NCBI GenBank assembly: GCA_018262975.1
Contig: JADFDG010000003.1
Coordinates: 186,001-250,000 of the forward strand
Direction: 5' to 3'
DNA length: 64,000 nt
Origin: Gammaproteobacteria bacterium
Lineage (GTDB): Bacteria; Pseudomonadota; Gammaproteobacteria; Pseudomonadales; JADFDG01
Shown here: positions 1 through 64,000 of the stretch, piece by piece
How positions within the stretch are numbered: position 1 is the first letter of the stretch
Layout of the letters: each line of letters begins with the position of its first letter
The notes under the pieces: generated by a model
Told to the model about the DNA's origin: nothing
Database searches by the model: none
What the model saw: the letters and a program-made list of their open reading frames with translations, nothing else
Translations under genes and position numbers: made by a program

Positions 1-2
1 AC

Positions 3-503
3 CTCTACGACGGCACGCCCGACTACGAGCGCAAGTACATCCAGACCTACGCCCGTTCGCCCCGGAGCCTGTTCGTGCTCGCACTCGACGGCGCGCGCGT
101 GGTGGGTGTTTCCACCGGGATCCCCATGCGCGACGAGACGGACGAGTTCAAGGCGCCGTTCCTCGCGCACGGCTATGACCCGGAGCAGGTGTTCTATTTC
201 GGCGAGTCGGTGCTGCTGGCCGACTACCGCGGGCACGGCCTCGGCGTGCGTTTCTTTGAAGAGCGCGAAGCTTACGCGCGCACGCTCAGCGGCGTTCGCT
301 GGACCGCCTTCTGCGCGGTGGAACGGCCGGCCGACCATCCGCTGCGGCCGGCGGACTACGTACCGCTCGATGTTTTCTGGACGAAGCGCGGTTACCGCAA
401 GGTGCCGGCGCTGCAGTCGGTGTACCGCTGGAAGGACATCGACCAGGCCGTCGAGTCCGACCACGTCATGACCTACTGGCTGAAGGACTGGGCAGCCGCC
501 TGA
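3..503 (+). CDS. GNAT-family N-acetyltransferase, 5' end cut by window
   Basis: The frame is open from the first complete codon at position 3, so the gene starts outside the window. About 166 C-terminal residues are visible. A GTG at 75 could be mistaken for a start, but the coding pattern continues upstream of it. The segment FGESVLLADYRGHGLG carries the R-G-H-G-L-G form of the acetyl-CoA pyrophosphate-binding motif (Q/R-x-x-G-x-G/A), placed after a beta strand as in GNAT enzymes. The tail ends in FWTKRGYRK, a common GNAT C-terminal pattern. The family transfers acetyl groups from acetyl-CoA to amines; the substrate cannot be read from this fragment. It is convergent with uup, with a hairpin between them. 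Confidence 0.7.
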   Translation, partial: LYDGTPDYERKYIQTYARSPRSLFVLALDGARVVGVSTGIPMRDETDEFKAPFLAHGYDPEQVFYFGESVLLADYRGHGLGVRFFEEREAYARTLSGVRWTAFCAVERPADHPLRPADYVPLDVFWTKRGYRKVPALQSVYRWKDIDQAVESDHVMTYWLKDWAAA

Positions 504-504
504 C

Positions 505-527
505 GCGCACCGGCATTGCCGGTGCGC
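505..527. terminator. Hairpin between convergent genes (likely bidirectional terminator)
   Basis: A perfect 10-bp inverted repeat (GCGCACCGGC / GCCGGTGCGC) with a 3-nt ATT loop starts just after the stop of the acetyltransferase and ends 3 nt before the uup stop. There is no U-tract, so termination is inferred from position and stem strength. Confidence 0.55.
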
Positions 528-530
528 CCG

Positions 531-2423
<1,893 letters not shown>

Positions 2424-2487
2424 GGGGGAGGACTGCGGGCAGGACGGGGAGGGCGTGTATTATCGCCGCATTCCGACCGGGTGACCC

Positions 2488-3168
2488 ATGTCTTCCAAGC
2501 CTCTTTATCGCCGGCTGCGCCACCACGTGGGCCCGGCCCTCGTCCACGGCCTGTACCGCGCGCTGGCCGCCACCTGGCGGATCAGCTTCGATGAATGCCC
2601 GGCCTTCCGCGCCGACCTCGAGGCGCGCCGGCCGGTAATCCTCGCCCACTGGCACGGCGACGAGCTGGCGCTGATCCACCTGGTGGTCCGCTACCGCATC
2701 GCCACGCTCACCTCCACCAGCCGCGACGGCGAGTTGATGGACGAGGTGCTGCGCCGCCTCGGCGCCGCCACGGCGCGTGGCTCGTCGTCGAAGGGTGGCG
2801 CCGCCGGCCTGCGCGCGCTGGTCCAGTTGTGCCGCAAGGGCGGCCACAACGTGTCGTTCGCCGTGGACGGCCCGCGCGGGCCGATCTACCAGGTCAAGCC
2901 CGGTGTTTTCGAGTTCTCGCGGCTGATGGATGCGCCGGTCTACACGGCCAGCGTGGGCGTGTCGCGCCCGTGGATCCTGCGTCGCAGCTGGAACCGCGCC
3001 GTGATCCCCAAGCCCTTTTCGCGCGTGCACATCCGCATCGCCGAGTGCCTGCCGCCGGTGAGCCGCGAGCAGGACCCGCGTTCGGCGGAACTGGCGGCGC
3101 AGCTGGAAACGGCGCTCAACGACGGCAAGCGCATCGTCTGCGACGTGGTCGGCACCGAACGGCCCTGA
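2488..3168 (+). CDS. DUF374 / lysophospholipid acyltransferase-like protein
   Basis: The 226-residue protein shows the DUF374 pattern of the LPLAT superfamily: a histidine box AHWHGDEL near residue 52, then TSTSRDGELMDEVLRRLG, RGSSSKGGAAGLRAL and the hallmark DGPRGP near residue 132. These correspond to acyl-acceptor and phosphate-binding blocks of glycerolipid and lipid A acyltransferases. The likely role is transfer of an acyl chain to a lipid at the inner membrane; the substrate is not determinable. There is no obvious signal peptide. The gene is divergent from uup and convergent with finR, from which only 12 nt separate it. In some Gram-negatives DUF374 genes lie near lipid A genes, but no such neighbours are seen here. 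Confidence 0.8.
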   Translation: MSSKPLYRRLRHHVGPALVHGLYRALAATWRISFDECPAFRADLEARRPVILAHWHGDELALIHLVVRYRIATLTSTSRDGELMDEVLRRLGAATARGSSSKGGAAGLRALVQLCRKGGHNVSFAVDGPRGPIYQVKPGVFEFSRLMDAPVYTASVGVSRPWILRRSWNRAVIPKPFSRVHIRIAECLPPVSREQDPRSAELAAQLETALNDGKRIVCDVVGTERP

Positions 3169-3180
3169 GCGCCGCCGCGT

Positions 3181-4062
3181 TCAGGGCATGTCGCGGCACA
3201 GGCCCAGCCACGCCTGCACGCCCGCACTGCGGTATTTCCCGCGATGCAGCAGGAAGTAGAACTTGCGCTTGAAGTCGCGCTGCGGCACCGCCAGCGGCAC
3301 CAGTGAGCCGCGGCGGAACGCGTCTTCCAGCGTCACCCGCGACAGGCAGCTGATGCCCAGGCCCGCCTCGACCGCCCGCTTGATCGCCTCGGTGTGCTGC
3401 AGCTCCGGCAGCAGGTGCAGGTGTGGCAGCAGGCCGTGCATGGCGCGGTCGAACGACTGGCGCGTGCCCGAGCCTTCCTCGCGCACCAGCCAGGTGGCGG
3501 CGCGCAGGTCGGCGTCGCTCAGTTGCTTCTTCTTCGCATAAGGATGCGACGGCGCGCAGAACACCGTGAGCTCGTCGTCGCGCCATTCGATCACCTCGAG
3601 GTCGGGGTGCGTCAGTTCGCCCTCGACCATCGCCAGGTCCAGCTCGAAGTTCGCCACCTTGCGGGCGATGTGCGCGGTGTTTTCCACGTCGAGCTTTACG
3701 TGCGCGCCGGGGTGGGCCGCCATGTAGCGCGCCATGATGCCCACCGCCAGGTAGTTGCCGATGGTGAGGGTGGCGCCCACGCGCAGGTCACCGGCATCCA
3801 CCTGCCGCGACAGCGCGAGGTCGAGTTCGCGCGCGCGCGCCACCAGCGCCTCGGCCTGCGGGCGGATGGCGCGGCCGAAGTCGTTGAGTTGCAGGCGCTT
3901 GCCGACGCGGTCGAACAACTGCACTCCGTAGCGGTCCTCCAGCTCCTTCAACGCGCCGCTGGCCGCCGACTGCGACACCGCCAGCGCCTCGGCGGCGCGG
4001 CTGATGTTCTCGGCGTGGGCGGTGGCCAGGAACACCTCCAGTTGGCGCAGGGTGAACCGCAT
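3181..4062 (-). CDS. finR: LysR-type regulator, FinR-like
   Basis: The 293-residue protein has an N-terminal winged helix (MRFTLRQLEVF, then AAEALAVSQSAASGALKELE, residues 1-60) and a LysR effector domain (about 88-290). I chose the ATG at 4062 because MRFTLRQLEVFL is the usual LysR beginning. A longer frame to 4182 would run through the operator and across the divergent promoter. Pseudomonas FinR, a LysR regulator needed for superoxide-induced transcription of fpr, is likewise encoded divergently from fpr; that arrangement plus the N-terminal resemblance supports the name. The ligand is unknown. An inverted repeat in the 112-nt gap (4092-4114) is its likely binding site. Confidence 0.75.
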   Translation of the reverse strand: MRFTLRQLEVFLATAHAENISRAAEALAVSQSAASGALKELEDRYGVQLFDRVGKRLQLNDFGRAIRPQAEALVARARELDLALSRQVDAGDLRVGATLTIGNYLAVGIMARYMAAHPGAHVKLDVENTAHIARKVANFELDLAMVEGELTHPDLEVIEWRDDELTVFCAPSHPYAKKKQLSDADLRAATWLVREEGSGTRQSFDRAMHGLLPHLHLLPELQHTEAIKRAVEAGLGISCLSRVTLEDAFRRGSLVPLAVPQRDFKRKFYFLLHRGKYRSAGVQAWLGLCRDMP

Positions 4063-4091
4063 ATCTGCCACTCCGATAAGTGAAAACCGAA

Positions 4092-4114
4092 TAATCTGAT
4101 TCCCCGATAGATTA
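4092..4114. promoter_or_regulatory. Inverted repeat, candidate FinR operator
   Basis: TAATCT at 4092-4097 and AGATTA at 4109-4114 are perfect inverted arms with an 11-nt spacer in the finR/fpr divergent gap. LysR proteins classically bind interrupted dyads of the T-N11-A type, and here the inner bases of the arms are T and A separated by 11 nt. Function is inferred from position. Confidence 0.6.
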
Positions 4115-4174
4115 GGCCCACGCAGAATGCCCTGCAACCCGGGGACGCCCCCGTCCCGCCGTCCGGAGCCCGCC

Positions 4175-4948
4175 ATGAGCAACCTGCGTACCGAGCAAGT
4201 CCTCAGCGTCCATCACTGGAACGACACGCTGTTCTCCTTCCGCACCACCCGCGACCCGGGCCTGCGCTTCGAGAACGGCCATTTCGTGATGATCGGCCTG
4301 ATGATCGACGGCAAGCCGCTGATGCGCGCCTACTCCATCGCCAGCGCCAACTACGAGGAAACGATGGAGTTCTTCTCCATTAAGGTGCAGGACGGCCCGC
4401 TGACGAAGCACCTGCAGAACCTCAAGCCCGGTGACGAGGTGCTGGTGGGCAAGAAGCCCACCGGCACGCTCACCATCGACAACGTCCGTCCCGGCAAGCG
4501 CCTGTGGCTGCTGGGCACCGGCACCGGGCTGGCGCCGTTCCTGTCCATCACCCGCGACCCGGACACTTACGCGGCGTACGAGCATGTGATCGTGGTGCAC
4601 GGCGTGCGCTGGACCAGCGAGCTGGCCTATGCCGACCTGTTCGAGCGCGAATTGCCGCAGAACGAATTCTTCGGCGACGAGGTGCGTGCCAAGCTGAAGT
4701 ACTACCCGACGGTGACGCGCGACGCGTTCCGCAACCAGGGACGCATCACCGACCTGCTGGTAAGCGGCAGGATGGTGGCCGACCTCGGTCTGCCGGCGCT
4801 GAACGTGGAGGAAGACCGCTTCCTGCTGTGCGGTTCGCCGTCGATGCTCAAGGACACCCAGGCGATTCTCGATGGACTGGGCTTCCGTGAAACCCGCCAC
4901 GGCGAACTGGCGGAATACGCCATCGAGCGAGCCTTCGTCGAGAAATGA
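4175..4948 (+). CDS. fpr: Ferredoxin/flavodoxin-NADP+ reductase
   Basis: The 257-residue flavoenzyme moves electrons between NADPH and ferredoxin or flavodoxin. The FAD-binding RxYS motif is RAYSIAS at residues 51-57, and the NADP-binding glycine loop is GTGTGLAPF at 114-122. A later LLCGSPSMLKD block belongs to the nicotinamide domain. The protein ends in AFVEK, as in the Pseudomonas-type bacterial FPRs (about 258 residues) rather than the E. coli type. The start is the ATG at 4175 (MSNLRTEQVLS); an earlier ATG at 4127 would add 16 uncharacteristic residues. It is divergent from the FinR-like regulator, which suggests induction under oxidative stress. A REP-like repeat and a terminator hairpin follow. 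Confidence 0.93.
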   Translation: MSNLRTEQVLSVHHWNDTLFSFRTTRDPGLRFENGHFVMIGLMIDGKPLMRAYSIASANYEETMEFFSIKVQDGPLTKHLQNLKPGDEVLVGKKPTGTLTIDNVRPGKRLWLLGTGTGLAPFLSITRDPDTYAAYEHVIVVHGVRWTSELAYADLFERELPQNEFFGDEVRAKLKYYPTVTRDAFRNQGRITDLLVSGRMVADLGLPALNVEEDRFLLCGSPSMLKDTQAILDGLGFRETRHGELAEYAIERAFVEK

Positions 4949-4961
4949 CTCCCGCCGTCAT

Positions 4962-4985
4962 GTAGTGAGGGGGCCATGCCCCCGA
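4962..4985. repeat. GTAG-REP, single forward copy
   Basis: One complete forward unit, GTAGTGAG followed by the hairpin core GGGGGCCATGCCCCC and GA, lies 14 nt after the fpr stop. It stands alone, without an inverted partner, ahead of the fpr terminator. Confidence 0.85.
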
Positions 4986-5001
4986 TCAGGACGCGTCGCG
5001 C

Positions 5002-5027
5002 AAGGCCCGGCTACTGCCGGGCCTTTT
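5002..5027. terminator. Rho-independent terminator of fpr, overlapping the next gene's 3' end
   Basis: A perfect 10-bp stem (AAGGCCCGGC / GCCGGGCCTT) with a TACT loop is followed by TT on the + strand and carries A residues at its left foot, so it may work in both directions. Its left arm and loop cover the stop codon (5011-5013) of the minus-strand membrane gene. Confidence 0.7.
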
Positions 5028-5499
5028 CGTTCATGGTCGTGCCGCATGCCGCGCTGAAACGCGCATCCAGCTGCGCCATGTCCATGCCGTTGCCGAAGTA
5101 ACTCCACACCTTCGCGCCGGACACGATCAGCAGCGCACAGGCCGGTGCCAGCGCCAGCAGCGTCCACGCGCGCAACTGCGCCCGCTTGCCGGTGAGCACC
5201 GGCATGGCCTGCCACAGCGGTGTGCCCGCCGGCGGGAATTCGCCACTGGCCCGCGCCAGCAGGCCGATGCGGATGAAAGGCAGGCACAGCGCCAGCACCG
5301 ACAGCGGCAGCAGGAAACTCACCGTCAGCATGGCCACCACGCCGCCGGACAGGCCGAACAGGCGATCGCAGAGGAAGTCCGGGGACAGCTTCAGCCAACT
5401 GACGGCGGCCAGGATCGGTAGCTGGGTGGCGGCCAGCAGCAGGGTGGCGCGCAGGGCGCGCGGCCGGTTGGCGGGGCGGATGAGGGGATTGGCGGGCAT
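5011..5499 (-). CDS. Unknown three-helix membrane protein
   Basis: I do not recognise this 162-residue protein. After a basic N-terminus (NRPRALR) it has three strong hydrophobic segments at about residues 17-37, 52-76 and 108-128, consistent with an inner-membrane protein. A polar loop with SPDFLCDRLFG lies between the first two, and a short C-terminal tail carries one Cys (SAACGTTMNEKARQ). I chose the ATG at 5499 (MPANPLIRP); a longer frame to 5586 adds residues that do not look coding and would cross the inverted repeat at 5567-5582. The gene is divergent from the amidase, with 113 nt between starts. No function can be assigned. Confidence 0.55.
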   Translation of the reverse strand: MPANPLIRPANRPRALRATLLLAATQLPILAAVSWLKLSPDFLCDRLFGLSGGVVAMLTVSFLLPLSVLALCLPFIRIGLLARASGEFPPAGTPLWQAMPVLTGKRAQLRAWTLLALAPACALLIVSGAKVWSYFGNGMDMAQLDARFSAACGTTMNEKARQ

Positions 5500-5566
5500 G
5501 CACAGGGATCTGTCGTGTCGTCCGGCGTATTGTGCGGCATGCCTCCGTTCGCCATCAGTGCATATG

Positions 5567-5582
5567 TGGTACGTTCGTACCA
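5567..5582. promoter_or_regulatory. Inverted repeat in the membrane protein/amidase divergent gap
   Basis: TGGTACG and CGTACCA form a 16-bp dyad around a TT centre, 30 nt before the amidase ATG. A symmetric TGGT/ACCA core is typical of operators bound by dimeric helix-turn-helix repressors such as GntR or TetR proteins. The binding factor is unknown. Confidence 0.45.
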
Positions 5583-5612
5583 GCATGAAACCCCAGCCAC
5601 CGGATCCCCGCC

Positions 5613-7025
5613 ATGACCGACCCGCGCATCCATGCCTTCCGTGACGACGTCCTTGCCGACCACGATGCCGTGGCCCTGGCCGGCCTGGTGCGAGCCGGGA
5701 CGGTGAGCGCCGGCGAACTGGTGGAGGCGGCCATTGCGCGCGCCGGGCAGGTCAACGGCGTGCTCAATGCCATCGAGCTGCCCACCTTCGAGCAGGCGCG
5801 CCGCGATGCGCGCTCGCTGCACAGCGGCGTGTTTGCCGGCGTGCCGACCTTCGTCAAGGACAACACCGACCTCGAGGGCCTGCCCACGCGCCACGGTTCG
5901 CGCGCGGTGAACCCGCAGCCGGCGAAGCAGCACGGTGCGTTCGCGGCACAGTACCTCGCGCAGGGATTCAGCGTGCTGGGCAAGAGTTCACTGCCGGAAT
6001 TCGGTTTCAACGCCTCCACCGAGTTCGCCGGCGAGCATCCCACCCGCAACCCCTGGAACCCGGCGTATTCCTCCGGGGCCTCGTCCGGCGGTGCCGCGGC
6101 GCTGGTGGCGGCCGGCGTGGTGCCGGTAGCGCACGCCAACGACGGTGGCGGTTCCATCCGCATTCCCGCCGCCTGTTGCGGGCTGGTCGGCCTGAAGCCC
6201 ACGCGCGGCCGTTTCATCGACAGCGAGCAGGCGCGCTCGCTGCCGGTGAACATCATCGGCGAGGGCATCGTGTCGCGCTCGGTGCGTGACCAGGCGGCGT
6301 TTTTTTCCGGCATGGAGCGCACCTGGTACAACCGCTCGCTGCCGCCGGTCGGCCGGGTGGAGGGCCCGGGCAACCGCCGCCTGCGCATCGGCCTGGTGAT
6401 GGACTCGATCACCGGCACACCCACCTGCGCGGAAACGCGTGCGGTGGTGGAACACACGGCGCGCCTGCTGGAAAGCATGGGACACAGCGTGGAACCGATG
6501 CCGCTACCGGTGCCGCCGACCTTCCTCGAGGACTTCACCACCTACTGGGGAATGCTGTCATTCATGCTGCAGCGCTTCGGCCGGCTGGTGATGAGCCGCG
6601 ACTTCGACGCCGCGCGCATGGACCCGTTCAGCCAGGGCCTGGCTGCCTATTACCGCAAGCGCATGCTGAAGACACCGGGCGTGATCTGGCGCATGAAGCG
6701 TTCCGCGCAGCAGTACGCCGATGGCATCCGCGGCTACGACGCGGTGCTCACGCCGGTGCTGGCGCACACGGTGCCGCAACTGGGGCACCTGAGCCCGGAG
6801 GTGCCATTCGACACGCTGTTCGAGCGCCTGCTGCGTTACGTGGCATTCACGCCGCTGAACAACGCCGCCGGCACGCCGGCGATCTCGCTGCCGATGGGCG
6901 CGTGTGCCAATGGCCTGCCGATCGGCGTGCAGTTGCAGGCCGCGCACGGTGCCGAGCGCACCTTGCTGGAGTTGGCGTTCGCGCTCGAGGCCGCGCAGCC
7001 GTTCCGCCGCATCCAGGACCAGTAG
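5613..7025 (+). CDS. Amidase signature family enzyme
   Basis: The 470-residue protein has the complete Ser-cisSer-Lys catalytic set of amidase-signature hydrolases: Lys82 in FVKDNTD, Ser157 in GASSGG and the nucleophile Ser181 in GGSIRIPA. The family cleaves C-N bonds in many amides and includes GatA, nylon-oligomer hydrolases and peptide amidases; the substrate here is not determinable. No GatB or GatC neighbour exists, so a tRNA amidotransferase role is unlikely. There is no signal peptide. The TAG stop (7023-7025) lies inside a REP unit that begins at 7022, so the present C-terminus (FRRIQDQ) may have been shaped by insertion of that repeat. An inverted repeat lies upstream. Confidence 0.87.
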   Translation: MTDPRIHAFRDDVLADHDAVALAGLVRAGTVSAGELVEAAIARAGQVNGVLNAIELPTFEQARRDARSLHSGVFAGVPTFVKDNTDLEGLPTRHGSRAVNPQPAKQHGAFAAQYLAQGFSVLGKSSLPEFGFNASTEFAGEHPTRNPWNPAYSSGASSGGAAALVAAGVVPVAHANDGGGSIRIPAACCGLVGLKPTRGRFIDSEQARSLPVNIIGEGIVSRSVRDQAAFFSGMERTWYNRSLPPVGRVEGPGNRRLRIGLVMDSITGTPTCAETRAVVEHTARLLESMGHSVEPMPLPVPPTFLEDFTTYWGMLSFMLQRFGRLVMSRDFDAARMDPFSQGLAAYYRKRMLKTPGVIWRMKRSAQQYADGIRGYDAVLTPVLAHTVPQLGHLSPEVPFDTLFERLLRYVAFTPLNNAAGTPAISLPMGACANGLPIGVQLQAAHGAERTLLELAFALEAAQPFRRIQDQ

Positions 7026-7083
7026 AGAGGGGGCCATGCCCCCGATATGGAAAAAAGCATCGGGGGCATGGCCCCCTCGCTAC
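7022..7083. repeat. GTAG-REP inverted pair (BIME)
   Basis: A forward unit at 7022-7045 and a reverse unit at 7060-7083 are separated by 14 nt, with GTAG at both outer ends; together they can fold into one 24-bp hairpin. The amidase stop (7023-7025) and the minus-strand methyltransferase stop (7080-7082) both use the TAG of the two GTAG ends. The inverted pair therefore closes two convergent genes exactly. Confidence 0.9.
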
Positions 7084-7784
7084 GAAGAGCGGGTATCGGT
7101 GCGCACGGGTTTCAGCAGGTTGAACAGCATGCGCAGGTCGCGTGCCGGCAACAGCGGCACGCGTTCCTTGAGCCAGGCCGCCACGCGTTCGTCGCCGGCG
7201 ATGCCCAGCGCCGCGATCACCCGTTCGATCTCGCCGATGGCCGCGCCGTAGGATGTTTCCTGCGCGTCCGGCGTATAGCGCGCCAGCGCCGGCAACTCGC
7301 TGAGCGCGTAGCTGTACACCATCACCGCCTGCGCCAGGTTGATGCTCGGCTGCGGCGATGCCAACGGCACGGTGGTGAGCACGTCGCAGGCATCGAGGTG
7401 CTCGTTGGTCAGGCCGGTGTCCTCCGGGCCGAACACCAGCGCCGCGCGCGTCAGCAGGGCCTGCTTGTCGACCAGCAGGTCCTTGAGTTGCGGCGGGGTG
7501 AGCACGCTGTGGCGATGGTGGCGCAACTTCGCGGTGGTGCCGATGCGCAGGTCGCAATCGGCCACCGCCTCCTCCAGCGTGTCGAACACGGCGGCGCCGT
7601 CGAGGATGTCGTGGCTGTGCATGGCCAGCTGGTAGGCGGGGCCACGGTCACCGTCGATACCGGAGTCGTAGGGGCAGGGGTCGACCAGGCGCAGGTGCGC
7701 GAAGCCCATGGTTTTCAGCGCGCGCGCGGCGGCGCCGATATTGCCCGCGTATTTCGGGCCGACGAGGACGAAGACGAGTTCCAT
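7080..7784 (-). CDS. LasT-like SPOUT RNA methyltransferase
   Basis: The 234-residue protein belongs to the TrmJ/LasT group of SPOUT (trefoil-knot) 2'-O-methyltransferases. Motifs are GPKYAGNIGAAARALKTMGF at the N-terminus, ALVFGPEDTGLTNE in the middle (AdoMet/RNA-binding motif 2) and SINLAQAVMVYSYAL (motif 3 knot). The C-terminal extension, ERVAAWLKERVPLLPARDLRML, resembles E. coli LasT more than TrmJ. Such enzymes methylate tRNA or rRNA ribose using S-adenosylmethionine; the target is unproven. I chose the ATG at 7784 (MELVFVLVG) over a TTG nine nt upstream. The stop codon is supplied by the REP repeat. Its start lies 60 nt from the 3' end of the acyl-CoA dehydrogenase on the same strand. 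Confidence 0.8.
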   Translation of the reverse strand: MELVFVLVGPKYAGNIGAAARALKTMGFAHLRLVDPCPYDSGIDGDRGPAYQLAMHSHDILDGAAVFDTLEEAVADCDLRIGTTAKLRHHRHSVLTPPQLKDLLVDKQALLTRAALVFGPEDTGLTNEHLDACDVLTTVPLASPQPSINLAQAVMVYSYALSELPALARYTPDAQETSYGAAIGEIERVIAALGIAGDERVAAWLKERVPLLPARDLRMLFNLLKPVRTDTRSS

Positions 7785-7810
7785 GGCGCGCAAGATAGCA
7801 CGCCGGCTTG

Positions 7811-7839
7811 ACGTGCCGGCAGGGTGGCTGCCGGCACGT
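7811..7839. terminator. Hairpin downstream of the acyl-CoA dehydrogenase
   Basis: A perfect 11-bp stem (ACGTGCCGGCA / TGCCGGCACGT) with a 7-nt loop lies just beyond the minus-strand gene ending at 7845 and before the methyltransferase start. No U-run follows, so intrinsic termination is plausible but not certain. Confidence 0.55.
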
Positions 7840-7844
7840 GCCGC

Positions 7845-9077
<1,233 letters not shown>

Positions 9078-9131
9078 GGCGGTGTCTCCTGGCAGGACGG
9101 GGGATGCCGGCAGTCTGCGCCCGGGCATACA

Positions 9132-9178
9132 ATGAGCAAAGTGATGTTTTGTCATCACCTGATATGAGTATGGCTCAT
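9132..9178. promoter_or_regulatory. Nested inverted repeats, candidate LysR operator
   Basis: An inner dyad GTGATG (9141-9146) / CATCAC (9153-9158) with a 6-nt AT-rich centre sits inside an outer dyad ATGAGC (9132-9137) / GCTCAT (9173-9178) that reaches the LysR start codon. This sits between the acyl-CoA dehydrogenase and its divergent LysR gene, where autorepression and co-regulation sites are expected. Confidence 0.55.
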
Positions 9179-10088
9179 GACCTTGCCCGCCGACCCGCGC
9201 CTGGACCGCCTCGACCTCAACCTGTTCCGGGTGTTCGACTGCGTGTACCGGGAACGCAACCTCACCCGCGCGGCCGCGCTGCTGCACGTCAGCCAGTCGG
9301 CGGTCAGCCACGCGCTGGCGCGCCTGCGCAGCCAGCTGGACGATCCGCTGTTCGTGCGCGACGGTGCCGGCGTGGTGCCCACGCCGCTGGCCGACCGGCT
9401 GGCCGGCGACATCGGCCAGGCGCTGGCCTTGCTGCAGCAGTCCCTGCAGCGCACGCGCGGTTTCTCGCCGGAGCGTGACCTCGCCCGGGTGACGCTGGCG
9501 ATGAGCGATACGCTGGAGCCGGCCATCCTGCCGCTGCTCGCCGCGCACCTGCGCGCGGCCAGCCCCGCGGCGGAGCTCCATTGCGTGCGCCTGGACCGGG
9601 CCAACCTGCGCACCGACCTCGCCGCCGGGCGCATCGACCTGGCCATCGACGTGGCGCAGCCCACCGCCGACGACGTGCACCATGCCGCCTTGTGGCGCGA
9701 CGAGTTCTGCGTGCTGTCGGCGCGGCGGCGCAAGCTCGACGAGCGCGCCTACCTCGCCGCCAGCCACGTCACCGTGTCTTCGCGGCGCAGCGGCCCCACC
9801 GTGGAAGACATCCTGCTCAGCCGGCTCGGCTACCAGCGGCGCGTGGCTCTGCGCTGCCAGAACTACGAATCGGCCTGCCGCATCGTTGCCGGCAGTGACC
9901 TGTTGCTGACCTTGCCGCGGCGCTATGCGCAGCAGCGCCGGCGCGAATCCGGTGGCGTGTTGTTGTCGCTGCCCATCGCGGTCCCGCCGCTGGAACTGCA
10001 TCTCTACTGGCACCGCCAGCACGACCAGGAGCCGGCCAACCACTGGTTGCGCGGGCAGTTGCTGTCGCTGATGCACGCCCACCTGTAG
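9177..10088 (+). CDS. LysR-type transcriptional regulator
   Basis: The 303-residue protein has an N-terminal winged helix (RLDLNLFRVFDCVY, then RAAALLHVSQSAVSHALARLR, about residues 10-70) and a C-terminal effector-binding domain. The LDLNLFRVF opening and FVRDGAGVVPTPLA after the HTH place it in the NodD/NahR/LinR-like branch of LysR proteins, which often control catabolic genes. Its divergent neighbour is the acyl-CoA dehydrogenase at 7845-9077, the likely target. The ATG at 9177 overlaps the outer arm of the candidate operator. The TAG stop (10086-10088) is the second to fourth base of a GTAG repeat end, so the native C-terminus may have been altered by the repeat. Confidence 0.88.
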   Translation: MTLPADPRLDRLDLNLFRVFDCVYRERNLTRAAALLHVSQSAVSHALARLRSQLDDPLFVRDGAGVVPTPLADRLAGDIGQALALLQQSLQRTRGFSPERDLARVTLAMSDTLEPAILPLLAAHLRAASPAAELHCVRLDRANLRTDLAAGRIDLAIDVAQPTADDVHHAALWRDEFCVLSARRRKLDERAYLAASHVTVSSRRSGPTVEDILLSRLGYQRRVALRCQNYESACRIVAGSDLLLTLPRRYAQQRRRESGGVLLSLPIAVPPLELHLYWHRQHDQEPANHWLRGQLLSLMHAHL

Positions 10089-10179
10089 AGAGGGGGCCGT
10101 GCCCCCGACCCGCGGTTACCTGTAGAGAGGGGGCCATGCCCCCGACAAGCTGGAATCGGGGGCATGGCCCCCTCGCTAC
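10085..10179. repeat. GTAG-REP triple (forward, forward, reverse)
   Basis: Units lie at 10085-10108 (forward), 10122-10145 (forward) and 10156-10179 (reverse), with spacers of 13 and 10 nt. The first carries CGT instead of CAT in the loop, leaving the stem intact. The array fills the gap between two convergent regulator genes; the first unit provides the LysR stop. Confidence 0.9.
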
Positions 10180-10191
10180 AAAAGCGCGCGG

Positions 10192-11070
10192 CTAGCGGGC
10201 CAGGTGCCGGTAATCGCTCGGCGACACCCCGATCACCTTGCGGAACAGCCGCGAGAAGTAATACGGATCTTCGTAGCCGAGTTGCCGCGCCACCACGTGC
10301 ACCGGCTCGCCCGACAGGTCCAGCAGCCGGCAGGCATGTTCCATGCGCAGGTGGATGAAGTACTGGATGGGCGCCATGCCGGTGGCGGCGCGAAACCGCC
10401 GCGAGAAGTGGAAGACCGACAGGTCGCTGGTGGCCGCCGCCAGTTCCGCGAGTTCCACCGGGCGCCCGACGTGTTCGCGCATCCACGCGGTCACCCTTTC
10501 GACGTCCAGCCGTTCGCTGCGCGCCTCGCCGGCGCGCGGCAACTTCATGGCGATGAGCGTGAGCAGCACGCGCAGGCGTGCCGCCGCGTGCACCCAGGCG
10601 TCGATGGCAAAGCCGGTCTGCTGCGCGGCCAGCAGGGCGCGGAACTCGCTGACCAGGCCGGCCTGCAGGCCGGTGGCGGCCGCGCGCCGTTCCCCCAGTC
10701 CCAGCGCATCGAGCACCGCCGGCAAGGCCTCGCCGTTGAAATGCACCCACCACAGGGACCAGGGGTCGCGGGCGTCGGCGGCGTAGCGGTGCGCGACTCC
10801 CGGCGGCAGCACGACCAGCGTGCCGGCAGCAATATCCTCCCGGCCGGCGTCCGTTTCCAGCCAGCCCTTGCCGGCCGTGCAGTACAGCAGCAGGCAGTCG
10901 TCGTGGCTGTCGCGCGCCATGCGGTGGCCGCGGGCATGGGGGTAGTGCCCGAAGCCGAGCGGATAGAGCTCGTGCGCCAGCGGGTGTGCCGCCAGTTGTT
11001 CCACCAGGAAGCGCGGCAGGAAGACGCGCGTGGCGTCGGCGGTCAGGGGCCAGGAGGAGGGCTGCGACAT
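10192..11070 (-). CDS. AraC-family regulator, probable MmsR-type activator of mmsA operon
   Basis: The 292-residue protein has an N-terminal cupin-like sensing domain (about 1-165, with LPPGVAHRY and a [12 protein letters not shown] segment) and a C-terminal AraC DNA-binding domain (about 190-290). The latter contains two helix-turn-helix units: [19 protein letters not shown], and [19 protein letters not shown] followed by GVSPSDYR. In Pseudomonas aeruginosa the AraC-type MmsR is divergent from mmsAB and activates them on valine; this gene occupies the same position. The effector is not proven. The ATG at 11070 is chosen because residues beyond it are not coding-like. It is convergent with the LysR gene across the REP array. 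Confidence 0.8.
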
Positions 11071-11147
11071 GCGCAAGATAATCCATCCGCCCGGCAAGAA
11101 TATCAATCGCCCGCGATGGCGGGCGGTGGCATGCTCGGTAACGGCAA

Positions 11148-11171
11148 TCGGGGGCGCGGCCCCCTCTATAC
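11148..11171. repeat. Degenerate GTAG-REP in the mmsA promoter region
   Basis: A reverse unit in which the core reads GGGGGCGCGGCCCCC rather than GGGGGCATGGCCCCC, with the GTAG end decayed to GTAT (TATAC on this strand). It lies 22 nt before the mmsA ATG and ends about 9 nt before its Shine-Dalgarno sequence. A separate 7-bp hairpin (CGCCCGC / GCGGGCG, 11108-11125) lies just upstream. Confidence 0.65.
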
Positions 11172-11193
11172 GGGTGTTACGGAGGTGGTGGTC

Positions 11194-12687
11194 ATGACGC
11201 GTACGGTTCCCCTGTTCATCAACGGCGAGTTCACGCCGTCCTCCAGCAGCAACACCCTGCCGGTGCTGAACCCGGCCACCCAGCAGGAACTGGCGCGCGT
11301 GCCGCTGGCCACCCACGGCGAGGTCGAGGCGGCGGTGGCCAGCGCGAAGAACGCCTTCAGCGCCTGGCGCGAGGTCGCGGTGCCGGAGCGTGCGCGCCTG
11401 ATGCTGCGCTACCAGCACCTGCTCAAGCAGCACCACGACGAGGTCGCGGAAATCCTCGCGCAGGAAACCGGCAAGACCTTCGCCGACGCCAAGGGCGACC
11501 TGTGGCGCGGTATCGAGGTGGTCGAGCACGCGTGCAACGTGCCGTCGCTGCTCATGGGCGAGACGGTGGAGAACGTCGCCGGCGGCATCGACAGCTACTC
11601 GCTGATCCAGCCGCTGGGTGTGTGCGTGGGCATCACGCCGTTCAACTTCCCGGCGATGATCCCGTTGTGGATGTACCCGCTGGCCATCGCCTGCGGCAAC
11701 ACCTTCGTGCTCAAGCCCTCCGAGCAGGATCCGCTGACGCCCACGCGTCTCGCGGAGCTCGCGGTCGAAGCCGGTTTCCCGAAGGGCGTGCTCAACGTGG
11801 TGCACGGCGGCCGCGAGGCCGTTGACCAGCTGCTCACCCACCCGGACGTGCAGGCGATTTCCTTCGTCGGCTCGGTGGCGGTGGGCCAGCACATCTACCG
11901 CACCGGCACCAACGCGCTGAAGCGCGTGCAGGCTTTCGCCGGCGCCAAGAACCACATGGTGGTGATGCCGGACGCCAACCCGCGCCAGGTGGTGAGCGCG
12001 CTGGTGGGTGCCTCCTGCGGTGCCGCCGGCCAGCGCTGCATGGCGATCTCCGTGGCCGTGCTGGTGGGCAAGGCGAAGGATCTCATCCCCGAGCTGCAGC
12101 AACAGATGGCTGCGCTGCGCCCGGGCGCCTGGAACGACAGTGGCGCCGCCTACGGCCCCGTCATCAGCAAACGCGCGAAAGAGCGCGTGCTCGGCCTGAT
12201 CGAACAGGGCAAAAAAGAAGGCGCCAACTGCCTGCTCGACGGTTCGCGCTGCACCGTGGACGGCTATCCGGACGGCAACTGGATCGGCCCGACGCTGTTC
12301 ACCGACGTGAAACCGCACATGAGCATCTACCGCGAGGAGATCTTCGGGCCGGTGCTGTGCGTGGTGTGCGTGGATACGCTCGACGAGGCCATCGCGCTGG
12401 TCAACGCCAGCCCGTACGGCAACGGCACCTCCATCTTCACCGCCAGCGGCGGCGCGGCACGTCGCTACGTGCACGAGTGCACCGTGGGCCAGGTGGGCGT
12501 GAACGTACCGATCCCGGTGCCGCTGCCGTTCTTCTCGTTCACCGGCTGGAAGGGCTCGTTCATGGGCGACCTGCACGCCTACGGCAAGCAGGCGGTGCGC
12601 TTCTACACCGAGACCAAGACCGTCACCTCGCGCTGGTTCGACTCGGACGCGGTATCCGGTCCCAACCTCACCATCGCCATGAAGTGA
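11194..12687 (+). CDS. mmsA: Methylmalonate-semialdehyde dehydrogenase (CoA-acylating)
   Basis: The 497-residue aldehyde dehydrogenase matches the length of P. aeruginosa MmsA. The catalytic cysteine is Cys282 in GQRCMA. The enzyme class is set by [16 protein letters not shown] near 145-160 and by [20 protein letters not shown] near the C-terminus, both typical of the CoA-dependent methylmalonate-semialdehyde enzymes that lack the general-base glutamate of ordinary ALDHs. It converts methylmalonate semialdehyde to propionyl-CoA in valine catabolism. A strong GGAGGTGG ribosome site precedes the ATG at 11194. It is first of a probable operon through mmsB, with gaps of about 10 to 13 nt, and is divergent from the AraC-type regulator. 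Confidence 0.94.
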
Positions 12688-12700
12688 CCGCGGGGCGCGC

Positions 12701-13864
12701 ATGAACTTCGACCTTACCGACGACCAGCGCGCCATCATCGACAGCGCGCGCGCCTTCGCGCAGAAGGAACTGGCGCCGCATGCTGCCGAATGGGATGCCG
12801 CCAGCCACTTCCCGGTGGACGTGATCCGTCGCGCCGGCGAACTGGGCTTCTGCTCGCTGTACAGCCCGGTGGAGCAGGGCGGCATGGGCCTGTCGCGTCT
12901 CGACGCCACGCTGGTGTTCGAGGAACTGTCGGCGGCCTGCACCTCCACCACCGCCTACATCACCATCCACAACATGGCCACCTGGATGGCGACCACCTTC
13001 GGCAGCGAAGCCGTGAAGGCGGAGTGGGGGCCGGCACTGGTGACGGGTGAAAAACTCGCGTCCTATTGCCTGACCGAGCCGAACGCCGGTTCCGACGCCG
13101 CATCGCTGAAAACGCGCGCGGTGCGCGATGGCGACGACTACGTCCTCTCCGGCAGCAAGGCGTTCATTTCCGGTGCCGGCGCGACCGATGCGCTGGTGTT
13201 GATGGCGCGCACCGGTGGCGACGGTCCCAAGGGCATCACCTGCTTCCTCGTGCCCGCCGACGCGTCGGGTGTCGGCTACGGCCGCAACGAGGAAAAGATG
13301 GGCTGGAAGACGCAGCCCACGCGCCTGGTCACGCTCGACAACGTGCGCATCCCGGCGCGTTACCGCATCGGTGCCGAGGGCGAGGGCTTCCGCATCGCCA
13401 TGAAGGGCCTCGACGGCGGCCGGCTGAACATCGCCACCTGTTCGGTGGGCACTGCCCAAGCGGCGCTGGAGCGCGCCGCCGCGTACCTCAACGAGCGCCG
13501 GCAGTTCGGCAAGGCGCTGGCCGAGTTCCAGGCGCTGCAGTTCCGCCTGGCCGACATGGCCACCGAGCTGGTCGCCGCCCGCCAGATGGTGCGCCTCGCG
13601 GCCTGGAAGCTCGACAACGGCGACCCCGAGGCCACCACCTACTGCGCCATGGCCAAGCGCTTCGCCACCGATGCCGGCTTCGCGGTGTGCAACGAGGCAC
13701 TGCAACTGCACGGTGGTTACGGCTACATTCGCGAGTACCCGCTCGAGCGGCACGTGCGCGACACCCGCGTGCACCAGATCCTCGAGGGCACCAACGAGAT
13801 CATGCGGCTGATCGTCGCGCGGCGCCTGCTCGCCGACGCCGAGGCCGCCTCCCGCATCCGCTGA
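12701..13864 (+). CDS. Isobutyryl-CoA (acyl-CoA) dehydrogenase of valine catabolism
   Basis: The 387-residue flavoprotein has the short-chain acyl-CoA dehydrogenase layout: an N-terminal helical domain, YCLTEPNAGSDAASLKT in the beta domain, ERRQFGKALAEFQALQF and LQLHGGYGYIREYPLER in the C-terminal domain, and the catalytic base Glu at about 362 in ILEGTNEIM. Position between mmsA and mmsB makes isobutyryl-CoA the likely substrate (oxidation to methacrylyl-CoA, the ACAD8 reaction); this is inference from context. FAD is the cofactor and ETF the expected electron acceptor. The family length is about 380, so it is complete. Confidence 0.88.
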   Translation: MNFDLTDDQRAIIDSARAFAQKELAPHAAEWDAASHFPVDVIRRAGELGFCSLYSPVEQGGMGLSRLDATLVFEELSAACTSTTAYITIHNMATWMATTFGSEAVKAEWGPALVTGEKLASYCLTEPNAGSDAASLKTRAVRDGDDYVLSGSKAFISGAGATDALVLMARTGGDGPKGITCFLVPADASGVGYGRNEEKMGWKTQPTRLVTLDNVRIPARYRIGAEGEGFRIAMKGLDGGRLNIATCSVGTAQAALERAAAYLNERRQFGKALAEFQALQFRLADMATELVAARQMVRLAAWKLDNGDPEATTYCAMAKRFATDAGFAVCNEALQLHGGYGYIREYPLERHVRDTRVHQILEGTNEIMRLIVARRLLADAEAASRIR

Positions 13865-13877
13865 AGGACATGTCCCG

Positions 13878-14993
13878 ATGACCGACCCGGTCCTGTTCCA
13901 GGAAATCCCCACCGCCGACGGCTACGTGGTGGCGCGCGCCACCCTCAATGTCGAGAAGGCGATCAACTCGCTGACCCTCGAGATGATCGACCTGCTCGAC
14001 GAGCGCCTGCGCGCCTGGCAGCAGGATCCGCAGGTGGCCTGCGTGTTCCTCGACGGCGCCGGCGACAAGGGCTTCTGCGCCGGCGGCGACGTGCGCAAGC
14101 TGTACGAGTCGGCGAAGGAGTGCGGCATGCACAAGCCGAACGACTACGCGCGCACCTTCTTTGCGCATGAATACCGTCTCGACCACCGCATCCACACCTT
14201 CGGCAAGCCGTTCATCGTCTGGGGCCACGGCGTGGTCATGGGCGGTGGCGTGGGCCTGCTCGCCGGCGCCTCGCACCGCGTGGTCACCGAGACCACGCGC
14301 TTTGCCATGCCGGAGATCACCATCGGCCTGTTCCCCGACGTGGGTGGCAGTTTCTTCCTCAACCGCATGCCCGGGCGCACCGGCCTGTTCCTCGGGCTCA
14401 CCGGCGCGCAATGCAACGCCGCCGACGTGCTGTTCCTCGGGCTGGCCGACCGCTACATCGCCAACGCGCAGCGGCAGGCGGTTGTTGACGCACTGGCGGC
14501 CGCGCAATGGACGGCGTCGGTGCAACAGAACCAGGCCACCGTCGGTAACCTGCTGCGCCGATTCGAGCGCACCGACGGCATCGACCGCCCGGGCTCGAAC
14601 GTGCATGTGCACCTGGACCTGATCCAGCAGCTCACCGACGCCGACAGTTGCGACGCCGTGGTCGCGCAGATCCTCGCCCATGAAACCGCCGACCCCTGGC
14701 TGCAACGCGCGCAGAAGACGCTGCGCGGCGGGTGCCCGGTCACCGCGCTGCTGGTCTGGGAACAGATCCGCCGGGCGAAGCACCTGTCGCTGGCCGACGT
14801 GTTCCGCCTGGAGCTCGTCATCGCCGTGCAGTGCCTGCGCCACCCGGATTTCGCCGAGGGCGTGCGTGCCTTGCTGATCGAGAAGGACAACGCGCCGAAG
14901 TGGCAGCACGCGGACGTGGCCTCGGTGCCGCAGAACTACCTCGACGGATTCTTCGCTGCCCCGTATTCCCCCGATCCGCTCGCCGACCTGTGA
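13878..14993 (+). CDS. 3-hydroxyisobutyryl-CoA hydrolase / enoyl-CoA hydratase family
   Basis: The 371-residue crotonase-fold protein carries GAGDKGFCAGGDV (oxyanion-hole block), GHGVVMGGGVGLLAGA and FAMPEITIGLFPDVGGSFFL. The last block and the length above 350 residues are typical of 3-hydroxyisobutyryl-CoA hydrolase (HIBCH-type) rather than 260-residue enoyl-CoA hydratases. The role is to release 3-hydroxyisobutyrate from its CoA ester, which is toxic-intermediate removal in valine breakdown. It sits 13 nt after the dehydrogenase and 10 nt before mmsB, consistent with one transcript. No separate short enoyl-CoA hydratase gene is seen in the cluster, so hydration of methacrylyl-CoA may be done by an enzyme encoded elsewhere. 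Confidence 0.85.
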   Translation: MTDPVLFQEIPTADGYVVARATLNVEKAINSLTLEMIDLLDERLRAWQQDPQVACVFLDGAGDKGFCAGGDVRKLYESAKECGMHKPNDYARTFFAHEYRLDHRIHTFGKPFIVWGHGVVMGGGVGLLAGASHRVVTETTRFAMPEITIGLFPDVGGSFFLNRMPGRTGLFLGLTGAQCNAADVLFLGLADRYIANAQRQAVVDALAAAQWTASVQQNQATVGNLLRRFERTDGIDRPGSNVHVHLDLIQQLTDADSCDAVVAQILAHETADPWLQRAQKTLRGGCPVTALLVWEQIRRAKHLSLADVFRLELVIAVQCLRHPDFAEGVRALLIEKDNAPKWQHADVASVPQNYLDGFFAAPYSPDPLADL

Positions 14994-15003
14994 GGATTCC
15001 CGC

Positions 15004-15891
15004 ATGACCACGATCGCATTCCTGGGCCTCGGCCAGATGGGCGGCCCGATGGCGCTGAACCTGGTGAAGGCCGGCCACGCGGTGCGCGCCTACGATCTCG
15101 TGCCCGCTGCCGTGCAGAAGGCGAAGGAGGGCGGCTGCACCGCCTGCGCCACGGTGGCCGATGCCGTGCAGGGCGCGCAGGTGGTGGTCACCATGCTGCC
15201 CACCACGCAGGCAATGGAGGACCTCTACCTGGGTGCTGGTGATTTGCTGGCGCTGGTTGCGCCGGGCACCTTGCTGATCGATTCGTCCACCGTCGCACCG
15301 CAGGCACCGCGCAAGGTTGCGGAGGCCGCGGGTGCGAAAGGCCTGGCCTTCATCGATGCGCCGGTATCCGGTGGCGTCGCCGGCGCTGCAGCGGGCACGC
15401 TCACCTTCATCTGCGGCGGTGACGCCGCCGATGTCGAGCGTGCGCGGGCGGTGCTGTCGCACATGGGCAAGAACGTCTTCCACGCTGGCGGCCACGGCGC
15501 CGGCCAGGTGGCGAAGATCTGCAACAACATGCTGCTGGCCATCCACATGGCCGGCACCGCCGAGGCACTGCAACTGGGCGTGGACAACGGCCTCGACCCG
15601 AAGACGCTCAGCGAAATCATGCTCAAGAGCTCCGGCCGCAACTGGTCGCTGGAGCTGTACAACCCGTACCCGGGGGTGATGGACAACGTGCCGGCGTCGC
15701 GCGCCTATGAGGGCGGCTTCAAGACCCGCCTGATGAACAAGGACCTGTCGCTGGCCATGGAGGCGGCGCAGGCGTCGGGCTCCGCCACGCCGCTGGGCGC
15801 GCTGGCGCGCAGCCTGTACGCGCTGCATGGCCGCGGTGGTGCCGAGGACCTGGATTTCTCCAGCATCCAGCAACTGTTCGCCCGCGACTGA
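15004..15891 (+). CDS. mmsB: 3-hydroxyisobutyrate dehydrogenase
   Basis: The 295-residue protein is a beta-hydroxyacid dehydrogenase. The NAD-binding GLGQMGGPMA starts at residue 8, the substrate-binding DAPVSGGVAGAAAGTL at about 118-132, and the catalytic Lys171 lies in GAGQVAKICNNM. It oxidises 3-hydroxyisobutyrate to methylmalonate semialdehyde, the substrate of MmsA at the head of the operon. Length equals that of known MmsB proteins (about 298). It is the last clear pathway gene; an unknown membrane protein follows 10 nt later on the same strand. Confidence 0.94.
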   Translation: MTTIAFLGLGQMGGPMALNLVKAGHAVRAYDLVPAAVQKAKEGGCTACATVADAVQGAQVVVTMLPTTQAMEDLYLGAGDLLALVAPGTLLIDSSTVAPQAPRKVAEAAGAKGLAFIDAPVSGGVAGAAAGTLTFICGGDAADVERARAVLSHMGKNVFHAGGHGAGQVAKICNNMLLAIHMAGTAEALQLGVDNGLDPKTLSEIMLKSSGRNWSLELYNPYPGVMDNVPASRAYEGGFKTRLMNKDLSLAMEAAQASGSATPLGALARSLYALHGRGGAEDLDFSSIQQLFARD

Positions 15892-15901
15892 CGGCTGGCG
15901 C

Positions 15902-16642
15902 ATGCAGCGTTTGTCCGGGTTGCTGGCCATCGCCGGCCTCGCGTCGCTCATCCTGGCGTGGTGGCAGCAGGAGTCGCTGCCGCCAGCCGCAAGCCTGGAC
16001 GGCCAGTTGCACTTCGAACCGGAACAGGAGGAAACGAGGCGCGCGCCGTTCACCACCCGCGTCGGTGGCATCGACTACCGCGTCGAGCCGCTCTACACCT
16101 ACGAGTTGCGCGGGCTGGTCGTGAGCCGGCACGACACCAGCTCCTGGCTGGCCTACCTGCACAAACAGTGGAACGACAAGCTCAACGTCGCCGACCTGTG
16201 CGTGATCTGGGGTACCAACATCGTCGACGACCTGTACCACGAGTTCGATTTCTCCAGCGGCCAGTTCACCTGCAATTTCCGCACGAACTCGCGGCAGGCG
16301 TTCCAGGCCTTCGACCTCGAGGCGATTTCCAACAACCACCTGCTCACTGACGACGCGGCCCTGGCGGCTGCCATACGCGGCGTGCGCACGGGAGACCAGG
16401 TGCGCCTGCGTGGCTATCTGGCCCGCTATTCGCACAACGAGGGTGGCGGGTTCAGCCGCGGTACCAGCACGGTACGCGGCGACACCGGCAACGGGGCCTG
16501 CGAAACGGTGTGGGTGGAGGAGTTCGAAGTGATCCAGCGTGGCAACGCGGGCTGGCGCGCGCTGAAGTGGCTGGCGCTGCTGCTGTGCGCGCTGGGTGCG
16601 GCGGGCTGGTTGCTGGCGCCGGTGCGGGTGCGCGGCGCCTGA
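15902..16642 (+). CDS. Conserved membrane protein of unknown function
   Basis: The 246-residue protein has one N-terminal hydrophobic segment (about 4-20) and one near the C-terminus (about 222-240), with a large domain between that should be extracytoplasmic. The middle holds GIDYRVEPLYTYELRGLVVS and NVADLCVIWGTNI, which fit a pattern I recall in uncharacterised proteins (R-V-x-P-L-x-x-Y-x-L, a later Ser, then a D-L-x-x-x-W-G core). Two cysteines (CVIWG, TCNFR) could pair. I chose the ATG at 15902 because translation upstream would overlap mmsB in another frame. Gap to mmsB is 10 nt, so it may be co-transcribed, but nothing connects it to valine catabolism. Function unknown. Confidence 0.65.
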   Translation: MQRLSGLLAIAGLASLILAWWQQESLPPAASLDGQLHFEPEQEETRRAPFTTRVGGIDYRVEPLYTYELRGLVVSRHDTSSWLAYLHKQWNDKLNVADLCVIWGTNIVDDLYHEFDFSSGQFTCNFRTNSRQAFQAFDLEAISNNHLLTDDAALAAAIRGVRTGDQVRLRGYLARYSHNEGGGFSRGTSTVRGDTGNGACETVWVEEFEVIQRGNAGWRALKWLALLLCALGAAGWLLAPVRVRGA

Positions 16643-16651
16643 CCGGCTCGT

Positions 16652-17494
16652 TTACGCTGGCAGCGAATAGGGCGCTGCGCCGACCGTGACCGGCTGCCCG
16701 CCGGCGAGTCGCAGCCCGCCGGCCGCCACCGCCTCGTGGCGTATCACCGCGCCGACGAAGCAGTCGCCGTCGCGTGCCACGGCATCCACGACGGTGCCCA
16801 CGGTGCGGCCGTCCGCATCCGTCACCGGGCTGCCCGCCTCCGGTGCGACCGCGCCGGCCGCCTGGCACACGTACAGCCGCTCCTTCATCTTCCCCTTGAA
16901 GTGCATGCGCGCCACCACTTCCTGGCCGGTGTAGCAGCCCTTCCTGAAACTCACGCCGTCGATCACGTCGTAGTTGAGCGCCTGCGGCAGGTACTGGTCG
17001 GCATTGGCGGTGTCCACCAGCAGTTCGCCGGCAGCGATCGATGCCGCGCGCCAGGTCGCGCTGCCATCGGGCAGGGTGCTCGCGGCCGGCCGCAATCCCA
17101 GCGCGCGCCCGCCACGGAGGAACATGCGCAGTGCGCCGTCCCGCGTCTGCAGGGCGAACGGCTCGCCGTCACCCCCTTCACTGCTGACCGTGTACGCAGG
17201 TGTATCGTCGCGCAGCGTGACCTTCGAGAACACCGCGTACTTCTTCAGGTGCGCCAGCACGGCGTCGACGCGGTCGCGCGGCATCACCAGGCGCAGGCCA
17301 TCGGCTGCCGGCAGCATGTAGAACGACACGATCATCCGCCCCTGCAGGTTGCACAGGGCGCCCAGCGCGCCATGGGTGTCCGACAACGCGCGCGTGTCAC
17401 AGGTGGCCTGGCCTTGCAGGAAGGTGGCCGCATCGGGGCCATCGATCGCCAGGACGCCGAGGTGGTGCAGGGCAGCAGGAGCGGGCAGGGTCAT
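16652..17494 (-). CDS. ygfZ: YgfZ/GcvT-like folate-binding protein, Fe-S cluster repair
   Basis: The 280-residue protein has the signature KGCYTGQEVVARMHFKGK near residue 190, the K-G-C-x-x-G-Q-E motif that defines YgfZ, with a GcvT-type N-terminal barrel (LGVLAIDGPDAATFLQGQ, then NLQGRMI). YgfZ binds tetrahydrofolate and supports activity of certain iron-sulfur enzymes such as MiaB. It is divergent from sdhE-ygfX, the arrangement also found in E. coli and Pseudomonas. Its end lies 10 nt from the end of the convergent membrane protein gene. The ATG at 17494 is well supported; a longer upstream frame would run into the sdhE promoter region. Confidence 0.92.
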   Translation of the reverse strand: MTLPAPAALHHLGVLAIDGPDAATFLQGQATCDTRALSDTHGALGALCNLQGRMIVSFYMLPAADGLRLVMPRDRVDAVLAHLKKYAVFSKVTLRDDTPAYTVSSEGGDGEPFALQTRDGALRMFLRGGRALGLRPAASTLPDGSATWRAASIAAGELLVDTANADQYLPQALNYDVIDGVSFRKGCYTGQEVVARMHFKGKMKERLYVCQAAGAVAPEAGSPVTDADGRTVGTVVDAVARDGDCFVGAVIRHEAVAAGGLRLAGGQPVTVGAAPYSLPA

Positions 17495-17598
17495 GGCAAA
17501 TAACGGACAGTGGACCGGGTAGCAGGATCATACGAAGGCGGGCGGATGATTTCAGCCGCGCCGGGCGTACGGGAAATGGCCGCGGCGGTGGCGGGCCG

Positions 17599-17604
17599 TA
17601 TAAT
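17599..17604 (+). promoter_or_regulatory. TATAAT -10 element upstream of sdhE
   Basis: A perfect TATAAT lies 36 nt before the sdhE ATG in the ygfZ/sdhE divergent gap. I see no good -35 box at 16-18 nt upstream, so the element is listed on the -10 match and position alone. Confidence 0.4.
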
Positions 17605-17639
17605 CCGTGCCCGCCCCACCGTTGCTGGAGACGCCACCG

Positions 17640-17909
17640 ATGCGTTCCGACGAAGAATTCGCCCGCCGTCTGCAGCGGCTGTCCTGGGATTGCCGCCGCG
17701 GCATGAAGGAAACCGAGGTGATGCTGGCGCCTTTCCGCGAGGCCTGCTTCGATGGCCTGCCGCGCGCGCAGCAGGAGGCCTTCCTCGACCTGCTCGACTA
17801 CTCCGACGCCGACCTGTTCGCCTGGTTCACCTCGGCCGAACGTCCCGGCGACCCGGCGCTGGCCGCCATGGTCAACGCGGTGCTGGCCCATGCCGAAGCG
17901 CACGGCTGA
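17640..17909 (+). CDS. sdhE: FAD assembly factor SdhE
   Basis: This 89-residue protein contains the family hallmark RGMKE at residues 20-24 and the following LDLLDYSDADLFAWF helix. SdhE promotes covalent attachment of FAD to the SdhA subunit of succinate dehydrogenase and FrdA of fumarate reductase. The start is ATG 17640; an earlier ATG at 17607 would add 11 proline-rich residues absent from the family. Length matches E. coli SdhE (88). It overlaps ygfX by 20 nt, indicating translational coupling, and is divergent from ygfZ. Confidence 0.93.
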   Translation: MRSDEEFARRLQRLSWDCRRGMKETEVMLAPFREACFDGLPRAQQEAFLDLLDYSDADLFAWFTSAERPGDPALAAMVNAVLAHAEAHG

Positions 17910-18342
17910 CAGCGTCCACGGGTTCCTGCCGGAGCTCGCGCTGGCGCCGTCCCGGCTCTATGCGCGCTGGTTGTTGCTGCTGTTCGCGCTGGGCGTGGCC
18001 GTTGCACTGGATTCCCACCACCCGCTGCAACTGAAGGCGGGCCTGCTGGCCGCGCTGGCGGTGTTGCTGCTGGTGGCCGCCTGGCAGGATCGCCGCCATG
18101 GCCTGCGCGAGTTGTCGCTGGGCGAGGGCGGCCGCGTGGCCTGGAGCGGTGCCGACGGGCGCCTGCATGCCGGCAGTTACGCGGGATACGCGCTGCTCGG
18201 GTCGCTGGCGATCTTCGTGTACGTGCACCGCGCCGGCTGGCGGCGCCTGCTGGGCCCGATCCGCCTCACCGTCCTGTGCGATGCCACCGACCCGGATGCC
18301 TTCCGCCGCCTGCGCGCCCGCGTCCGTTCTACGGGCGCTTGA
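17890..18342 (+). CDS. ygfX: YgfX-like membrane protein
   Basis: The 150-residue protein follows and overlaps sdhE, as ygfX does in E. coli. Two adjacent hydrophobic helices (about residues 22-42 and 47-62) are followed by a soluble C-terminal domain with [15 protein letters not shown] and [26 protein letters not shown], the YgfX pattern. E. coli YgfX (CptA) has been reported to act on cytoskeletal proteins in a toxin-like way with SdhE, but its true role is debated. The 3' end overlaps the 3' end of nadB by 14 nt on the opposite strand, so the two transcripts must be partly antisense. Confidence 0.78.
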
Positions 18343-19945
18343 TCTCCGGCACCAGCACCGAATCCACCGCCTCTGCGGCGGTCTGCGGATAATCCAGCGT
18401 GTAGTGCAGGCCGCGGCTTTCCTTGCGCAGCTGCGCGCAGCGGATGATCAGCTCGGCAACGATCGCCAGGTTGCGCAACTCGATCAGGTCGGGCGTGACC
18501 TTGTAGTTGCTGTAGTAGTCCTGGATCTCCTGGCGCAGCATCTGCACGCGGTTGAGCGCGCGCTGCAGGCGCTTGTCGGTGCGCACGATGCCCACGTAGT
18601 CCCACATGAAGCGGCGGATCTCGTCCCAGTTGTGGGAGATCACCACGTCCTCGTCGGAATCGGTCACCTGCGATTCGTCCCACGGCTGCACCGGCTGTGG
18701 CGCCGGCACGCTGCCCAGCTGGGCGATGATGTCCTCGCTGGCGGCGCGGCCGAACACGAAGCATTCCAGCAGCGAATTGGACGCCATGCGGTTGGCGCCG
18801 TGCAGGCCGGTGCAGGAGGTCTCGCCGATCGCGTACAGCCCGTCGAGGTCGGTGTGGCCCTTGAGGTCGGTGACCACGCCGCCGCAGGTGTAGTGCGCCG
18901 CCGGTACCACCGGGATCGGGTCGCGGCTGATGTCCAGGCCTAGCGACAGGCACTTCGCGTAGATGGTCGGGAAGTGGTTGATGATGAAATCTTTCGGCTT
19001 GTGCGAGATGTCCAGGTACACGCAGTCCAGGCCGAGGCGCTTCATCTCGTGGTCGATGGCGCGCGCCACGATGTCGCGCGGCGCCAGTTCGGCGCGCGCA
19101 TCGAAGCGCGGCATGAAGCGTTCGCCGCCGGGCAGCTTGAGCAGGCCACCTTCGCCGCGCATCGCCTCGGTGATCAGGAAGTTCTTGGCACCCGGGTGGT
19201 ACAGGCAGGTCGGGTGGAACTGGTTGAACTCCATGTTCGCCACCCGGCAACCCGCGCGCCAGGCCATGGCGATACCGTCGCCGGTGGCGATGTCGGGATT
19301 GGTGGTGTACAGGTAGGCCTTGCTGGCGCCGCCGGTGGCCAGCACCACGAAGCGCGCGAGGATCGGCGTGATGCGGCCGCTGTGCTTGTCCAGCACGTAG
19401 GCGCCGGCCACGCGGCGCTTGCCGTCGATGTTCTGCACGATCAGGTCGACGGCGATCTGGTGCTCGCGCACGTCCACTTCCGGGTGCTCGCGCAGGCGGT
19501 CGATCAGCGTCGAGGAAATCACCAGGCCGGTGGCATCGGCGGCATGGATGATGCGCCGCGCGCTGTGCCCGCCCTCGCGGGTCAGGTGGTACACCCAGGT
19601 GCCGTCCGGCTGTTCCTCGGTGGTGAATGCCACGCCCTGGTCGATCAGCCAGCGGATGGCCGCCGGGCCGTTCTTCACGGTGAAGTCCACCGCCTCGCGC
19701 TTGCACAGGCCGGCGCCGGCCACCAGGGTGTCGTCCACGTGCGCGGTCAGCGAGTCCGTCTCGTCGAGCACCGCGGCCACGCCGCCCTGGGCGTAGTAGG
19801 TGCTGGCGGCGGTGAGCTCGCCCTTGGACAGCACGCACACCCGTGCCTTGTCGCACAGGCGCAGGGCGGTGGTGAGGCCGGCGGCGCCGCTGCCGATCAC
19901 CAGCACGTCGAACAGGTCGTTGCGGGAGGTATCCGGGGAGGCCAT
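18329..19945 (-). CDS. nadB: L-aspartate oxidase
   Basis: The 538-residue flavoprotein converts L-aspartate to iminoaspartate, the first step of de novo NAD synthesis. It has the FAD-binding GSGAAGL at 18-24, [11 protein letters not shown], the active-site region [14 protein letters not shown], and [20 protein letters not shown] followed by GGERFM. The C-terminal [14 protein letters not shown] and helical domain match NadB rather than SdhA. E. coli NadB is 540 residues. The start is the ATG at 19945 ([10 protein letters not shown]); longer frames enter the rpoE leader. It is divergent from rpoE, a conserved gammaproteobacterial arrangement. Confidence 0.95.
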
Positions 19946-20270
19946 GGGAATCGTTCCGGGCGGGCGGGGGCAGACGGGCGAGTATAGCCAAGCCGGCCGC
20001 CAGCAACGCGGGCGGCGGCGGGCGACCTTGTGTTGCAGTCTGTATACTCCGCGTTCACCACCGGTTAACGGCCTGAACTTCCGCCGGATCGGGACGTCAC
20101 AGGAATACATCCGCCAAAGAGCGAGGCGTGTTCCGATGGCAGTCGTGATCCCGTTGCGTCCTTCCCGTCCCCAAGCAGGGACCCCGTCGGCCGCGATGAC
20201 GAAGCCGCAGCCCGTACCGTTGCCTGCCCACCGGCAGGCGCCACCCTTGGACATCGCCAGGCCGCCGATC
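19946..20270 (+). other. nadB/rpoE divergent region with rpoE leader
   Basis: This 325-nt stretch separates the divergent nadB and rpoE starts. It holds a sigma-E-type promoter (20075-20101) and, downstream, an open frame from an ATG at 20136 that is in frame with rpoE. That frame encodes 45 proline-rich residues ([13 protein letters not shown] and on) with lower third-position GC than true coding sequence here. The ATG has a GAGG 9 nt before it. It may be a genuine N-terminal extension, an untranslated leader or a leader peptide. Confidence 0.5.
20075..20101 (+). promoter_or_regulatory. Candidate sigma-E-dependent autoregulatory promoter of rpoE
   Basis: GAACTT (20075-20080) is followed by a 16-nt spacer and TCACA (20097-20101). 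The sigma-E consensus is GAACTT, 16 nt, TCTGA, so the -35 is perfect and the -10 partly matches. Position upstream of rpoE fits the known autoregulation of sigma-E. A TATACT (20043-20048) upstream may belong to a housekeeping promoter. Confidence 0.55.
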
Positions 20271-20852
20271 GTGAGCGAAAAGGACATCGACCAGCAGCTG
20301 GTGCTGCGGGTGCAGAAGGGCGACAAGCGCGCCTTCGACCTGCTCGTCGGCAAGTACCAGCACAAGATCATGTCGGTGATCAGCCGCTACATCCGCAACC
20401 CCGACGAGGTGCAGGACGTGGCGCAGGACACCTTCGTGCGTGCCTGGCGCGCGCTGCCGAGGTTCCGCGGCGACAGCGCCTTCTTCACCTGGCTGTACCG
20501 CATCGCCATCAACACCGCCAAGAACCACCTGGTGGCCAAGAGCCGCCGGCCGCCGGACACCGACGTGGACATCGACGACGCCCAGTTCCTCGAGTCCGCC
20601 GAGGGCCTGCGTGACGGCGACACGCCGCTGGGCCACGCGTTGACCGCCGAGATCGAGGCCACCGTGAAGAAGGCGCTGGCGGCGCTGCCGCAGGAGATGC
20701 GCCAGGCGGTGATGCTGCGCGAGTTCGACGGGCTGTCCTACGAGGAGATCGCCGAGGTGATGGACTGCCCGGTGGGCACCGTCCGCTCGCGCATCTTCCG
20801 TGGCCGCGAGGCCATCGACGAGGCCCTTGCCCCCCTGCTGGACAACACCTGA
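20271..20852 (+). CDS. rpoE: Extracytoplasmic function sigma factor RpoE/AlgU
   Basis: The 193-residue ECF sigma factor has region 2 ([18 protein letters not shown], then [17 protein letters not shown]) and region 4 ([20 protein letters not shown], then [17 protein letters not shown]). It directs RNA polymerase to envelope-stress promoters and is held inactive by RseA. I chose the GTG at 20271 because [22 protein letters not shown] aligns from the first residue with E. coli RpoE (MSEQLTDQVLV). An in-frame ATG at 20136 would add 45 residues. rseA follows after 135 nt, a longer gap than elsewhere in the operon. Confidence 0.94.
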
Positions 20853-20987
20853 GCCGGGCATGCCGTTCGTCGCCGACAAGAAACGCTACAAATATGAAAC
20901 AAATGGGGAACCATTGGCCGGACGGTCCGCTCAAACGGGTTATCCGGGGCATTCCCCGAGTCACTTGCAGAATGATTGGTAGCACCG

Positions 20988-21620
20988 ATGAACGATAACG
21001 ACCGCTTCGCGCGCGACGGTGAACTGCTCTCCGCGTTGATGGATGGCGAGGCCAGCGAGCACGAAGTCCGCCAGGCGCTGCGCGCCGTCGAGACCGATGC
21101 CGCACTGGCGGCGCGCTGGCAGCGCTTCCATGTCGCCCAGGCGGCGCTGCGCGGCGATGCCGGCGGTTTTGCCCACGTGGACCTGCGTGGCCGCATTGCC
21201 GCCAGCGTGGATTCCGGTGCGCCGTCCTCCGCTGCGTCCCCCCGCGCTATCGGCGGCAGTCGCCGCCTGCCGGCGTGGCTGAAGCCGCTGGCCAGCGTGG
21301 CGGTGGCGGCCAGTGTCGCGGTTGTCACGGTATTTGCCTGGCAGGCTGCCGGTCCCGGCGCCGGTCCGGCCCCCGCCCAGGTCGCGGCGATCGCACCGGC
21401 GGCCGGTGCGCAGACGGTCGCCCTCGGGCCGATGGTGCTGGTGCGCGCCGACGGCGAGGAACTGGTGTTGCCGGAAGAGCCGGCCGGCTCGCCCACGGCC
21501 GCCCAGGATCGCCTGAATGCCTACATGGCGCGTCATGCCCAGGCTTCCACCTTCGGCAGCACCCACGGCCTTGCCCCCTACGCCCGGGTGGTCAGCCTGG
21601 AAGGTGAGCAGGCCCCGTGA
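20988..21620 (+). CDS. rseA: Anti-sigma-E factor RseA/MucA
   Basis: The 210-residue protein has an N-terminal cytoplasmic sigma-binding domain (LLSALMDGEASEHEVRQAL, about 1-70), a single membrane helix at about 101-119 (LASVAVAASVAVVTVFAW) and a periplasmic C-terminal half. This is the RseA/MucA layout. It sequesters RpoE and is released by stepwise proteolysis when envelope stress is sensed; RseB binds its periplasmic part. The start ATG 20988 gives MNDNDRFARDGELL; an ATG four codons upstream is possible. A GGAACC in the 135-nt gap before the gene might be part of a second stress promoter, but no convincing -10 accompanies it. The gene's stop overlaps the rseB GTG. Confidence 0.9.
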   Translation: MNDNDRFARDGELLSALMDGEASEHEVRQALRAVETDAALAARWQRFHVAQAALRGDAGGFAHVDLRGRIAASVDSGAPSSAASPRAIGGSRRLPAWLKPLASVAVAASVAVVTVFAWQAAGPGAGPAPAQVAAIAPAAGAQTVALGPMVLVRADGEELVLPEEPAGSPTAAQDRLNAYMARHAQASTFGSTHGLAPYARVVSLEGEQAP

Positions 21621-22636
21621 GCATGACGGCGTTGCGCTTGTTCGCTTGCGGCCTGCTGGCCGGCCTGCTGTCCCTGCCGGCGCTCGCGGCCGACAAGCCT
21701 GCCGTCGCGCCGGCGGCCCCCAACCCTGCCGCCGGCCTGGAGCTGCTCCGACAGGTCAGTGATGCCTGGCGCAACGGCAACTTCCGCGGCCGTTTCGTCT
21801 ACGTGCGTGGCAACCGCATGGATTCCATGCAGGTGGTGCACGCGGTGATCGACGGCACCGAGTACGAGCGCCTGTCGCACCTCGACGAGACCGCCGCGGA
21901 GATCATCCGCCGTGGCGACGAGACCATCTGCGTCCACCCCGATGCGCGCCTGACCCGCCTCGATGCGGCCGGTGCTGCCGGCCCGTTCCGCGCGTTCGCC
22001 ACCCTCGACGAAGCCATCGGCCGCGTCTATGCGGTGAACCGGGCCGGCCAGTCGCGCGTGGCCGGGCGTACCGCCGACTTCGTGGAAATCGGCCCGCGCG
22101 ATGCGCATCGCTATGGCCATCGCTTGTGGATCGACCGCGACAATCGCCTGCCGCTGCGCTACGAGATCGTCAACCGCAAGGGCAACACGCTCGAGTCGGT
22201 GGAGTTCGTCGACATCGAAACCGGCATCCAGGTGCCGCGCGCGATGTTCGACGCGCCGGCCGGTCCGGCCATCCGCACTGTTCGCCGCGTAAAGGCCGCG
22301 CAGGCACCGATGCCGGCCGTCACGCCGTCGTGGTTGCCGCCTGGCTTCCGCGTGACCGGCAGCCAGACCCAGCAGTCCGAGGAAGACGTCGCCGCGGCCA
22401 CCGCGGTGACCTACTCCGACGGTCTCGCGGCATTCTCCATTTTCGTTGAACCGGCGCAGGCCGATGCGCGGCCCATGGGTCGCCAGCTCGGTCCCACGGT
22501 CGCGGTGAGCGGCGTGCTCGATGCCGGTGCCGCCGGGCGCTACCAGGTCACGCTGGTGGGCGAGGTGCCGGCCGCTACCGCGGTGAAGATCATCGAAAGC
22601 GCGCGCCATGCCGGCCCGGCGCCGGCTGCCGACTGA
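21617..22636 (+). CDS. rseB: Periplasmic sigma-E regulator RseB/MucB
   Basis: The 339-residue protein begins with a cleavable signal peptide (hydrophobic core LFACGLLAGLLSLPALA, likely cut before ADKPA). It has the MucB/RseB two-domain structure: an N-terminal LolA-like domain (GNFRGRFVYVRGNRMDSMQVVH) and a C-terminal domain (VTPSWLPPGFRVTGS and on). RseB protects RseA from the protease DegS and senses lipid or LPS signals. The GTG at 21617 overlaps the rseA stop and has AAGGTGAG about 8 nt upstream; the ATG at 21623 is the alternative. It is third gene of the envelope-stress operon. Confidence 0.9.
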   Translation: MSMTALRLFACGLLAGLLSLPALAADKPAVAPAAPNPAAGLELLRQVSDAWRNGNFRGRFVYVRGNRMDSMQVVHAVIDGTEYERLSHLDETAAEIIRRGDETICVHPDARLTRLDAAGAAGPFRAFATLDEAIGRVYAVNRAGQSRVAGRTADFVEIGPRDAHRYGHRLWIDRDNRLPLRYEIVNRKGNTLESVEFVDIETGIQVPRAMFDAPAGPAIRTVRRVKAAQAPMPAVTPSWLPPGFRVTGSQTQQSEEDVAAATAVTYSDGLAAFSIFVEPAQADARPMGRQLGPTVAVSGVLDAGAAGRYQVTLVGEVPAATAVKIIESARHAGPAPAAD

Positions 22637-22651
22637 CAGCGGAGGCACGCC

Positions 22652-23119
22652 ATGATCGAGGAAAGCGGTCGCGTGGTTGCCGTGGAAAGTGACGCCGTGT
22701 GGGTGGAAACCGCGCGCCGCACCGGTTGTGGTCGCTGCGACGAACCGGGTGGTTGCGGCAACGGTGCGCTGGCCCGCCATGCGCGCTCGCGCATGGGCCG
22801 CGTGCGTGCCCTGAACCCCGGTGCACTGACGATCGCCGTCGGCGACCACGTGCTGGTCGGCGTGCCGGAAGACGCCGTGCTGCGTGGCGCGGCGCTGGTG
22901 TACGTGCTGCCGCTGGTCCTGCTGCTCGGTGGCGCCGCCGCCGGTGGCGCGCTCACCGGCGGTGATGGCGGCGCCATCAGCGGTGCCGGCGCCGGGTTGC
23001 TGGCCGGCTTCCTGCTGGTGCGCCTGCTGGCGAAGCGCACGGCCACGGATATTTCCGCGCAGCCGGTGGTCATACGCCGCGTGCCGGCCCCGGTCGACGC
23101 CGCCTGCAACCTGCGTTGA
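22652..23119 (+). CDS. rseC: SoxR-reducing/sigma-E regulator RseC
   Basis: The 155-residue membrane protein has a cysteine cluster Cys26, Cys29 and Cys35 in TGCGRCDEPGGCG, followed by two hydrophobic helices (about 82-101 and 106-128). This is the RseC/MucC pattern. RseC modestly affects sigma-E activity and, in E. coli, takes part in reducing the iron-sulfur cluster of SoxR. It is 15 nt after rseB and 48 nt before mucD, inside the operon. Confidence 0.88.
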   Translation: MIEESGRVVAVESDAVWVETARRTGCGRCDEPGGCGNGALARHARSRMGRVRALNPGALTIAVGDHVLVGVPEDAVLRGAALVYVLPLVLLLGGAAAGGALTGGDGGAISGAGAGLLAGFLLVRLLAKRTATDISAQPVVIRRVPAPVDAACNLR

Positions 23120-23167
23120 CCGCGCGCCCGTTCCCTGGTTTCTGTCATACCTGACCGGAGTCCATCC

Positions 23168-24625
23168 ATGAAGCGTCGCGTACTCCTGCTGGCGGCCCTG
23201 GCATTCGCCGCCTTTGGTGCCGGATTCGGCATCGCCACCTCCACCGCGGCGGTCGCCACCGCCGCCACCGACGACCGTGCCGTGCCGCTGGTCAGCGGCC
23301 TGCCCGACTTCACCGCGCTGGTCGAGCGCAACAAGGGCAGCGTGGTGAGCATCAGCACCGAGGGCAGTGCCTCGCCGGTGCGTGGCCAGTTCCAGGGCGA
23401 GGTCCCGGACATCCTCAAGCGTTTCTTCGGCGACCAGTTCAACTTCGAGCTCCCGCCGCAGGCGCCGCGCCAGCGCCAGGGCATCGGTTCGGGCTTCATC
23501 ATCTCCGCCGACGGCTACATCCTGTCCAACAACCACGTGGTGGACGGCGCCGACAAGGTGATCGTGCGCCTGCTCGACCGTCGCGAACTGGAAGCGAAGG
23601 TGATCGGCACCGACAAGCGCAGCGACATCGCGCTGCTGAAAGTCGACGCGAAGAACCTGCCGGTGGTACGCATCGGCAAGTCCGACAAGCTGCGCGTGGG
23701 CGAATGGGTGTTCGCCATCGGCGCGCCGTTCGGCTTCGACTACTCGGTGACCCAGGGCATCGTCAGCGCGCTGGGTCGCGGCCTGCCCAGCGAGAACTAC
23801 GTGCCGTTCATCCAGACCGACGTGGCCATCAACCCGGGCAACTCCGGCGGTCCGCTGTTCAACCTGGCCGGCGAGGTGGTGGGCATCAACTCGCAGATCT
23901 TCTCCGGCTCGGGCGGCTACATGGGCCTGTCGTTCGCCATTCCCATGGACATCGCCATGGAAGTGGTGGAGCAACTGAAGAGCGGTGGCGCGGTGAAGCG
24001 CGGCTGGCTGGGCGTGGTCATCCAGGACGTGGACCGTGACCTGGCCGAGTCGTTCGGCCTGGAGCGCGCCGAGGGTGCACTGGTGTCGCGGGTGATGCCG
24101 GATACGCCCGCCGCGGCCGCTGGCCTGCGCGAGGGCGACATCGTGGTGGCGTTCGACGGCAAGCCCATCGTGCACTCCTCGGATCTGCCGCACCAGGTCG
24201 GCCGCGTGAAGCCCGGCACGGTTGCCACCCTGAAAGTGGTGCGCGACGGCAAGGCCCGCGACATCAAGGTCAAGGTCGGCGAACTGCCCGGTGAGGACGC
24301 GCTGGCCGGTGGCCCGGACAGCGGCCCGGAAGCCGCCACTCCGGCCAAGGCCGACCGCCTCGGCCTGCGCGTGGATGTACTGCCGGAAGCCCGCCGCAAG
24401 GCCTTGGGCGTGGCCGGCGGGGTGGTGGTCACCGCCGTGACCGGCCAGCCGGCCGCGGGCAGTGAACTGCGCCCGGGGGACGTCATCGTCGAGATCAACC
24501 GCAAGGAGATCACCACGGTGGCCGCCTTCAACCAGCTGGTGGCCGGCCTGCCGGCGGGCAAGCGGGTGCCCCTGCGGGTGATCCGCGGCGACAGCCCGCA
24601 GTACATCACCCTGCAGGTCCCCTGA
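23168..24625 (+). CDS. mucD: Periplasmic serine endoprotease, DegP/MucD type
   Basis: The 485-residue protein has a signal sequence (VLLLAALAFAAFGAGFG), a trypsin-like domain with catalytic triad His123 (NNHVVDGA), Asp153 (SDIALLKV) and Ser226 (GNSGGPL), and two PDZ domains (about 265-350 and 385-480). This is the HtrA/DegP plan. As the last gene of the rpoE-rseABC cluster it corresponds to Pseudomonas MucD, which degrades misfolded envelope proteins and dampens sigma-E signalling. It is followed by a REP triple that separates it from lepA. Confidence 0.93.
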   Translation: MKRRVLLLAALAFAAFGAGFGIATSTAAVATAATDDRAVPLVSGLPDFTALVERNKGSVVSISTEGSASPVRGQFQGEVPDILKRFFGDQFNFELPPQAPRQRQGIGSGFIISADGYILSNNHVVDGADKVIVRLLDRRELEAKVIGTDKRSDIALLKVDAKNLPVVRIGKSDKLRVGEWVFAIGAPFGFDYSVTQGIVSALGRGLPSENYVPFIQTDVAINPGNSGGPLFNLAGEVVGINSQIFSGSGGYMGLSFAIPMDIAMEVVEQLKSGGAVKRGWLGVVIQDVDRDLAESFGLERAEGALVSRVMPDTPAAAAGLREGDIVVAFDGKPIVHSSDLPHQVGRVKPGTVATLKVVRDGKARDIKVKVGELPGEDALAGGPDSGPEAATPAKADRLGLRVDVLPEARRKALGVAGGVVVTAVTGQPAAGSELRPGDVIVEINRKEITTVAAFNQLVAGLPAGKRVPLRVIRGDSPQYITLQVP

Positions 24626-24635
24626 CCCGCTCTTT

Positions 24636-24725
24636 GTAGAGAGGGGGCCATGCCCCCGACCCGCCCTTCGTAGAGAGGGGGCCATGCCCCCGATAGGGCG
24701 GTCGGGGGCATGGCCCCCTCTCTAC
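24636..24725. repeat. GTAG-REP triple (forward, forward, reverse)
   Basis: Units lie at 24636-24659, 24670-24693 (forward) and 24702-24725 (reverse), with spacers of 10 and 8 nt, between mucD and lepA. The ATG of the reverse unit is in frame with lepA, so the open frame runs 34 codons upstream of the true start as MAPSLHTEQ and on; this is not coding. Confidence 0.9.
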
Positions 24726-24811
24726 ACACGGAGCAACGGGGCGGGGGACCGGCAAATCCGCTAGAATGCCGGCCCTTGTACGCCCCCTCATCTTCCCTGC
24801 GCCCGCCTCCC

Positions 24812-26616
<1,805 letters not shown>

Positions 26617-26617
<1 letters not shown>

Positions 26618-27402
26618 TGGATATCGATTTCGCGTTCTGGCTGGTCGTCGCCACCGCGGTGACCGGCGCCGTGGTGCTGCTCGATCGCCTGTGGCTGCGC
26701 AAGCGCCGCCCCGAGGGGCAGGCCGAGGGGACCGTGGTCGAGTACTCCCGCTCGTTCTTCCCGGTGCTGGCGCTGGTGCTGGTGCTGCGCAGTTTCCTGG
26801 CCGAGCCGTTCACCATCCCCTCGGGCTCGATGCTGCCGACCCTGCAGGTGGGCGACTACATCGTGGTGAACAAGTTCGCCTACGGCCTGCGCCTGCCGGT
26901 GGTGGGTACCAAGGTCGTGCCGGTGGGCGAGCCGGAGCGTGGCGACGTGCTGGTGTTCCGCTTCCCGCTGCACCCCAGCACCAGCTACATCAAGCGCATC
27001 GTCGGCCTGCCCGGCGACACCGTGGCCTATGACCAGGGCACCCTGTACATCAACGGCCAGGCAGTACCCCGCCAGTTGCTGGGCCGCGAGGTGCTGGTGG
27101 AAGGCGGCGCGGAGGTGCTCTACCGCGAGACGCTCGGCGAGCGGCAGTTCACCATGCGCCGTGTCGAGGGTCGCGAGCCGTTCGGGCCGCGCTGGGAAAC
27201 CCGCGTGCCCGAGGGCCACTATTTCGTGATGGGCGACAACCGTGATAATAGTACGGACAGCCGTGCCTGGGGCTTCGTGCCGGACCACCTGGTGGTCGGC
27301 AAGGCGTTCTATGTGTGGATGCACAAGGAGCCGGGTCCGAACCTCCCGGTCTTCTCGCGCAACGGCAACATCTACGACTTCGGCAAGCCCGGTGGAGAAT
27401 AA
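26617..27402 (+). CDS. lepB: Signal peptidase I
   Basis: The 261-residue membrane protease cleaves Sec and Tat signal peptides. The catalytic dyad is Ser71 in PSGSMLPTL and Lys126 in YIKRIVGLPGD; GDNRDNSTDSR near the C-terminus is box E. Two N-terminal membrane helices (about 4-24 and 47-60) anchor the periplasmic domain. Its ATG shares one base with the lepA stop, so the two are translationally coupled. It is followed after 4 nt by the DUF4845 gene, as in other gammaproteobacteria. Confidence 0.95.
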
Positions 27403-27406
27403 CAAG

Positions 27407-27793
27407 ATGCGTCGTCAGCAGGGCCTTTCGTTCTTTGGCGTCATTTTCCTCATTGCCATCATCGGCGGTATCGTTTCCATTGCCATCAAGGTCGTGCCGC
27501 CGTACCTCGACTACCTGTCGGTCAGCGAGGTCACCCGCTCCGTGATCAACCAGCCGCGTGCGGCGCTGGAGCGCAACGACCAGATCATGAAGAAGATCGA
27601 GAACCAGCTGAGCATCAACAACATCCGCCTTGGCAATTACGGCAGGGACGCGATTACGCTGTCGCGTGCGGACGGCGTGCTGACCGCCGATATCGACTAC
27701 TACGTGGAGCAGCCGGTCTTCACCAGCGAGGAAGTCGAGATCAGCATCAACATGCATTTCGTGAACAGCCATGAGGCCAGTGCCCAGGAGTGA
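27407..27793 (+). CDS. DUF4845 membrane protein
   Basis: This 128-residue protein has one N-terminal membrane helix (FFGVIFLIAIIGGIVSIAI, about 9-27) resembling a type IV pilin-like leader, then a soluble domain with VPPYLDYLSVSEVTRSVINQ. The DUF4845 family sits between lepB and rnc in many gammaproteobacteria and has no known function. The start is ATG 27407, just after the lepB stop. Its 3' end overlaps rnc by 23 nt, indicating coupling. Confidence 0.82.
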   Translation: MRRQQGLSFFGVIFLIAIIGGIVSIAIKVVPPYLDYLSVSEVTRSVINQPRAALERNDQIMKKIENQLSINNIRLGNYGRDAITLSRADGVLTADIDYYVEQPVFTSEEVEISINMHFVNSHEASAQE

Positions 27794-28478
27794 TCCCGCG
27801 GCGCTCGAGCGGGCCCTGGGCCATTCGTTCGTCGACCGGGACCTGCTCACGCTGGCACTGACGCACCGCAGCGTCAGTGGCAGCCGCAACAACGAGCGCC
27901 TGGAGTTCCTCGGGGACTCGGTGCTCGGCCACGTCATCGCCGCGGAACTCTTCCTGCGTTTCCCCACCGCCACCGAAGGCCAGTTGACCCGCGCCCGCGC
28001 GCGCCTGGTCAACGGCGACGCGCTGGCGCGCATCGGCGAGCACTTCGTGCTGGGTGACTACGTGCGGCTGGGGCCGGGCGAAATGAAGAGCGGCGGCCAT
28101 CGCCGCGGATCCATCCTCGCCGACTGCGTCGAGGCACTCATCGGCGCCGTCTATCTCGATGCCGGGCTGGAAACCGCGCGCGCGCGGGTGCTGGACTGGT
28201 ACCGCCCCTTGCTCGAGGAGCTGCGCATCGAGCTGGTGCGCAAGGATCCCAAGACCCGCCTGCAGGAATTCCTGCAGGGCCGCGGCCTGCCGCTGCCTCG
28301 CTACGAAGTCCTGGAAACCACCGGCAAGTCGCATGAACAGCGCTTCCGCGTGTCCTGCGATTGCGATGGCCTGGACGCCCCGGTGGAAGCCTGGGGAGAC
28401 AGTCGCCGCATCGCCGAACAGATTGCCGCCGAGGCCATCCTGGCCCGGCTGGAACACCCCGGAGGCCCGCGTGGCTGA
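27771..28478 (+). CDS. rnc: Ribonuclease III
   Basis: The 235-residue endonuclease cleaves double-stranded RNA in rRNA and mRNA processing. The signature [12 protein letters not shown] spans about residues 41-52, including the catalytic Asp49, and the second acidic site is Glu121 in [17 protein letters not shown]-terminal double-stranded-RNA-binding domain follows ([20 protein letters not shown] and on). Length is close to E. coli (226). It overlaps the DUF4845 gene upstream and era downstream. Confidence 0.95.
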
Positions 28479-29373
28479 TCAGCAGGACGGCGCCACGCGC
28501 TGTGGTTACGTCGCCATCGTCGGTCGGCCCAACGTGGGCAAGTCCACGTTGCTCAACCGTCTGATCGGCCAGAAGCTGTCGATCACCTCGCGCCGCCCGC
28601 AGACCACCCGCCACCAGGTGCTGGGCATCGCCACCGAGGGCAACGTGCAGGCCATCTACGTGGATACCCCCGGCATCCACAAGGCGGCCACCCGCGCCAT
28701 CAACCGCTACATGAACCGCGCCGCCGTGTCGGTACTCGACGACGTGGACGTGGCGGTGTTCGTGGTCGATGCGCTGAAGTGGACCGAGGACGACGCGTTG
28801 GTGCTCGAGCGCCTGGAAAAGGCCGAATGCCCGGTGATCCTCGCGGTGAACAAGGTCGACGAGCTGGCCGACAAGACCAAGTTGCTGCCGCACCTGCAGT
28901 GGCTGTCGCAGCAGCGCGAGTTTGCCGAGATCGTGCCGATCTCCGCCCGCGGCGGCCACAACGTGGACTTGCTGGCGCAGCTGGTGGCGAAGTTGCTGCC
29001 CGAGCAACCGCACGTGTTCGGTCCCGACGAACTCACTGACCGTTCGCAGCGCTTCCTCGCCGCGGAACTGATCCGCGAGAAGGTCATGCGCCAGCTCGGT
29101 GACGAGATTCCCTACCAGCTGGCGGTGGAAATCGAGAAGTTCGCCGAGGAAGACGGGCTCTACCGCATCAATGCCGCCATCCTCGTCGAGAAGGATGGCC
29201 AGAAGGCCATCGTCATCGGCAAGGGCGGCGAGCGCCTCAAGAAGATTGGCACCCAGGCACGCATCGACATGGAGCGCATGTTCGGCTGCAAGGTGATGCT
29301 GGAAGTGTGGGTGAAGGTCCGCGGCGGCTGGGCCGACGACGAGCGCGCCCTGAAGAGCCTCGGCTACGACTGA
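28471..29373 (+). CDS. era: GTPase Era
   Basis: The 300-residue protein has G1 [10 protein letters not shown]3 DTPG and G4 NKVD. It ends with a KH RNA-binding domain containing [13 protein letters not shown]. Era binds the 3' end of 16S rRNA and monitors 30S assembly. The GTG at 28471 has a GGAGG 5 nt upstream and overlaps the rnc stop by 8 nt; the resulting length equals E. coli Era (301). The rnc-era-recO order is conserved. Confidence 0.96.
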
Positions 29374-29380
29374 CGCCGCC

Positions 29381-30100
29381 ATGGAGGAGGTGGTCGAGGC
29401 GTTCGTGCTGCACGCGCGCGACTACCGCGAAAGCAGCCAGCTCGTGGAACTGCTCACCGGCACCCATGGCCGTGTCGGCGTGCTGGCGCGCGGCAGCCGT
29501 GGTACGAAGCGCGCCAATCCCCTGCAACCGTTCCGCCGCTACCGGGTGACGCTCGGTGGCCGCGGCGAGTTGCGGCGCGCGCGCTCGGTGGAATCCGTGG
29601 AGGCGCCGCGCCTGCTGGCCGGCCACGCGTTGTTTGCCGCCCTGTACGTCAACGAGGTGCTGGTGCGCCTGCTGCACCGCGACGTGCCGGTGTCGGGTGT
29701 CTTCGACCTGTATGCCACCACCCTGGACCTGCTGGCGGTGGGGGCGCCGCTGGAACCGGCGCTGCGCCACTTCGAGAAACAGTTGCTCGACGACCTGGGC
29801 TATGGCCACCGCTACGCCGAGACCGTGGACGGCGAGCCGGTCGAGGCGGGTGGCCGCTATACTTTCGACCCGGATGCCGGCGTGCACCCGGCGCCGCCGG
29901 GCCTGCCGGACGCGCAGTGCTATGCCGGCTCGGCGCTGCTCGCGCTGGAAACCGGCGAATTCGCCGACGGCGACGCGTTGCGCGACGCCAAGCGCCTGAT
30001 GCGCCGCGCATTGGCGCCGCACCTCGGCGACAAGCCGCTCAACAGCCGTGCCCTGTTCGCGCCCGCGCGCGCCGGTGGCGATCACCAGACCCAGGAGTGA
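29381..30100 (+). CDS. recO: DNA repair protein RecO
   Basis: The 239-residue protein starts with an OB-fold ([21 protein letters not shown], then [12 protein letters not shown]) followed by the helical domain ([11 protein letters not shown], then [15 protein letters not shown]). This is the RecO layout. RecO helps RecR load RecA onto SSB-coated single-stranded DNA. Members of some lineages carry a zinc-binding Cys set, which is absent here, as in E. coli. The gene starts 7 nt after era and ends 7 nt before pdxJ. Confidence 0.9.
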
Positions 30101-30107
30101 GTGTGCC

Positions 30108-30863
30108 ATGACGACCCCGGTGAACCCGTTCCGCCGCCCGCTGCTCGGGGTGAACATCGACCACGTGGCCACCGTGCGCCAGGCGCGTCGTACCGTCTAC
30201 CCGGACCCGGTGGAAGCCGCGCTGGCCGCCGAGACCGCCGGTGCCGACGGCATCACCGTGCACTTGCGCGAGGATCGCCGCCACATCCAGGACCGCGACG
30301 TGGAAATCCTCCGCCAGGTGCTGAAAACGCGCATGAACCTGGAAATGGCGGTGACCGCGGAGATGATTGCCATCGCCGAGCGCCTGCGCCCGCAGCACTG
30401 CTGCCTGGTGCCGGAGAAGCGCACCGAGGTCACCACCGAGGGTGGCCTGGACGTCATCGGCAACGAAGCGGCGGTGCGCGATGCCTGCGCGCGGCTGGGC
30501 CGCGCCGGCATCGAGGTGTCGCTGTTCATCGACCCTGACCCGGCGCAGATCGACGCCTCCGCGCGCTGCGGTGCGCCGGTGGTGGAGCTGCACACCGGCG
30601 CCTACGCTGACGCGGAAGACGAACACGCCCGCGCCAAGGAGCTGGCGCGCATCGCCGCGGCGGTGGCGCACGGCATCGCGCGCGGCCTTACGGTGAATGC
30701 CGGCCACGGGCTCAACTACCAGAACGTCGAGCCGGTGGCGGCGATCCCGGGCATCAACGAACTCAACATCGGCCACGCGATCATCGCCCGCGCGGTGATG
30801 ACCGGCCTGCCGGAAGCGGTGCGCGAGATGAAGCGCCTGATCATCGAGGCGGCCGCGCGGTGA
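30108..30863 (+). CDS. pdxJ: Pyridoxine 5'-phosphate synthase
   Basis: The 251-residue TIM-barrel enzyme joins 1-deoxyxylulose 5-phosphate and 3-amino-2-oxopropyl phosphate to make pyridoxine 5'-phosphate. Family blocks are [17 protein letters not shown] at the N-terminus, [30 protein letters not shown] and [11 protein letters not shown]. The ATG 30108 gives [10 protein letters not shown]; an upstream frame overlaps recO. Its last 4 nt overlap acpS. Confidence 0.95.
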
Positions 30864-31237
30864 TCGTCGGCATCGGCACCGACCTCGCCGCGGTGCCGCG
30901 CATTGCCGCGGTGCTGGCCCGCCACGGCGATCGTTTCCGCCGGCGTGTGCTGGTGGAAGCCGAGCAGCGCGCGTTCACCGATGCCGCCGCCGAGGCGCGC
31001 TGGTTCGCCAAGCGCTACGCGGCCAAGGAAGCGGTGGCCAAGGCCTTCGGCACCGGCATCGGTGCGCAGTTGTCGTTCCAGGACATCGTCATCGGCCGCG
31101 AGGCATCCGGGCGGCCGACACTGGCCTTCACCGGCCAGGGTGCACTGCTGGCGGCACGCCTGGGCGTGGTGCGCGCGCATCTCACGCTGTCGGACGAGGC
31201 GGAGTACGCGCTGGCGTTCGTGGTGCTCGAGGGCTGA
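30860..31237 (+). CDS. acpS: Holo-[acyl-carrier-protein] synthase
   Basis: The 125-residue phosphopantetheinyl transferase has GIGTD at residues 4-8 (metal-binding Asp8) and [18 protein letters not shown], the second active-site block with the conserved Glu. It activates the fatty acid carrier protein by adding the 4'-phosphopantetheine arm from CoA. The GTG start overlaps pdxJ by 4 nt (GTGA). Length matches E. coli AcpS (126). It closes the lepA-to-acpS run and is convergent with barA. Confidence 0.94.
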
Positions 31238-31249
31238 GAACAGGTCGGT

Positions 31250-34027
<2,778 letters not shown>

Positions 34028-34149
34028 CGCGTCGACGGGGCATCATGCCGGGGGGATTGCGCCGATGATCCCCTGCTTCGTCCGGGGGCGCAACGCCATG
34101 CCCGGTCGATACGCCACGGGTCGGCCGGTGACGCTACAATGCCGGCGCC

Positions 34150-35070
34150 ATGGACAATCCAGCCTCCCGCACCGCAGGTCCCGTCGAGCGCACCGTCGGC
34201 AATACGCCACTGGTGCAGCTCGCGCGCATCCCCGGACCCGACATCGCCGCCCGCGGCAACCGCATCCTGCTGAAGCTGGAGGGCAACAACCCGGCCGGCT
34301 CGGTGAAGGATCGCCCGGCCATGAACATGATCCGCGCTGCCGAAGCGCGTGGCGAGATCCGTCCCGGTGACACGCTCATCGAGGCCACCAGCGGCAACAC
34401 CGGCATTGCGCTGGCCATGGCCGCGGCGATCCGCGGCTATCGCATGGTGCTCATCATGCCGGCCAACCAGAGCGAGGAGCGCCGCCAGGCGATGACCGCC
34501 TACGGAGCCGAGATCATTTCCGTGAGCGCCGAGCAGGGCATGGAAGGCGCGCGCGACCTCGCCAAGCAGATGGAACGCGACGGCAAGGGCAGGGTGCTGG
34601 ACCAGTTCGCCAACCCCGACAACCCGGCGGCGCACTACATGGCCACCGGCCCGGAGATCTGGCGTGACACCGGCGGCACCGTCACCCACTTCGTCAGCTG
34701 CATGGGCACCACCGGCACCATCATGGGCGTGTCGCGCTTCCTCAAGGAGCAGGATCCCGCCGTGCAGGTGATCGGGCTGCAGCCCACCGCCGGGTCGTCC
34801 ATCCCCGGCATCCGCCGCTGGCCGGACGAATACCTGCCGAAGATCTTCGATCCGTCGCGCGTCGATCGCGTGCTCGATGTGTCGCAGGCCGAGGCCGAGG
34901 TGATGATGCGCCGGCTGGCGCGCGAGGAGGGCATCTTCTGCGGCGTATCGTCCGGTGGTGCCGTGGCCGGCGCGCTGCGCATCGCGCAGGAAACCGAGAA
35001 TGCCGTCATCGTGGCCATCGTCTGCGACCGCGGTGACCGTTACCTCTCCACCGGGGTCTTCCGCCCGTGA
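34150..35070 (+). CDS. cysM: Cysteine synthase B
   Basis: The 306-residue PLP enzyme makes cysteine from O-acetylserine and sulfide or thiosulfate. The PLP lysine is Lys53 in NPAGSVKDR; the phosphate-binding loop is TSGNTG. FCGVSSGGAVAGAL and the absence of the extra CysK C-terminal segments support CysM. A TACAAT at 34135-34140 lies only 9 nt before the ATG, so if it is the -10 the mRNA would be almost leaderless; no good -35 is visible. The gene is divergent from barA and its stop overlaps the next gene's GTG. Confidence 0.92.
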   Translation: MDNPASRTAGPVERTVGNTPLVQLARIPGPDIAARGNRILLKLEGNNPAGSVKDRPAMNMIRAAEARGEIRPGDTLIEATSGNTGIALAMAAAIRGYRMVLIMPANQSEERRQAMTAYGAEIISVSAEQGMEGARDLAKQMERDGKGRVLDQFANPDNPAAHYMATGPEIWRDTGGTVTHFVSCMGTTGTIMGVSRFLKEQDPAVQVIGLQPTAGSSIPGIRRWPDEYLPKIFDPSRVDRVLDVSQAEAEVMMRRLAREEGIFCGVSSGGAVAGALRIAQETENAVIVAIVCDRGDRYLSTGVFRP

Positions 35071-35837
35071 ATGTTTTCGTCTTCGATATCGAGACCATCC
35101 CCGACCTCGACGGTGGCCGCCGCGTGTACGGCCTCGACGGCCTGTCCGACAAGGACACCGCCACGGCGATGGAGAACATCCGCCGCAACGAGTCCGGCAG
35201 CGAGTTCCAGCGCCTGCCGCTGCAGCGCATCGTGGCGATCAGCGCCGTCTACCGCAGCGGCAGCAAGTTCAGCGTGTGGTCGCTGGGCGACGAGCAGAGC
35301 AGCGAGAAGGAACTGATCGAGCGCTTCTACAACGGCATCGAGAAGAACACCCCCACGCTGGTCAGCTGGAACGGCGGCGGCTTCGACCTGCCGGTGCTCC
35401 ACTACCGCGCCATGCTGCACGGCGTCACCGCCGCCCGTTACTGGGACCAGGGCGAGAACGACCGCGAGTTCAAGTGGAACAACTACCTGTCGCGCTACCA
35501 CCAGCGCCACACCGATCTCATGGACCTGCTGGCCATGTACCAGGCACGCGCCACCGCGCCGCTGGACGTGGTCGCCTCGCTGCTGGGCTTCCCCGGCAAG
35601 ATGGGCATGCACGGCTCGAAGGTGTTCGAGGCCTGGCAGGCCGGCAACATCAAGGGCATCCGCGATTACTGCGAGACGGACGTGCTGAACACGTACCTGG
35701 TGTTCCTGCGCTTCGAGCTGATGCGCGGCAACCTCAGCCGCGAGGCGCATGACGCCGAGTGCCAGCTGGTAAGAAACCACCTCAAGGCGAGCGGCCAGCC
35801 GCACCTCGTCGAATTCGAGAAGAACTGGACCGCATGA
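35067..35837 (+). CDS. PolB-like 3'-5' exonuclease
   Basis: The 256-residue protein begins MNVFVFDIETIPD, with Asp7 and Glu9 as the first DEDD acidic pair, and has a later LVSWNGGGFDLPVL block (Exo II) and YCETDVLNTYLVF (Exo III). This is the pattern of the predicted 3'-5' exonuclease family related to the proofreading domain of B-family DNA polymerases. No polymerase domain is present. The role may be DNA repair; it has not been defined for the family as far as I know. The GTG start overlaps the cysM stop and its end overlaps rlmD by 4 nt, so all three are likely co-transcribed. Confidence 0.82.
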   Translation: MNVFVFDIETIPDLDGGRRVYGLDGLSDKDTATAMENIRRNESGSEFQRLPLQRIVAISAVYRSGSKFSVWSLGDEQSSEKELIERFYNGIEKNTPTLVSWNGGGFDLPVLHYRAMLHGVTAARYWDQGENDREFKWNNYLSRYHQRHTDLMDLLAMYQARATAPLDVVASLLGFPGKMGMHGSKVFEAWQAGNIKGIRDYCETDVLNTYLVFLRFELMRGNLSREAHDAECQLVRNHLKASGQPHLVEFEKNWTA

Positions 35838-37198
35838 AACGCAACAACCGCCGGCCGCCGGCCGGTGAACACCGCATCCACATCGACCGCCTCGGCCACG
35901 ACGGGCGCGGCATCGGCGCCATCGACGGCAAGACCGTTTTCGTCGAGGGCGCGCTGCCCGGCGAGGACGTGTCGTTCCGCTACGTGTTCAGCCGCAAGAC
36001 CTTCGACGAGGGTGTCGCCTCGCAGGTGCACACCGCGTCGCCGGCGCGCGTCGAGCCGGCCTGCCCGCACGCGGACATCTGCGGCGGTTGCAGCATGCAG
36101 CACCTGTCCGGCGACGAGCAGCTGGCGATGAAGCAGCGCGTGCTGTTCGAGCAGCTGGCGCACTTCGGCAACGTCCAGCCCCGCGAAGTGCTGCCACCTC
36201 TGGTGGGCGAGCGCTACGGTTACCGGCGCAAGGCGCGTCTGGCGGTGAAATTCGTGCCGGCCAAGGGCGGCGTGCTGGTCGGTTTCCGCGAGAAGCGCAC
36301 GCCGTACATCGCCGCCATCGACAGCTGTGCGGTACTGCTGCCGGAAGTCGGCCGCCAGATCACCGCGTTGCGCGAGGTGCTCACGCCGCTCACCGCCCGC
36401 GATCGCATCCCGCAGGTGGAAGTGGCTGCCGGCGACGACGGCATCGCGCTGGTGATCCGCCACCTTGATCCGTTGTCGGAAGCGGACCAGTCCGCCATCG
36501 TCGGGTTCTGCCAGGCACGGGGTTTCCACCTGTACCTGCAGCCGGGCAACGAGAGCACCATCCACCGCGTGTGGCCGGCGCCGGGCGAATCCGATCCGCG
36601 CCTCACCTACCGGCTCGACGACTTCGGCGTGGAGCTGCGCTTCCACCCCAACGATTTCACCCAGGTGAATAGCTCCATCAACCGGCAGATGGTGAAACTC
36701 GCCGTCGACCTGCTCGATCCGCAACCCGGCGACCGCGTGCTCGACCTGTTCTGCGGCCTGGGCAACTTCACGCTGCCGCTGGCCACCCGCGCTGCACACG
36801 TCACCGGCGTGGAAGGCAGCCAGGCGATGGTCGAACGCGGCACCGAGAACGTCGCCCACAACCGGGCGCGTGGCGTGGCGCTGGGCGAGACGCGTTTCTT
36901 CGCCGCCAACCTCGATGGCGATTTCGCCAACACCCCCTGGGCGCGCGAGCGCTACGACCGATTGCTGATCGACCCGCCGCGCAGCGGTGCCGAGGCCGTG
37001 TGCCGCCAGGCCTCGCGCTTCGGGGCCGGGCGCATCGTCTACGTTTCCTGCAACCCGGCCACCCTCGCGCGCGATGCCGGCCTGCTGGTCGCCGAGGGCT
37101 ATGTCCTTGAAAAGGCAGGGGTGATGGACATGTTCCCGCACACCACCCACGTCGAATCGATCGCCGTGTTCAGCCGGTCGGGCGGCAAAGCCCGCTAG
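35834..37198 (+). CDS. rlmD: 23S rRNA (uracil-1939-C5)-methyltransferase RlmD
   Basis: The 454-residue enzyme has an N-terminal TRAM domain (about 10-66), the iron-sulfur ligands Cys77, Cys83, Cys86 (CPHADICGGC) and Cys165 (IDSCAVL), and a Rossmann methyltransferase domain with DLFCGLGNFTLPLA. The catalytic region carries DPPRSG and VSCNPATLARD, the latter with the nucleophilic Cys. It methylates U1939 of 23S rRNA. The ATG 35834 overlaps the exonuclease gene's end; a longer frame upstream is not coding. A REP pair lies between it and relA. Confidence 0.94.
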   Translation: MKRNNRRPPAGEHRIHIDRLGHDGRGIGAIDGKTVFVEGALPGEDVSFRYVFSRKTFDEGVASQVHTASPARVEPACPHADICGGCSMQHLSGDEQLAMKQRVLFEQLAHFGNVQPREVLPPLVGERYGYRRKARLAVKFVPAKGGVLVGFREKRTPYIAAIDSCAVLLPEVGRQITALREVLTPLTARDRIPQVEVAAGDDGIALVIRHLDPLSEADQSAIVGFCQARGFHLYLQPGNESTIHRVWPAPGESDPRLTYRLDDFGVELRFHPNDFTQVNSSINRQMVKLAVDLLDPQPGDRVLDLFCGLGNFTLPLATRAAHVTGVEGSQAMVERGTENVAHNRARGVALGETRFFAANLDGDFANTPWARERYDRLLIDPPRSGAEAVCRQASRFGAGRIVYVSCNPATLARDAGLLVAEGYVLEKAGVMDMFPHTTHVESIAVFSRSGGKAR

Positions 37199-37215
37199 AA
37201 TCCCCATCTACCTGT

Positions 37216-37274
37216 GTAGCGAGGGGGCCATGCCCCCGATTCATCGTCGGTCGGGGGCATGGCCCCCTCGCTAC
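37216..37274. repeat. GTAG-REP inverted pair (BIME)
   Basis: A forward unit (37216-37239) and reverse unit (37251-37274) with an 11-nt spacer lie between rlmD and relA, with GTAG at both outer ends. Both use the GTAGCGAG variant. The pair lies 31 nt before the relA start and would form a strong hairpin in the mRNA if transcription runs through. Confidence 0.9.
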
Positions 37275-37305
37275 AGAAACGCCCTGAACTGAAGTTCGAG
37301 TCCCC

Positions 37306-39546
37306 ATGGTCAAGGTCCGCGAAGAGCACCCGGTACGCGACGACGGCAGCGTCGATCTCGATCGCTGGCTCGACGCCATCCAGGCAAAGACCGAGAAGTT
37401 CAGCAAGGACGAACTGCGCCGCGCCTGCCTGGTCGCCGAGCAGGGCGAGCGCGAGGCGATTGCCGCCGACGACGTGTGGGCGAGCGGCGTGTCCTCCTAC
37501 CGCACCGGCCTGGAAATGGCGCAGATCCTCGCCGACCTGCGCGCCGACCAGGACACCCTCGTTGCCGCCATGCTCTACCGCACGGTGCGCGAGGGCCGCA
37601 TGCCGCTGCGCCATGTCGCCGAGGACTTCGGCGAGGACGTGGCGAACCTGATCGAGGGCGTCATGCGCATGGCGGCCATCTCCGCCATCAGCAACCCCAC
37701 CCGCAAGGCCGTGCTGGGCCAGCAACAGGGCCAGCTCGACAACGTCCGCAAGATGCTGGTGGCGATGGTGGACGACGTCCGCGTCGCGCTCATCAAGCTG
37801 GCCGAGCGGACCATCGTCATCCGCGGCGCCAAGCACGCCGACGAGGAGCGCCAGCACAAGGTCGCCCGCGAGGTCTTCGACATCTACGCGCCTCTGGCGC
37901 ACCGCCTCGGCGTGGGCCACATCAAGTGGGAGCTCGAGGACCTCGCGTTCCGCTACCTGCAGCCCGGCGCCTACAAGAAGATCGCCAGGCTGCTCGACGA
38001 GAAGCGTATCGACCGCGAGCAGTACATCGTCAACGTGGTGGGGGAACTGCGGCGCCAGCTCGAGCGCGCCGGCATCCAGGGCGAGGTGTACGGCCGGGCC
38101 AAGCACATCTACAGCATCTGGCGGAAGATGCAGAAGAAGCAGATCGACTTCTACGAGGTGTACGACGTGCGCGCCGTGCGCATCCTCGTGCCGGAGATCC
38201 GCGACTGCTACGCCGCGCTGGGCATCGTGCACTCGCTGTGGCAGCACGTCCCCAAGGAATTCGACGACTACATCGCCACCCCCAAGCCCAACGGCTACCA
38301 GTCGCTGCACACCGCGGTGATCGGCCCGGAGCGCAAGATGCTGGAGGTGCAGATCCGCACCTTCGCCATGCACGAATCGGCCGAACTGGGCATCGCCGCG
38401 CACTGGCGCTACAAGGAAGGCACCAAGGGGCGCGATCGCACCGCCGGCTACGAGCACAAGATCGCCTGGCTCAGGCAGGTGCTCGAGTGGCACGAGCAAC
38501 TGGGCGACGCCGGCATCGGCGAGGTGCTCAGGGGCGACGTGGGCATGGACCGCGTCTACGTGTTCACGCCGGACGGCCACGTGGTCGACCTGGCGGCCGG
38601 TGCCACCCCGGTGGACTTCGCCTACGGCGTGCACACCGAGGTGGGGCACCGTTGCCGCGGCGCCAAGGTGAACGGCCGCATCGTTACCCTCAACCACGTG
38701 CTCGCCACCGGCGACCAGGTGGAGATCCTCACCACCAAGGAGGGCGGCCCCAGCCGCGACTGGCTCAACCCGACGCTCGGCTTCGTGAAGACCTCCAGTG
38801 CGCGCGCCAAGATCCAGCACTGGTTCCGCCAGCGAGACCGTGACGAGAACGTCGCCGCCGGCCGCGAGATGCTTGAGCGCGAGCTGAAGCGGCTGGCCGT
38901 CGAAGACGTCAACATGCGCGAGCTGGCGGTCCGCCTCGGACAGCGCTCCACCGAGGACCTGCACGCGGCGCTGGGCGCCGGTGACGTGCGTGTCTCGCAG
39001 GTGGTCCAGCAACTGCAGGCGCTGGTGGCACTGCACGAGCCCACCCCCGAGCAGCAGGAACTCATCCCGCGTGCGCCGCAGGCGAATCGCGAGGGCAAGG
39101 GCGTCACCGTCGAGGGCGTCGGCAACCTGATGACGCAGATGGCCGGCTGCTGCCAGCCGGTGCCGGGCGACAGCATCCTCGGCTACGTCACTGCCGGGCG
39201 CGGCGTCAGCGTGCACCGTATCGACTGCGCCAACCTGCAGACCCTGCAGCGCGATGATCCCGCGCGCATCGTCGAGGTGAGCTGGGGCATGGCCAGCGAA
39301 GTGGCCTACCCCGTCGACATCTTCGTGAAGGCCTGGGACCGCACCGGCCTGCTGCGCGACATCATGTTCGTGCTGGCCGGCGAGAAGGTGAACATCACCG
39401 CCGCGCACACCCAGTCCAGCCGCAGCGAGAACACCGCCACCATGCTGTTCACCATCGAGATCGGCAGCCTCGACCTGCTCGGCAAGGTGCTCGCCCGCGT
39501 CGAGCAGTTGCCCGGCGTGATCGAAGTGCACCGCTACAAGAAGTGA
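37306..39546 (+). CDS. relA: GTP pyrophosphokinase RelA
   Basis: The 746-residue protein makes (p)ppGpp on starved ribosomes. The N-terminal hydrolase-like region lacks the His-Asp (HD) metal pair (MLYRTVREGRMP where SpoT has HD), so it should be synthetase-only. The synthetase domain has YEVYDVRAVRILV and KPNGYQSLHTAVIGP (about 315-350). A TGS domain (DRVYVFTPDGHVVDL), a zinc-finger-like CCQPVPGD block and a C-terminal ACT domain complete the protein. Length equals E. coli RelA (744). mazG follows after 7 nt, so the two probably share a transcript, as is usual. Confidence 0.95.
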   Translation: MVKVREEHPVRDDGSVDLDRWLDAIQAKTEKFSKDELRRACLVAEQGEREAIAADDVWASGVSSYRTGLEMAQILADLRADQDTLVAAMLYRTVREGRMPLRHVAEDFGEDVANLIEGVMRMAAISAISNPTRKAVLGQQQGQLDNVRKMLVAMVDDVRVALIKLAERTIVIRGAKHADEERQHKVAREVFDIYAPLAHRLGVGHIKWELEDLAFRYLQPGAYKKIARLLDEKRIDREQYIVNVVGELRRQLERAGIQGEVYGRAKHIYSIWRKMQKKQIDFYEVYDVRAVRILVPEIRDCYAALGIVHSLWQHVPKEFDDYIATPKPNGYQSLHTAVIGPERKMLEVQIRTFAMHESAELGIAAHWRYKEGTKGRDRTAGYEHKIAWLRQVLEWHEQLGDAGIGEVLRGDVGMDRVYVFTPDGHVVDLAAGATPVDFAYGVHTEVGHRCRGAKVNGRIVTLNHVLATGDQVEILTTKEGGPSRDWLNPTLGFVKTSSARAKIQHWFRQRDRDENVAAGREMLERELKRLAVEDVNMRELAVRLGQRSTEDLHAALGAGDVRVSQVVQQLQALVALHEPTPEQQELIPRAPQANREGKGVTVEGVGNLMTQMAGCCQPVPGDSILGYVTAGRGVSVHRIDCANLQTLQRDDPARIVEVSWGMASEVAYPVDIFVKAWDRTGLLRDIMFVLAGEKVNITAAHTQSSRSENTATMLFTIEIGSLDLLGKVLARVEQLPGVIEVHRYKK

Positions 39547-39553
39547 GGCGGCC

Positions 39554-40390
39554 ATGGGCGACCGGCACACGCTCGACGACCTGATCGCCCTGATGGCGCG
39601 CCTGCGCGACCCGGACCACGGCTGCCCGTGGGACCTCAAGCAGGATTTTGCTTCCATCGCACCGTACACCGTCGAGGAAGCGCACGAAGTCGCCGACGCC
39701 ATCGCCCGCCGCGACATGCCCGGCCTGAAGGGCGAGCTCGGCGACCTGCTGTTCCAGGTGGTGTTCCACGCGCGCATGGCCGAGGAACAGCGCCTGTTCG
39801 ACGTGCACGACGTGATCGACGGCCTGGTGGCGAAGATGCTGCGCCGCCACCCGCACGTGTTCCCCGACGGCCGCGTGGACGGCGAGCGCCGCCGCCACGA
39901 CGAGCACCGCATCGACGACATCAAGTCCAACTGGGAAGCCACCAAGAAGACCGAGAAGCAGGCCGCCGGCGAGCGCATCGACAGCCTGCTGGACGGCGTG
40001 CTGCTCGGCCAGCCGGCGCTGGCGCGCGCGCAGAAGTTGCAGAAGAAGGCTGCCCGCGTCGGTTTCGACTGGCCGGACGACACTGGCGTCATCGGCAAGC
40101 TGCGCGAGGAGACCGTCGAGCTCGAGCAGGCATTGGTCGCCGGCGACAACGCGCACGTCGGCGAGGAAATCGGTGACCTGCTCTTCACGCTGGTGAACCT
40201 CGCCCGCAAGCGCGGCCTGGATGCCGAGGCGCTGGCACGCGACGCCAACCGCAAGTTCGAGGATCGCTTCCGCGAGGTCGAGCGCATCCTCGCCGCCCGT
40301 GGCCAGTCGGTGGAGGACGCCGGCCTGGCCGTGCTCGACGCCGCCTGGGACGAGGCCAAGCAGCGCCTGAAGGAGCGCGGCAGCGCATGA
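39554..40390 (+). CDS. mazG: Nucleoside triphosphate pyrophosphohydrolase MazG
   Basis: The 278-residue protein has two MazG domains. The first begins [21 protein letters not shown] with the acidic ExxE12DxxD-type helix ([28 protein letters not shown]). The second has [13 protein letters not shown] and [16 protein letters not shown]. MazG hydrolyses NTPs to NMPs and lowers (p)ppGpp in E. coli, which fits its position after relA. Length is near E. coli (263). Its last 4 nt overlap moaA, tying stress and molybdopterin genes. Confidence 0.93.
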
Positions 40391-41382
40391 GCCTGGTCGA
40401 CCGCTACGGCCGCCGCGTTGAATACGTGCGCCTGTCGGTCACTGACCGCTGCGATTTCCGCTGCGTGTACTGCATGGCCGAGGACATGACCTTCGTGCCG
40501 CGCCGCGACGTGCTGACCCTCGAGGAACTGCTGGCGGTGGGCAGGGCTTTCGTGGCGCAGGGCGTGCGCAAGATCCGCCTCACCGGCGGCGAGCCGCTGG
40601 TGCGCCGCAACATCCTCTGGCTGGTCGAACAACTGGCGGCCGTGCCCGGGCTGGAGCAACTGGTGATGACCACCAACGGTTCGCACCTGGCGGACATGGC
40701 CCGGCCCCTGAAGCAGGCCGGCCTGGCGCGCCTGAACATCAGCCTCGACACGCTCGACCCGGCACGTTTCCGCGAACTCACCCGCACCGGCAACCTCGCC
40801 GACGTGCTGGCCGGCATCGACGCAGCACAGGCCGCCGGCTTCGCCGGCACCAAGCTCAACGCCGTGATCCTGCGCGGTCGCAACGACGACGAGATCGAGG
40901 CGCTGGTGGATTTCGCCCGCGTGCGTGGCCTGGATATCACCTTCATCGAGGAAATGCCGCTCGGGCAGATCGATGAACACGACCGCGCCATCGCCTTCAT
41001 GCCCTCCGAAGAAGTGCGCGCGCGCGTGCATGCCCGCTGGCCGCTGGCGGCCGTACCGGACGACCAGTCCGCCGCCGGAGGGCCGTCCCGCTACTGGCGC
41101 ATGGCCGGCAGTCCCACCCGGGTGGGCTTCATCTCGCCGCATTCCCACAATTTCTGCCACCTGTGCAACCGCGTGCGGGTGACTGCCGAAGGACGCCTGC
41201 TGCTGTGCCTGGGCAACGAGCACTCGCTTGACCTGCGTCAGGTGCTGCGCGAGCGGCCGGGCGATGATCAGGCCCTGGCGCAGGCCATTGTTTCGGCCAT
41301 GGACCTCAAGCCCGAGCGCCACCATTTCAACCTGCAGGAAGCGCCGCAGATCGTGCGCTTCATGAACATGACCGGAGGCTGA
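40387..41382 (+). CDS. moaA: GTP 3',8-cyclase MoaA
   Basis: The 331-residue radical-SAM enzyme converts GTP to 3',8-cyclo-7,8-dihydro-GTP, the first step of molybdopterin synthesis. The AdoMet cluster ligands are Cys22, Cys26 and Cys29 (CDFRCVYC); the second cluster is bound by Cys in CHLCNRV and a later Cys in LLLC. The protein ends in GG, the C-terminal diglycine needed for activity. It overlaps mazG by 4 nt and is followed by moaB after 4 nt. Confidence 0.95.
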
Positions 41383-41386
41383 TGCC

Positions 41387-41911
41387 ATGTCCGCGAGCGC
41401 CGAGTTCATCCCGCTGTCCATTGCCGTGCTCACGGTGTCCGACACGCGCACCGAGGAAACCGACAATTCCGGCAAGTCGCTGGCACGCATGCTGACCTCG
41501 GCCGGCCATGGCCTGCACGAGAAGGTCATCGTGAAGGACGACATCTACCAGATCCGCGCCGTGCTCTCGCGCTGGATCGTCGATGCGGACTGCAACGCCG
41601 TGCTGGTCACCGGCGGCACCGGCTTTTCCGGCCGCGATTCCACCCCGGAGGCAGTGCTGCCGCTGTTCGACAAGGAAATCGAGGGCTACGGCGAACTGTT
41701 CCGCCGCATCTCGTACGACGAGATCAGCACCTCCACCATCCAGTCGCGCGCGGTGGCGGGGCTGGCCAACAACACGGTGATCTTCTGCATGCCCGGTTCC
41801 ACCGGCGCCTGCCGCACCGCGTGGGACGGCATCATCAGCCAGCAGCTCGATGCGCGTCACCAGCCGTGCAATTTCGTTGCCCACCTGCAGAAGAAGCCCT
41901 GCTGTTCCTGA
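41387..41911 (+). CDS. moaB: Molybdenum cofactor biosynthesis protein MoaB
   Basis: The 174-residue protein has the MoCF-fold block LVTGGTGFSGRDSTPEAV, followed by the acidic stretch KEIEGYGELFRR. MoaB binds molybdopterin and, in organisms lacking MogA, adenylates it before molybdate insertion. No mogA is visible nearby, so this gene may do that job. It lies between moaA and moeA in a probable three-gene transcript. Confidence 0.92.
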   Translation: MSASAEFIPLSIAVLTVSDTRTEETDNSGKSLARMLTSAGHGLHEKVIVKDDIYQIRAVLSRWIVDADCNAVLVTGGTGFSGRDSTPEAVLPLFDKEIEGYGELFRRISYDEISTSTIQSRAVAGLANNTVIFCMPGSTGACRTAWDGIISQQLDARHQPCNFVAHLQKKPCCS

Positions 41912-41930
41912 ACAGGATGGAATGCCGACC

Positions 41931-43193
41931 ATGACCGACGCCTGCGCGACCCCCGGCCTGCTGTCCGTTGATGAAGCGCTGGCGCGGCTGCTTTCCGCCG
42001 CGCAGCCGGTTGCCGGTACGGAGTCGGTGCCGCTTTCCGCCGCGCTGGATCGCGTGCTGGCCACCGATGTGCTGTCGCGCGTGGACGTGCCGCCGGCCGA
42101 CAACTCGGCCATGGACGGCTATGCATTGCGCCTCGCCGACCTGCAGGCCGCCGCCGGCCACCGCCTGCCGGTGTCGCAGCGCGTGCCCGCCGGCCAGGTG
42201 CCTGCAGCGCTGCTCGCCGGCACCGCCGCGCGCATCTTCACCGGCGCGGAAATCCCGCCGGGCGCCGATACCGTGGTGATGCAGGAGGACTGCACCGCCG
42301 ACGGGCAGACGGTGGTCGTGAACGCGGCGATGGCCGCGAGGCTGGCGGCGGGTGACAACGTGCGTCCGCGCGGCCAGGACATGGCGGCCGGCAGCGTCGC
42401 GGTGGCGGCGGGGGAAATCATCAACCCGGCGCGCCTGGGCGTGATTGCCGCCGCCGGCCATGCCACGGTGAGCGTGCGCCGCCGCCTGCGCGTGGCCATG
42501 TTTTCCACCGGCGATGAATTGCTGGAGCCGGGTGCCGAGCCGGCGCCGGGGCGTATCTTCAACTCCAATCGTTACGCGCTGCTGGGTTACCTCGCGCGCC
42601 TCGGTTGCGAGGTGATCGACCTGGGCGTGGTCGGCGACACCCGCGAAGCCACCGTGCAGGCCCTGCGCGAGGCCGGCGCCCGTGCCGACCTGCTGCTGAC
42701 CACCGGCGGTGCCTCGGTCGGCGAGGAGGACCACCTGAAGGCCGCACTGGCCACGGTCGGTCGCGTGGATTTGTGGAAGGTGGCGATCAAGCCCGGCAAG
42801 CCGCTGCTGTTCGGCAGCCTGGCCGGTGCGCAGGGTGACATCCCGGTGCTCGGGCTGCCCGGCAACCCGGTGTCGGTGGCGGTAACCTTGTTGGTGTTCG
42901 GGGTGCCGTTCATGCGGGCGCTGCAGGGCGTACGCGGCGCGCCGGCAGCCCGCCTGGCCGTGCCGGCCGGATTCCGCACCCGCAAGGCGGGTGGGCGCAC
43001 GGAGTTCCTGCGGGTGCGGCTGGAGCACACGCCAGCCGGCCCGCGGCTGCACCGGTATGCCAACCAGAGTTCGGGCGTACTGACCTCCATGGCCTGGGCC
43101 GACGGGCTGGCCATGATTCCCGCCGGCACCGTGGTGGACGAAAACCAGCCGGTGGTCTACCTGCCGTTTTCGGCGCTGCTGGGCGCCGGCTGA
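41931..43193 (+). CDS. moeA: Molybdopterin molybdotransferase MoeA
   Basis: The 420-residue protein inserts molybdate into adenylated molybdopterin. The N-terminal region has VDVPPADNSAMDGYAL (a MoeA hallmark) and GTAARIFTGAEIPPGADTVV. The MoCF fold shows FSTGDELLEPG, GRIFNSNRYAL, TGGASVGEEDHL and GLPGNPVSVAVT. The C-terminal beta domain (about 345-420) is present. I chose ATG 41931; an ATG at 41922 is only 1 nt from the AGGATGG ribosome site and so less likely. The porin promoter region follows. Confidence 0.93.
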   Translation: MTDACATPGLLSVDEALARLLSAAQPVAGTESVPLSAALDRVLATDVLSRVDVPPADNSAMDGYALRLADLQAAAGHRLPVSQRVPAGQVPAALLAGTAARIFTGAEIPPGADTVVMQEDCTADGQTVVVNAAMAARLAAGDNVRPRGQDMAAGSVAVAAGEIINPARLGVIAAAGHATVSVRRRLRVAMFSTGDELLEPGAEPAPGRIFNSNRYALLGYLARLGCEVIDLGVVGDTREATVQALREAGARADLLLTTGGASVGEEDHLKAALATVGRVDLWKVAIKPGKPLLFGSLAGAQGDIPVLGLPGNPVSVAVTLLVFGVPFMRALQGVRGAPAARLAVPAGFRTRKAGGRTEFLRVRLEHTPAGPRLHRYANQSSGVLTSMAWADGLAMIPAGTVVDENQPVVYLPFSALLGAG

Positions 43194-43223
43194 CGCCTCG
43201 GGCAAAAGACTGGCCTTCCCGAG

Positions 43224-43232
43224 TTATCCACA
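43224..43232 (+). promoter_or_regulatory. DnaA-box sequence (TTATCCACA)
   Basis: The sequence is a perfect match to the strong DnaA-binding 9-mer, 30 nt after the moeA stop. It stands alone in the gap, so it is a possible DnaA regulatory or titration site, not an origin. Confidence 0.4.
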
Positions 43233-43347
43233 GGGAAGCCGGCAAATCCGGCAATTTCGGCGGTCTCGGCAGGTTGATCAGGGTCAGCAAATACCACGTG
43301 TTCAGGCGGTGCAAACCGTCCAAATATCGTCTATCTTCCGGTCGGGG

Positions 43348-43371
43348 CATATGTCATTAACAGGACATATG
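43348..43371. promoter_or_regulatory. Inverted repeat upstream of porin 1
   Basis: CATATGTC and GACATATG form perfect 8-bp arms with an 8-nt spacer. Each arm itself starts or ends with the palindrome CATATG. The size and symmetry suit a dimeric regulator; it is absent from the region before porin 2, so the two porins may be regulated differently. Confidence 0.5.
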
Positions 43372-43396
43372 ACTGCCGCGAGGGTGTCATGGAGTT

Positions 43397-43423
43397 GGTA
43401 TCCGCCCCGGCACTGCGGATACC
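43397..43423 (+). promoter_or_regulatory. Stem-loop in the porin 1 leader region
   Basis: GGTATCCGC and GCGGATACC form a perfect 9-bp stem with a 9-nt loop, 46 nt before the start codon. It may stabilise the porin mRNA or act in post-transcriptional control; neither is shown. Confidence 0.45.
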
Positions 43424-43469
43424 GAAGACCGGCATCCTTGCCACTTAACTTGATCAAGGAGATGTTCGA

Positions 43470-44456
43470 ATGAACAAGAAGCTGCTTGCTCTGGCCATCG
43501 GCGCCGCTGTTGCCATGCCGGTTGCCGCTCTCGCGGACGGCCCGACGCTGTACGGCAAGATCAACCTGTCGCTCGAGAATTGGGATGACAGCGCGGACGA
43601 CGTGTGGTCGATCGAGAACAACGCGTCGCGCATTGGTGTGAAGGGCAGCGCCGAAACCGGCGTCAGCGGCCTGAAGGGTGTGTACCTCGCCGAGTTCGGC
43701 GTCGACGCCGATGACGGTGACACTGGCAACGGTCCGTTCTCCGGTCGCAACATCTACGCCGGCCTTGCGGGCGACTTCGGTACGGTTCTCGTCGGCAACG
43801 TCGATACCCCGACCAAGACCGTTCAGGGCAAGGTAGACCAGTTCAACGACAGCACCGCCGACATGGGCAATTTTGTATCGGGTGATCTTCGCGCGCCGAA
43901 CGCCGTTGCCTACGTCTCCCCGAAAATTGCTGATGCCCTGACCGTCACCGTTGCCCTGTGGCAGGGTGAAACGGCCACCGGCGCCGACGGCCAGCCGCTG
44001 ACCGGGATCGGTGACGCAGTTTCCGCCTCGGTTGTCTACGAGAAGGATAGCCTGTACCTGGGCTTGGGTCTCGACCAGGAAACCCCGGTAACCGGCGGCG
44101 TGGATGTTGCTGGTGACAACTACAACGACATCATCCGCGCGGTCGCTGGCTACACCACCGACAGTTTCGAAGTCGGTTTCCTGTACCAGACCGCCGAAGG
44201 TGCTGATACCGGCAGCTCCAGCGAAGATACCTCCATGCTGCTGAGCGGCGCGTACAAGACCGGCGACTGGAAGTTCAAGGGTCAGTACCTCCAGACTGAA
44301 GGCGATCTCTCCGACAACACGGAGACCTTCTACGGCGTAGGTGCTGATTACGCGCTTGGCAAGGCGACCACCGTATACGGCTTCCTCGCCAAGGCCGAAG
44401 ATGACGTAGCGATGGACGACCAGGTTATTTCGCTGGGTCTTGAGCAGCGCTTCTGA
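43470..44456 (+). CDS. Gram-negative porin 1
   Basis: The 328-residue outer-membrane protein begins with a signal peptide (MNKKLLALAIGAAVAMPVAALA, cut before DGPTLYGK). It has the general trimeric-porin pattern: PTLYGKINLSLE, SRIGVKGSAETGVSGLKGVY, GRNIYAGLAGDFGTVLVGN, and a terminal strand ending VISLGLEQRF with the C-terminal Phe required for BAM assembly. It is acidic and Asp-rich, suggesting a pore with cation preference, though that is inference. Codon use has more T-ending codons than porin 2. A ribosome site AGGAG lies 8 nt before ATG. A strong terminator follows. Confidence 0.9.
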   Translation: MNKKLLALAIGAAVAMPVAALADGPTLYGKINLSLENWDDSADDVWSIENNASRIGVKGSAETGVSGLKGVYLAEFGVDADDGDTGNGPFSGRNIYAGLAGDFGTVLVGNVDTPTKTVQGKVDQFNDSTADMGNFVSGDLRAPNAVAYVSPKIADALTVTVALWQGETATGADGQPLTGIGDAVSASVVYEKDSLYLGLGLDQETPVTGGVDVAGDNYNDIIRAVAGYTTDSFEVGFLYQTAEGADTGSSSEDTSMLLSGAYKTGDWKFKGQYLQTEGDLSDNTETFYGVGADYALGKATTVYGFLAKAEDDVAMDDQVISLGLEQRF

Positions 44457-44465
44457 TCGACGTAG

Positions 44466-44496
44466 AAAAAGCCCCGCGTAAGCGGGGCTTTTTTTT
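44466..44496 (+). terminator. Rho-independent terminator of porin 1
   Basis: A stem AAAAAGCCCCGC / GCGGGGCTTTTT with a GTAA loop is followed by a T-run. The A-run on the left foot could also serve the minus-strand STN gene ending at 44522. Confidence 0.9.
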
Positions 44497-44521
44497 GCCG
44501 CGACCTCGTGCCCGGGAGCGG

Positions 44522-45139
44522 TTATTTGACCTCGTCCTTGTCTTTCGCCCGAAGTCGCTCGATCCTGCGTTCGAGTCGCTCTTTTTCCTTTTTGCGCTCC
44601 GCCTCCGGCAACGTGGCCAAGCGATGCTCTTCGCGTTCCCGCAACTGCTTGATGCGCTCCTCCCTTTTCACTGCCAGGTGAGCAGCGCGCTTTTCCGCAT
44701 TGGCCGCCCGTTTTTCGGGGCCGGCCCTCACTTTATCCTTCGGCGGGCCCACTGGCAGGGCGCGTGACATGTTGGAACTACCTGCAGGCAGCACGATGAC
44801 CGCGTCGAGCCGCTTGTCCTTGTACTGCCGGATCAGGTTCAGTCGACCCGCGACCCGATCGAGAGCCTCGCCGAGTGACTGGTTGTCGATGTGGGCGGTG
44901 ACTGGTTGGGAGATTGCAGGGTCCAGCCGGGCCTCGAACCCGCAGGCTTCGGCCAGCTCGCCCAGGACGCTCCCGATGGGCATCTCTTGGGCGTGCAGCG
45001 TCACGTGGTTGGTCTTCCTGTTGCAGGTCACTTCCAGCGGCTTGCCGGATGCTGGCGGCGACCAAGGCAGCATTGCCAAGGTCATGCTCAGCGCTGCAAG
45101 CGTCCTTGTGCGCCTGGTGCAGGTGTAGGGGACCTTCAT
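44522..45139 (-). CDS. Exported STN-domain protein with charged C-terminal coiled coil
   Basis: The 205-residue protein has a signal peptide (ALSMTLAMLPWSPPASG, likely cut before KPLEV). A compact domain follows at about 35-115 (LHAQEMPIGSVLGELAEACGFEARLDPAISQPVTAHIDNQSLGEALDRVAGRLNL split over two strand-helix repeats) that matches the secretin/TonB short N-terminal (STN) fold. The last 70 residues are almost entirely Lys, Arg, Glu and Ala and should form a long helix. STN domains occur in TonB-dependent receptors and secretins, usually joined to a barrel; here there is none. The gene sits between two porins on the opposite strand. The start is ATG 45139. Function unknown; a periplasmic adaptor is one possibility. 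Confidence 0.65.
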   Translation of the reverse strand: MKVPYTCTRRTRTLAALSMTLAMLPWSPPASGKPLEVTCNRKTNHVTLHAQEMPIGSVLGELAEACGFEARLDPAISQPVTAHIDNQSLGEALDRVAGRLNLIRQYKDKRLDAVIVLPAGSSNMSRALPVGPPKDKVRAGPEKRAANAEKRAAHLAVKREERIKQLREREEHRLATLPEAERKKEKERLERRIERLRAKDKDEVK

Positions 45140-45350
45140 GTGTCTGTATGGCTCCGAAACTGTTGGGACCGGAGGATAATCATACGCCGATCCCGCCAGA
45201 TAGCGCGTTCGGTGCCTGCACCGCGGCCAGATGCACCGGGCGAGATATGTTGTCGCCGCGTCACGCAAGTGACACATCCGCAACACGGCCCTGTCACATC
45301 TCCTTCCGATACTGCCGCCCGGCACTGCGGTGTCGTACGTCCCGACCAGT

Positions 45351-45374
45351 CCGGGGGCATGGCCCCCTCGCTAC
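45351..45374. repeat. GTAG-REP, single reverse copy
   Basis: A single reverse unit, with the first T changed to C, lies 57 nt before porin 2 in the STN/porin 2 divergent gap. No inverted partner is present. The rest of this 291-nt gap shows no clear promoter. Confidence 0.85.
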
Positions 45375-45430
45375 AGGGGCAGCGCGGCCGCGAGACCAAT
45401 TCAACTTGCGATCCTCCAGGAGATGTTCGA

Positions 45431-46426
45431 ATGAACAAGAAGCTGCTTGCACTGGCCATCGGCGCTGCCGCCGCGATGCCGTTCGTTGCCGAGGCTGCGG
45501 GCCCGACGCTGTACGGCAAGGTGAACGTCACGGTTGAAAGCCGCGATGACGGCACCACCGACGTCTGGCACGTCGAAAGCAACGACTCGCGCCTTGGCGT
45601 GAAGGGCGACGCCGAGACCGGCGTGACCGGCCTCACCGGCATCTACCAGGCCGAGTTCTCCATGAACGTGGACGACGGCGCCGGCCCCTTCGGCCAGCGC
45701 AACATCTTCGCCGGCCTGAAGGGCAGCTTCGGCCAGGTGCAGTTCGGCTACTTCGACACGCCGGTGAAGACCGCGCAGGGCAAGGTCGACCAGTTCAACG
45801 ACCTGTCCGGCGACATCAAGAACATCATGCCGGGCGAGAACCGCGGCTCGAACATGATCCAGTACAGCACGCCCAAGCTGGCTGACCTGGTCACCGTCAC
45901 CGTCGCCGCCATGCCGGGCGAGAACGCCAACGTTGACGGCGAGGCCGGCAACGAGACCGACATCGCCGACATGATCTCCGCCTCGGTGGTGCTGCAGTCC
46001 GGCGATTTCTACGCCGCCCTGGGCCTGGACCAGAACGCTTCCATTTCCGGCTCGGCTGACGCCGACGACTTCACCACCGACCGTGGTGACATCGTGCGCC
46101 TGGTTGCCATGTACACCCTGGACGCGCTGGAACTGGGTGCCATCTTCCAGACCACCGAGGAAGTCGGCACCGGCGCGGACGCCGAAGACACCGCCATGCT
46201 GGCCAGCGTCGGCTACAAGCTGAGCGAGGAGTGGAAACTGAAGGCGCAGTACGGTGTGGCCGAAGGCGACACCAACGACGCCGAGAAGACCCTGCTCGGC
46301 CTTGGCGCCGACTACAAGCTGGGCAAGAGCACCAAGCTGTTCGGCCTGCTCACCAAGCTGGAAGAAGACAACGCCACGGACACCGAGCTGACCACCATCG
46401 CCCTGGGTCTCGAGCAGAACTTCTGA
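45431..46426 (+). CDS. Gram-negative porin 2 (paralogue of porin 1)
   Basis: The 331-residue porin is a clear paralogue of porin 1. They share the signal peptide start MNKKLLALAIGAA, the same ribosome-binding leader (GGAGATGTTCGA before the ATG), GPTLYGKVNV, GVKGDAETGVTGLTGIYQAEF, VKTAQGKVDQFND and a final strand ending LGLEQNF. The mature N-terminus is probably AGPTLYGK. Residues differ most in loops, where this copy is richer in Asp, Glu and Asn. It lacks the CATATGTC repeat upstream of porin 1. A terminator follows. Confidence 0.9.
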   Translation: MNKKLLALAIGAAAAMPFVAEAAGPTLYGKVNVTVESRDDGTTDVWHVESNDSRLGVKGDAETGVTGLTGIYQAEFSMNVDDGAGPFGQRNIFAGLKGSFGQVQFGYFDTPVKTAQGKVDQFNDLSGDIKNIMPGENRGSNMIQYSTPKLADLVTVTVAAMPGENANVDGEAGNETDIADMISASVVLQSGDFYAALGLDQNASISGSADADDFTTDRGDIVRLVAMYTLDALELGAIFQTTEEVGTGADAEDTAMLASVGYKLSEEWKLKAQYGVAEGDTNDAEKTLLGLGADYKLGKSTKLFGLLTKLEEDNATDTELTTIALGLEQNF

Positions 46427-46446
46427 TCCACCGGTCCACGCGCAAC

Positions 46447-46482
46447 AAAAAAAGGCGGCTCATCGAGCCGCCTTTTTGTTTT
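46447..46482 (+). terminator. Rho-independent terminator of porin 2
   Basis: GGCGGCT / AGCCGCC forms a 7-bp stem with a 5-nt loop, flanked by an A-run and a T-run, so it may act in both directions. It separates porin 2 from the convergent fabB. Confidence 0.88.
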
Positions 46483-46501
46483 CCCCTCGCTCCCATCAAT
46501 G

Positions 46502-46525
46502 TCGGGGGCATGGCCCCCTCTCTAC
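46502..46525. repeat. GTAG-REP, single reverse copy
   Basis: A single complete reverse unit lies between the porin 2 terminator and the fabB stop at 46539. It is the second unpaired reverse copy in this 1.2-kb region, one on each side of porin 2. Confidence 0.88.
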
Positions 46526-46538
46526 GAAGAGCCAGGCC

Positions 46539-47756
46539 TCAGGCGCGGCGGAACACCAGCGTGGCGTTGGTGCCGCCGAAGCCGAAGCTGTTGGACATCA
46601 CCGTGGTGAGCTTCGCGTTGTCTACGCGCTGCAGCACGATCGGCAGGCCCTCGGCCTTCTCGTCCAGCGTCTCGATGTTGGCCGAGGCGGCGATGAAGTC
46701 TTCCTGCAGCATCAGCAGCGAGTAGATGGCTTCATGCACGCCGGCGGCGCCCAGCGAGTGGCCCGACAGCGACTTGGTGGAGCTGATCGGCGGTACCGTC
46801 TTGCCGGCAAAGGTCTCGCGGATGGCGCCCAGCTCTGCCACGTCGCCCACCGGCGTCGAGGTGCCGTGCGCATTGATGTAGTCGATGGGGGTGTCCACGG
46901 TGGCCATGGCCATCTTCATGCAGCGCATGGCGCCTTCGCCGCTCGGGGCCACCATGTCGGCGCCGTCGCTGGTCAGGCCGTAGCCGACCAGTTCGGCGAG
47001 GATCTTCGCGCCGCGCTTCTTCGCGTGCTCGTATTCCTCCAGCACCAGCATGCCGCCGCCGCCGGCGATGACGAAGCCGTCACGGTTGGCGTCGTAGGCG
47101 CGCGAGGCTTTGTCCGGGGTGTCGTTGCGCCCGGCGGAGAGGGCGCCCATGGCGTCGAACAGGCAGGACAGCGTCCAGTGCTCTTCCTCGCCGCCACCGG
47201 CGAACACGATGTCCTGCTTGCCGGACTGGATCATCTCCATGCCGTTGCCGATGCAGTGCGCGCTGGTGGCGCAGGCCGACGAGATGGAATAGTTCACGCC
47301 GCGGATCTGGAACGAGGTGGCGAGGCACGCCGACACCGTGCTGCTCATGGTGCGCGGCACCATGTACGGGCCGACGCGGCGGATGCCCTTTTCACGGAGG
47401 ATGTCCGCCGCCTCGACCAGGTTCTGGCTGGAGGCGCCGCCGGAGCCGGCGATCACGCCGGTGCGGTCGCTGGAAACCTGCTCCGGGGTCAGGCCGGCCT
47501 GGGCGATGGCTTCCTTCAGGGCGATGTACGCGTAGGCGGCGGCGTCGCCCATGAAGCGGCGCTGCTTGCGGTCGATCAGCGCGTCCATGTCCAGGTTCAC
47601 CACCTGGCCGGCCACCTGCGAGCGCATGCCGCGCTCCTTGTACTCTTCCTTGTAGCGGATGCCGCTTTTTCCTTCGCGCAGGGAGGCGAGCACCTCGTGC
47701 TGGTTGTTGCCGAGGCTGCAGACGATGCCCATGCCGGTGACGACGACGCGACGCAT
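46539..47756 (-). CDS. fabB: 3-oxoacyl-[acyl-carrier-protein] synthase I
   Basis: The 405-residue condensing enzyme elongates cis-3-decenoyl-ACP and so drives unsaturated fatty acid synthesis. The nucleophile is Cys162 in [12 protein letters not shown]; the catalytic histidines are in [11 protein letters not shown] and [13 protein letters not shown]. Length is that of E. coli FabB (406). It lies 28 nt after fabA, with which it forms the fabAB operon of many gammaproteobacteria. Confidence 0.95.
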
Positions 47757-47784
47757 GTAACGTTACTCCAGGTTTGACGCAGGA

Positions 47785-48300
47785 TCAGAAATTGTCGGTG
47801 GAGGTGAACAGCCCCACCTTGAGGTCGGTGGCGGTGTAGATCTCGCGGCCGTCCACGTACACGTGGCCGTCGGCCACGCCCATCACCAGCTTGCGCTGGA
47901 TGACGCGGCTCAGGTGCAGGTGGTAGGTCACCTTCTTCGCCGTGGGCAGCACCTGCCCGAAGAACTTGATCTCGCCCGAGCCCAGAGCGCGGCCGCGGCC
48001 GGGACTGCCGGCCCAGCCCAGGTAGAAACCCACCAGCTGCCACATGGCGTCCACGCCCAGGCAGCCCGGCATCACCGGGTCGGATTCGAAGTGGCACTTG
48101 AAGAACCACAGGTCCGGGTTGATGTCGAACTCGGCGATGATCTCGCCCTTGCCGTGCTTGCCACCGGTGCTGTTGATCTCGGTGATGCGGTCCACCATCA
48201 GCATGGGCGGCAGCGGCAGGCGGGCATTGCCCGGGCCGAACATGGTGCCGTGGCTGCAGGTGAGGAGCTCGTCGCGGGTGAAGCTGTTCTTGCGATCCAT
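47785..48300 (-). CDS. fabA: 3-hydroxydecanoyl-ACP dehydratase/isomerase
   Basis: The 171-residue hot-dog enzyme dehydrates 3-hydroxydecanoyl-ACP and isomerises the product to the cis-3 form, introducing the double bond. Catalytic His70 ([12 protein letters not shown]) and Asp84 (LGVDAMWQ) are at the E. coli positions. The start is ATG 48300; longer frames run into the divergent ccmF region. A 14-bp palindrome overlaps the likely -35 of its promoter. Confidence 0.95.
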
Positions 48301-48400
48301 CGGTAGCAATATCCGGTGAGCGGGGCAAAGCCCCTGATTTTCAAGGCCGTAATGGCAAGATTTGTGCGCCGGGCGATGATAGCAAAGGGGTCTTGCGGCA

Positions 48401-48414
48401 CGACCGTACGGTCG
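48401..48414. promoter_or_regulatory. 14-bp perfect palindrome upstream of fabA
   Basis: CGACCGTACGGTCG lies 101 nt upstream of the fabA start. A TATCAT read on the minus strand (48376-48381) could be the fabA -10, and its expected -35 would fall at 48399-48404, inside the palindrome. Such a position suits a repressor of the FabR/DesT type, but the sequence is not one I recognise. Confidence 0.5.
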
Positions 48415-48495
48415 CCGCGCAAGCGTTAGCAAATGTGTTTCCCCCGGCCTGCGGCAGGGGCATTCCCCGGTCCTCACACCGGCTGCACGCGGTGT

Positions 48496-48524
48496 TTGGA
48501 CAATCAGCCGCCGGCGCTTATCAT
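48496..48524 (+). promoter_or_regulatory. Sigma-70-type promoter of the ccmFGHI genes
   Basis: TTGGAC (48496-48501) and TATCAT (48519-48524) are separated by 17 nt, the ideal spacing, with the start codon of ccmF 35 nt downstream. Confidence 0.6.
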
Positions 48525-48558
48525 CCGCGCCTGTTCCCTCACTACCGGGCCTGCCACC

Positions 48559-50535
48559 GTGTTAGCCGAGATCGGGCATTTCGCGCTCGTCGTCGCCCTG
48601 GTCGTTGCCGCCGTGCAGGGGGTCTTCCCGCTCGCCGGCGCCGCGCAGCGTTCCTCCGCCCTTATGGCCATCGCCCGACCGGCGGCATTGCTGCAGTTCG
48701 CCTTCCTGGCGCTGTCGTTTGCCTGCCTGGTGGCGTTGTTCCTCGCCAACGATTTCACCGTGGCCTACGTGGCCGGCAACTCCAACTCCATGCTGCCCTG
48801 GTACTACCGCGTGTCGGCGGTGTGGGGCGGCCACGAGGGCTCGCTGTTGCTGTGGGGCCTGACGCTCGGCGGCTGGAGCGCGGCGGTGGCACTGACCGGG
48901 CGCACGCTGCCGCGCACCGTGGTGTCGCGCGTGCTGGGCGTGATGGGACTGGTGTCGGTGGGCTTCCTGTCGTTCACGCTGTTCACCTCCAGTCCGTTCG
49001 CGCGCAACCTGCCGTTCTTCCCGGTGGACGGCAACGACCTCAACCCGCTGCTGCAGGACTTCGGCCTGATCGTTCACCCGCCGATGCTGTACATGGGTTA
49101 CGTCGGTTTCTCGGTGGCCTTCGCCTTCGCCATCGCCGGCCTGCTGGAAGGCCGGCTCGACAGCGCCTGGGCGCGCTGGTCGCGGCCGTGGACCACGGTG
49201 GCCTGGGCCTTCCTCACCGTCGGCATCTCGCTGGGCAGCTGGTGGGCGTACTACGAACTGGGCTGGGGCGGCTGGTGGTTCTGGGACCCGGTGGAGAACG
49301 CCTCGCTGATGCCCTGGCTGGCGGGCACCGCACTGATGCATTCGCTGGCGGTCACCGAGAAGCGCGGGGTGTTCCGCGCCTGGACCGTGTTGCTGGCCAT
49401 CCTCGCCTTCGGCCTGAGCCTGCTCGGTACCTTTCTGGTGCGTTCCGGCGTGCTGACCAGCGTGCACGCGTTCGCCAGTGATCCCACCCGCGGCATGTTC
49501 GTGCTGGGCCTGCTCACCGTGCTGGTGGGCGGTGCGCTGGCGATCTTTGCCTGGCGCGCGCAATCGCTGAAGGCGGAAGGCAGCTACGCGCTGGTGTCGC
49601 GCGAGACGCTGCTTCTGGGCAACAACATCCTGCTGATGGTCATCCTGGCCATGGTGTTCCTCGGCACGCTGTTCCCGCTGATCACCGAGGCCTTCGATGC
49701 CGGCCGCATCTCGGTCGGCCCGCCGTACTTCAACGCGCTGTTCGCGCCGCTGGCGATGGCGCTGATGGCGCTGCTGGCATTCGGCGCGCACGCGCGCTGG
49801 AAAGGCCATCCGGCTGCATCGCTGCTGCGCGAGCAGGCCGCGCCGGCGGCCGTCGGTGCCGGTGCGGGCATCGTGCTGGGCGCTTTGCTGCTCACCGCCG
49901 ATCACCTGGTGGCCATTGCCGCCGTCGCCATCGCCGGCGCGGTGGCCGGCACCCACATCGTCGACCTGGTGCGCAAGGTGCGCAGCGCGCGCGCCGGCGT
50001 GGTGGCGGGTTTTGCGCGCCTGTCGCGCAGTTACAAGGGCATGTGGCTGGCGCACATGGGCATCGTCGTCACCGCCATCGGCATCGCGCTGGTGTCCGGC
50101 GCCGAACACGCGCGCAACGTGCGCATGGCCGTGGGCGACAGCGTCGAACTCGGTGACTTCCGTTACCAGCTCACCGGCCTCGAGGCGGTGAAGGGTCCCA
50201 ACTACGACGGCACCCGCGCGCACGTGGCCATCTACCGCGGCGACCGCCTGATCGACACCCTGCACCCGGAGAAGCGCCGTTACGTGGTGCAGCGCAACGT
50301 GATGACCGAGGCGGGCATCGAGGCCGGCCCGTGGCGCGACCACTACGTGTCGCTGGGCGAGGCACTGGGCGGCGACGCCTGGTCGCTGCGCGTGCAGCAG
50401 AAACCGTTCATGCGCTGGGTGTGGGGCGGTTCGCTGCTGATGGCCTTCGGTGGCCTGTGGGCGATCCTCGACCGCCGCTATCGCCTGGCCGGGCGCACCC
50501 TGAAGGCCGGTGTGGCCGGGGAGGGCCGCGCATGA
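48559..50535 (+). CDS. ccmF: Cytochrome c heme lyase subunit CcmF
   Basis: The 658-residue polytopic membrane protein carries the WWD heme-handling domain in [20 protein letters not shown] (about 235-255) and conserved histidines in loops ([19 protein letters not shown]). CcmF with CcmH attaches heme to apocytochrome c in the periplasm (System I). The GTG start 48559 gives [10 protein letters not shown], the usual beginning; an ATG further upstream would add residues crossing the promoter. Length matches E. coli (647). It overlaps ccmG by 4 nt. Confidence 0.94.
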
Positions 50536-51065
50536 AACGCGTCCTGGTGTTCGCGCTGCCGTTGCTGGCCTTCCTGGCGCTGGCCGTGCTGTTCCTGTCG
50601 CGCATCGGCGAGAACAGCGATGCGTTGCCCACCGCGCTGGCCGGCAAGCCGCTGCCGGCCTTCAGCCTGCCGTCGCTGGATGGCGGCACCGTCACCCAGG
50701 CCGACCTCAAGGGCCCGTTGCTGCTCAACGTGTGGGGCACCTGGTGCCCGTCCTGCTACGACGAACATCCCTACCTGCTCGAACTGGCCCGCCAGGGCGT
50801 GGTGATCGTCGGCCTGAACTACAAGGATGAAGTGCCGGCGGCGCGCGATTTCCTCGTCCGCCTGGGCTCGCCGTACCGGCAGGTGATCGTCGATGCCGAG
50901 GGCACGCTGGGTCTCGACCTGGGCGTGTATGGCGCGCCGGAAACCTTCGTGATTGACGCCCAGGGCCGCGTGCTGCACCGCGTCACCGGGGTGGTCACGC
51001 CGGAGAATTTCGCCGCCGAGATCGCCCCGCTGTTGAAGCCGGCCGCGGAGGGCAGCGCGCCATGA
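50532..51065 (+). CDS. ccmG: Thiol:disulfide interchange protein CcmG (DsbE)
   Basis: The 177-residue protein has an N-terminal membrane anchor (about 4-22) and a thioredoxin-fold periplasmic domain with active-site WCPSC (Cys72, Cys75) and the CcmG-type GVYGAPETFVID. It reduces the CxxCH cysteines of apocytochrome c before heme attachment. It overlaps ccmF upstream and ccmH downstream by 4 nt each. Confidence 0.94.
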   Translation: MKRVLVFALPLLAFLALAVLFLSRIGENSDALPTALAGKPLPAFSLPSLDGGTVTQADLKGPLLLNVWGTWCPSCYDEHPYLLELARQGVVIVGLNYKDEVPAARDFLVRLGSPYRQVIVDAEGTLGLDLGVYGAPETFVIDAQGRVLHRVTGVVTPENFAAEIAPLLKPAAEGSAP

Positions 51066-51556
51066 TGCACCGCCTGGTCGCCACCCTCGTGCTGCTGTTC
51101 GCCGCGGTGTGCGCACGCGCCGAGAATTTCGACGTCTATCCCTTCGAGTCGCAGGACGAGGAAGCGCGTTTCGAGCGCCTGACCCACGAACTGCGTTGCC
51201 CGAAGTGCCAGAACCAGTCCATCGCCGATTCCAACGCCCCCATCGCCCAGGACCTGCGCAAGCGCACCTATGAACTGGTGCGCGAGGGCCGCAGCGATGA
51301 TGAAGTGGTCTCCTACCTGAAGGAGCGCTACGGCGAGTTCATCACCTACAAGCCGGCGTTCAACGCCGTCACCTCGTTGCTGTGGGGCGGGCCGTTCCTG
51401 CTGCTGGCGGTGGTGGTCGTGGTGCTGTTGCTGCGCCGTCGCCGGCTGGCCGCTGCCAGCGGCACCGATGTTGTCGCCCCGGTGCCGGTGCAGGCGCCCG
51501 ATCCGCGGCAGGTGCGCGACATCCTCGCCCGCTACGACGAGGAGGACCGCCGGTGA
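51062..51556 (+). CDS. ccmH: Cytochrome c maturation protein CcmH
   Basis: The 164-residue protein has a signal or anchor sequence, then the redox motif LRCPKCQNQS (Cys46, Cys49), the family hallmark, and a single membrane helix near the C-terminus (LLWGGPFLLLAVVVVVLLL). It acts with CcmG and CcmF in handling the apocytochrome thiols. It matches the short CcmH form, with the TPR part encoded separately by ccmI. Confidence 0.92.
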   Translation: MMHRLVATLVLLFAAVCARAENFDVYPFESQDEEARFERLTHELRCPKCQNQSIADSNAPIAQDLRKRTYELVREGRSDDEVVSYLKERYGEFITYKPAFNAVTSLLWGGPFLLLAVVVVVLLLRRRRLAAASGTDVVAPVPVQAPDPRQVRDILARYDEEDRR

Positions 51557-52782
51557 TCCTGTTCCTGCTGCTTGCCGTTTCGCTTGCCCTGGTTGCCGCC
51601 GTGGTGCTGGTGGTGGCGGTCCGCCGCGCGCGTACCATCGATGTCGATCGTGCGCGAGTCAATGTCGCCATTTTCCGCGAGCGCAAGGCGGAGCTGGATG
51701 CCGACCTGGCTGCCGGCCGCATCGGCACTGACCAGCATGCCGCCCTGCTCGGCGAACTGGAGCGCATGCTGGTCGACGACGTGGAAGGTTCCGCGCCCGC
51801 GCTCACCGCCGCTTACGTGCCTTCACGCACGCTGTCCGTTGCGTTGCTGGTGCTGGTGCCGCTGCTGTCGATCGCGCTCTACGTGGCCACCGGGTTCGAT
51901 GCCGACACCCGTGACTGGCTGGAACTGGAAGCGCGCAGCGACGAACTGGCGGCACTGCCGCAGCCGCTCACCGCCGAGTCGGTGGCCGGCAGCGGGCTGT
52001 CGCTCACCGACGCTGCGCGCCTGACCCAGGCCAACCTGCGCTTCAACCCGGCCGAGGCCGAGCGCTGGTTCAATCTCGGCATCACCTGGCTGGAACTCGA
52101 TTCGCCGCTGGGCGTCGATGCGCTGCGCACGGCCCAGCGCCTGGCGCCGGAACGCCTCGATTACGCCATCACCCTGGCGCGCGTCGACCTTGCGCTCAAC
52201 GGCGGTCGCCTCACCGAGGAAAGCCGCGCACTGCTCGATGGCGTGCTGGCGCGCGAGCCGGCGCACCAGGGTGTGCTGATGGTCTACGGTGCCGCGGCGT
52301 TCGAGAGCGGCGACTACGCGCTGGCGGTGCAGCACTGGGGCGCGCTGCTGGCACAGATCGATCCGCAGTCCGAAGGCGCCGGCATGTTGCGGCGCAGTAT
52401 CGCGGTGGCCAGTGAGCGCGCCGCCAAGGTGGCATCGGGCAGCGGTGCCATCCCGGTGCGCGTGTCGCTGGCGCCCACCATTGGCGCGGTGCCTGACAAC
52501 GCCACGCTGTTCGTCATCGTGCGCGCCGCCGGTGGGCCGCCGATGCCGATCGCGGCGAAGAAGCTGTCGCCGGCGCTGCCGGTGGAAGTCACCCTCACCG
52601 ACGCCGACCAGATGATGCCCGGTGCGCCGCTGGCCGAGCGTGGCCCGCTGGAGGTGCGCGCGCGCCTGTCCCTGTCGGGTACCCCGATGCCGGGCCCCGG
52701 GGACATCGAGAGTGCGCCGGTGCCGGTCAGCTTCCCCGTGGACGCACCGGTCACGCTGCTGCTCGACCGCCGGGTTCCCTGA
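51553..52782 (+). CDS. ccmI: Cytochrome c biogenesis protein CcmI (TPR apocytochrome chaperone)
   Basis: The 409-residue protein starts with two membrane helices (about 1-24 and 95-113) flanking a cytoplasmic loop with VNVAIFRERKAELDADLAAGRI, the CcmI/CcmH-TPR hallmark. A periplasmic tetratricopeptide region follows (LRFNPAEAERWFNLGITWLELD and later copies). The C-terminal 130 residues form a beta-rich domain (ATLFVIVRAAGGPPMPIAAKK). CcmI holds the apocytochrome C-terminus. It starts with GTG, overlapping ccmH. This ends the ccm group; ccmA-E are not here. Confidence 0.9.
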   Translation: MILFLLLAVSLALVAAVVLVVAVRRARTIDVDRARVNVAIFRERKAELDADLAAGRIGTDQHAALLGELERMLVDDVEGSAPALTAAYVPSRTLSVALLVLVPLLSIALYVATGFDADTRDWLELEARSDELAALPQPLTAESVAGSGLSLTDAARLTQANLRFNPAEAERWFNLGITWLELDSPLGVDALRTAQRLAPERLDYAITLARVDLALNGGRLTEESRALLDGVLAREPAHQGVLMVYGAAAFESGDYALAVQHWGALLAQIDPQSEGAGMLRRSIAVASERAAKVASGSGAIPVRVSLAPTIGAVPDNATLFVIVRAAGGPPMPIAAKKLSPALPVEVTLTDADQMMPGAPLAERGPLEVRARLSLSGTPMPGPGDIESAPVPVSFPVDAPVTLLLDRRVP

Positions 52783-53568
<786 letters not shown>

Positions 53569-53580
53569 TCACCCGCTTTT

Positions 53581-53714
53581 GTAGCGAGGGGGCCATGCCC
53601 CGATCACGCACTTGTAGCGAGGGGGCCATGCCCCCGACCCGAAAGGGAGGCTCCGGCCTCCCTTTTTCGTTTCCGCTCCGGTAAAAGACGTCGGGGGCAT
53701 GGCCCCCTCGCTAC
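53581..53714. repeat. GTAG-REP cluster (two forward, one reverse) around a terminator
   Basis: Forward units lie at 53581-53603 (one C deleted from the core) and 53614-53637; a reverse unit lies at 53691-53714. The gap between the second and third (53 nt) holds the adk terminator. This is the only inverted pair in the window with a spacer above 14 nt. Confidence 0.88.
53642..53667 (+). terminator. Rho-independent terminator of adk
   Basis: AAAGGGAGGC / GCCTCCCTTT is a perfect 10-bp stem with a TCCG loop followed by T residues. It is nested between two opposing REP units. Confidence 0.88.
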
Positions 53715-53745
53715 ACGCCAAGCGATCACCAACAGGAGTGCAGGC

Positions 53746-54726
53746 ATGTCGTCGCCGCCGTACAAGCCCGATATCGCGGTCGTGCTCGTCAATCTCGGTA
53801 CGCCGGAGGCGCCCACGCCGTCCGCCGTGCGTCGCTACCTGCGCGAGTTCCTGTCCGACCGTCGCGTGGTGGAGGCACCGCGCCTGGTCTGGTGGTTCGT
53901 GTTGAACTGCATCGTGCTGCTCACCCGCCCGCGACGGGTGGCGAAGCTCTACGCATCCATCTGGACGCCGCAGGGTTCGCCGCTGGCCGTCCATACGCGC
54001 GCGCTGGCCGACAAGGTACAGGCGCAGCTCGCTGATCCGCGCATCCGCGTGCACGCGGCCATGACCTATGGCGAGCCGGCGTTGTCCTCGCTGCTGTGGC
54101 GCCTGGAGACGGAGGGCGTGAACCGCGTGCTGGTGCTGCCGCTTTATCCACAGTACTCGGCAACGACCACCGGTGCGGTTGTGGATATCGTCGCGCGCTA
54201 CCTGCTGGCCACCCGCCGTGCGCCCGACCTGCGCATCGTGCGCGACTACTGCGATCGCCCCGCCTATCTCGACGCCATCGCCGATTCCATCCGCGCGCAC
54301 GCACCGCTCGCGGCCGACGAACGGCTGGTTTTTTCCTTCCACGGCATTCCGCAGTCGTATGCCGACAAGGGCGATCCGTACCCCGAATGCTGCGCGGCGA
54401 CGGCGCGCGGCATTGCCGATCGTCTCGGTGGCAGCGCCTGGGAAATGACGTTCCAGTCCCGTTTCGGCAGTCAGCCCTGGCTGCAGCCGTACCTCGACGA
54501 GCGCCTCGCGGCACTGCCGAAGGAGGGGGTGAAAGCGGTGCGGGTGGTCTGCCCGGGGTTCGCCGCCGACTGCCTGGAGACCCTCGAGGAGGTCGCTGAA
54601 GAGAACCGCGAGGGGTTCCTGCATGCCGGCGGTGAACGGTATGCCTACGTGCCCGCGCTGAACGATTCGCCGGCCCACGTGGCACTCGTCAGCGACCTGG
54701 TGCGCGAACACGCCGCCGGTTGGTGA
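53746..54726 (+). CDS. hemH: Ferrochelatase
   Basis: The 326-residue enzyme inserts Fe2+ into protoporphyrin IX, the last step of heme synthesis. Family blocks are LVNLGTPEAPTPSAVRRYL at the N-terminus, YGSPL-type TPQGSPLAVHT, LPLYPQYSATTTGAV, the catalytic histidine in FSFHGIPQSY near residue 199, and CPGFAADCLETLEE. Length is typical (about 320-340). Its neighbour on the left is the ccm group, so heme production and cytochrome c assembly genes lie close. A strong hairpin follows. Confidence 0.95.
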   Translation: MSSPPYKPDIAVVLVNLGTPEAPTPSAVRRYLREFLSDRRVVEAPRLVWWFVLNCIVLLTRPRRVAKLYASIWTPQGSPLAVHTRALADKVQAQLADPRIRVHAAMTYGEPALSSLLWRLETEGVNRVLVLPLYPQYSATTTGAVVDIVARYLLATRRAPDLRIVRDYCDRPAYLDAIADSIRAHAPLAADERLVFSFHGIPQSYADKGDPYPECCAATARGIADRLGGSAWEMTFQSRFGSQPWLQPYLDERLAALPKEGVKAVRVVCPGFAADCLETLEEVAEENREGFLHAGGERYAYVPALNDSPAHVALVSDLVREHAAGW

Positions 54727-54782
54727 AAATTCATTTCACGCGGAAATTTCCGGGAAATATCTGCATTCCGCGTTTTCGCGAA

Positions 54783-54820
54783 GGTGCGCGCGACCACCCC
54801 GGGGCGGGGTCGCGCGCACC
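54783..54820 (+). terminator. Strong hairpin downstream of hemH
   Basis: GGTGCGCGCGACC and GGTCGCGCGCACC are perfect 13-bp arms; the 12-nt loop includes CCCCGGGG, which can extend the structure. It lies 57 nt after hemH. There is no T-run, so it may be an mRNA 3' stabiliser or terminator. Confidence 0.6.
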
Positions 54821-54907
54821 GCTTTCACATCCTTCCGGAAAACGTTTCGACAATGCTTCTGACCCCCGCGACGGGGATGCTTCGCACACCTAAGCCATTG
54901 AAAAGTT

Positions 54908-54935
54908 TTGCACTGGTTTTTTTTTGTGCTATTTT
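54908..54935 (+). promoter_or_regulatory. Sigma-70-type promoter of the histone-like gene
   Basis: TTGCAC (54908-54913) and TATTTT (54930-54935) are separated by 16 nt that include a run of nine T. The local sequence is far more AT-rich than anything nearby, consistent with a strong promoter. Confidence 0.55.
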
Positions 54936-54991
54936 CCGGATCGACGTCACGTCAATGGCGTCATTACCGCGGTAGCTTAGGAGAAACGAAA

Positions 54992-55660
54992 ATGGCTAAA
55001 GCCAAGAAGAAAGTGGCCCGCAAGGCCGCCCCGAAGAAAGCCAAGGTCAACGCTGCTGTTGTAGCCAAGACCGCTGGTAAGGAAGTTGCTGCTGCCTCCG
55101 CCAAGCTCAAGGCTGCGAAAGCTGCCCTGAAAGCTGCGAAGGCCGCTGCCAAGAAAGCCCGCAAGGCCAAGAGCGGCGTTGCCGAAGCGAAAGCCAAGGT
55201 GTCTGCTGCCACGGCTGACGTGAAAGCCGCCAAGACCGGCGTGACCAAGGCCAAGAAGTCGGCCAAGGCCGCTGCTGCCAAGGCCAAGAAAGCTGCTCGC
55301 GCTGCTGCTCGCAAGGCGAAGATCGCCGAGCGCAAGGCCGCTGCCAAAGCCAAGAAAGCCGCCAAGCGCGCTGCTGCCAAGGCCAAGAAAGCTGCCAAGA
55401 AAGCCGCTGCCAAGCAGAAAGCTGCTGAGCGCAAGGCTGCCCTGAAGGCCAAGAAAGCCGCCGCCAAGGCCGCTGCCAAGGCCAAGAAGGAAGCCAAGAA
55501 GGCCAAGAAAGCCGCTCCGAAGAAAGGCGCTGCCAAAAAGGCCGCTGCCAAGAAGCCGGCTGCCAAGAAAGTAGCGAAGAAGGCTGCCAAGAAGCCGGCC
55601 CGCAAGGCCAAGGCTGTCAAGAAGGCTGCCAAGAAGCCGGCGCGCAAGGCGAAGAAGTAA
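54992..55660 (+). CDS. Lys/Ala-rich histone H1-like DNA-binding protein
   Basis: The 222-residue protein is made almost only of Ala and Lys, with some Arg, Pro and Val, arranged as imperfect repeats such as AAKAKKAAKK and KKPARKAK. It should be an extended, strongly basic helix that binds DNA without sequence preference. It resembles eukaryotic H1 tails, chlamydial Hc2 and Pseudomonas AlgP, and also Lys/Ala-rich nucleoid proteins of other proteobacteria. An excellent AGGAG site precedes the ATG at 54992. It has its own promoter and terminator. GCT and AAA codons are used more than in neighbouring genes. Repeat number is likely to vary between strains. Confidence 0.88.
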   Translation: MAKAKKKVARKAAPKKAKVNAAVVAKTAGKEVAAASAKLKAAKAALKAAKAAAKKARKAKSGVAEAKAKVSAATADVKAAKTGVTKAKKSAKAAAAKAKKAARAAARKAKIAERKAAAKAKKAAKRAAAKAKKAAKKAAAKQKAAERKAALKAKKAAAKAAAKAKKEAKKAKKAAPKKGAAKKAAAKKPAAKKVAKKAAKKPARKAKAVKKAAKKPARKAKK

Positions 55661-55696
55661 TTCGCCCCGCGTAAGCGGACAGCTACAAGAGTAGTC

Positions 55697-55731
55697 GAGC
55701 CCCGGGCCTTGTCCCGGGGCTCAGTCTTTTT
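55697..55731 (+). terminator. Rho-independent terminator of the histone-like gene
   Basis: GAGCCCCGGG / CCCGGGGCTC is a perfect 10-bp stem with a CCTTGT loop, followed by AGTCTTTTT. Confidence 0.88.
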
Positions 55732-55800
55732 GGGGTCGGTAAAATACCGGCAATGTCCCACCACCACTTCCGAATTCAGCCCTAGCCAGCCGCAGCCACC

Positions 55801-57735
55801 ATGCACGCCGCCGACATCCTCGGTCCCGATGGTCCCTTCAGTCGCGTCATCGACGGCTTTGCCGCCCGCGCTGTCCAGCAGGAGATGGCCGAGGCCGTCG
55901 AGCAGGCGATCGCCGACGATGCGCGCCTGGTGGTGGAGGCCGGCACCGGCACCGGCAAGACCTTCGCCTACCTGGTGCCGGCACTGCTGTCGCGCCGCAA
56001 GGTGATCGTTTCCACCGGCACGCGCAGCCTGCAGGACCAGTTGTTCCACCGCGACATCCCGCGCGTGCTGAAGGCACTCAACATCCCTGCGCGCGTCGCG
56101 CTGCTCAAGGGGCGCAGCAACTACCTGTGCCCCTATCGCCTGGAGACCAGCCTCGACGATGGCAGTTTCGCCTCGCGCGAGATCGTCAGCGACCTGCAGA
56201 AGGTCGCCCGCTGGGCGACGTCCACCGTCGACGGCGACATCGCCGAACTGGCGAGCATTCCCGAGGGCGCCGGCGTATGGCCCTTCGTCACCAGCACCGC
56301 CGACAACTGCCTGGGCACCGACTGCCCGATGATCGAGCAGTGCCCGGTGGCCCGCGCGCGCAAGCGGGCGCAGGAAGCGGACCTCGTGGTGGTCAACCAC
56401 CACCTGCTGTTCGCCGATGCCGCGCTCAAGGACAACGGCGTGGGCGAGATCCTGCCCAGCGCCAACGCCATCATCATCGACGAGGCCCACCAGGTGGGCG
56501 AGGTGGCCTCGCAGTTCTTCGGCAAGCAACTGTCCAGCCGCCAGCTCGCTGAACTCGCGCGTGACGCGGTGGTGGAGGGTGGCCGTGGCGCCGCCGACCA
56601 GCGCGGCCTGTTCGATGCCGCCAGTGCCGTGGAGAAGGGCGTGCTCGACATGCGCCTGGCGCTGGGCGAGGGCACCCGCCGCGCCGCTTGGGCCGAAGTG
56701 GCCATGCGCACCGACCTGCACGACGCCATCGAGGACCTTGCCAGCGCGCTGGCCTCGCTCGAGGAAGAGTTGGGCGTGGCCGCCGAGCGCAGCCCGGGCC
56801 TGGCCAAGGTGCACGAGCGCGCGCAGGACCTGCTGATCGCCTTCGGCGCGCTCACCGGCAATGCCCCCGTGGACCAGGTGCACTGGTTCGAGACCTTCCA
56901 GCGCGCCTTCCTCGTGCGCATGACGCCGCTCACCGTGGCCGAGCCGTTCCGCGCGCTGGTGTACGGCAAGCCGGCGGCGTGGATCTTCACCTCCGCCACG
57001 CTGGCGGTGGGCGATGACTTCCGGCACATGACCGAGGAACTCGGGCTGGAAGACGCGCGCACGCTCAAGCTGGCCAGCCCGTTCGATTTCTCGCGGCAGG
57101 CGGCGCTGTACGTGCCGGAGAACATGCCCGATCCCACCAGCGCCGATTACACGCGCGCGGTGGTGGAGGCGGCCATCCCGGCACTGGAGGCCAGCCGTGG
57201 CCGCGCCTTCCTGCTGTTCACCTCGCACCGCGCCCTGCAGGAGGCCGCCCGCCTGCTCGAAGGCCGCCTGCCGTACCCGCTGTACGTGCAGGGCACGGCC
57301 GGGCGCAACGAACTGCTGGAAGCCTTCCGCAAGCACGGCAACGCCATCCTGCTGGGCACCGGCTCGTTCTGGGAGGGCATCGACGTGCGCGGCGAGGCGC
57401 TGTCGCTGGTGATCATCGACAAGCTGCCGTTCGCCTCGCCGGGCGACCCGCTGCTGGCGGCGCGCATGGACGCCCTCAAGCGCCAGGGCCGCAATGCCTT
57501 CACCGAGTACCAGATCCCGCAGGCGGTGATCACCCTCAAGCAGGGCGCCGGCCGCCTGATCCGCGACGTCACCGACACCGGCGTGCTGATGCTGTGTGAC
57601 CCGCGCCTGCTGTCCAAGGGCTACGGCAAGTTGTTCCTCGACAGCCTGCCGTCGATGCGCAGGACGCGTAAACTCGAAGTGGTACAGAATTTCTTTGCCG
57701 CGCTGGATGCCCTGGCCGGTACCGCCGATACCTGA
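55801..57735 (+). CDS. yoaA: DinG-family ATP-dependent DNA helicase YoaA
   Basis: The 644-residue superfamily 2 helicase has Walker A in EAGTGTGKT (46-54), the iron-sulfur cysteines Cys110, Cys170, Cys175 and Cys181, the DEAH box at 227-230 and the C-terminal motif VI GAGRLIRDVTDTG. The XPD/DinG-like Fe-S arrangement and length indicate YoaA, which helps resolve replication-blocking lesions with HolC. No LexA box is visible upstream. It is followed after 3 nt by tsaB, as yoaA and tsaB are adjacent in E. coli. Confidence 0.92.
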   Translation: MHAADILGPDGPFSRVIDGFAARAVQQEMAEAVEQAIADDARLVVEAGTGTGKTFAYLVPALLSRRKVIVSTGTRSLQDQLFHRDIPRVLKALNIPARVALLKGRSNYLCPYRLETSLDDGSFASREIVSDLQKVARWATSTVDGDIAELASIPEGAGVWPFVTSTADNCLGTDCPMIEQCPVARARKRAQEADLVVVNHHLLFADAALKDNGVGEILPSANAIIIDEAHQVGEVASQFFGKQLSSRQLAELARDAVVEGGRGAADQRGLFDAASAVEKGVLDMRLALGEGTRRAAWAEVAMRTDLHDAIEDLASALASLEEELGVAAERSPGLAKVHERAQDLLIAFGALTGNAPVDQVHWFETFQRAFLVRMTPLTVAEPFRALVYGKPAAWIFTSATLAVGDDFRHMTEELGLEDARTLKLASPFDFSRQAALYVPENMPDPTSADYTRAVVEAAIPALEASRGRAFLLFTSHRALQEAARLLEGRLPYPLYVQGTAGRNELLEAFRKHGNAILLGTGSFWEGIDVRGEALSLVIIDKLPFASPGDPLLAARMDALKRQGRNAFTEYQIPQAVITLKQGAGRLIRDVTDTGVLMLCDPRLLSKGYGKLFLDSLPSMRRTRKLEVVQNFFAALDALAGTADT

Positions 57736-57738
57736 CCG

Positions 57739-58449
57739 ATGAGACTGCTGGCCCTCGATACCTCCACGGAAACCTGCTCGGTCGCCCTGCGCGTGGGCGA
57801 TAACGTGCAGGTGTTGCGCCATGCCGGCGCACGCGAGCAGACCGCCCATGTGCTGCCGATGGTGCAGCAGGTGCTGGCCGGTGCCGGCCTGTCGCTGCGC
57901 GATCTTGATGCCATTGCCTGCGCGCACGGCCCCGGTGCTTTCACCGGCGTGCGCGTGGCAGTGAGCGTGGCGCAGGGCCTGGCCTACGGCGCGCAGTTGC
58001 CGGCCATCGGCGTGTCCACGCTGGCGGTGCTGGCACAGCAGGCGCTGCGCCTGGCCGCGGCGGACGGCAAGGCGGTCACGCACGTGTTGCCGCTGCTGGA
58101 TGCGCGCATGGGTGAACTGTATGCCGGCGCCTACGCGGTCGGCGGCGACGGGCTGGTCGAGGCGCTGCTGCCCGACCGGCTGGCGCGCCCGGAGGACATC
58201 ATCGCCGCGCTGCCGGCACTGCCGGCCGGCGCGTCCTGGTGTGCCATTGGCAGCGGCTGGGCCGCTTACCCGGCACTGGCCGACGCGCTGGGTGTGACGC
58301 CGCGGGTGGCCGAGCCGGACGCGCAGGATGTGCTGGCGCTGGCGGTGCGCGCACTCGCACGCGGCGAGGCGGTGCCCGCCGAGCGCCTGCTGCCGGTGTA
58401 CCTGCGTGATACCGTCGCCTGGAAGAAACTGTCGGAGCAGGGCAAGTGA
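57739..58449 (+). CDS. tsaB: tRNA t6A modification protein TsaB
   Basis: The 236-residue protein of the ASKHA fold starts MRLLALDTSTETCSVAL and has ACAHGPGAFTGVRVAVSVAQGLA, the TsaB hallmark, and LLDARMGELYAG. TsaB pairs with TsaD and TsaE to form threonylcarbamoyladenosine at position 37 of ANN-reading tRNAs. It follows yoaA after 3 nt and its stop overlaps the start of the thioesterase gene. Confidence 0.93.
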   Translation: MRLLALDTSTETCSVALRVGDNVQVLRHAGAREQTAHVLPMVQQVLAGAGLSLRDLDAIACAHGPGAFTGVRVAVSVAQGLAYGAQLPAIGVSTLAVLAQQALRLAAADGKAVTHVLPLLDARMGELYAGAYAVGGDGLVEALLPDRLARPEDIIAALPALPAGASWCAIGSGWAAYPALADALGVTPRVAEPDAQDVLALAVRALARGEAVPAERLLPVYLRDTVAWKKLSEQGK

Positions 58450-58883
58450 TGCACTTCGAGGGCTGGGACCATCCGGCGCCGCACATCCTGCCGATGATCG
58501 TCGGCCACGAGAGCATCGACGTGATGGGCCACGCCAACAACGTCGAGTACCTGCGCTGGCTGGAGCGCGTGGCCTGGGACCATTCGATTGCACTGGGCCT
58601 CGACTGGGCTGCCTACCAGCGCCTGGATCGCTCCATGGTGGCGCGCCGTACCGAGCTGGATTACCTTGCCCCGGCCTTCGAGGGCGATGCGCTGCTGGCC
58701 GGCACCTGGATCGTGGAAAACGACCAGCGCCTGTCCATCACCCGCCACTACCAGCTGGTGCGCCCGAAGGACGGCAAGACGCTGTTGCGTGGCCGCACCC
58801 AGTGGGTGTGCGTGGAAATCTCCACCGGCAAGCCCAGGCGCATGCCGCCGGAGTTCCTGCACGGCTACCAGACCACCGCCTGA
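58449..58883 (+). CDS. Hot-dog thioesterase (YbgC/4HBT-like)
   Basis: The 144-residue protein has a hot-dog fold pattern with HESIDVMGHANNVEYLRWLERVAW, close to the D-x-x-G-H-x-N-N-x-x-Y block of 4-hydroxybenzoyl-CoA thioesterase-type enzymes, in which the Asp is catalytic. It should hydrolyse an acyl-CoA or acyl-ACP; the substrate is unknown. ATG 58449 overlaps the tsaB stop (TGATG); a GTG one codon earlier is possible. It is followed by uppP. Confidence 0.85.
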   Translation: MHFEGWDHPAPHILPMIVGHESIDVMGHANNVEYLRWLERVAWDHSIALGLDWAAYQRLDRSMVARRTELDYLAPAFEGDALLAGTWIVENDQRLSITRHYQLVRPKDGKTLLRGRTQWVCVEISTGKPRRMPPEFLHGYQTTA

Positions 58884-58898
58884 TACGGAATAGTCCGC

Positions 58899-59726
58899 GT
58901 GGACCTGATCATCTTCCTCAAAGCGTTGTTCCTCGGCCTGCTCGAAGGCATCACCGAGTTCCTGCCGATCTCCTCCACCGGCCACCTGATCATCGCCGGC
59001 GAACTCATCGGCTTCCTCGAACAGCCCTTGCGCAGCGTGTTCATGGTGGCCATCCAGCTCGGCGCCATCCTCGCCATCCTCTGGCTGTACCGCGAGAAGT
59101 TCACCCGCGTGACGGTCGGCGTGTTCCAGGGCGATGCCGCCAGCTGGCGCTTCGCCACCAACCTGCTGATCGCCTTCCTGCCGGCCATGGTGCTGGGCCT
59201 GCTGTTCTACAAGGTGATCAAGGGCGTGCTGTTCTTCCCGGTGCCGGTGGCCATTGCATTGATCGTTGGCGGCATCGTGATCCTGTGGGCCGAGAAGCGC
59301 GCCCACGTCGCGCGCGTGCACGAAGTGGACGACATGAGTTGGCAGGACGCGCTGAAAGTGGGCCTGTGCCAGTGCCTGGCGCTGGTGCCGGGCACCTCGC
59401 GCTCCGGCGCCACCATCATCGGTGGCCTGTTCGTGGGCCTGTCGCGCAAGGCGGCCACCGAGTTCTCGTTCTTCCTCGCCGTACCCACCATGATCGCGGC
59501 CACCGTCTACGACGTGTACAAGCACCGCGACCTGTTCAGCATGGACGACGTGGCCATCCTCGCCACCGGCTTCATCGCCGCCTTCCTCGCTGCCTTCCTC
59601 ACGGTAAAGGCACTGGTGGCGTTCGTGGCGAAGCACAACTTCACGCCGTTCGCCTGGTACCGCATCGTGTTCGGCCTGGTGGTGCTCGGCCTGTGGGCCG
59701 GCGGCATCATCACCTGGCAGGAATAA
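58899..59726 (+). CDS. uppP: Undecaprenyl-diphosphate phosphatase UppP (BacA)
   Basis: The 275-residue polytopic membrane protein recycles the lipid carrier for peptidoglycan and O-antigen synthesis. The active-site motifs are LLEGITEFLPISSTGH near the N-terminus and LVPGTSRSGATIIGG. About seven or eight hydrophobic helices follow the BacA layout. GTG 58899 (VDLIIFLKALFLGLLEG) is the start. Length matches E. coli UppP (273). Confidence 0.95.
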   Translation: MDLIIFLKALFLGLLEGITEFLPISSTGHLIIAGELIGFLEQPLRSVFMVAIQLGAILAILWLYREKFTRVTVGVFQGDAASWRFATNLLIAFLPAMVLGLLFYKVIKGVLFFPVPVAIALIVGGIVILWAEKRAHVARVHEVDDMSWQDALKVGLCQCLALVPGTSRSGATIIGGLFVGLSRKAATEFSFFLAVPTMIAATVYDVYKHRDLFSMDDVAILATGFIAAFLAAFLTVKALVAFVAKHNFTPFAWYRIVFGLVVLGLWAGGIITWQE

Positions 59727-59731
59727 GCGCC

Positions 59732-60538
59732 ATGCGGTCGTTCCGCATGCCCGATTACCTCGATGCCCGCGTGGTGGCGCCCGACGAAGTCGCCGCGCTG
59801 GGGCTGCCGGCCTGGCCGGGCGGCGACAACCGTCGCCACGAACACGACGGCCTGGTGCTGGTGTGCGACGAGCGCGGCCTGCACCTCGAGCTGCACGACG
59901 GCAGCCGCCACATCAAGCTGCGCGTGGAATTCATCGGTGGCGTGCTGCAGGACCGCGCGAAGATCCAGCAGGCGCGCGCGGAGATGCTGGTGCGTGCCTG
60001 CGGCGTGCCCAACGACGGCACGCCCTGGCGGGTGGTGGATGCCACCGCCGGACTCGGCCGCGATGCCTTCCTGCTGGCCACCTGCGGCGCCGACGTGACG
60101 ATGCTGGAGCGCCACCCGGTGCTGGCCCTGCTGCTCGAAGACGCATTGTTCACGCTGGCCGGGGGGATTCCCGAGGTCGCCGCGCGCCTGCACCTGCGCC
60201 AGCAGGACGCGCTGGCGTACCTGCAGGCGCTGTCCGGCGAGGAACGTCCGCAGGTGGTTTATTGCGACCCGATGTTCCCGTCGCGCACCAAGAGCGCGGC
60301 GGTGGGCGGTGACATGCAGGTGCTGCATGCGCTGATCGGTGACACGCCGGACGCGGATGAACTGTTTGGTGCCGCGCTGCGTGCGGCCACGCGGCGGGTG
60401 GTGGTGAAGCGGCCGTTGCGCGCCGAACCGCTGCGCGCGCCGGGGCTGGAAAACATCCGCCCCAGCTACGCGCTGGAAGGCCGCGCCAGCCGCTTCGACG
60501 TCTACCTCATCGAAACCCTGCCGCTGCGCTCTCTGTAG
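59732..60538 (+). CDS. rsmJ: 16S rRNA (guanine-1516-N2)-methyltransferase RsmJ
   Basis: The 268-residue enzyme has the AdoMet motif VVDATAGLGRDAFLLA and the catalytic-type YCDPMFPSR, preceded by the RsmJ region IKLRVEFIGG. It methylates G1516 of 16S rRNA. The ATG at 59732 starts 5 nt after uppP. The TAG stop (60536-60538) lies inside the first bases of a truncated REP, so the C-terminus PLRSL may have been created by insertion of the repeat. Confidence 0.9.
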   Translation: MRSFRMPDYLDARVVAPDEVAALGLPAWPGGDNRRHEHDGLVLVCDERGLHLELHDGSRHIKLRVEFIGGVLQDRAKIQQARAEMLVRACGVPNDGTPWRVVDATAGLGRDAFLLATCGADVTMLERHPVLALLLEDALFTLAGGIPEVAARLHLRQQDALAYLQALSGEERPQVVYCDPMFPSRTKSAAVGGDMQVLHALIGDTPDADELFGAALRAATRRVVVKRPLRAEPLRAPGLENIRPSYALEGRASRFDVYLIETLPLRSL

Positions 60539-60547
60539 AGAGGGGGC
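60535..60547. repeat. Truncated GTAG-REP at the rsmJ 3' end
   Basis: Only GTAGAGAGGGGGC remains; the right half of the core is missing and is replaced by sequence leading into the stop of the convergent monooxygenase gene at 60551. It supplies the rsmJ stop codon. Confidence 0.75.
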
Positions 60548-60550
60548 GGA

Positions 60551-61519
60551 TCAGAGGCTCTTCGCGAAGCGCGCTTTCGCGGCGTCGTATTCGCGCTTGA
60601 GTTGCGCGACCACTTCCGCGGCCGGCTTCACGTCGTGGATCGAGCCCACGCCCTGGCCGGCGCCCCAGATGTCCTTCCAGGCCTTGGCCGAGGTGTTGCC
60701 GCCGCTGCCGAAGTTCATGGTCGACTTGTCGGCCGACGGCAGGTTGTCCGGGTCCATGCCGGCGGCGCGGATCGACGGCGCCAGGTAGTTGCCGTGCACG
60801 CCGGTGAACAGCGACGAGTAGACGATGTCCTTTGCCGCGGCGTCCACCAGGCCCTGCTTGTATTCCGGCGTGGCGTTGGCCTCGGCGGTGGCGATGAAAC
60901 GCGTGCCGATGTAGGCGAGGTCGGCGCCCATCGCCAGCGCGCCGGCGATCGACGCGCCGTTGGCGATCGAGCCGGACAGCGCGACGGGGCCGTCCCAGAA
61001 TTCACGCACTTCACTCACCAGCGCGAACGGGCTGAGCGTGCCCGCGTGGCCGCCGGCGCCGGCGCAGACCAGGATCAGGCCGTCCACGCCCTCGCTGATG
61101 GCTTTCTTCGCGTGGCGGATGTTGATCACGTCGTGCAGCACGATGCCGCCCCAGCCGTGCACCGCGTCGACCACGATCGCCGGCGCGCGCAGGCTGGTGA
61201 TGACGATCGGCACCTTGTGCTTCGCGCAGATCTGCAGGTCTTCCTCGAGGCGGTTGTTGCTGGTGTGGATGATCAGGTTGACCGCGTAGGGCGCCACTTT
61301 CGCGCCGGGGTTGGCGGCCTGGTAGTCGGCCAGTTCGGTCTCGATGCGCGTCAGCCACTCGTCGAGCACGTGCGCCGGGCGCGCGTTGAGCGAGGGGAAC
61401 GAGCCGACGATGCCGGCCTTGCACTGGGCGATCACCAGCTCCGGGCCGGAGACGATGAACAGCGGGGAAGCGATCACGGGCAGCGACAGGCGGCCTTCGA
61501 GAACGGCGGGGATCGGCAT
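60551..61519 (-). CDS. Nitronate monooxygenase / 2-nitropropane dioxygenase family protein
   Basis: The 322-residue FMN-dependent TIM-barrel protein begins MPIPAVLEGRLSLPVIASPLF and has VCAGAGGHAGTLSPFALV and the later GADLAYIGTRFIAT, the FMN phosphate-binding block. Family members oxidise alkyl nitronates; many relatives act as enoyl reductases (FabK) or are uncharacterised. With no fatty acid genes adjacent, I keep the broad family name. The start is ATG 61519. Convergent with rsmJ, from which it is separated by a truncated REP. Confidence 0.82.
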   Translation of the reverse strand: MPIPAVLEGRLSLPVIASPLFIVSGPELVIAQCKAGIVGSFPSLNARPAHVLDEWLTRIETELADYQAANPGAKVAPYAVNLIIHTSNNRLEEDLQICAKHKVPIVITSLRAPAIVVDAVHGWGGIVLHDVINIRHAKKAISEGVDGLILVCAGAGGHAGTLSPFALVSEVREFWDGPVALSGSIANGASIAGALAMGADLAYIGTRFIATAEANATPEYKQGLVDAAAKDIVYSSLFTGVHGNYLAPSIRAAGMDPDNLPSADKSTMNFGSGGNTSAKAWKDIWGAGQGVGSIHDVKPAAEVVAQLKREYDAAKARFAKSL

Positions 61520-61626
61520 GGTCCGGTACTCCTGGTTGGACGGGACGACCCGGAGTCTGGCCCCCCGCCGGCAGCCGGGGCCATTACCCGGGATGACAAA
61601 TCATTCACCGCAACCTCCGCCCACCT

Positions 61627-61687
61627 GTAGAGAGGGGGCCATGCCCCCGACCGCTTTTGTTCATCGGGGGCATGGCCCCCTCGCTAC
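61627..61687. repeat. GTAG-REP inverted pair (BIME)
   Basis: A forward unit (61627-61650) and reverse unit (61664-61687) with a 13-nt spacer lie in the 207-nt divergent gap between the monooxygenase and the split-barrel genes. The ends are GTAGAGAG and GTAGCGAG. A TAGAAT follows at 61707-61712 and may be a -10 element for the + strand genes. Confidence 0.9.
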
Positions 61688-61726
61688 GAAGAGCAGGGCA
61701 GGGCGGTAGAATGGGGATAGCCAGTC

Positions 61727-62242
61727 ATGGACTCGTGGACAACGATGGATCGCCAGCCCCCCGTGCCGCTCGACGACGAGACGGCCCGTTTCCTCGCTTC
61801 CGGCGAGTCGATCACCCTCGGCTCGCGCGACGTACGTTGCGTGCCGTCGCTGATCAAGGCGGCCGGCTGCCGCGTGGACGCCGCCCTGCGCCGCGTGCGG
61901 GTGTTCGTCGATCGCCGCCAGGCGCGCCAGTTGCTCGCTGACATCGCCGCCACCCGCGCGGTCGCGCTGGTGGTGTCGCGCCCGTCCACGCACCACACGC
62001 TGCAGGTGAAGGGCAACGATGCGGTGGTCGAACCGCTGCGCGACGGGGATGCGGAGGTTGCCGCCGCGCACCGCCTGGCCTTCGCGCGCGAACTGGTACC
62101 ACTGGGCTATCGCCGCGACTGGACGCTGGCCATCCACGAGTTCCCGGTGGAGGAACTGGTGGCGGTGGCGTTCACCGTCGATGCGACCTATGCGCAGACG
62201 CCGGGCCCCGGCGCCGGTGCGCGCCTCGAGGCGCCGCGATGA
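61727..62242 (+). CDS. Small protein, probable FMN-binding split-barrel (PPOX-like)
   Basis: I recognise this 171-residue protein only by pattern. LDDETARFLASGESITLGSRDV resembles the opening of pyridoxamine-phosphate-oxidase-like proteins, and RRVRVFVDRRQARQLLADIAATRAVALVVSRPSTHHTLQVKG fits their strand-helix-strand core (given as a region, about residues 55-95). The next gene is also of this type, and the two overlap by 4 nt (ATGA), so they likely work together. Two starts, ATG 61727 and ATG 61745, are possible. The cofactor and substrate are unproven. Confidence 0.6.
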   Translation: MDSWTTMDRQPPVPLDDETARFLASGESITLGSRDVRCVPSLIKAAGCRVDAALRRVRVFVDRRQARQLLADIAATRAVALVVSRPSTHHTLQVKGNDAVVEPLRDGDAEVAAAHRLAFARELVPLGYRRDWTLAIHEFPVEELVAVAFTVDATYAQTPGPGAGARLEAPR

Positions 62243-63579
62243 AGCCCTCGCTGGATGCGCTGCGCGCCTGCTTCGAGGGCGCGGTGCCGTCGATGCTCGC
62301 CACCTGCGACGTCAACGGCGTGCCCAACGTCACCTACGTGTCGCAGGTGCACTACGTCGATCCGTCGCACGTGGCGCTCAGCTTCCAGTTCTTCAACAAG
62401 ACCCGCGAGAACATCCTCGCCAACCCGCAGGCCACCGTGTTGCTGCTGCACCCGGAAACGGCGCGCTGCTACCGCCTGGCGCTGCTGTACCGGCGCACCG
62501 AGCCTGAGGGCCCGCTGTTCGAGGCGATGAAGGCCAAGCTCGCCGGCATCGCCTCGCACTCGGGCATGACCGGCGTGTTCCGCCTGCTCGGCGCCGACGT
62601 CTACCAGGTGCTCGACATCGAGGCGGTGGAAGGCGCCGACGTGCCGCCACCGCCGTCGCCGCGCAGCCGGCTGGCGTCGTTGCGTGCGCTGGTACCGGCG
62701 GTGAACGGCGCCACCGATGTTGCTTCTCTGCTGGAGCGCACGCTGGACGGTTTGGGCGAACAGTTCGGCATCACCCACGCCATGGTGCTGTTCGCCGACC
62801 GGGCGCGCAGCAGCCTGTACACGGTGGCCAGCCGCGGCTATCCGCAATCGGGCATCGGTTCGGAAGTGCCGATCGGCCGCGGCATCATCGGCGTGGCCGC
62901 GCAGTACCGCACGCCCATCCGCATCGCCCACGCGGCGGCGGAATACTCCTACGGGCGCGCGGTGCGCGAGCACATCGAGGCCAGCGAACTGGCGTCGCTG
63001 CTGGAAACCGCGATTCCCTTCCCGGGGCTGGCCGAGCCGAACAGCCAGTTGTCGGTGCCGATCATCGCGGCCGGGCAGTTGCGCGGCGTGCTGCACGTGG
63101 AGAGCCCGGAGGCGCAGCGCTTCAGTTGGGAAGACGAGGACGCGCTGGTGACGCTGGCGGCGCTGGTGGGCGAGGCCTCGCTGGCGCTGCAGCAGGCCGC
63201 CGAGTGCCATGGCGAGGAAGCGGCTGGCGAGCCGGTGCGCGCGGTGCCGCCCGGCGCACCGTTGCTGGTGCGCCATTTCGCTGCCAACCACAGCGTGTTC
63301 CTGGGCGACGATTACCTGATCAAGGGCGTGGCGGGCGCGATTTTCTGGCGGCTGGTGAATGCCTGGGTCAACGAGCAGCGCAGCGAATTCACCAACCGTG
63401 AACTGCGCCTGGACCGCTCGCTGAACCTGCCCGACATCGACGACAACCTCGAGGCCCGCTTGATCCTGTTGCAGCGGCGCCTGGCCGAGCGCCAGGCGCC
63501 GGTGACGATCGAGAAGGCCGGGCGTGGCCGCTTCAGGTTGTCGGTGCGCCGGCCGTTGCTGCTGCAGGACGCGGAGTGA
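62239..63579 (+). CDS. PPOX-like split-barrel domain fused to GAF and a C-terminal domain
   Basis: The 446-residue protein has three parts. Residues 1-140 form a flavin-binding split-barrel of the pyridoxamine-phosphate-oxidase type (PSMLATCDVNGVPNVTYVSQ, FFNKTRENILANPQATVLL). Residues about 150-315 are a GAF domain (SLLERTLDGLGEQFGITHAM, VPIGRGIIGVAAQYR, SVPIIAAGQLRGVLHVESPE). Residues about 340-446 form a basic C-terminal domain (FLGDDYLIKGVAGAIFWRLV, FTNRELRLDRSL, LEARLILLQRRLAER) that looks like a winged helix. It may be a flavin- or ligand-responsive regulator. Its 3' end overlaps the convergent oxidase-like gene by 47 nt. Confidence 0.75.
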   Translation: MKPSLDALRACFEGAVPSMLATCDVNGVPNVTYVSQVHYVDPSHVALSFQFFNKTRENILANPQATVLLLHPETARCYRLALLYRRTEPEGPLFEAMKAKLAGIASHSGMTGVFRLLGADVYQVLDIEAVEGADVPPPPSPRSRLASLRALVPAVNGATDVASLLERTLDGLGEQFGITHAMVLFADRARSSLYTVASRGYPQSGIGSEVPIGRGIIGVAAQYRTPIRIAHAAAEYSYGRAVREHIEASELASLLETAIPFPGLAEPNSQLSVPIIAAGQLRGVLHVESPEAQRFSWEDEDALVTLAALVGEASLALQQAAECHGEEAAGEPVRAVPPGAPLLVRHFAANHSVFLGDDYLIKGVAGAIFWRLVNAWVNEQRSEFTNRELRLDRSLNLPDIDDNLEARLILLQRRLAERQAPVTIEKAGRGRFRLSVRRPLLLQDAE

Positions 63580-63958
63580 TCGCGATCGGCAGCGCGTTGC
63601 GCCAGATGTTTAGCGCGAACAAGCCGATCGATGCCATCAGTACCAGCGACGCCATGCCCACCACCGGTTCCATGCCGGCGTTGCCGGAGAGCATCAGCGC
63701 CAGCGCCAGCATCATCACCGGCAACGCCGCGTTGTAGACGCGGAAGTGCCAGCTGGCCAGGCGGCTGGCCGCCGCTGCCGGGAAGTGGTGGTAGAGCATG
63801 CCGGTGAGCGCCATGGTCACCCAGCCGAGCAGGTTCAGGTGCGCATGCACCGGCGACAACTGGAAGCGGTGGGTCGCGCCCATCCAGCAGCCCAGTGCCA
63901 CGGCGATGCAGAAGTAGACGAGCGAAAGCTGGATCCAGCGCAGGGCATTCGTTTGCAT
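63533..63958 (-). CDS. Small membrane protein related to heme-copper oxidase/NorB subunit I
   Basis: The 141-residue protein has about four membrane helices and the segment FQLSPVHAHLNLLGWVTMALTG followed by YHHFPAAA, which resembles the histidine-bearing helices of heme-copper oxidase or nitric oxide reductase subunit I. It is far too short (subunit I has more than 450 residues), so it is not a complete oxidase. Comparable short proteins occur in proteobacteria with no defined function. The histidines could bind heme. A purine-rich GGAGGAAA ribosome site precedes ATG 63958. Its 3' end overlaps the PPOX-GAF gene. Confidence 0.7.
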   Translation of the reverse strand: MQTNALRWIQLSLVYFCIAVALGCWMGATHRFQLSPVHAHLNLLGWVTMALTGMLYHHFPAAAASRLASWHFRVYNAALPVMMLALALMLSGNAGMEPVVGMASLVLMASIGLFALNIWRNALPIAITPRPAAATAGAPTT

Positions 63959-64000
63959 GGTGTGTTTCCTCCGGGTGATGGCGATGGATAGTCAGGGCAT

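Follow-up and report, generated by a model that had tools for sequence, protein, structure and literature searches.

A new REP sequence family, very probably spread by a single RAYT transposase gene that lies between copies of it

The window, a stretch of 64,000 nt, carries a short repeat unit with the consensus YGTAG-NGA-GGGGGC-CAT-GCCCCC-GAY. Position counts over 151 units showed sharp ends, with positions 0–23 near-invariant except for the fifth base, and with Y at −1 in 146/151 and at +24 in 141/151 units. The GTAG foot is joined to the stem by a linker of three bases (NGA), three conserved bases (GAY) follow the stem on its other side, and the units have the REP design of a GTAG/GTRG foot adjoining a short palindrome of 20–40 nt. 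The family is uniform, since 197 of the 265 units found within three mismatches are exact.

Searching both strands of the window for the core GGGGGCCATGCCCCC with up to 3 mismatches gave 57 matches (some of them self-hits of the palindrome, a few due to chance), compared to 8.87 ± 2.95 in 100 shuffles, the largest of which reached 19. With GTAGNGAGGGGGCCATGCCCCCGA, again allowing up to 3 mismatches, 19 full units were located at 10 loci. The sequence-only reading had reported about 20 copies at 11 loci; the eleventh, at 60535, is a left half only (GTAGAGAGGGGGC) that lacks the right arm. The loop variants it described are present, CGT at 10085 and a GCG-type loop with a GTAT foot at 11148, with CAT elsewhere. 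Its statement that copies occur only between genes or at stop codons holds inside the window, where none lies within a predicted gene, but fails outside it, where a 1.144-Mb sample contains 143 clusters, 6 of them within predicted genes, mnmE and mnmC among these. At gathering scores, Rfam gave no match in the window. The T run that follows the hairpin of an intrinsic terminator is lacking in the units, there being no conserved run at +24 to +31 (T in 75, 32, 35, 51, 63, 65, 56 and 41 of 151 units), although the segment is mildly T-rich on average.

Table 1. REP units in the window (positions of the 64,000-nt stretch). Units are grouped into the ten full-unit loci as 7022+7060; 10085+10122+10156; 24636+24670+24702; 37216+37251; 53581+53614+53691; 61627+61664; the rest are single.
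Feature	Position	Strand	Mismatches
REP unit, single	4962..4985	+	0
REP unit; GTAG holds TAG stop of amidase gene 5613-7025	7022..7045	+	
REP unit, partner of 7022; GTAG holds TAG stop of tRNA/rRNA methyltransferase gene 7080-7784 (-)	7060..7083	-	
REP unit, CGT loop; GTAG holds TAG stop of LysR-type gene 9183-10088	10085..10108	+	
REP unit	10122..10145	+	
REP unit, inverted partner of 10122	10156..10179	-	
Diverged REP unit, GTAT foot, GCG-type loop	11148..11171	-	3
REP unit	24636..24659	+	
REP unit	24670..24693	+	
REP unit, inverted partner of 24670	24702..24725	-	
REP unit	37216..37239	+	
REP unit, inverted partner of 37216	37251..37274	-	
REP unit, single	45351..45374	-	1
REP unit, single	46502..46525	-	
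REP unit, right arm one C shorter	53581..53604	+	3
REP unit	53614..53637	+	
REP unit, inverted partner of 53614, 53-nt spacer	53691..53714	-	
Half REP (GTAG + left arm only); GTAG holds TAG stop of RsmJ-like gene 59747-60538	60535..60547	+	
REP unit	61627..61650	+	
REP unit, inverted partner of 61627	61664..61687	-	

Three full units of the window (7022, 7060 and 10085) and the half unit share their TAG with a gene stop, and 43 of 840 predicted genes take their TAG stop from a REP or half REP. A further stop, at 61630, ends an ORF not accepted as a gene by the gene caller.

A check named beforehand was that further copies should exist outside the window, and this was borne out by 566 copies (up to 3 mismatches) in the 3.31-Mb genome, compared to 0 for the reversed control. 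With this high copy number and mainly extragenic location, the population resembles REPINs, as it does in its excess of inverted doublets: among 83 clusters in a 464-kb sample (the window plus 20 stretches; units with up to 6 mismatches), 31 are doublets with GTAG outward (><), versus three pairs with GTAG inward (<>) and three in the same direction (>>). Doublet spacers of 18–22 nt follow a loose asymmetric consensus, which scored 259 for 22 spacers (mean 182, largest 199 in 200 shuffles). We considered A or C at the fifth base as a mark of the left and right units of a doublet, and found no asymmetry (9 AA, 6 AC, 5 CC, 4 CA, 1 GA). No exact match to the 24-mer was found in viral contigs.

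One gene for a Y1/HuH (Y1_Tnp) transposase was found in the genome, and its product is a REP-associated tyrosine transposase (RAYT; NF047646, 137.7 bits, cut-off 80). Inverted REP doublets flank the gene (L031:1456-1923), one to either side, as the other check named beforehand had called for, and the gene's stop is the TAG of a REP. Together with the 566 copies, this single REP-flanked RAYT supports the proposal that the units, with their GTAG foot and palindrome, are REPs of the RAYT-mobilised design. The best solved relative of the protein is E. coli TnpA-REP 4er8 (entry name TnpArep; E = 8.5e-06), in whose alignment DHIH pairs with EHMH and DYIVANPLRAG with DYIYINPVKHG; judged only by this alignment and the Y1_Tnp model, the protein is predicted to have the HuH motif and the catalytic tyrosine. 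It is at most 55% identical to the RAYTs in a scan of named genomes, from which very near records were possibly left out. In a scan of 80 related RAYT loci, 57 showed a hairpin with a GTRG tag that is present in at least two similar copies next to the gene, and at 38 of these 57 the foot is followed by GA; at the remaining 23 loci the scan found no repeated GTRG hairpin.

Among published REPs, the nearest relatives that we saw are PF7 (GTGGCGAGGGGGCTTGCCCCCG) and PF1 (GTGGGAGGGGGCTTGCCCCCGAT) of Pseudomonas fluorescens, which have in common with the unit here the G5C/GC5 stem, a GTRG foot and GA before the stem; PF7 also shares the three-base linker and PF1 the GAT after the stem, whereas the loop is CCATG here and CTTG in PF7/PF1, and the foot GTAG rather than GTGG (PMC3686654). 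The sequence-only reading did not recognise the family and, despite these very similar published REPs, the exact 15-base core is indeed absent from the papers searched. GTAG-1 (Di Nocera et al., 2013; PMC3733652) is alike in its GTAG foot, unpaired bases between foot and stem and three conserved bases on the far side, and GTAG REPs share with those here the doublets, sites downstream of genes, REP-supplied TAG stops, which are thus already published, and some intragenic copies; however, by the paper's text the GTAG-1 linker is a dinucleotide, leaving two unpaired bases as against three (NGA) here. We conclude that the RAYT/REP (REPIN) system described here adds a new sequence family to a well-known class of mobile DNA in bacteria.

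Copy density is highest around the RAYT gene, with 33 units in 20 kb, compared to a mean of 3 and a maximum of 11 in the 78 blocks off the RAYT contig. Nunvar et al. (2010) report, for a few genomes, REPs concentrated near rayt in regions of up to two hundred kilobases, with over a third of them near rayt in Thauera (PMC2817692). The peak here fits that pattern; unlike in those genomes, the RAYT contig, of 200 kb, holds 121 of the 566 copies, and the rest are dispersed over the remaining contigs. The REPINs of P. fluorescens SBW25 likewise have the inverted doublet as their mobile unit and form clusters beside RAYTs (Bertels and Rainey, 2011), but doublets there were reported as random over extragenic space, whereas 20-kb blocks here hold from 0 to 33 units (PMC3116915). 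Within the RAYT contig, once two low-GC islands are left out, density falls only modestly with distance (Spearman −0.39, p = 0.04 for units; −0.28, p = 0.14 for clusters). Copying at the level of arrays was observed near the gene, on contig C25, where a five-unit array recurs 2.1 kb away with 170/175 bases alike inside and flanks alike at 8/40 and 6/40, homology ending at the outer GTAGs. Duplication of a gene together with its REPs at 123.6–126.6 kb of this contig was ruled out, homology being confined to the REP array. With the arrays at 121–127.5 kb left out, neighbouring spacers on C25 are alike (93 pairs, mean 0.221 versus 0.143; 37 of 2,000 permutations as high), whereas off C25 no such likeness was found (32 pairs; 1,314 of 2,000 permutations). 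Confined as it is to one contig, this likeness was not retained as proof of local copying, nor was a resemblance of doublets near the RAYT gene to those flanking it, which is weak (p = 0.03–0.05).

We regard the repeat unit as almost certainly a non-autonomous REP sequence that depends for its mobility on the genome's single RAYT (TnpA-REP), acting in trans, and the repeat as very probably spread by this one gene framed by copies of it. Single-strand cleavage of a REP by its own RAYT is documented for the E. coli, S. maltophilia and Marinomonas proteins (PMC8266576). If it acts like the TnpA-REP proteins already characterised, the RAYT here would bind the single-stranded REP hairpin, guided by the GTAG foot, and single-stranded DNA would be cut and rejoined beside the foot; we infer that the RAYT moves the copies in this way, by a single-strand mechanism. 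Most copies would arise and persist as inverted doublets (REPINs), some as larger arrays, at intergenic sites immediately downstream of genes.

That the repeats are instead hairpins of host origin, maintained for a cellular function (transcription termination, protection of mRNA 3′ ends or binding of gyrase or IHF, for example), appears highly improbable. Such a role would suit the perfect short palindrome and the location of most clusters downstream of genes (39 in 21.5 kb of convergent gaps versus 19 in 33.1 kb of divergent gaps), but the unpaired GTAG foot and the GA are conserved as strongly as the stem, the same doublets frame the RAYT gene, the units within mnmE and mnmC are protein-coding segments, and an entire array recurs with homology stopping at its GTAGs. 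The REPs, once mobile, could still have acquired a host role later. Rather unlikely, in our view, are REPs whose GTAG belongs to a target already present at the site, as the flanking tetranucleotide does in IS608, so that the TAG stops were hit and not made. Here TAG falls exactly on the stop at 34 cluster ends, only five same-strand REPs are read through within 60 nt of a gene 3′ end, and all 12 REP-stop or half-REP-stop proteins with a near full-length NCBIfam match (of 19 such proteins scanned; five had no match and two partial-domain matches only) reach to within 7 positions of the model end, so that none of the 12 is clearly truncated. Taking TAA as proxy for TAG, however, YG precedes the TAG stop in 16/64 REP-free genes, as it does TAA in 26/97 (p = 0.86), and would precede it in 52/107 (p = 0.0015) were the REP-borne stops original (50/636 before TGA); moreover, the repeated array carries GTAG at both ends. 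These data point to a TAG that arrives with the element.

The peak at the RAYT gene suggests that REPs spread preferentially near their source. A position effect of the chromosome, or import of a REP-rich block, is a less probable origin of the peak, if one to be taken seriously: outside the islands the RAYT contig is copy-rich even at a good distance from the gene, with 10 units per 20 kb at 45–70 kb, and the fall of copies with distance is modest. On the other hand, dnaA lies on another contig (C4, at 62.6 kb), where 20-kb blocks hold 3–10 units, GC skew is negative or about zero along nearly all of the RAYT contig, and the dense stretch has normal genome GC, contains the housekeeping gene hemE and shows array-level copying. 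More tentatively, and at somewhat less than even probability, the mobile REP population may still be radiating from its single RAYT source, with density falling with distance, arrays copied a few kilobases off, REP-poor low-GC islands breaking the field, and gene ends entered almost only in the frame where the element's own GTAG becomes the new stop, so that about 5% of genes would now end on such an element or on what is left of one. The movement of REPs in cells is poorly understood (PMC8266576). With its one RAYT, a uniform REP family and copies densest at the source gene, this genome offers a simple natural case, in which comparison of sister strains could reveal the landing sites of new copies, the manner of their arrival, and whether stops are targets or by-products.

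The REP doublet in MnmC sits in a linker of variable length, so that alignment cannot show an insertion, and we discarded it as an empty-site case; the REP-coded insert in MnmE, compared at the protein level, is missing from 19 of 19 orthologues. Among 389 other genomes, none has the element itself at the mismatches allowed, and five have an identical hairpin with a linker one base shorter. Relatives were represented by 55 other genomes of the same order, all of other families. One genome of that order, G218, has the identical foot and hairpin, with the linker again one base shorter (GTAGGAGGGGGCCATGCCCCCGA), beside a RAYT 46% identical to the one here; the 21-base pattern, at up to one mismatch, matches 7 times there (2 forward, 5 reverse) versus 506 times here (257 forward, 249 reverse).

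The sequence-only reading had claimed about 20 copies of a GTAG-type REP at 11 loci in the window; the repeat itself occurs far above chance, and with the 24-base consensus and up to three mismatches we found 19 units at 10 places, the locus at 60535 having just the foot and left arm. Further copies occur throughout the window's own genome (3,306,067 bases, 29 contigs, 99.95% complete), with 292 in forward and 274 in reverse orientation and none for the reversed control. At up to six mismatches, a 1.144-Mb sample contained 287 units (197 exact, 68 with 1–3 mismatches and 22 with 4–6). Over the first 464 kb, six mismatches yielded eight matches of the reversed pattern (its only ones) and three of the true pattern, so the six-mismatch class was left out of the unit statistics. 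The element derived from 151 units is Y-GTAG-N-GA-GGGGGC-CAT-GCCCCC-GA-Y. Its commonest cluster form is the GTAG-outward doublet (31 of 83), followed by singles (30) and '>><' triplets (9); spacers of GTAG-outward pairs span 8–53 nt, many being 19–22 nt, and a loose consensus resembling CGCTTTTGCTTTTCAACAAA is common to those of 18–22 nt (n = 22 spacers).

The genome search found a single Y1_Tnp gene, which lies outside the window at ~134.5 kb of contig C25. From an ATG picked by eye (L031:1456), it encodes a 155-residue protein that scored 137.7 bits against NF047646, the REP-associated tyrosine transposase model (cut-off 80; query with a 33-residue upstream extension), and 46.3 bits against the Y1_Tnp model, and it also matches the solved TnpA-REP 4er8. 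The suspected association with such a transposase (RAYT) was borne out, the gene being flanked on either side by inverted REP doublets, with a REP's TAG serving as its stop codon. Among the best 80 of 110 loci with relatives of this RAYT in the named collection, identity was at most 55%; in a strict recount of a looser first count, the gene in 57 of these 80 loci adjoined a GTRG-tagged hairpin having two or more similar copies, the scan detected no repeated GTRG hairpin in 23, and GA followed the foot in 38.

REP density per 20-kb block ranges from 0 to 33 units, and the maximum is at the RAYT gene, where the 10 kb on each side together contain 33 units grouped in 12 clusters (10 clusters by our own subtraction of two belonging to the array family described below). 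The 78 blocks off the RAYT contig average 2.96 units and 1.72 clusters, with maxima of 11 and 7, and the origin region (dnaA, contig C4) is not the peak. By rising distance class from RAYT, there are 33, 21.6, 12, 14 and 10.2 units per 20 kb, after dropping two low-GC stretches of C25 and shortening distances beyond the second by 17.5 kb. These stretches, which have hardly any REP on an otherwise REP-rich contig, resemble late-acquired islands. Since REP clustering near rayt genes was already described for four genomes by Nunvar et al. (2010; PMC2817692), the peak supports the RAYT link and is not itself new.

Array-level copying is seen near the RAYT gene, with C25 arrays a few kilobases apart. 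Two five-unit arrays are alike at 170 of 175 bases and their flanks at 8/40 and 6/40, no more than chance. Homology stops at the outer GTAG feet: the array was copied as one unit with those feet as its limits. A third array matches part of the five-unit array at 148 of 160 bases (flanks, 14/40 and 6/40).

Placement was examined in the window plus 54 stretches (1.144 Mb; 265 units, 143 clusters), with genes predicted by our own simple model rather than a standard program. Seventy clusters lie between same-direction genes, 39 between convergent and 19 between divergent ones; the corresponding intergenic DNA amounts to 70.8, 21.5 and 33.1 kb. Of the remaining clusters, 9 fall at the ends of stretches and 6 within genes. 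GTAG faces a gene 3' end at 121 cluster ends and the opposite side does so at 27. In 34 of the 121 the TAG falls exactly on the stop, 13 start 1–7 nt past it and 74 lie farther. Among 840 genes no shorter than 300 nt, 43 terminate on a REP once the 9 half units are included. At 60535-60547 and eight other sites a half REP, consisting of foot and left arm alone, still supplies the stop codon of a gene, as though this codon had been retained after hairpin decay.

Locations of REP-associated and other features
Feature	Location	Contig	Observation
mnmE	L121:7168-8502	C4	single REP read as GEGAMPP
mnmC	L128:1809-3770	C7	REP doublet in interdomain linker
alpha/beta hydrolase gene			three REP units inside
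rsmG	L121:11887-12498		read-through REP at gene end
read-through gene	L164:11660-13444		ends in turn on half unit, hence also among the 43
phosphoethanolamine--lipid A transferase gene	L125:2739-4400		EptA/MCR-like; ends on REP stop
five-unit array	124318-124492	C25	
five-unit array	126412-126586	C25	
third array	123632-123791	C25	
low-GC stretch	0-38 kb	C25	5-kb bins mostly 0.53-0.63
low-GC stretch	103-120.5 kb	C25	5-kb bins mostly 0.53-0.63
repeat protein gene	54992-55660	window	lysine/alanine-rich, 33-nt period
nearby gene pair	43515-44456; 45476-46426	window	264-nt stretch 75% alike

Whether REPs bring these stops or target existing ones was approached through stop context. In REP-free genes, YG precedes TAG in 16 of 64 cases, much as it precedes TAA (26 of 97); counting REP-borne stops as original gives 52 of 107 for TAG (p = 0.0015), a result that hinges on TAA as the model because TGA has a different context (50 of 636). 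Of the 19 proteins scanned whose stop lies in a REP or half REP, 12 gave near full-length NCBIfam matches, and all 12 end within seven positions of the model end, a count made without a control set. Same-strand REPs read through within 60 nt of a gene end number five, versus 34 REP stops, and the four of these that we translated are read in a single frame, as SEGAMPP, REGAMPP or a decayed form. As random insertion would give two read-throughs per stop, their scarcity points either to selection against C-terminal tails or to a targeting rule at work, and we rank neither above the other. The REP-ended transferase scores above its domain model's cut-off and below every MCR model cut-off listed.

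All 19 of the aligned orthologues from the same order lack the mnmE REP segment (~10 residues); in two of them the position is occupied by two or three other residues. MnmE and MnmC are enzymes of one tRNA wobble-uridine modification pathway, and the presence of REPs in both genes is possibly a coincidence.

Relatives searched comprised 55 genomes of the order within an even draw of 389. At the allowed mismatches the element itself was absent from both sets, bar one three-mismatch match in G008, a shorter-linker form. Five of the 389 (four in one genus, plus G218, of the same order) have an identical hairpin whose linker is two bases long, and in G218 it adjoins a RAYT 46% identical to that here. 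RAYTs of three other genomes (G112, G008 and G139) are 38–41% identical and their nearby hairpins share the CCATG loop, with different stems; G163 gave matches of 25% only. Hairpin sequence and RAYT similarity are thus not strictly parallel. The identification as REP made from the window was right; the class is well described, and the family here is a new sequence family. Added interest lies in how simple this case is, with a single RAYT, a single REP family, source-centred build-up and sharp stop-codon registration.

Elsewhere in the window, the lysine/alanine-rich repeat protein may be histone H1-like or AlgP-like, and the two nearby genes sharing a similar stretch are probably paralogues.

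Follow-up and report, generated by a model that had tools for sequence, protein, structure and literature searches.

In this study, we used profile searches, structure models and a genome-wide motif search to follow up three neighboring genes, A, B and C, at the end of a 64,000-nucleotide stretch of DNA (the window), and the results suggest that A and B probably form a dedicated one-component sensor-regulator. B would bind a 44-bp operator and most likely activate an operon encoding a hemerythrin, a cytochrome c or a mini-HCO, a small membrane protein that resembles oxidase subunit I around its HxH helix. That B is the protein which binds the operator is suggested jointly by linkage, by a predicted fold and by the co-occurrence of the two across genomes. 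The sequence-only reading, which had proposed a sensing locus made of A, B and C, is partly supported: its domain assignments and the idea of a sensing locus hold up and the neighborhood is strongly conserved, but C is no longer at its center. The hemerythrin partner and the operator, the latter being the strongest evidence, both lie just outside the window, and positions beyond its end are given here as window equivalents.

An ORF check confirmed the proposed layout, with A (61727..62242, + strand, 171 aa) and B (62239..63579, + strand, 446 aa) sharing an ATGA, a 4-nt overlap of the end of A with the start of B through which the two appear to be translationally coupled, and with C (63533..63958, − strand, 141 aa) convergent with B, the 3′ ends of C and B overlapping by 47 nt. 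The small split-barrel fold that had been suggested for A holds up: 14 of 47 A family members match PNPOx_N in Pfam (best E value, 1.5e-5), the window's own A being without a Pfam match, and Foldseek matches its AlphaFold2 model, which has a pLDDT of 93.5, to PDB split barrels (E about 3e-6), namely, those of the PNPOx, HupZ and F420 types. By fold or profile match, A and the N terminus of B are thus both PNPOx-like split barrels. B had been read as a fusion of split barrel, GAF and winged helix, and the prediction of its structure, which the sequence-only reading had proposed as a check, gives this same order in a model with a mean pLDDT of 83.7. The split barrel (residues about 6-130) carries a PNPOx_N match (residues 6-81, E 9e-9) and the GAF domain (140-322) a GAF_2 match (158-313, E 4e-14), both above the Pfam cut-off, and both families are matched in all 50 B members scanned (E<=1). 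The GAF assignment rests on the fold as well as on the profile, with a match to 3trc at a Z score of 21.3 (rmsd 2.4, 163 aligned).

The C terminus of B (342-445) is predicted from the AlphaFold2 model to be an OmpR-type winged helix, which would make B a transcription regulator. DSSP on this model places strands at 342-347, 352-355 and 358-361, a helix at 363-379, a short strand at 383-385, helices at 386-391 and 404-417, and strands at 422-428 and 431-436, that is, the b-b-b-H-b-H-H-b-b order of OmpR/PhoB-type winged helices. Sequence comparison does not place B in this family: Trans_reg_C matches none of 50 B members in Pfam, PDB sequence profiles give no winged-helix match for B, and hhalign of the C terminus against Trans_reg_C yields a nonsignificant E value of 0.089 from an alignment of few sequences. 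Structure matches for the whole B model do not address the C-terminal fold, because GAF domains fill the list and hence no winged helix is listed. No His or Cys is invariant in the alignment of the B family. A metal or heme sensor residing in B alone is therefore unlikely, and a heme or Fe-S center in B itself is disfavored; the sensor would more likely be a flavin-type ligand bound by the split barrel or one that B holds jointly with A.

The sequence-only reading had also proposed examining whether the gene neighborhood is conserved. A scan of proteins from species genomes, from which the best 80 of 302 relatives were kept, gave 81 loci with the window included, and A lies directly 5′ of B in all of them by profile search; this conservation across 81 loci argues that the gene set is not due to chance. 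An apparent lack of A in 19 of the 81 loci was rejected as the product of over-long B ORFs. Of the proposed three genes, C occurs in 12/81 loci; the main partner is an HHE hemerythrin (58/81), with cytochrome c found in 17/81. The partner operon is mostly convergent on B, and C is one of three interchangeable outputs. Among the recurrent clusters read, neither denitrification nor regulator genes recur next to A-B.

C had been likened to subunit I of heme-copper oxidases and NO reductases because of its histidine pattern. Both motifs, HAHLN and YHHFP, are present in the window's C. Among the relatives compared, however, the invariant histidines are limited to H38 and H40, and those of YHHFP vary (YTQFP, YNFFP and YHYFP occur). 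The match to COX1 reaches 21.3 bits against a cut-off of 34.8 and is accompanied by a weak ccoN match and a DUF2871 match that is likewise below the Pfam cut-off. With COX1 below its cut-off and only two histidines conserved, C is not assigned to subunit I but resembles, on its sequence, one segment of that protein; of the membrane heme component suggested by the sequence-only reading, only this HxH pair is conserved. It is the predicted second gene of a hemerythrin operon targeted by B: the last 9 nt of the hemerythrin gene, at its stop end, lie at 63992..64000 (− strand), and the gene continues to window equivalent 64711 (L101:2993-3712, about 239 aa). Since it lies on the same strand as C and 33 nt away, the two look like one operon. 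The hemerythrin family has the six-ligand order H-HxxxE-H-HxxxE, with ligand residues invariant in 25 members, including the window genome's copy, and PF01814 is above the cut-off in one relative (E 1.3e-9), where it is the sole Pfam match; profile and invariant diiron ligands together identify the family as HHE hemerythrins. The window genome's own copy has no Pfam match at E<=0.1, so its assignment rests on alignment.

Upstream of the hemerythrin we found a conserved operator 44 bp long, in which a TTAGG-like 11-bp unit is directly repeated four times (consensus nnTTAaGaAnnnnTTAGGaattgCtTAggcAAtttTTAGcAaCG). In the window genome, the four repeats occupy window equivalents 64764-64807 (L101:3765-3808) and are followed by a −10 hexamer, GACAAT (64740-64745), and then by GGAGG and the ATG at L101:3712. 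A matrix trained on hemerythrin upstream regions only finds a site in 73/80 loci and in the window genome. A locus nearly always has a single site, and 988 kb of shuffled sequence yields none; the matrix also finds sites 5′ of cytochrome-only and mini-HCO-only operons, which were absent from the training. Among the seven loci without a matrix site, two look cut by contig ends (L032 and L074), two have weaker in-phase repeats (L042 and L053), one has its site elsewhere in the genome (L071), and two have no partner gene in the locus (L046 and L093). No matrix site is present 5′ of A-B in the Beta- and Gammaproteobacterial loci that would indicate autoregulation. Two further arrangements were seen at operator sites. 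In two Burkholderiales genomes, the operator lies 5′ of a shortened hemerythrin-like ORF (L057:7358-7687 and L083:7380-7940, both on the − strand), with a full-length hemerythrin that has no operator site about 3 kb away, possibly reflecting decay after duplication. At L024:7353-9313 and L069:7420-8930, the operator heads an operon for a GNAT-like acetyltransferase and a GFA/CENP-V-like protein (named by reading the sequence), with or without mini-HCO, which is a candidate further target.

Across genomes, the operator is nearly unique per genome and coupled to B. For this search, we used a sequence-only model of 56 sites from which the window genome's site had been left out and near-identical sites and promoters had been removed; its E values are rough, owing to a shortened calibration. 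At E<=1e-3, this model finds the operator in 35 of 39 B-carrying genomes, usually once, and the sole match in the window genome (C23:250765-250806, E 7.9e-5) lies closely 5′ of the hemerythrin gene. Five held-out B genomes that took no part in motif finding have exactly one site each (E<=2e-5), directly 5′ of a cytochrome c (four) or a hemerythrin (one). Pooling all B genomes, these five included, gives 40/44 with an operator at E<=1e-3, compared to 0/81 without B (0/39 from the same order and 0/42 from the same class, among the candidates scored). The four remaining B genomes include two without any site, and the best match in a B-less genome is a partial one with an E value of 0.0015. In many of the B-less genomes, a limited number of candidates was scored, so that weak sites may have been missed. 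Where second sites exist in trans, elsewhere in the genome, they precede a cytochrome c (L107, L127 and L131) or a hemerythrin (L108). The locus counts do not represent independent events, because the sequences are related.

The geometry of the target promoter bears on how B might act. In 57 of 61 nonredundant promoters, a TAnnnT hexamer starts exactly 18 nt past the operator, a spacing that puts the operator between about −74 and −31, with the last repeat falling on the −35 region, and the operator consensus contains no conserved TTGACA-like −35. Fixed phasing with no separate −35 is known for PhoB-type, activator-dependent promoters, and OmpR/PhoB regulators usually have operators made of phased 11-bp direct repeats such as these. 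The fixed distance between operator and −10 in promoters with no separate −35 argues for activation. An operator overlapping the −35 position would also block RNA polymerase, and A-B could accordingly be a repressor that covers this region and lets go on signal; we consider this unlikely, as a repressor site would tolerate variable spacing and a consensus with no TTGACA-like −35 is typical of activator-dependent promoters. It is more improbable still that the operator belongs to another regulator and that A-B assists the hemerythrin, cytochrome or mini-HCO as a chaperone or redox partner (a flavin reductase, for example). Such a role would suit the frequent enzymatic function of split barrels, the location of A-B beside redox proteins and the lack of sequence-profile support for the winged helix. 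However, the site is found in B genomes and, among the candidates scored, in none of the B-less ones, so that the distribution of the other regulator would have to match that of B exactly although its gene lies elsewhere. No other regulator recurs in the neighborhood, and B itself has a GAF domain together with a fold predicted to bind DNA. In the reading that we prefer, activation by A-B, the C-terminal OmpR-like winged helix of B would bind the operator, whose fourth repeat occupies the −35 region with constant spacing to the −10, and B would most likely activate in a PhoB-type manner. The target would be the convergent hemerythrin–mini-HCO operon in the window genome and hemerythrin, cytochrome c or mini-HCO in relatives.

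Computation establishes the gene set with its domains, the operator and how it is coupled to B across genomes, and the geometry of the promoter; we infer operator binding by B itself, activation rather than repression, the cofactor, the signal and the heterodimer. The signal would probably be sensed by the split barrels, through a flavin-type or heme-type ligand and perhaps in an A:B heterodimer, and be relayed via the GAF domain. The output proteins (hemerythrin, cytochrome and mini-HCO) suggest a respiratory gas or redox signal, and NO/nitrite or redox is a plausible one. A response specific to NO or nitrite, in which A-B senses either compound and the hemerythrin acts like YtfE, is possible but rather doubtful. 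The hemerythrin keeps the YtfE ligand order, and NirS or NirK occurs in 24/44 B genomes compared to 15/80 B-less genomes of the class (Fisher p 9e-5, with genome size and phylogeny uncontrolled). Yet NirS and NirK are both absent from the window genome and from 20 of the 44 B genomes, and H-HxxxE-H-HxxxE can equally be the ligand order of O2-reactive or iron-sensing HHE proteins. Boxes for FNR/DNR, NnrR, NorR and NsrR were sought 5′ of A, the hemerythrin and C, and none scored above shuffled sequence; the lack of FNR/DNR, NorR and NsrR boxes at the locus likewise speaks against this specificity. Going beyond the activator model, we put forward tentatively, as something we lean against at present, an obligate heterodimer of the A and B split barrels, with flavin or heme bound at the interface between them and direct sensing of NO/nitrite or redox state. 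This would make A-B the first transcription activator to combine split barrel, GAF and winged helix, its private operator having four repeats and its regulon consisting of one or two operons for a diiron hemerythrin, a cytochrome c or a minimal membrane protein with HxH.

The sequence-only reading knew of no described system of this makeup, and among the open-access papers searched we likewise found none that joins these domains or genes. An A-B regulator that drives hemerythrin, cytochrome c or mini-HCO from a four-repeat operator of its own thus appears to be undescribed in open-access papers, although parts of the mechanism are familiar. It resembles OmpR/PhoB regulators (Trans_reg_C, PF00486) in the strand and helix order predicted for the C terminus of B and in tandem 11-bp direct repeats over the −35, but A-B has no receiver domain, its sensor is a split barrel plus GAF, there is no Pfam match, and four repeats serve one or two targets per genome. 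CodY from Firmicutes, a global regulator with a palindromic box, is not known to have a split barrel. What it shares with B, set beside it here by description only, is a GAF sensor joined to a winged helix in a one-component regulator (PMC5314169). DnrS from Thermus thermophilus is a cytoplasmic, oxygen-sensitive GAF transcription factor tied to respiration, with a proposed redox center, and works with DnrT on nitrate reductase genes; unlike for B, a split barrel and a hemerythrin target are not reported for it (PMC6282519). The target hemerythrin shares with YtfE/RIC the six-ligand order H-HxxxE-H-HxxxE described for YtfE (PMC9052748) but differs in its longer C-terminal part, its different promoter type and the absence of a match to ScdA_N, the N-terminal domain of YtfE/RIC with a Cys pair, which was not found in Pfam scans of hemerythrin relatives or of the window genome's copy, so that it is not assigned to YtfE/RIC. 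C shares with cbb3 subunit I (CcoN) the HxH helix segment and its weak COX1 and ccoN matches, both below cut-offs, but family members have only 123-141 aa and lack the other heme and copper ligands. If our reading is true, Beta-, Gamma- and Alphaproteobacteria have a further sensor-regulator architecture, a hemerythrin group and a minimal oxidase-like protein gain a regulatory link, and a 44-bp operator and its promoter are defined.

A sample of 274 genomes from the class contained 7 with B, and no full-length match was found among 56 same-order relatives, a sparse spread that fits loss and horizontal transfer. In the class sample, both strong members of the hemerythrin family occur with B (2/2), and one distant relative was found in the absence of B. 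Among the Alphaproteobacteria, plasmids of rhizobia and Azospirillum retain A-B. In Sinorhizobium sp. B11, A and a hemerythrin of the family point away from each other, and TTAGG repeats, 11 bp apart, lie between them. A divergent cupin gene is preceded by two TTAGG repeats on a related plasmid and in Rhizobium etli CFN 42; in R. etli, a cytochrome c of the partner family lies 3′ of B. One contig labeled Pedobacter (L022, JAVHYE010000032.1) carries the same gene order and a B that is 63% identical to the window's; it is probably a misbinned MAG contig.

Several other features of the window deserve mention. A REP-like dispersed palindrome with arms GGGGGCCATGCCCCC / GGGGGCATGGCCCCC is present in many copies, one of them closely 5′ of A (61627-61687, with 24-nt arms at 61627) and similar ones near 7029/7062, 10129/10158, 24643-24704, 37223/37253 and 53621/53693; half of such a palindrome lies at window equivalent 64827, closely 5′ of the hemerythrin operator. 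Divergent from A is a nitronate monooxygenase-family flavoprotein (60551-61519, − strand; PF03060, E 1.8e-23), a family that does not recur next to A-B in other loci. Farther away, and both named by reading the sequence, a ferrochelatase-like gene (53746-54726) shortly precedes a gene for a long, lysine/alanine-rich, histone H1-like protein (54908-55660, + strand).
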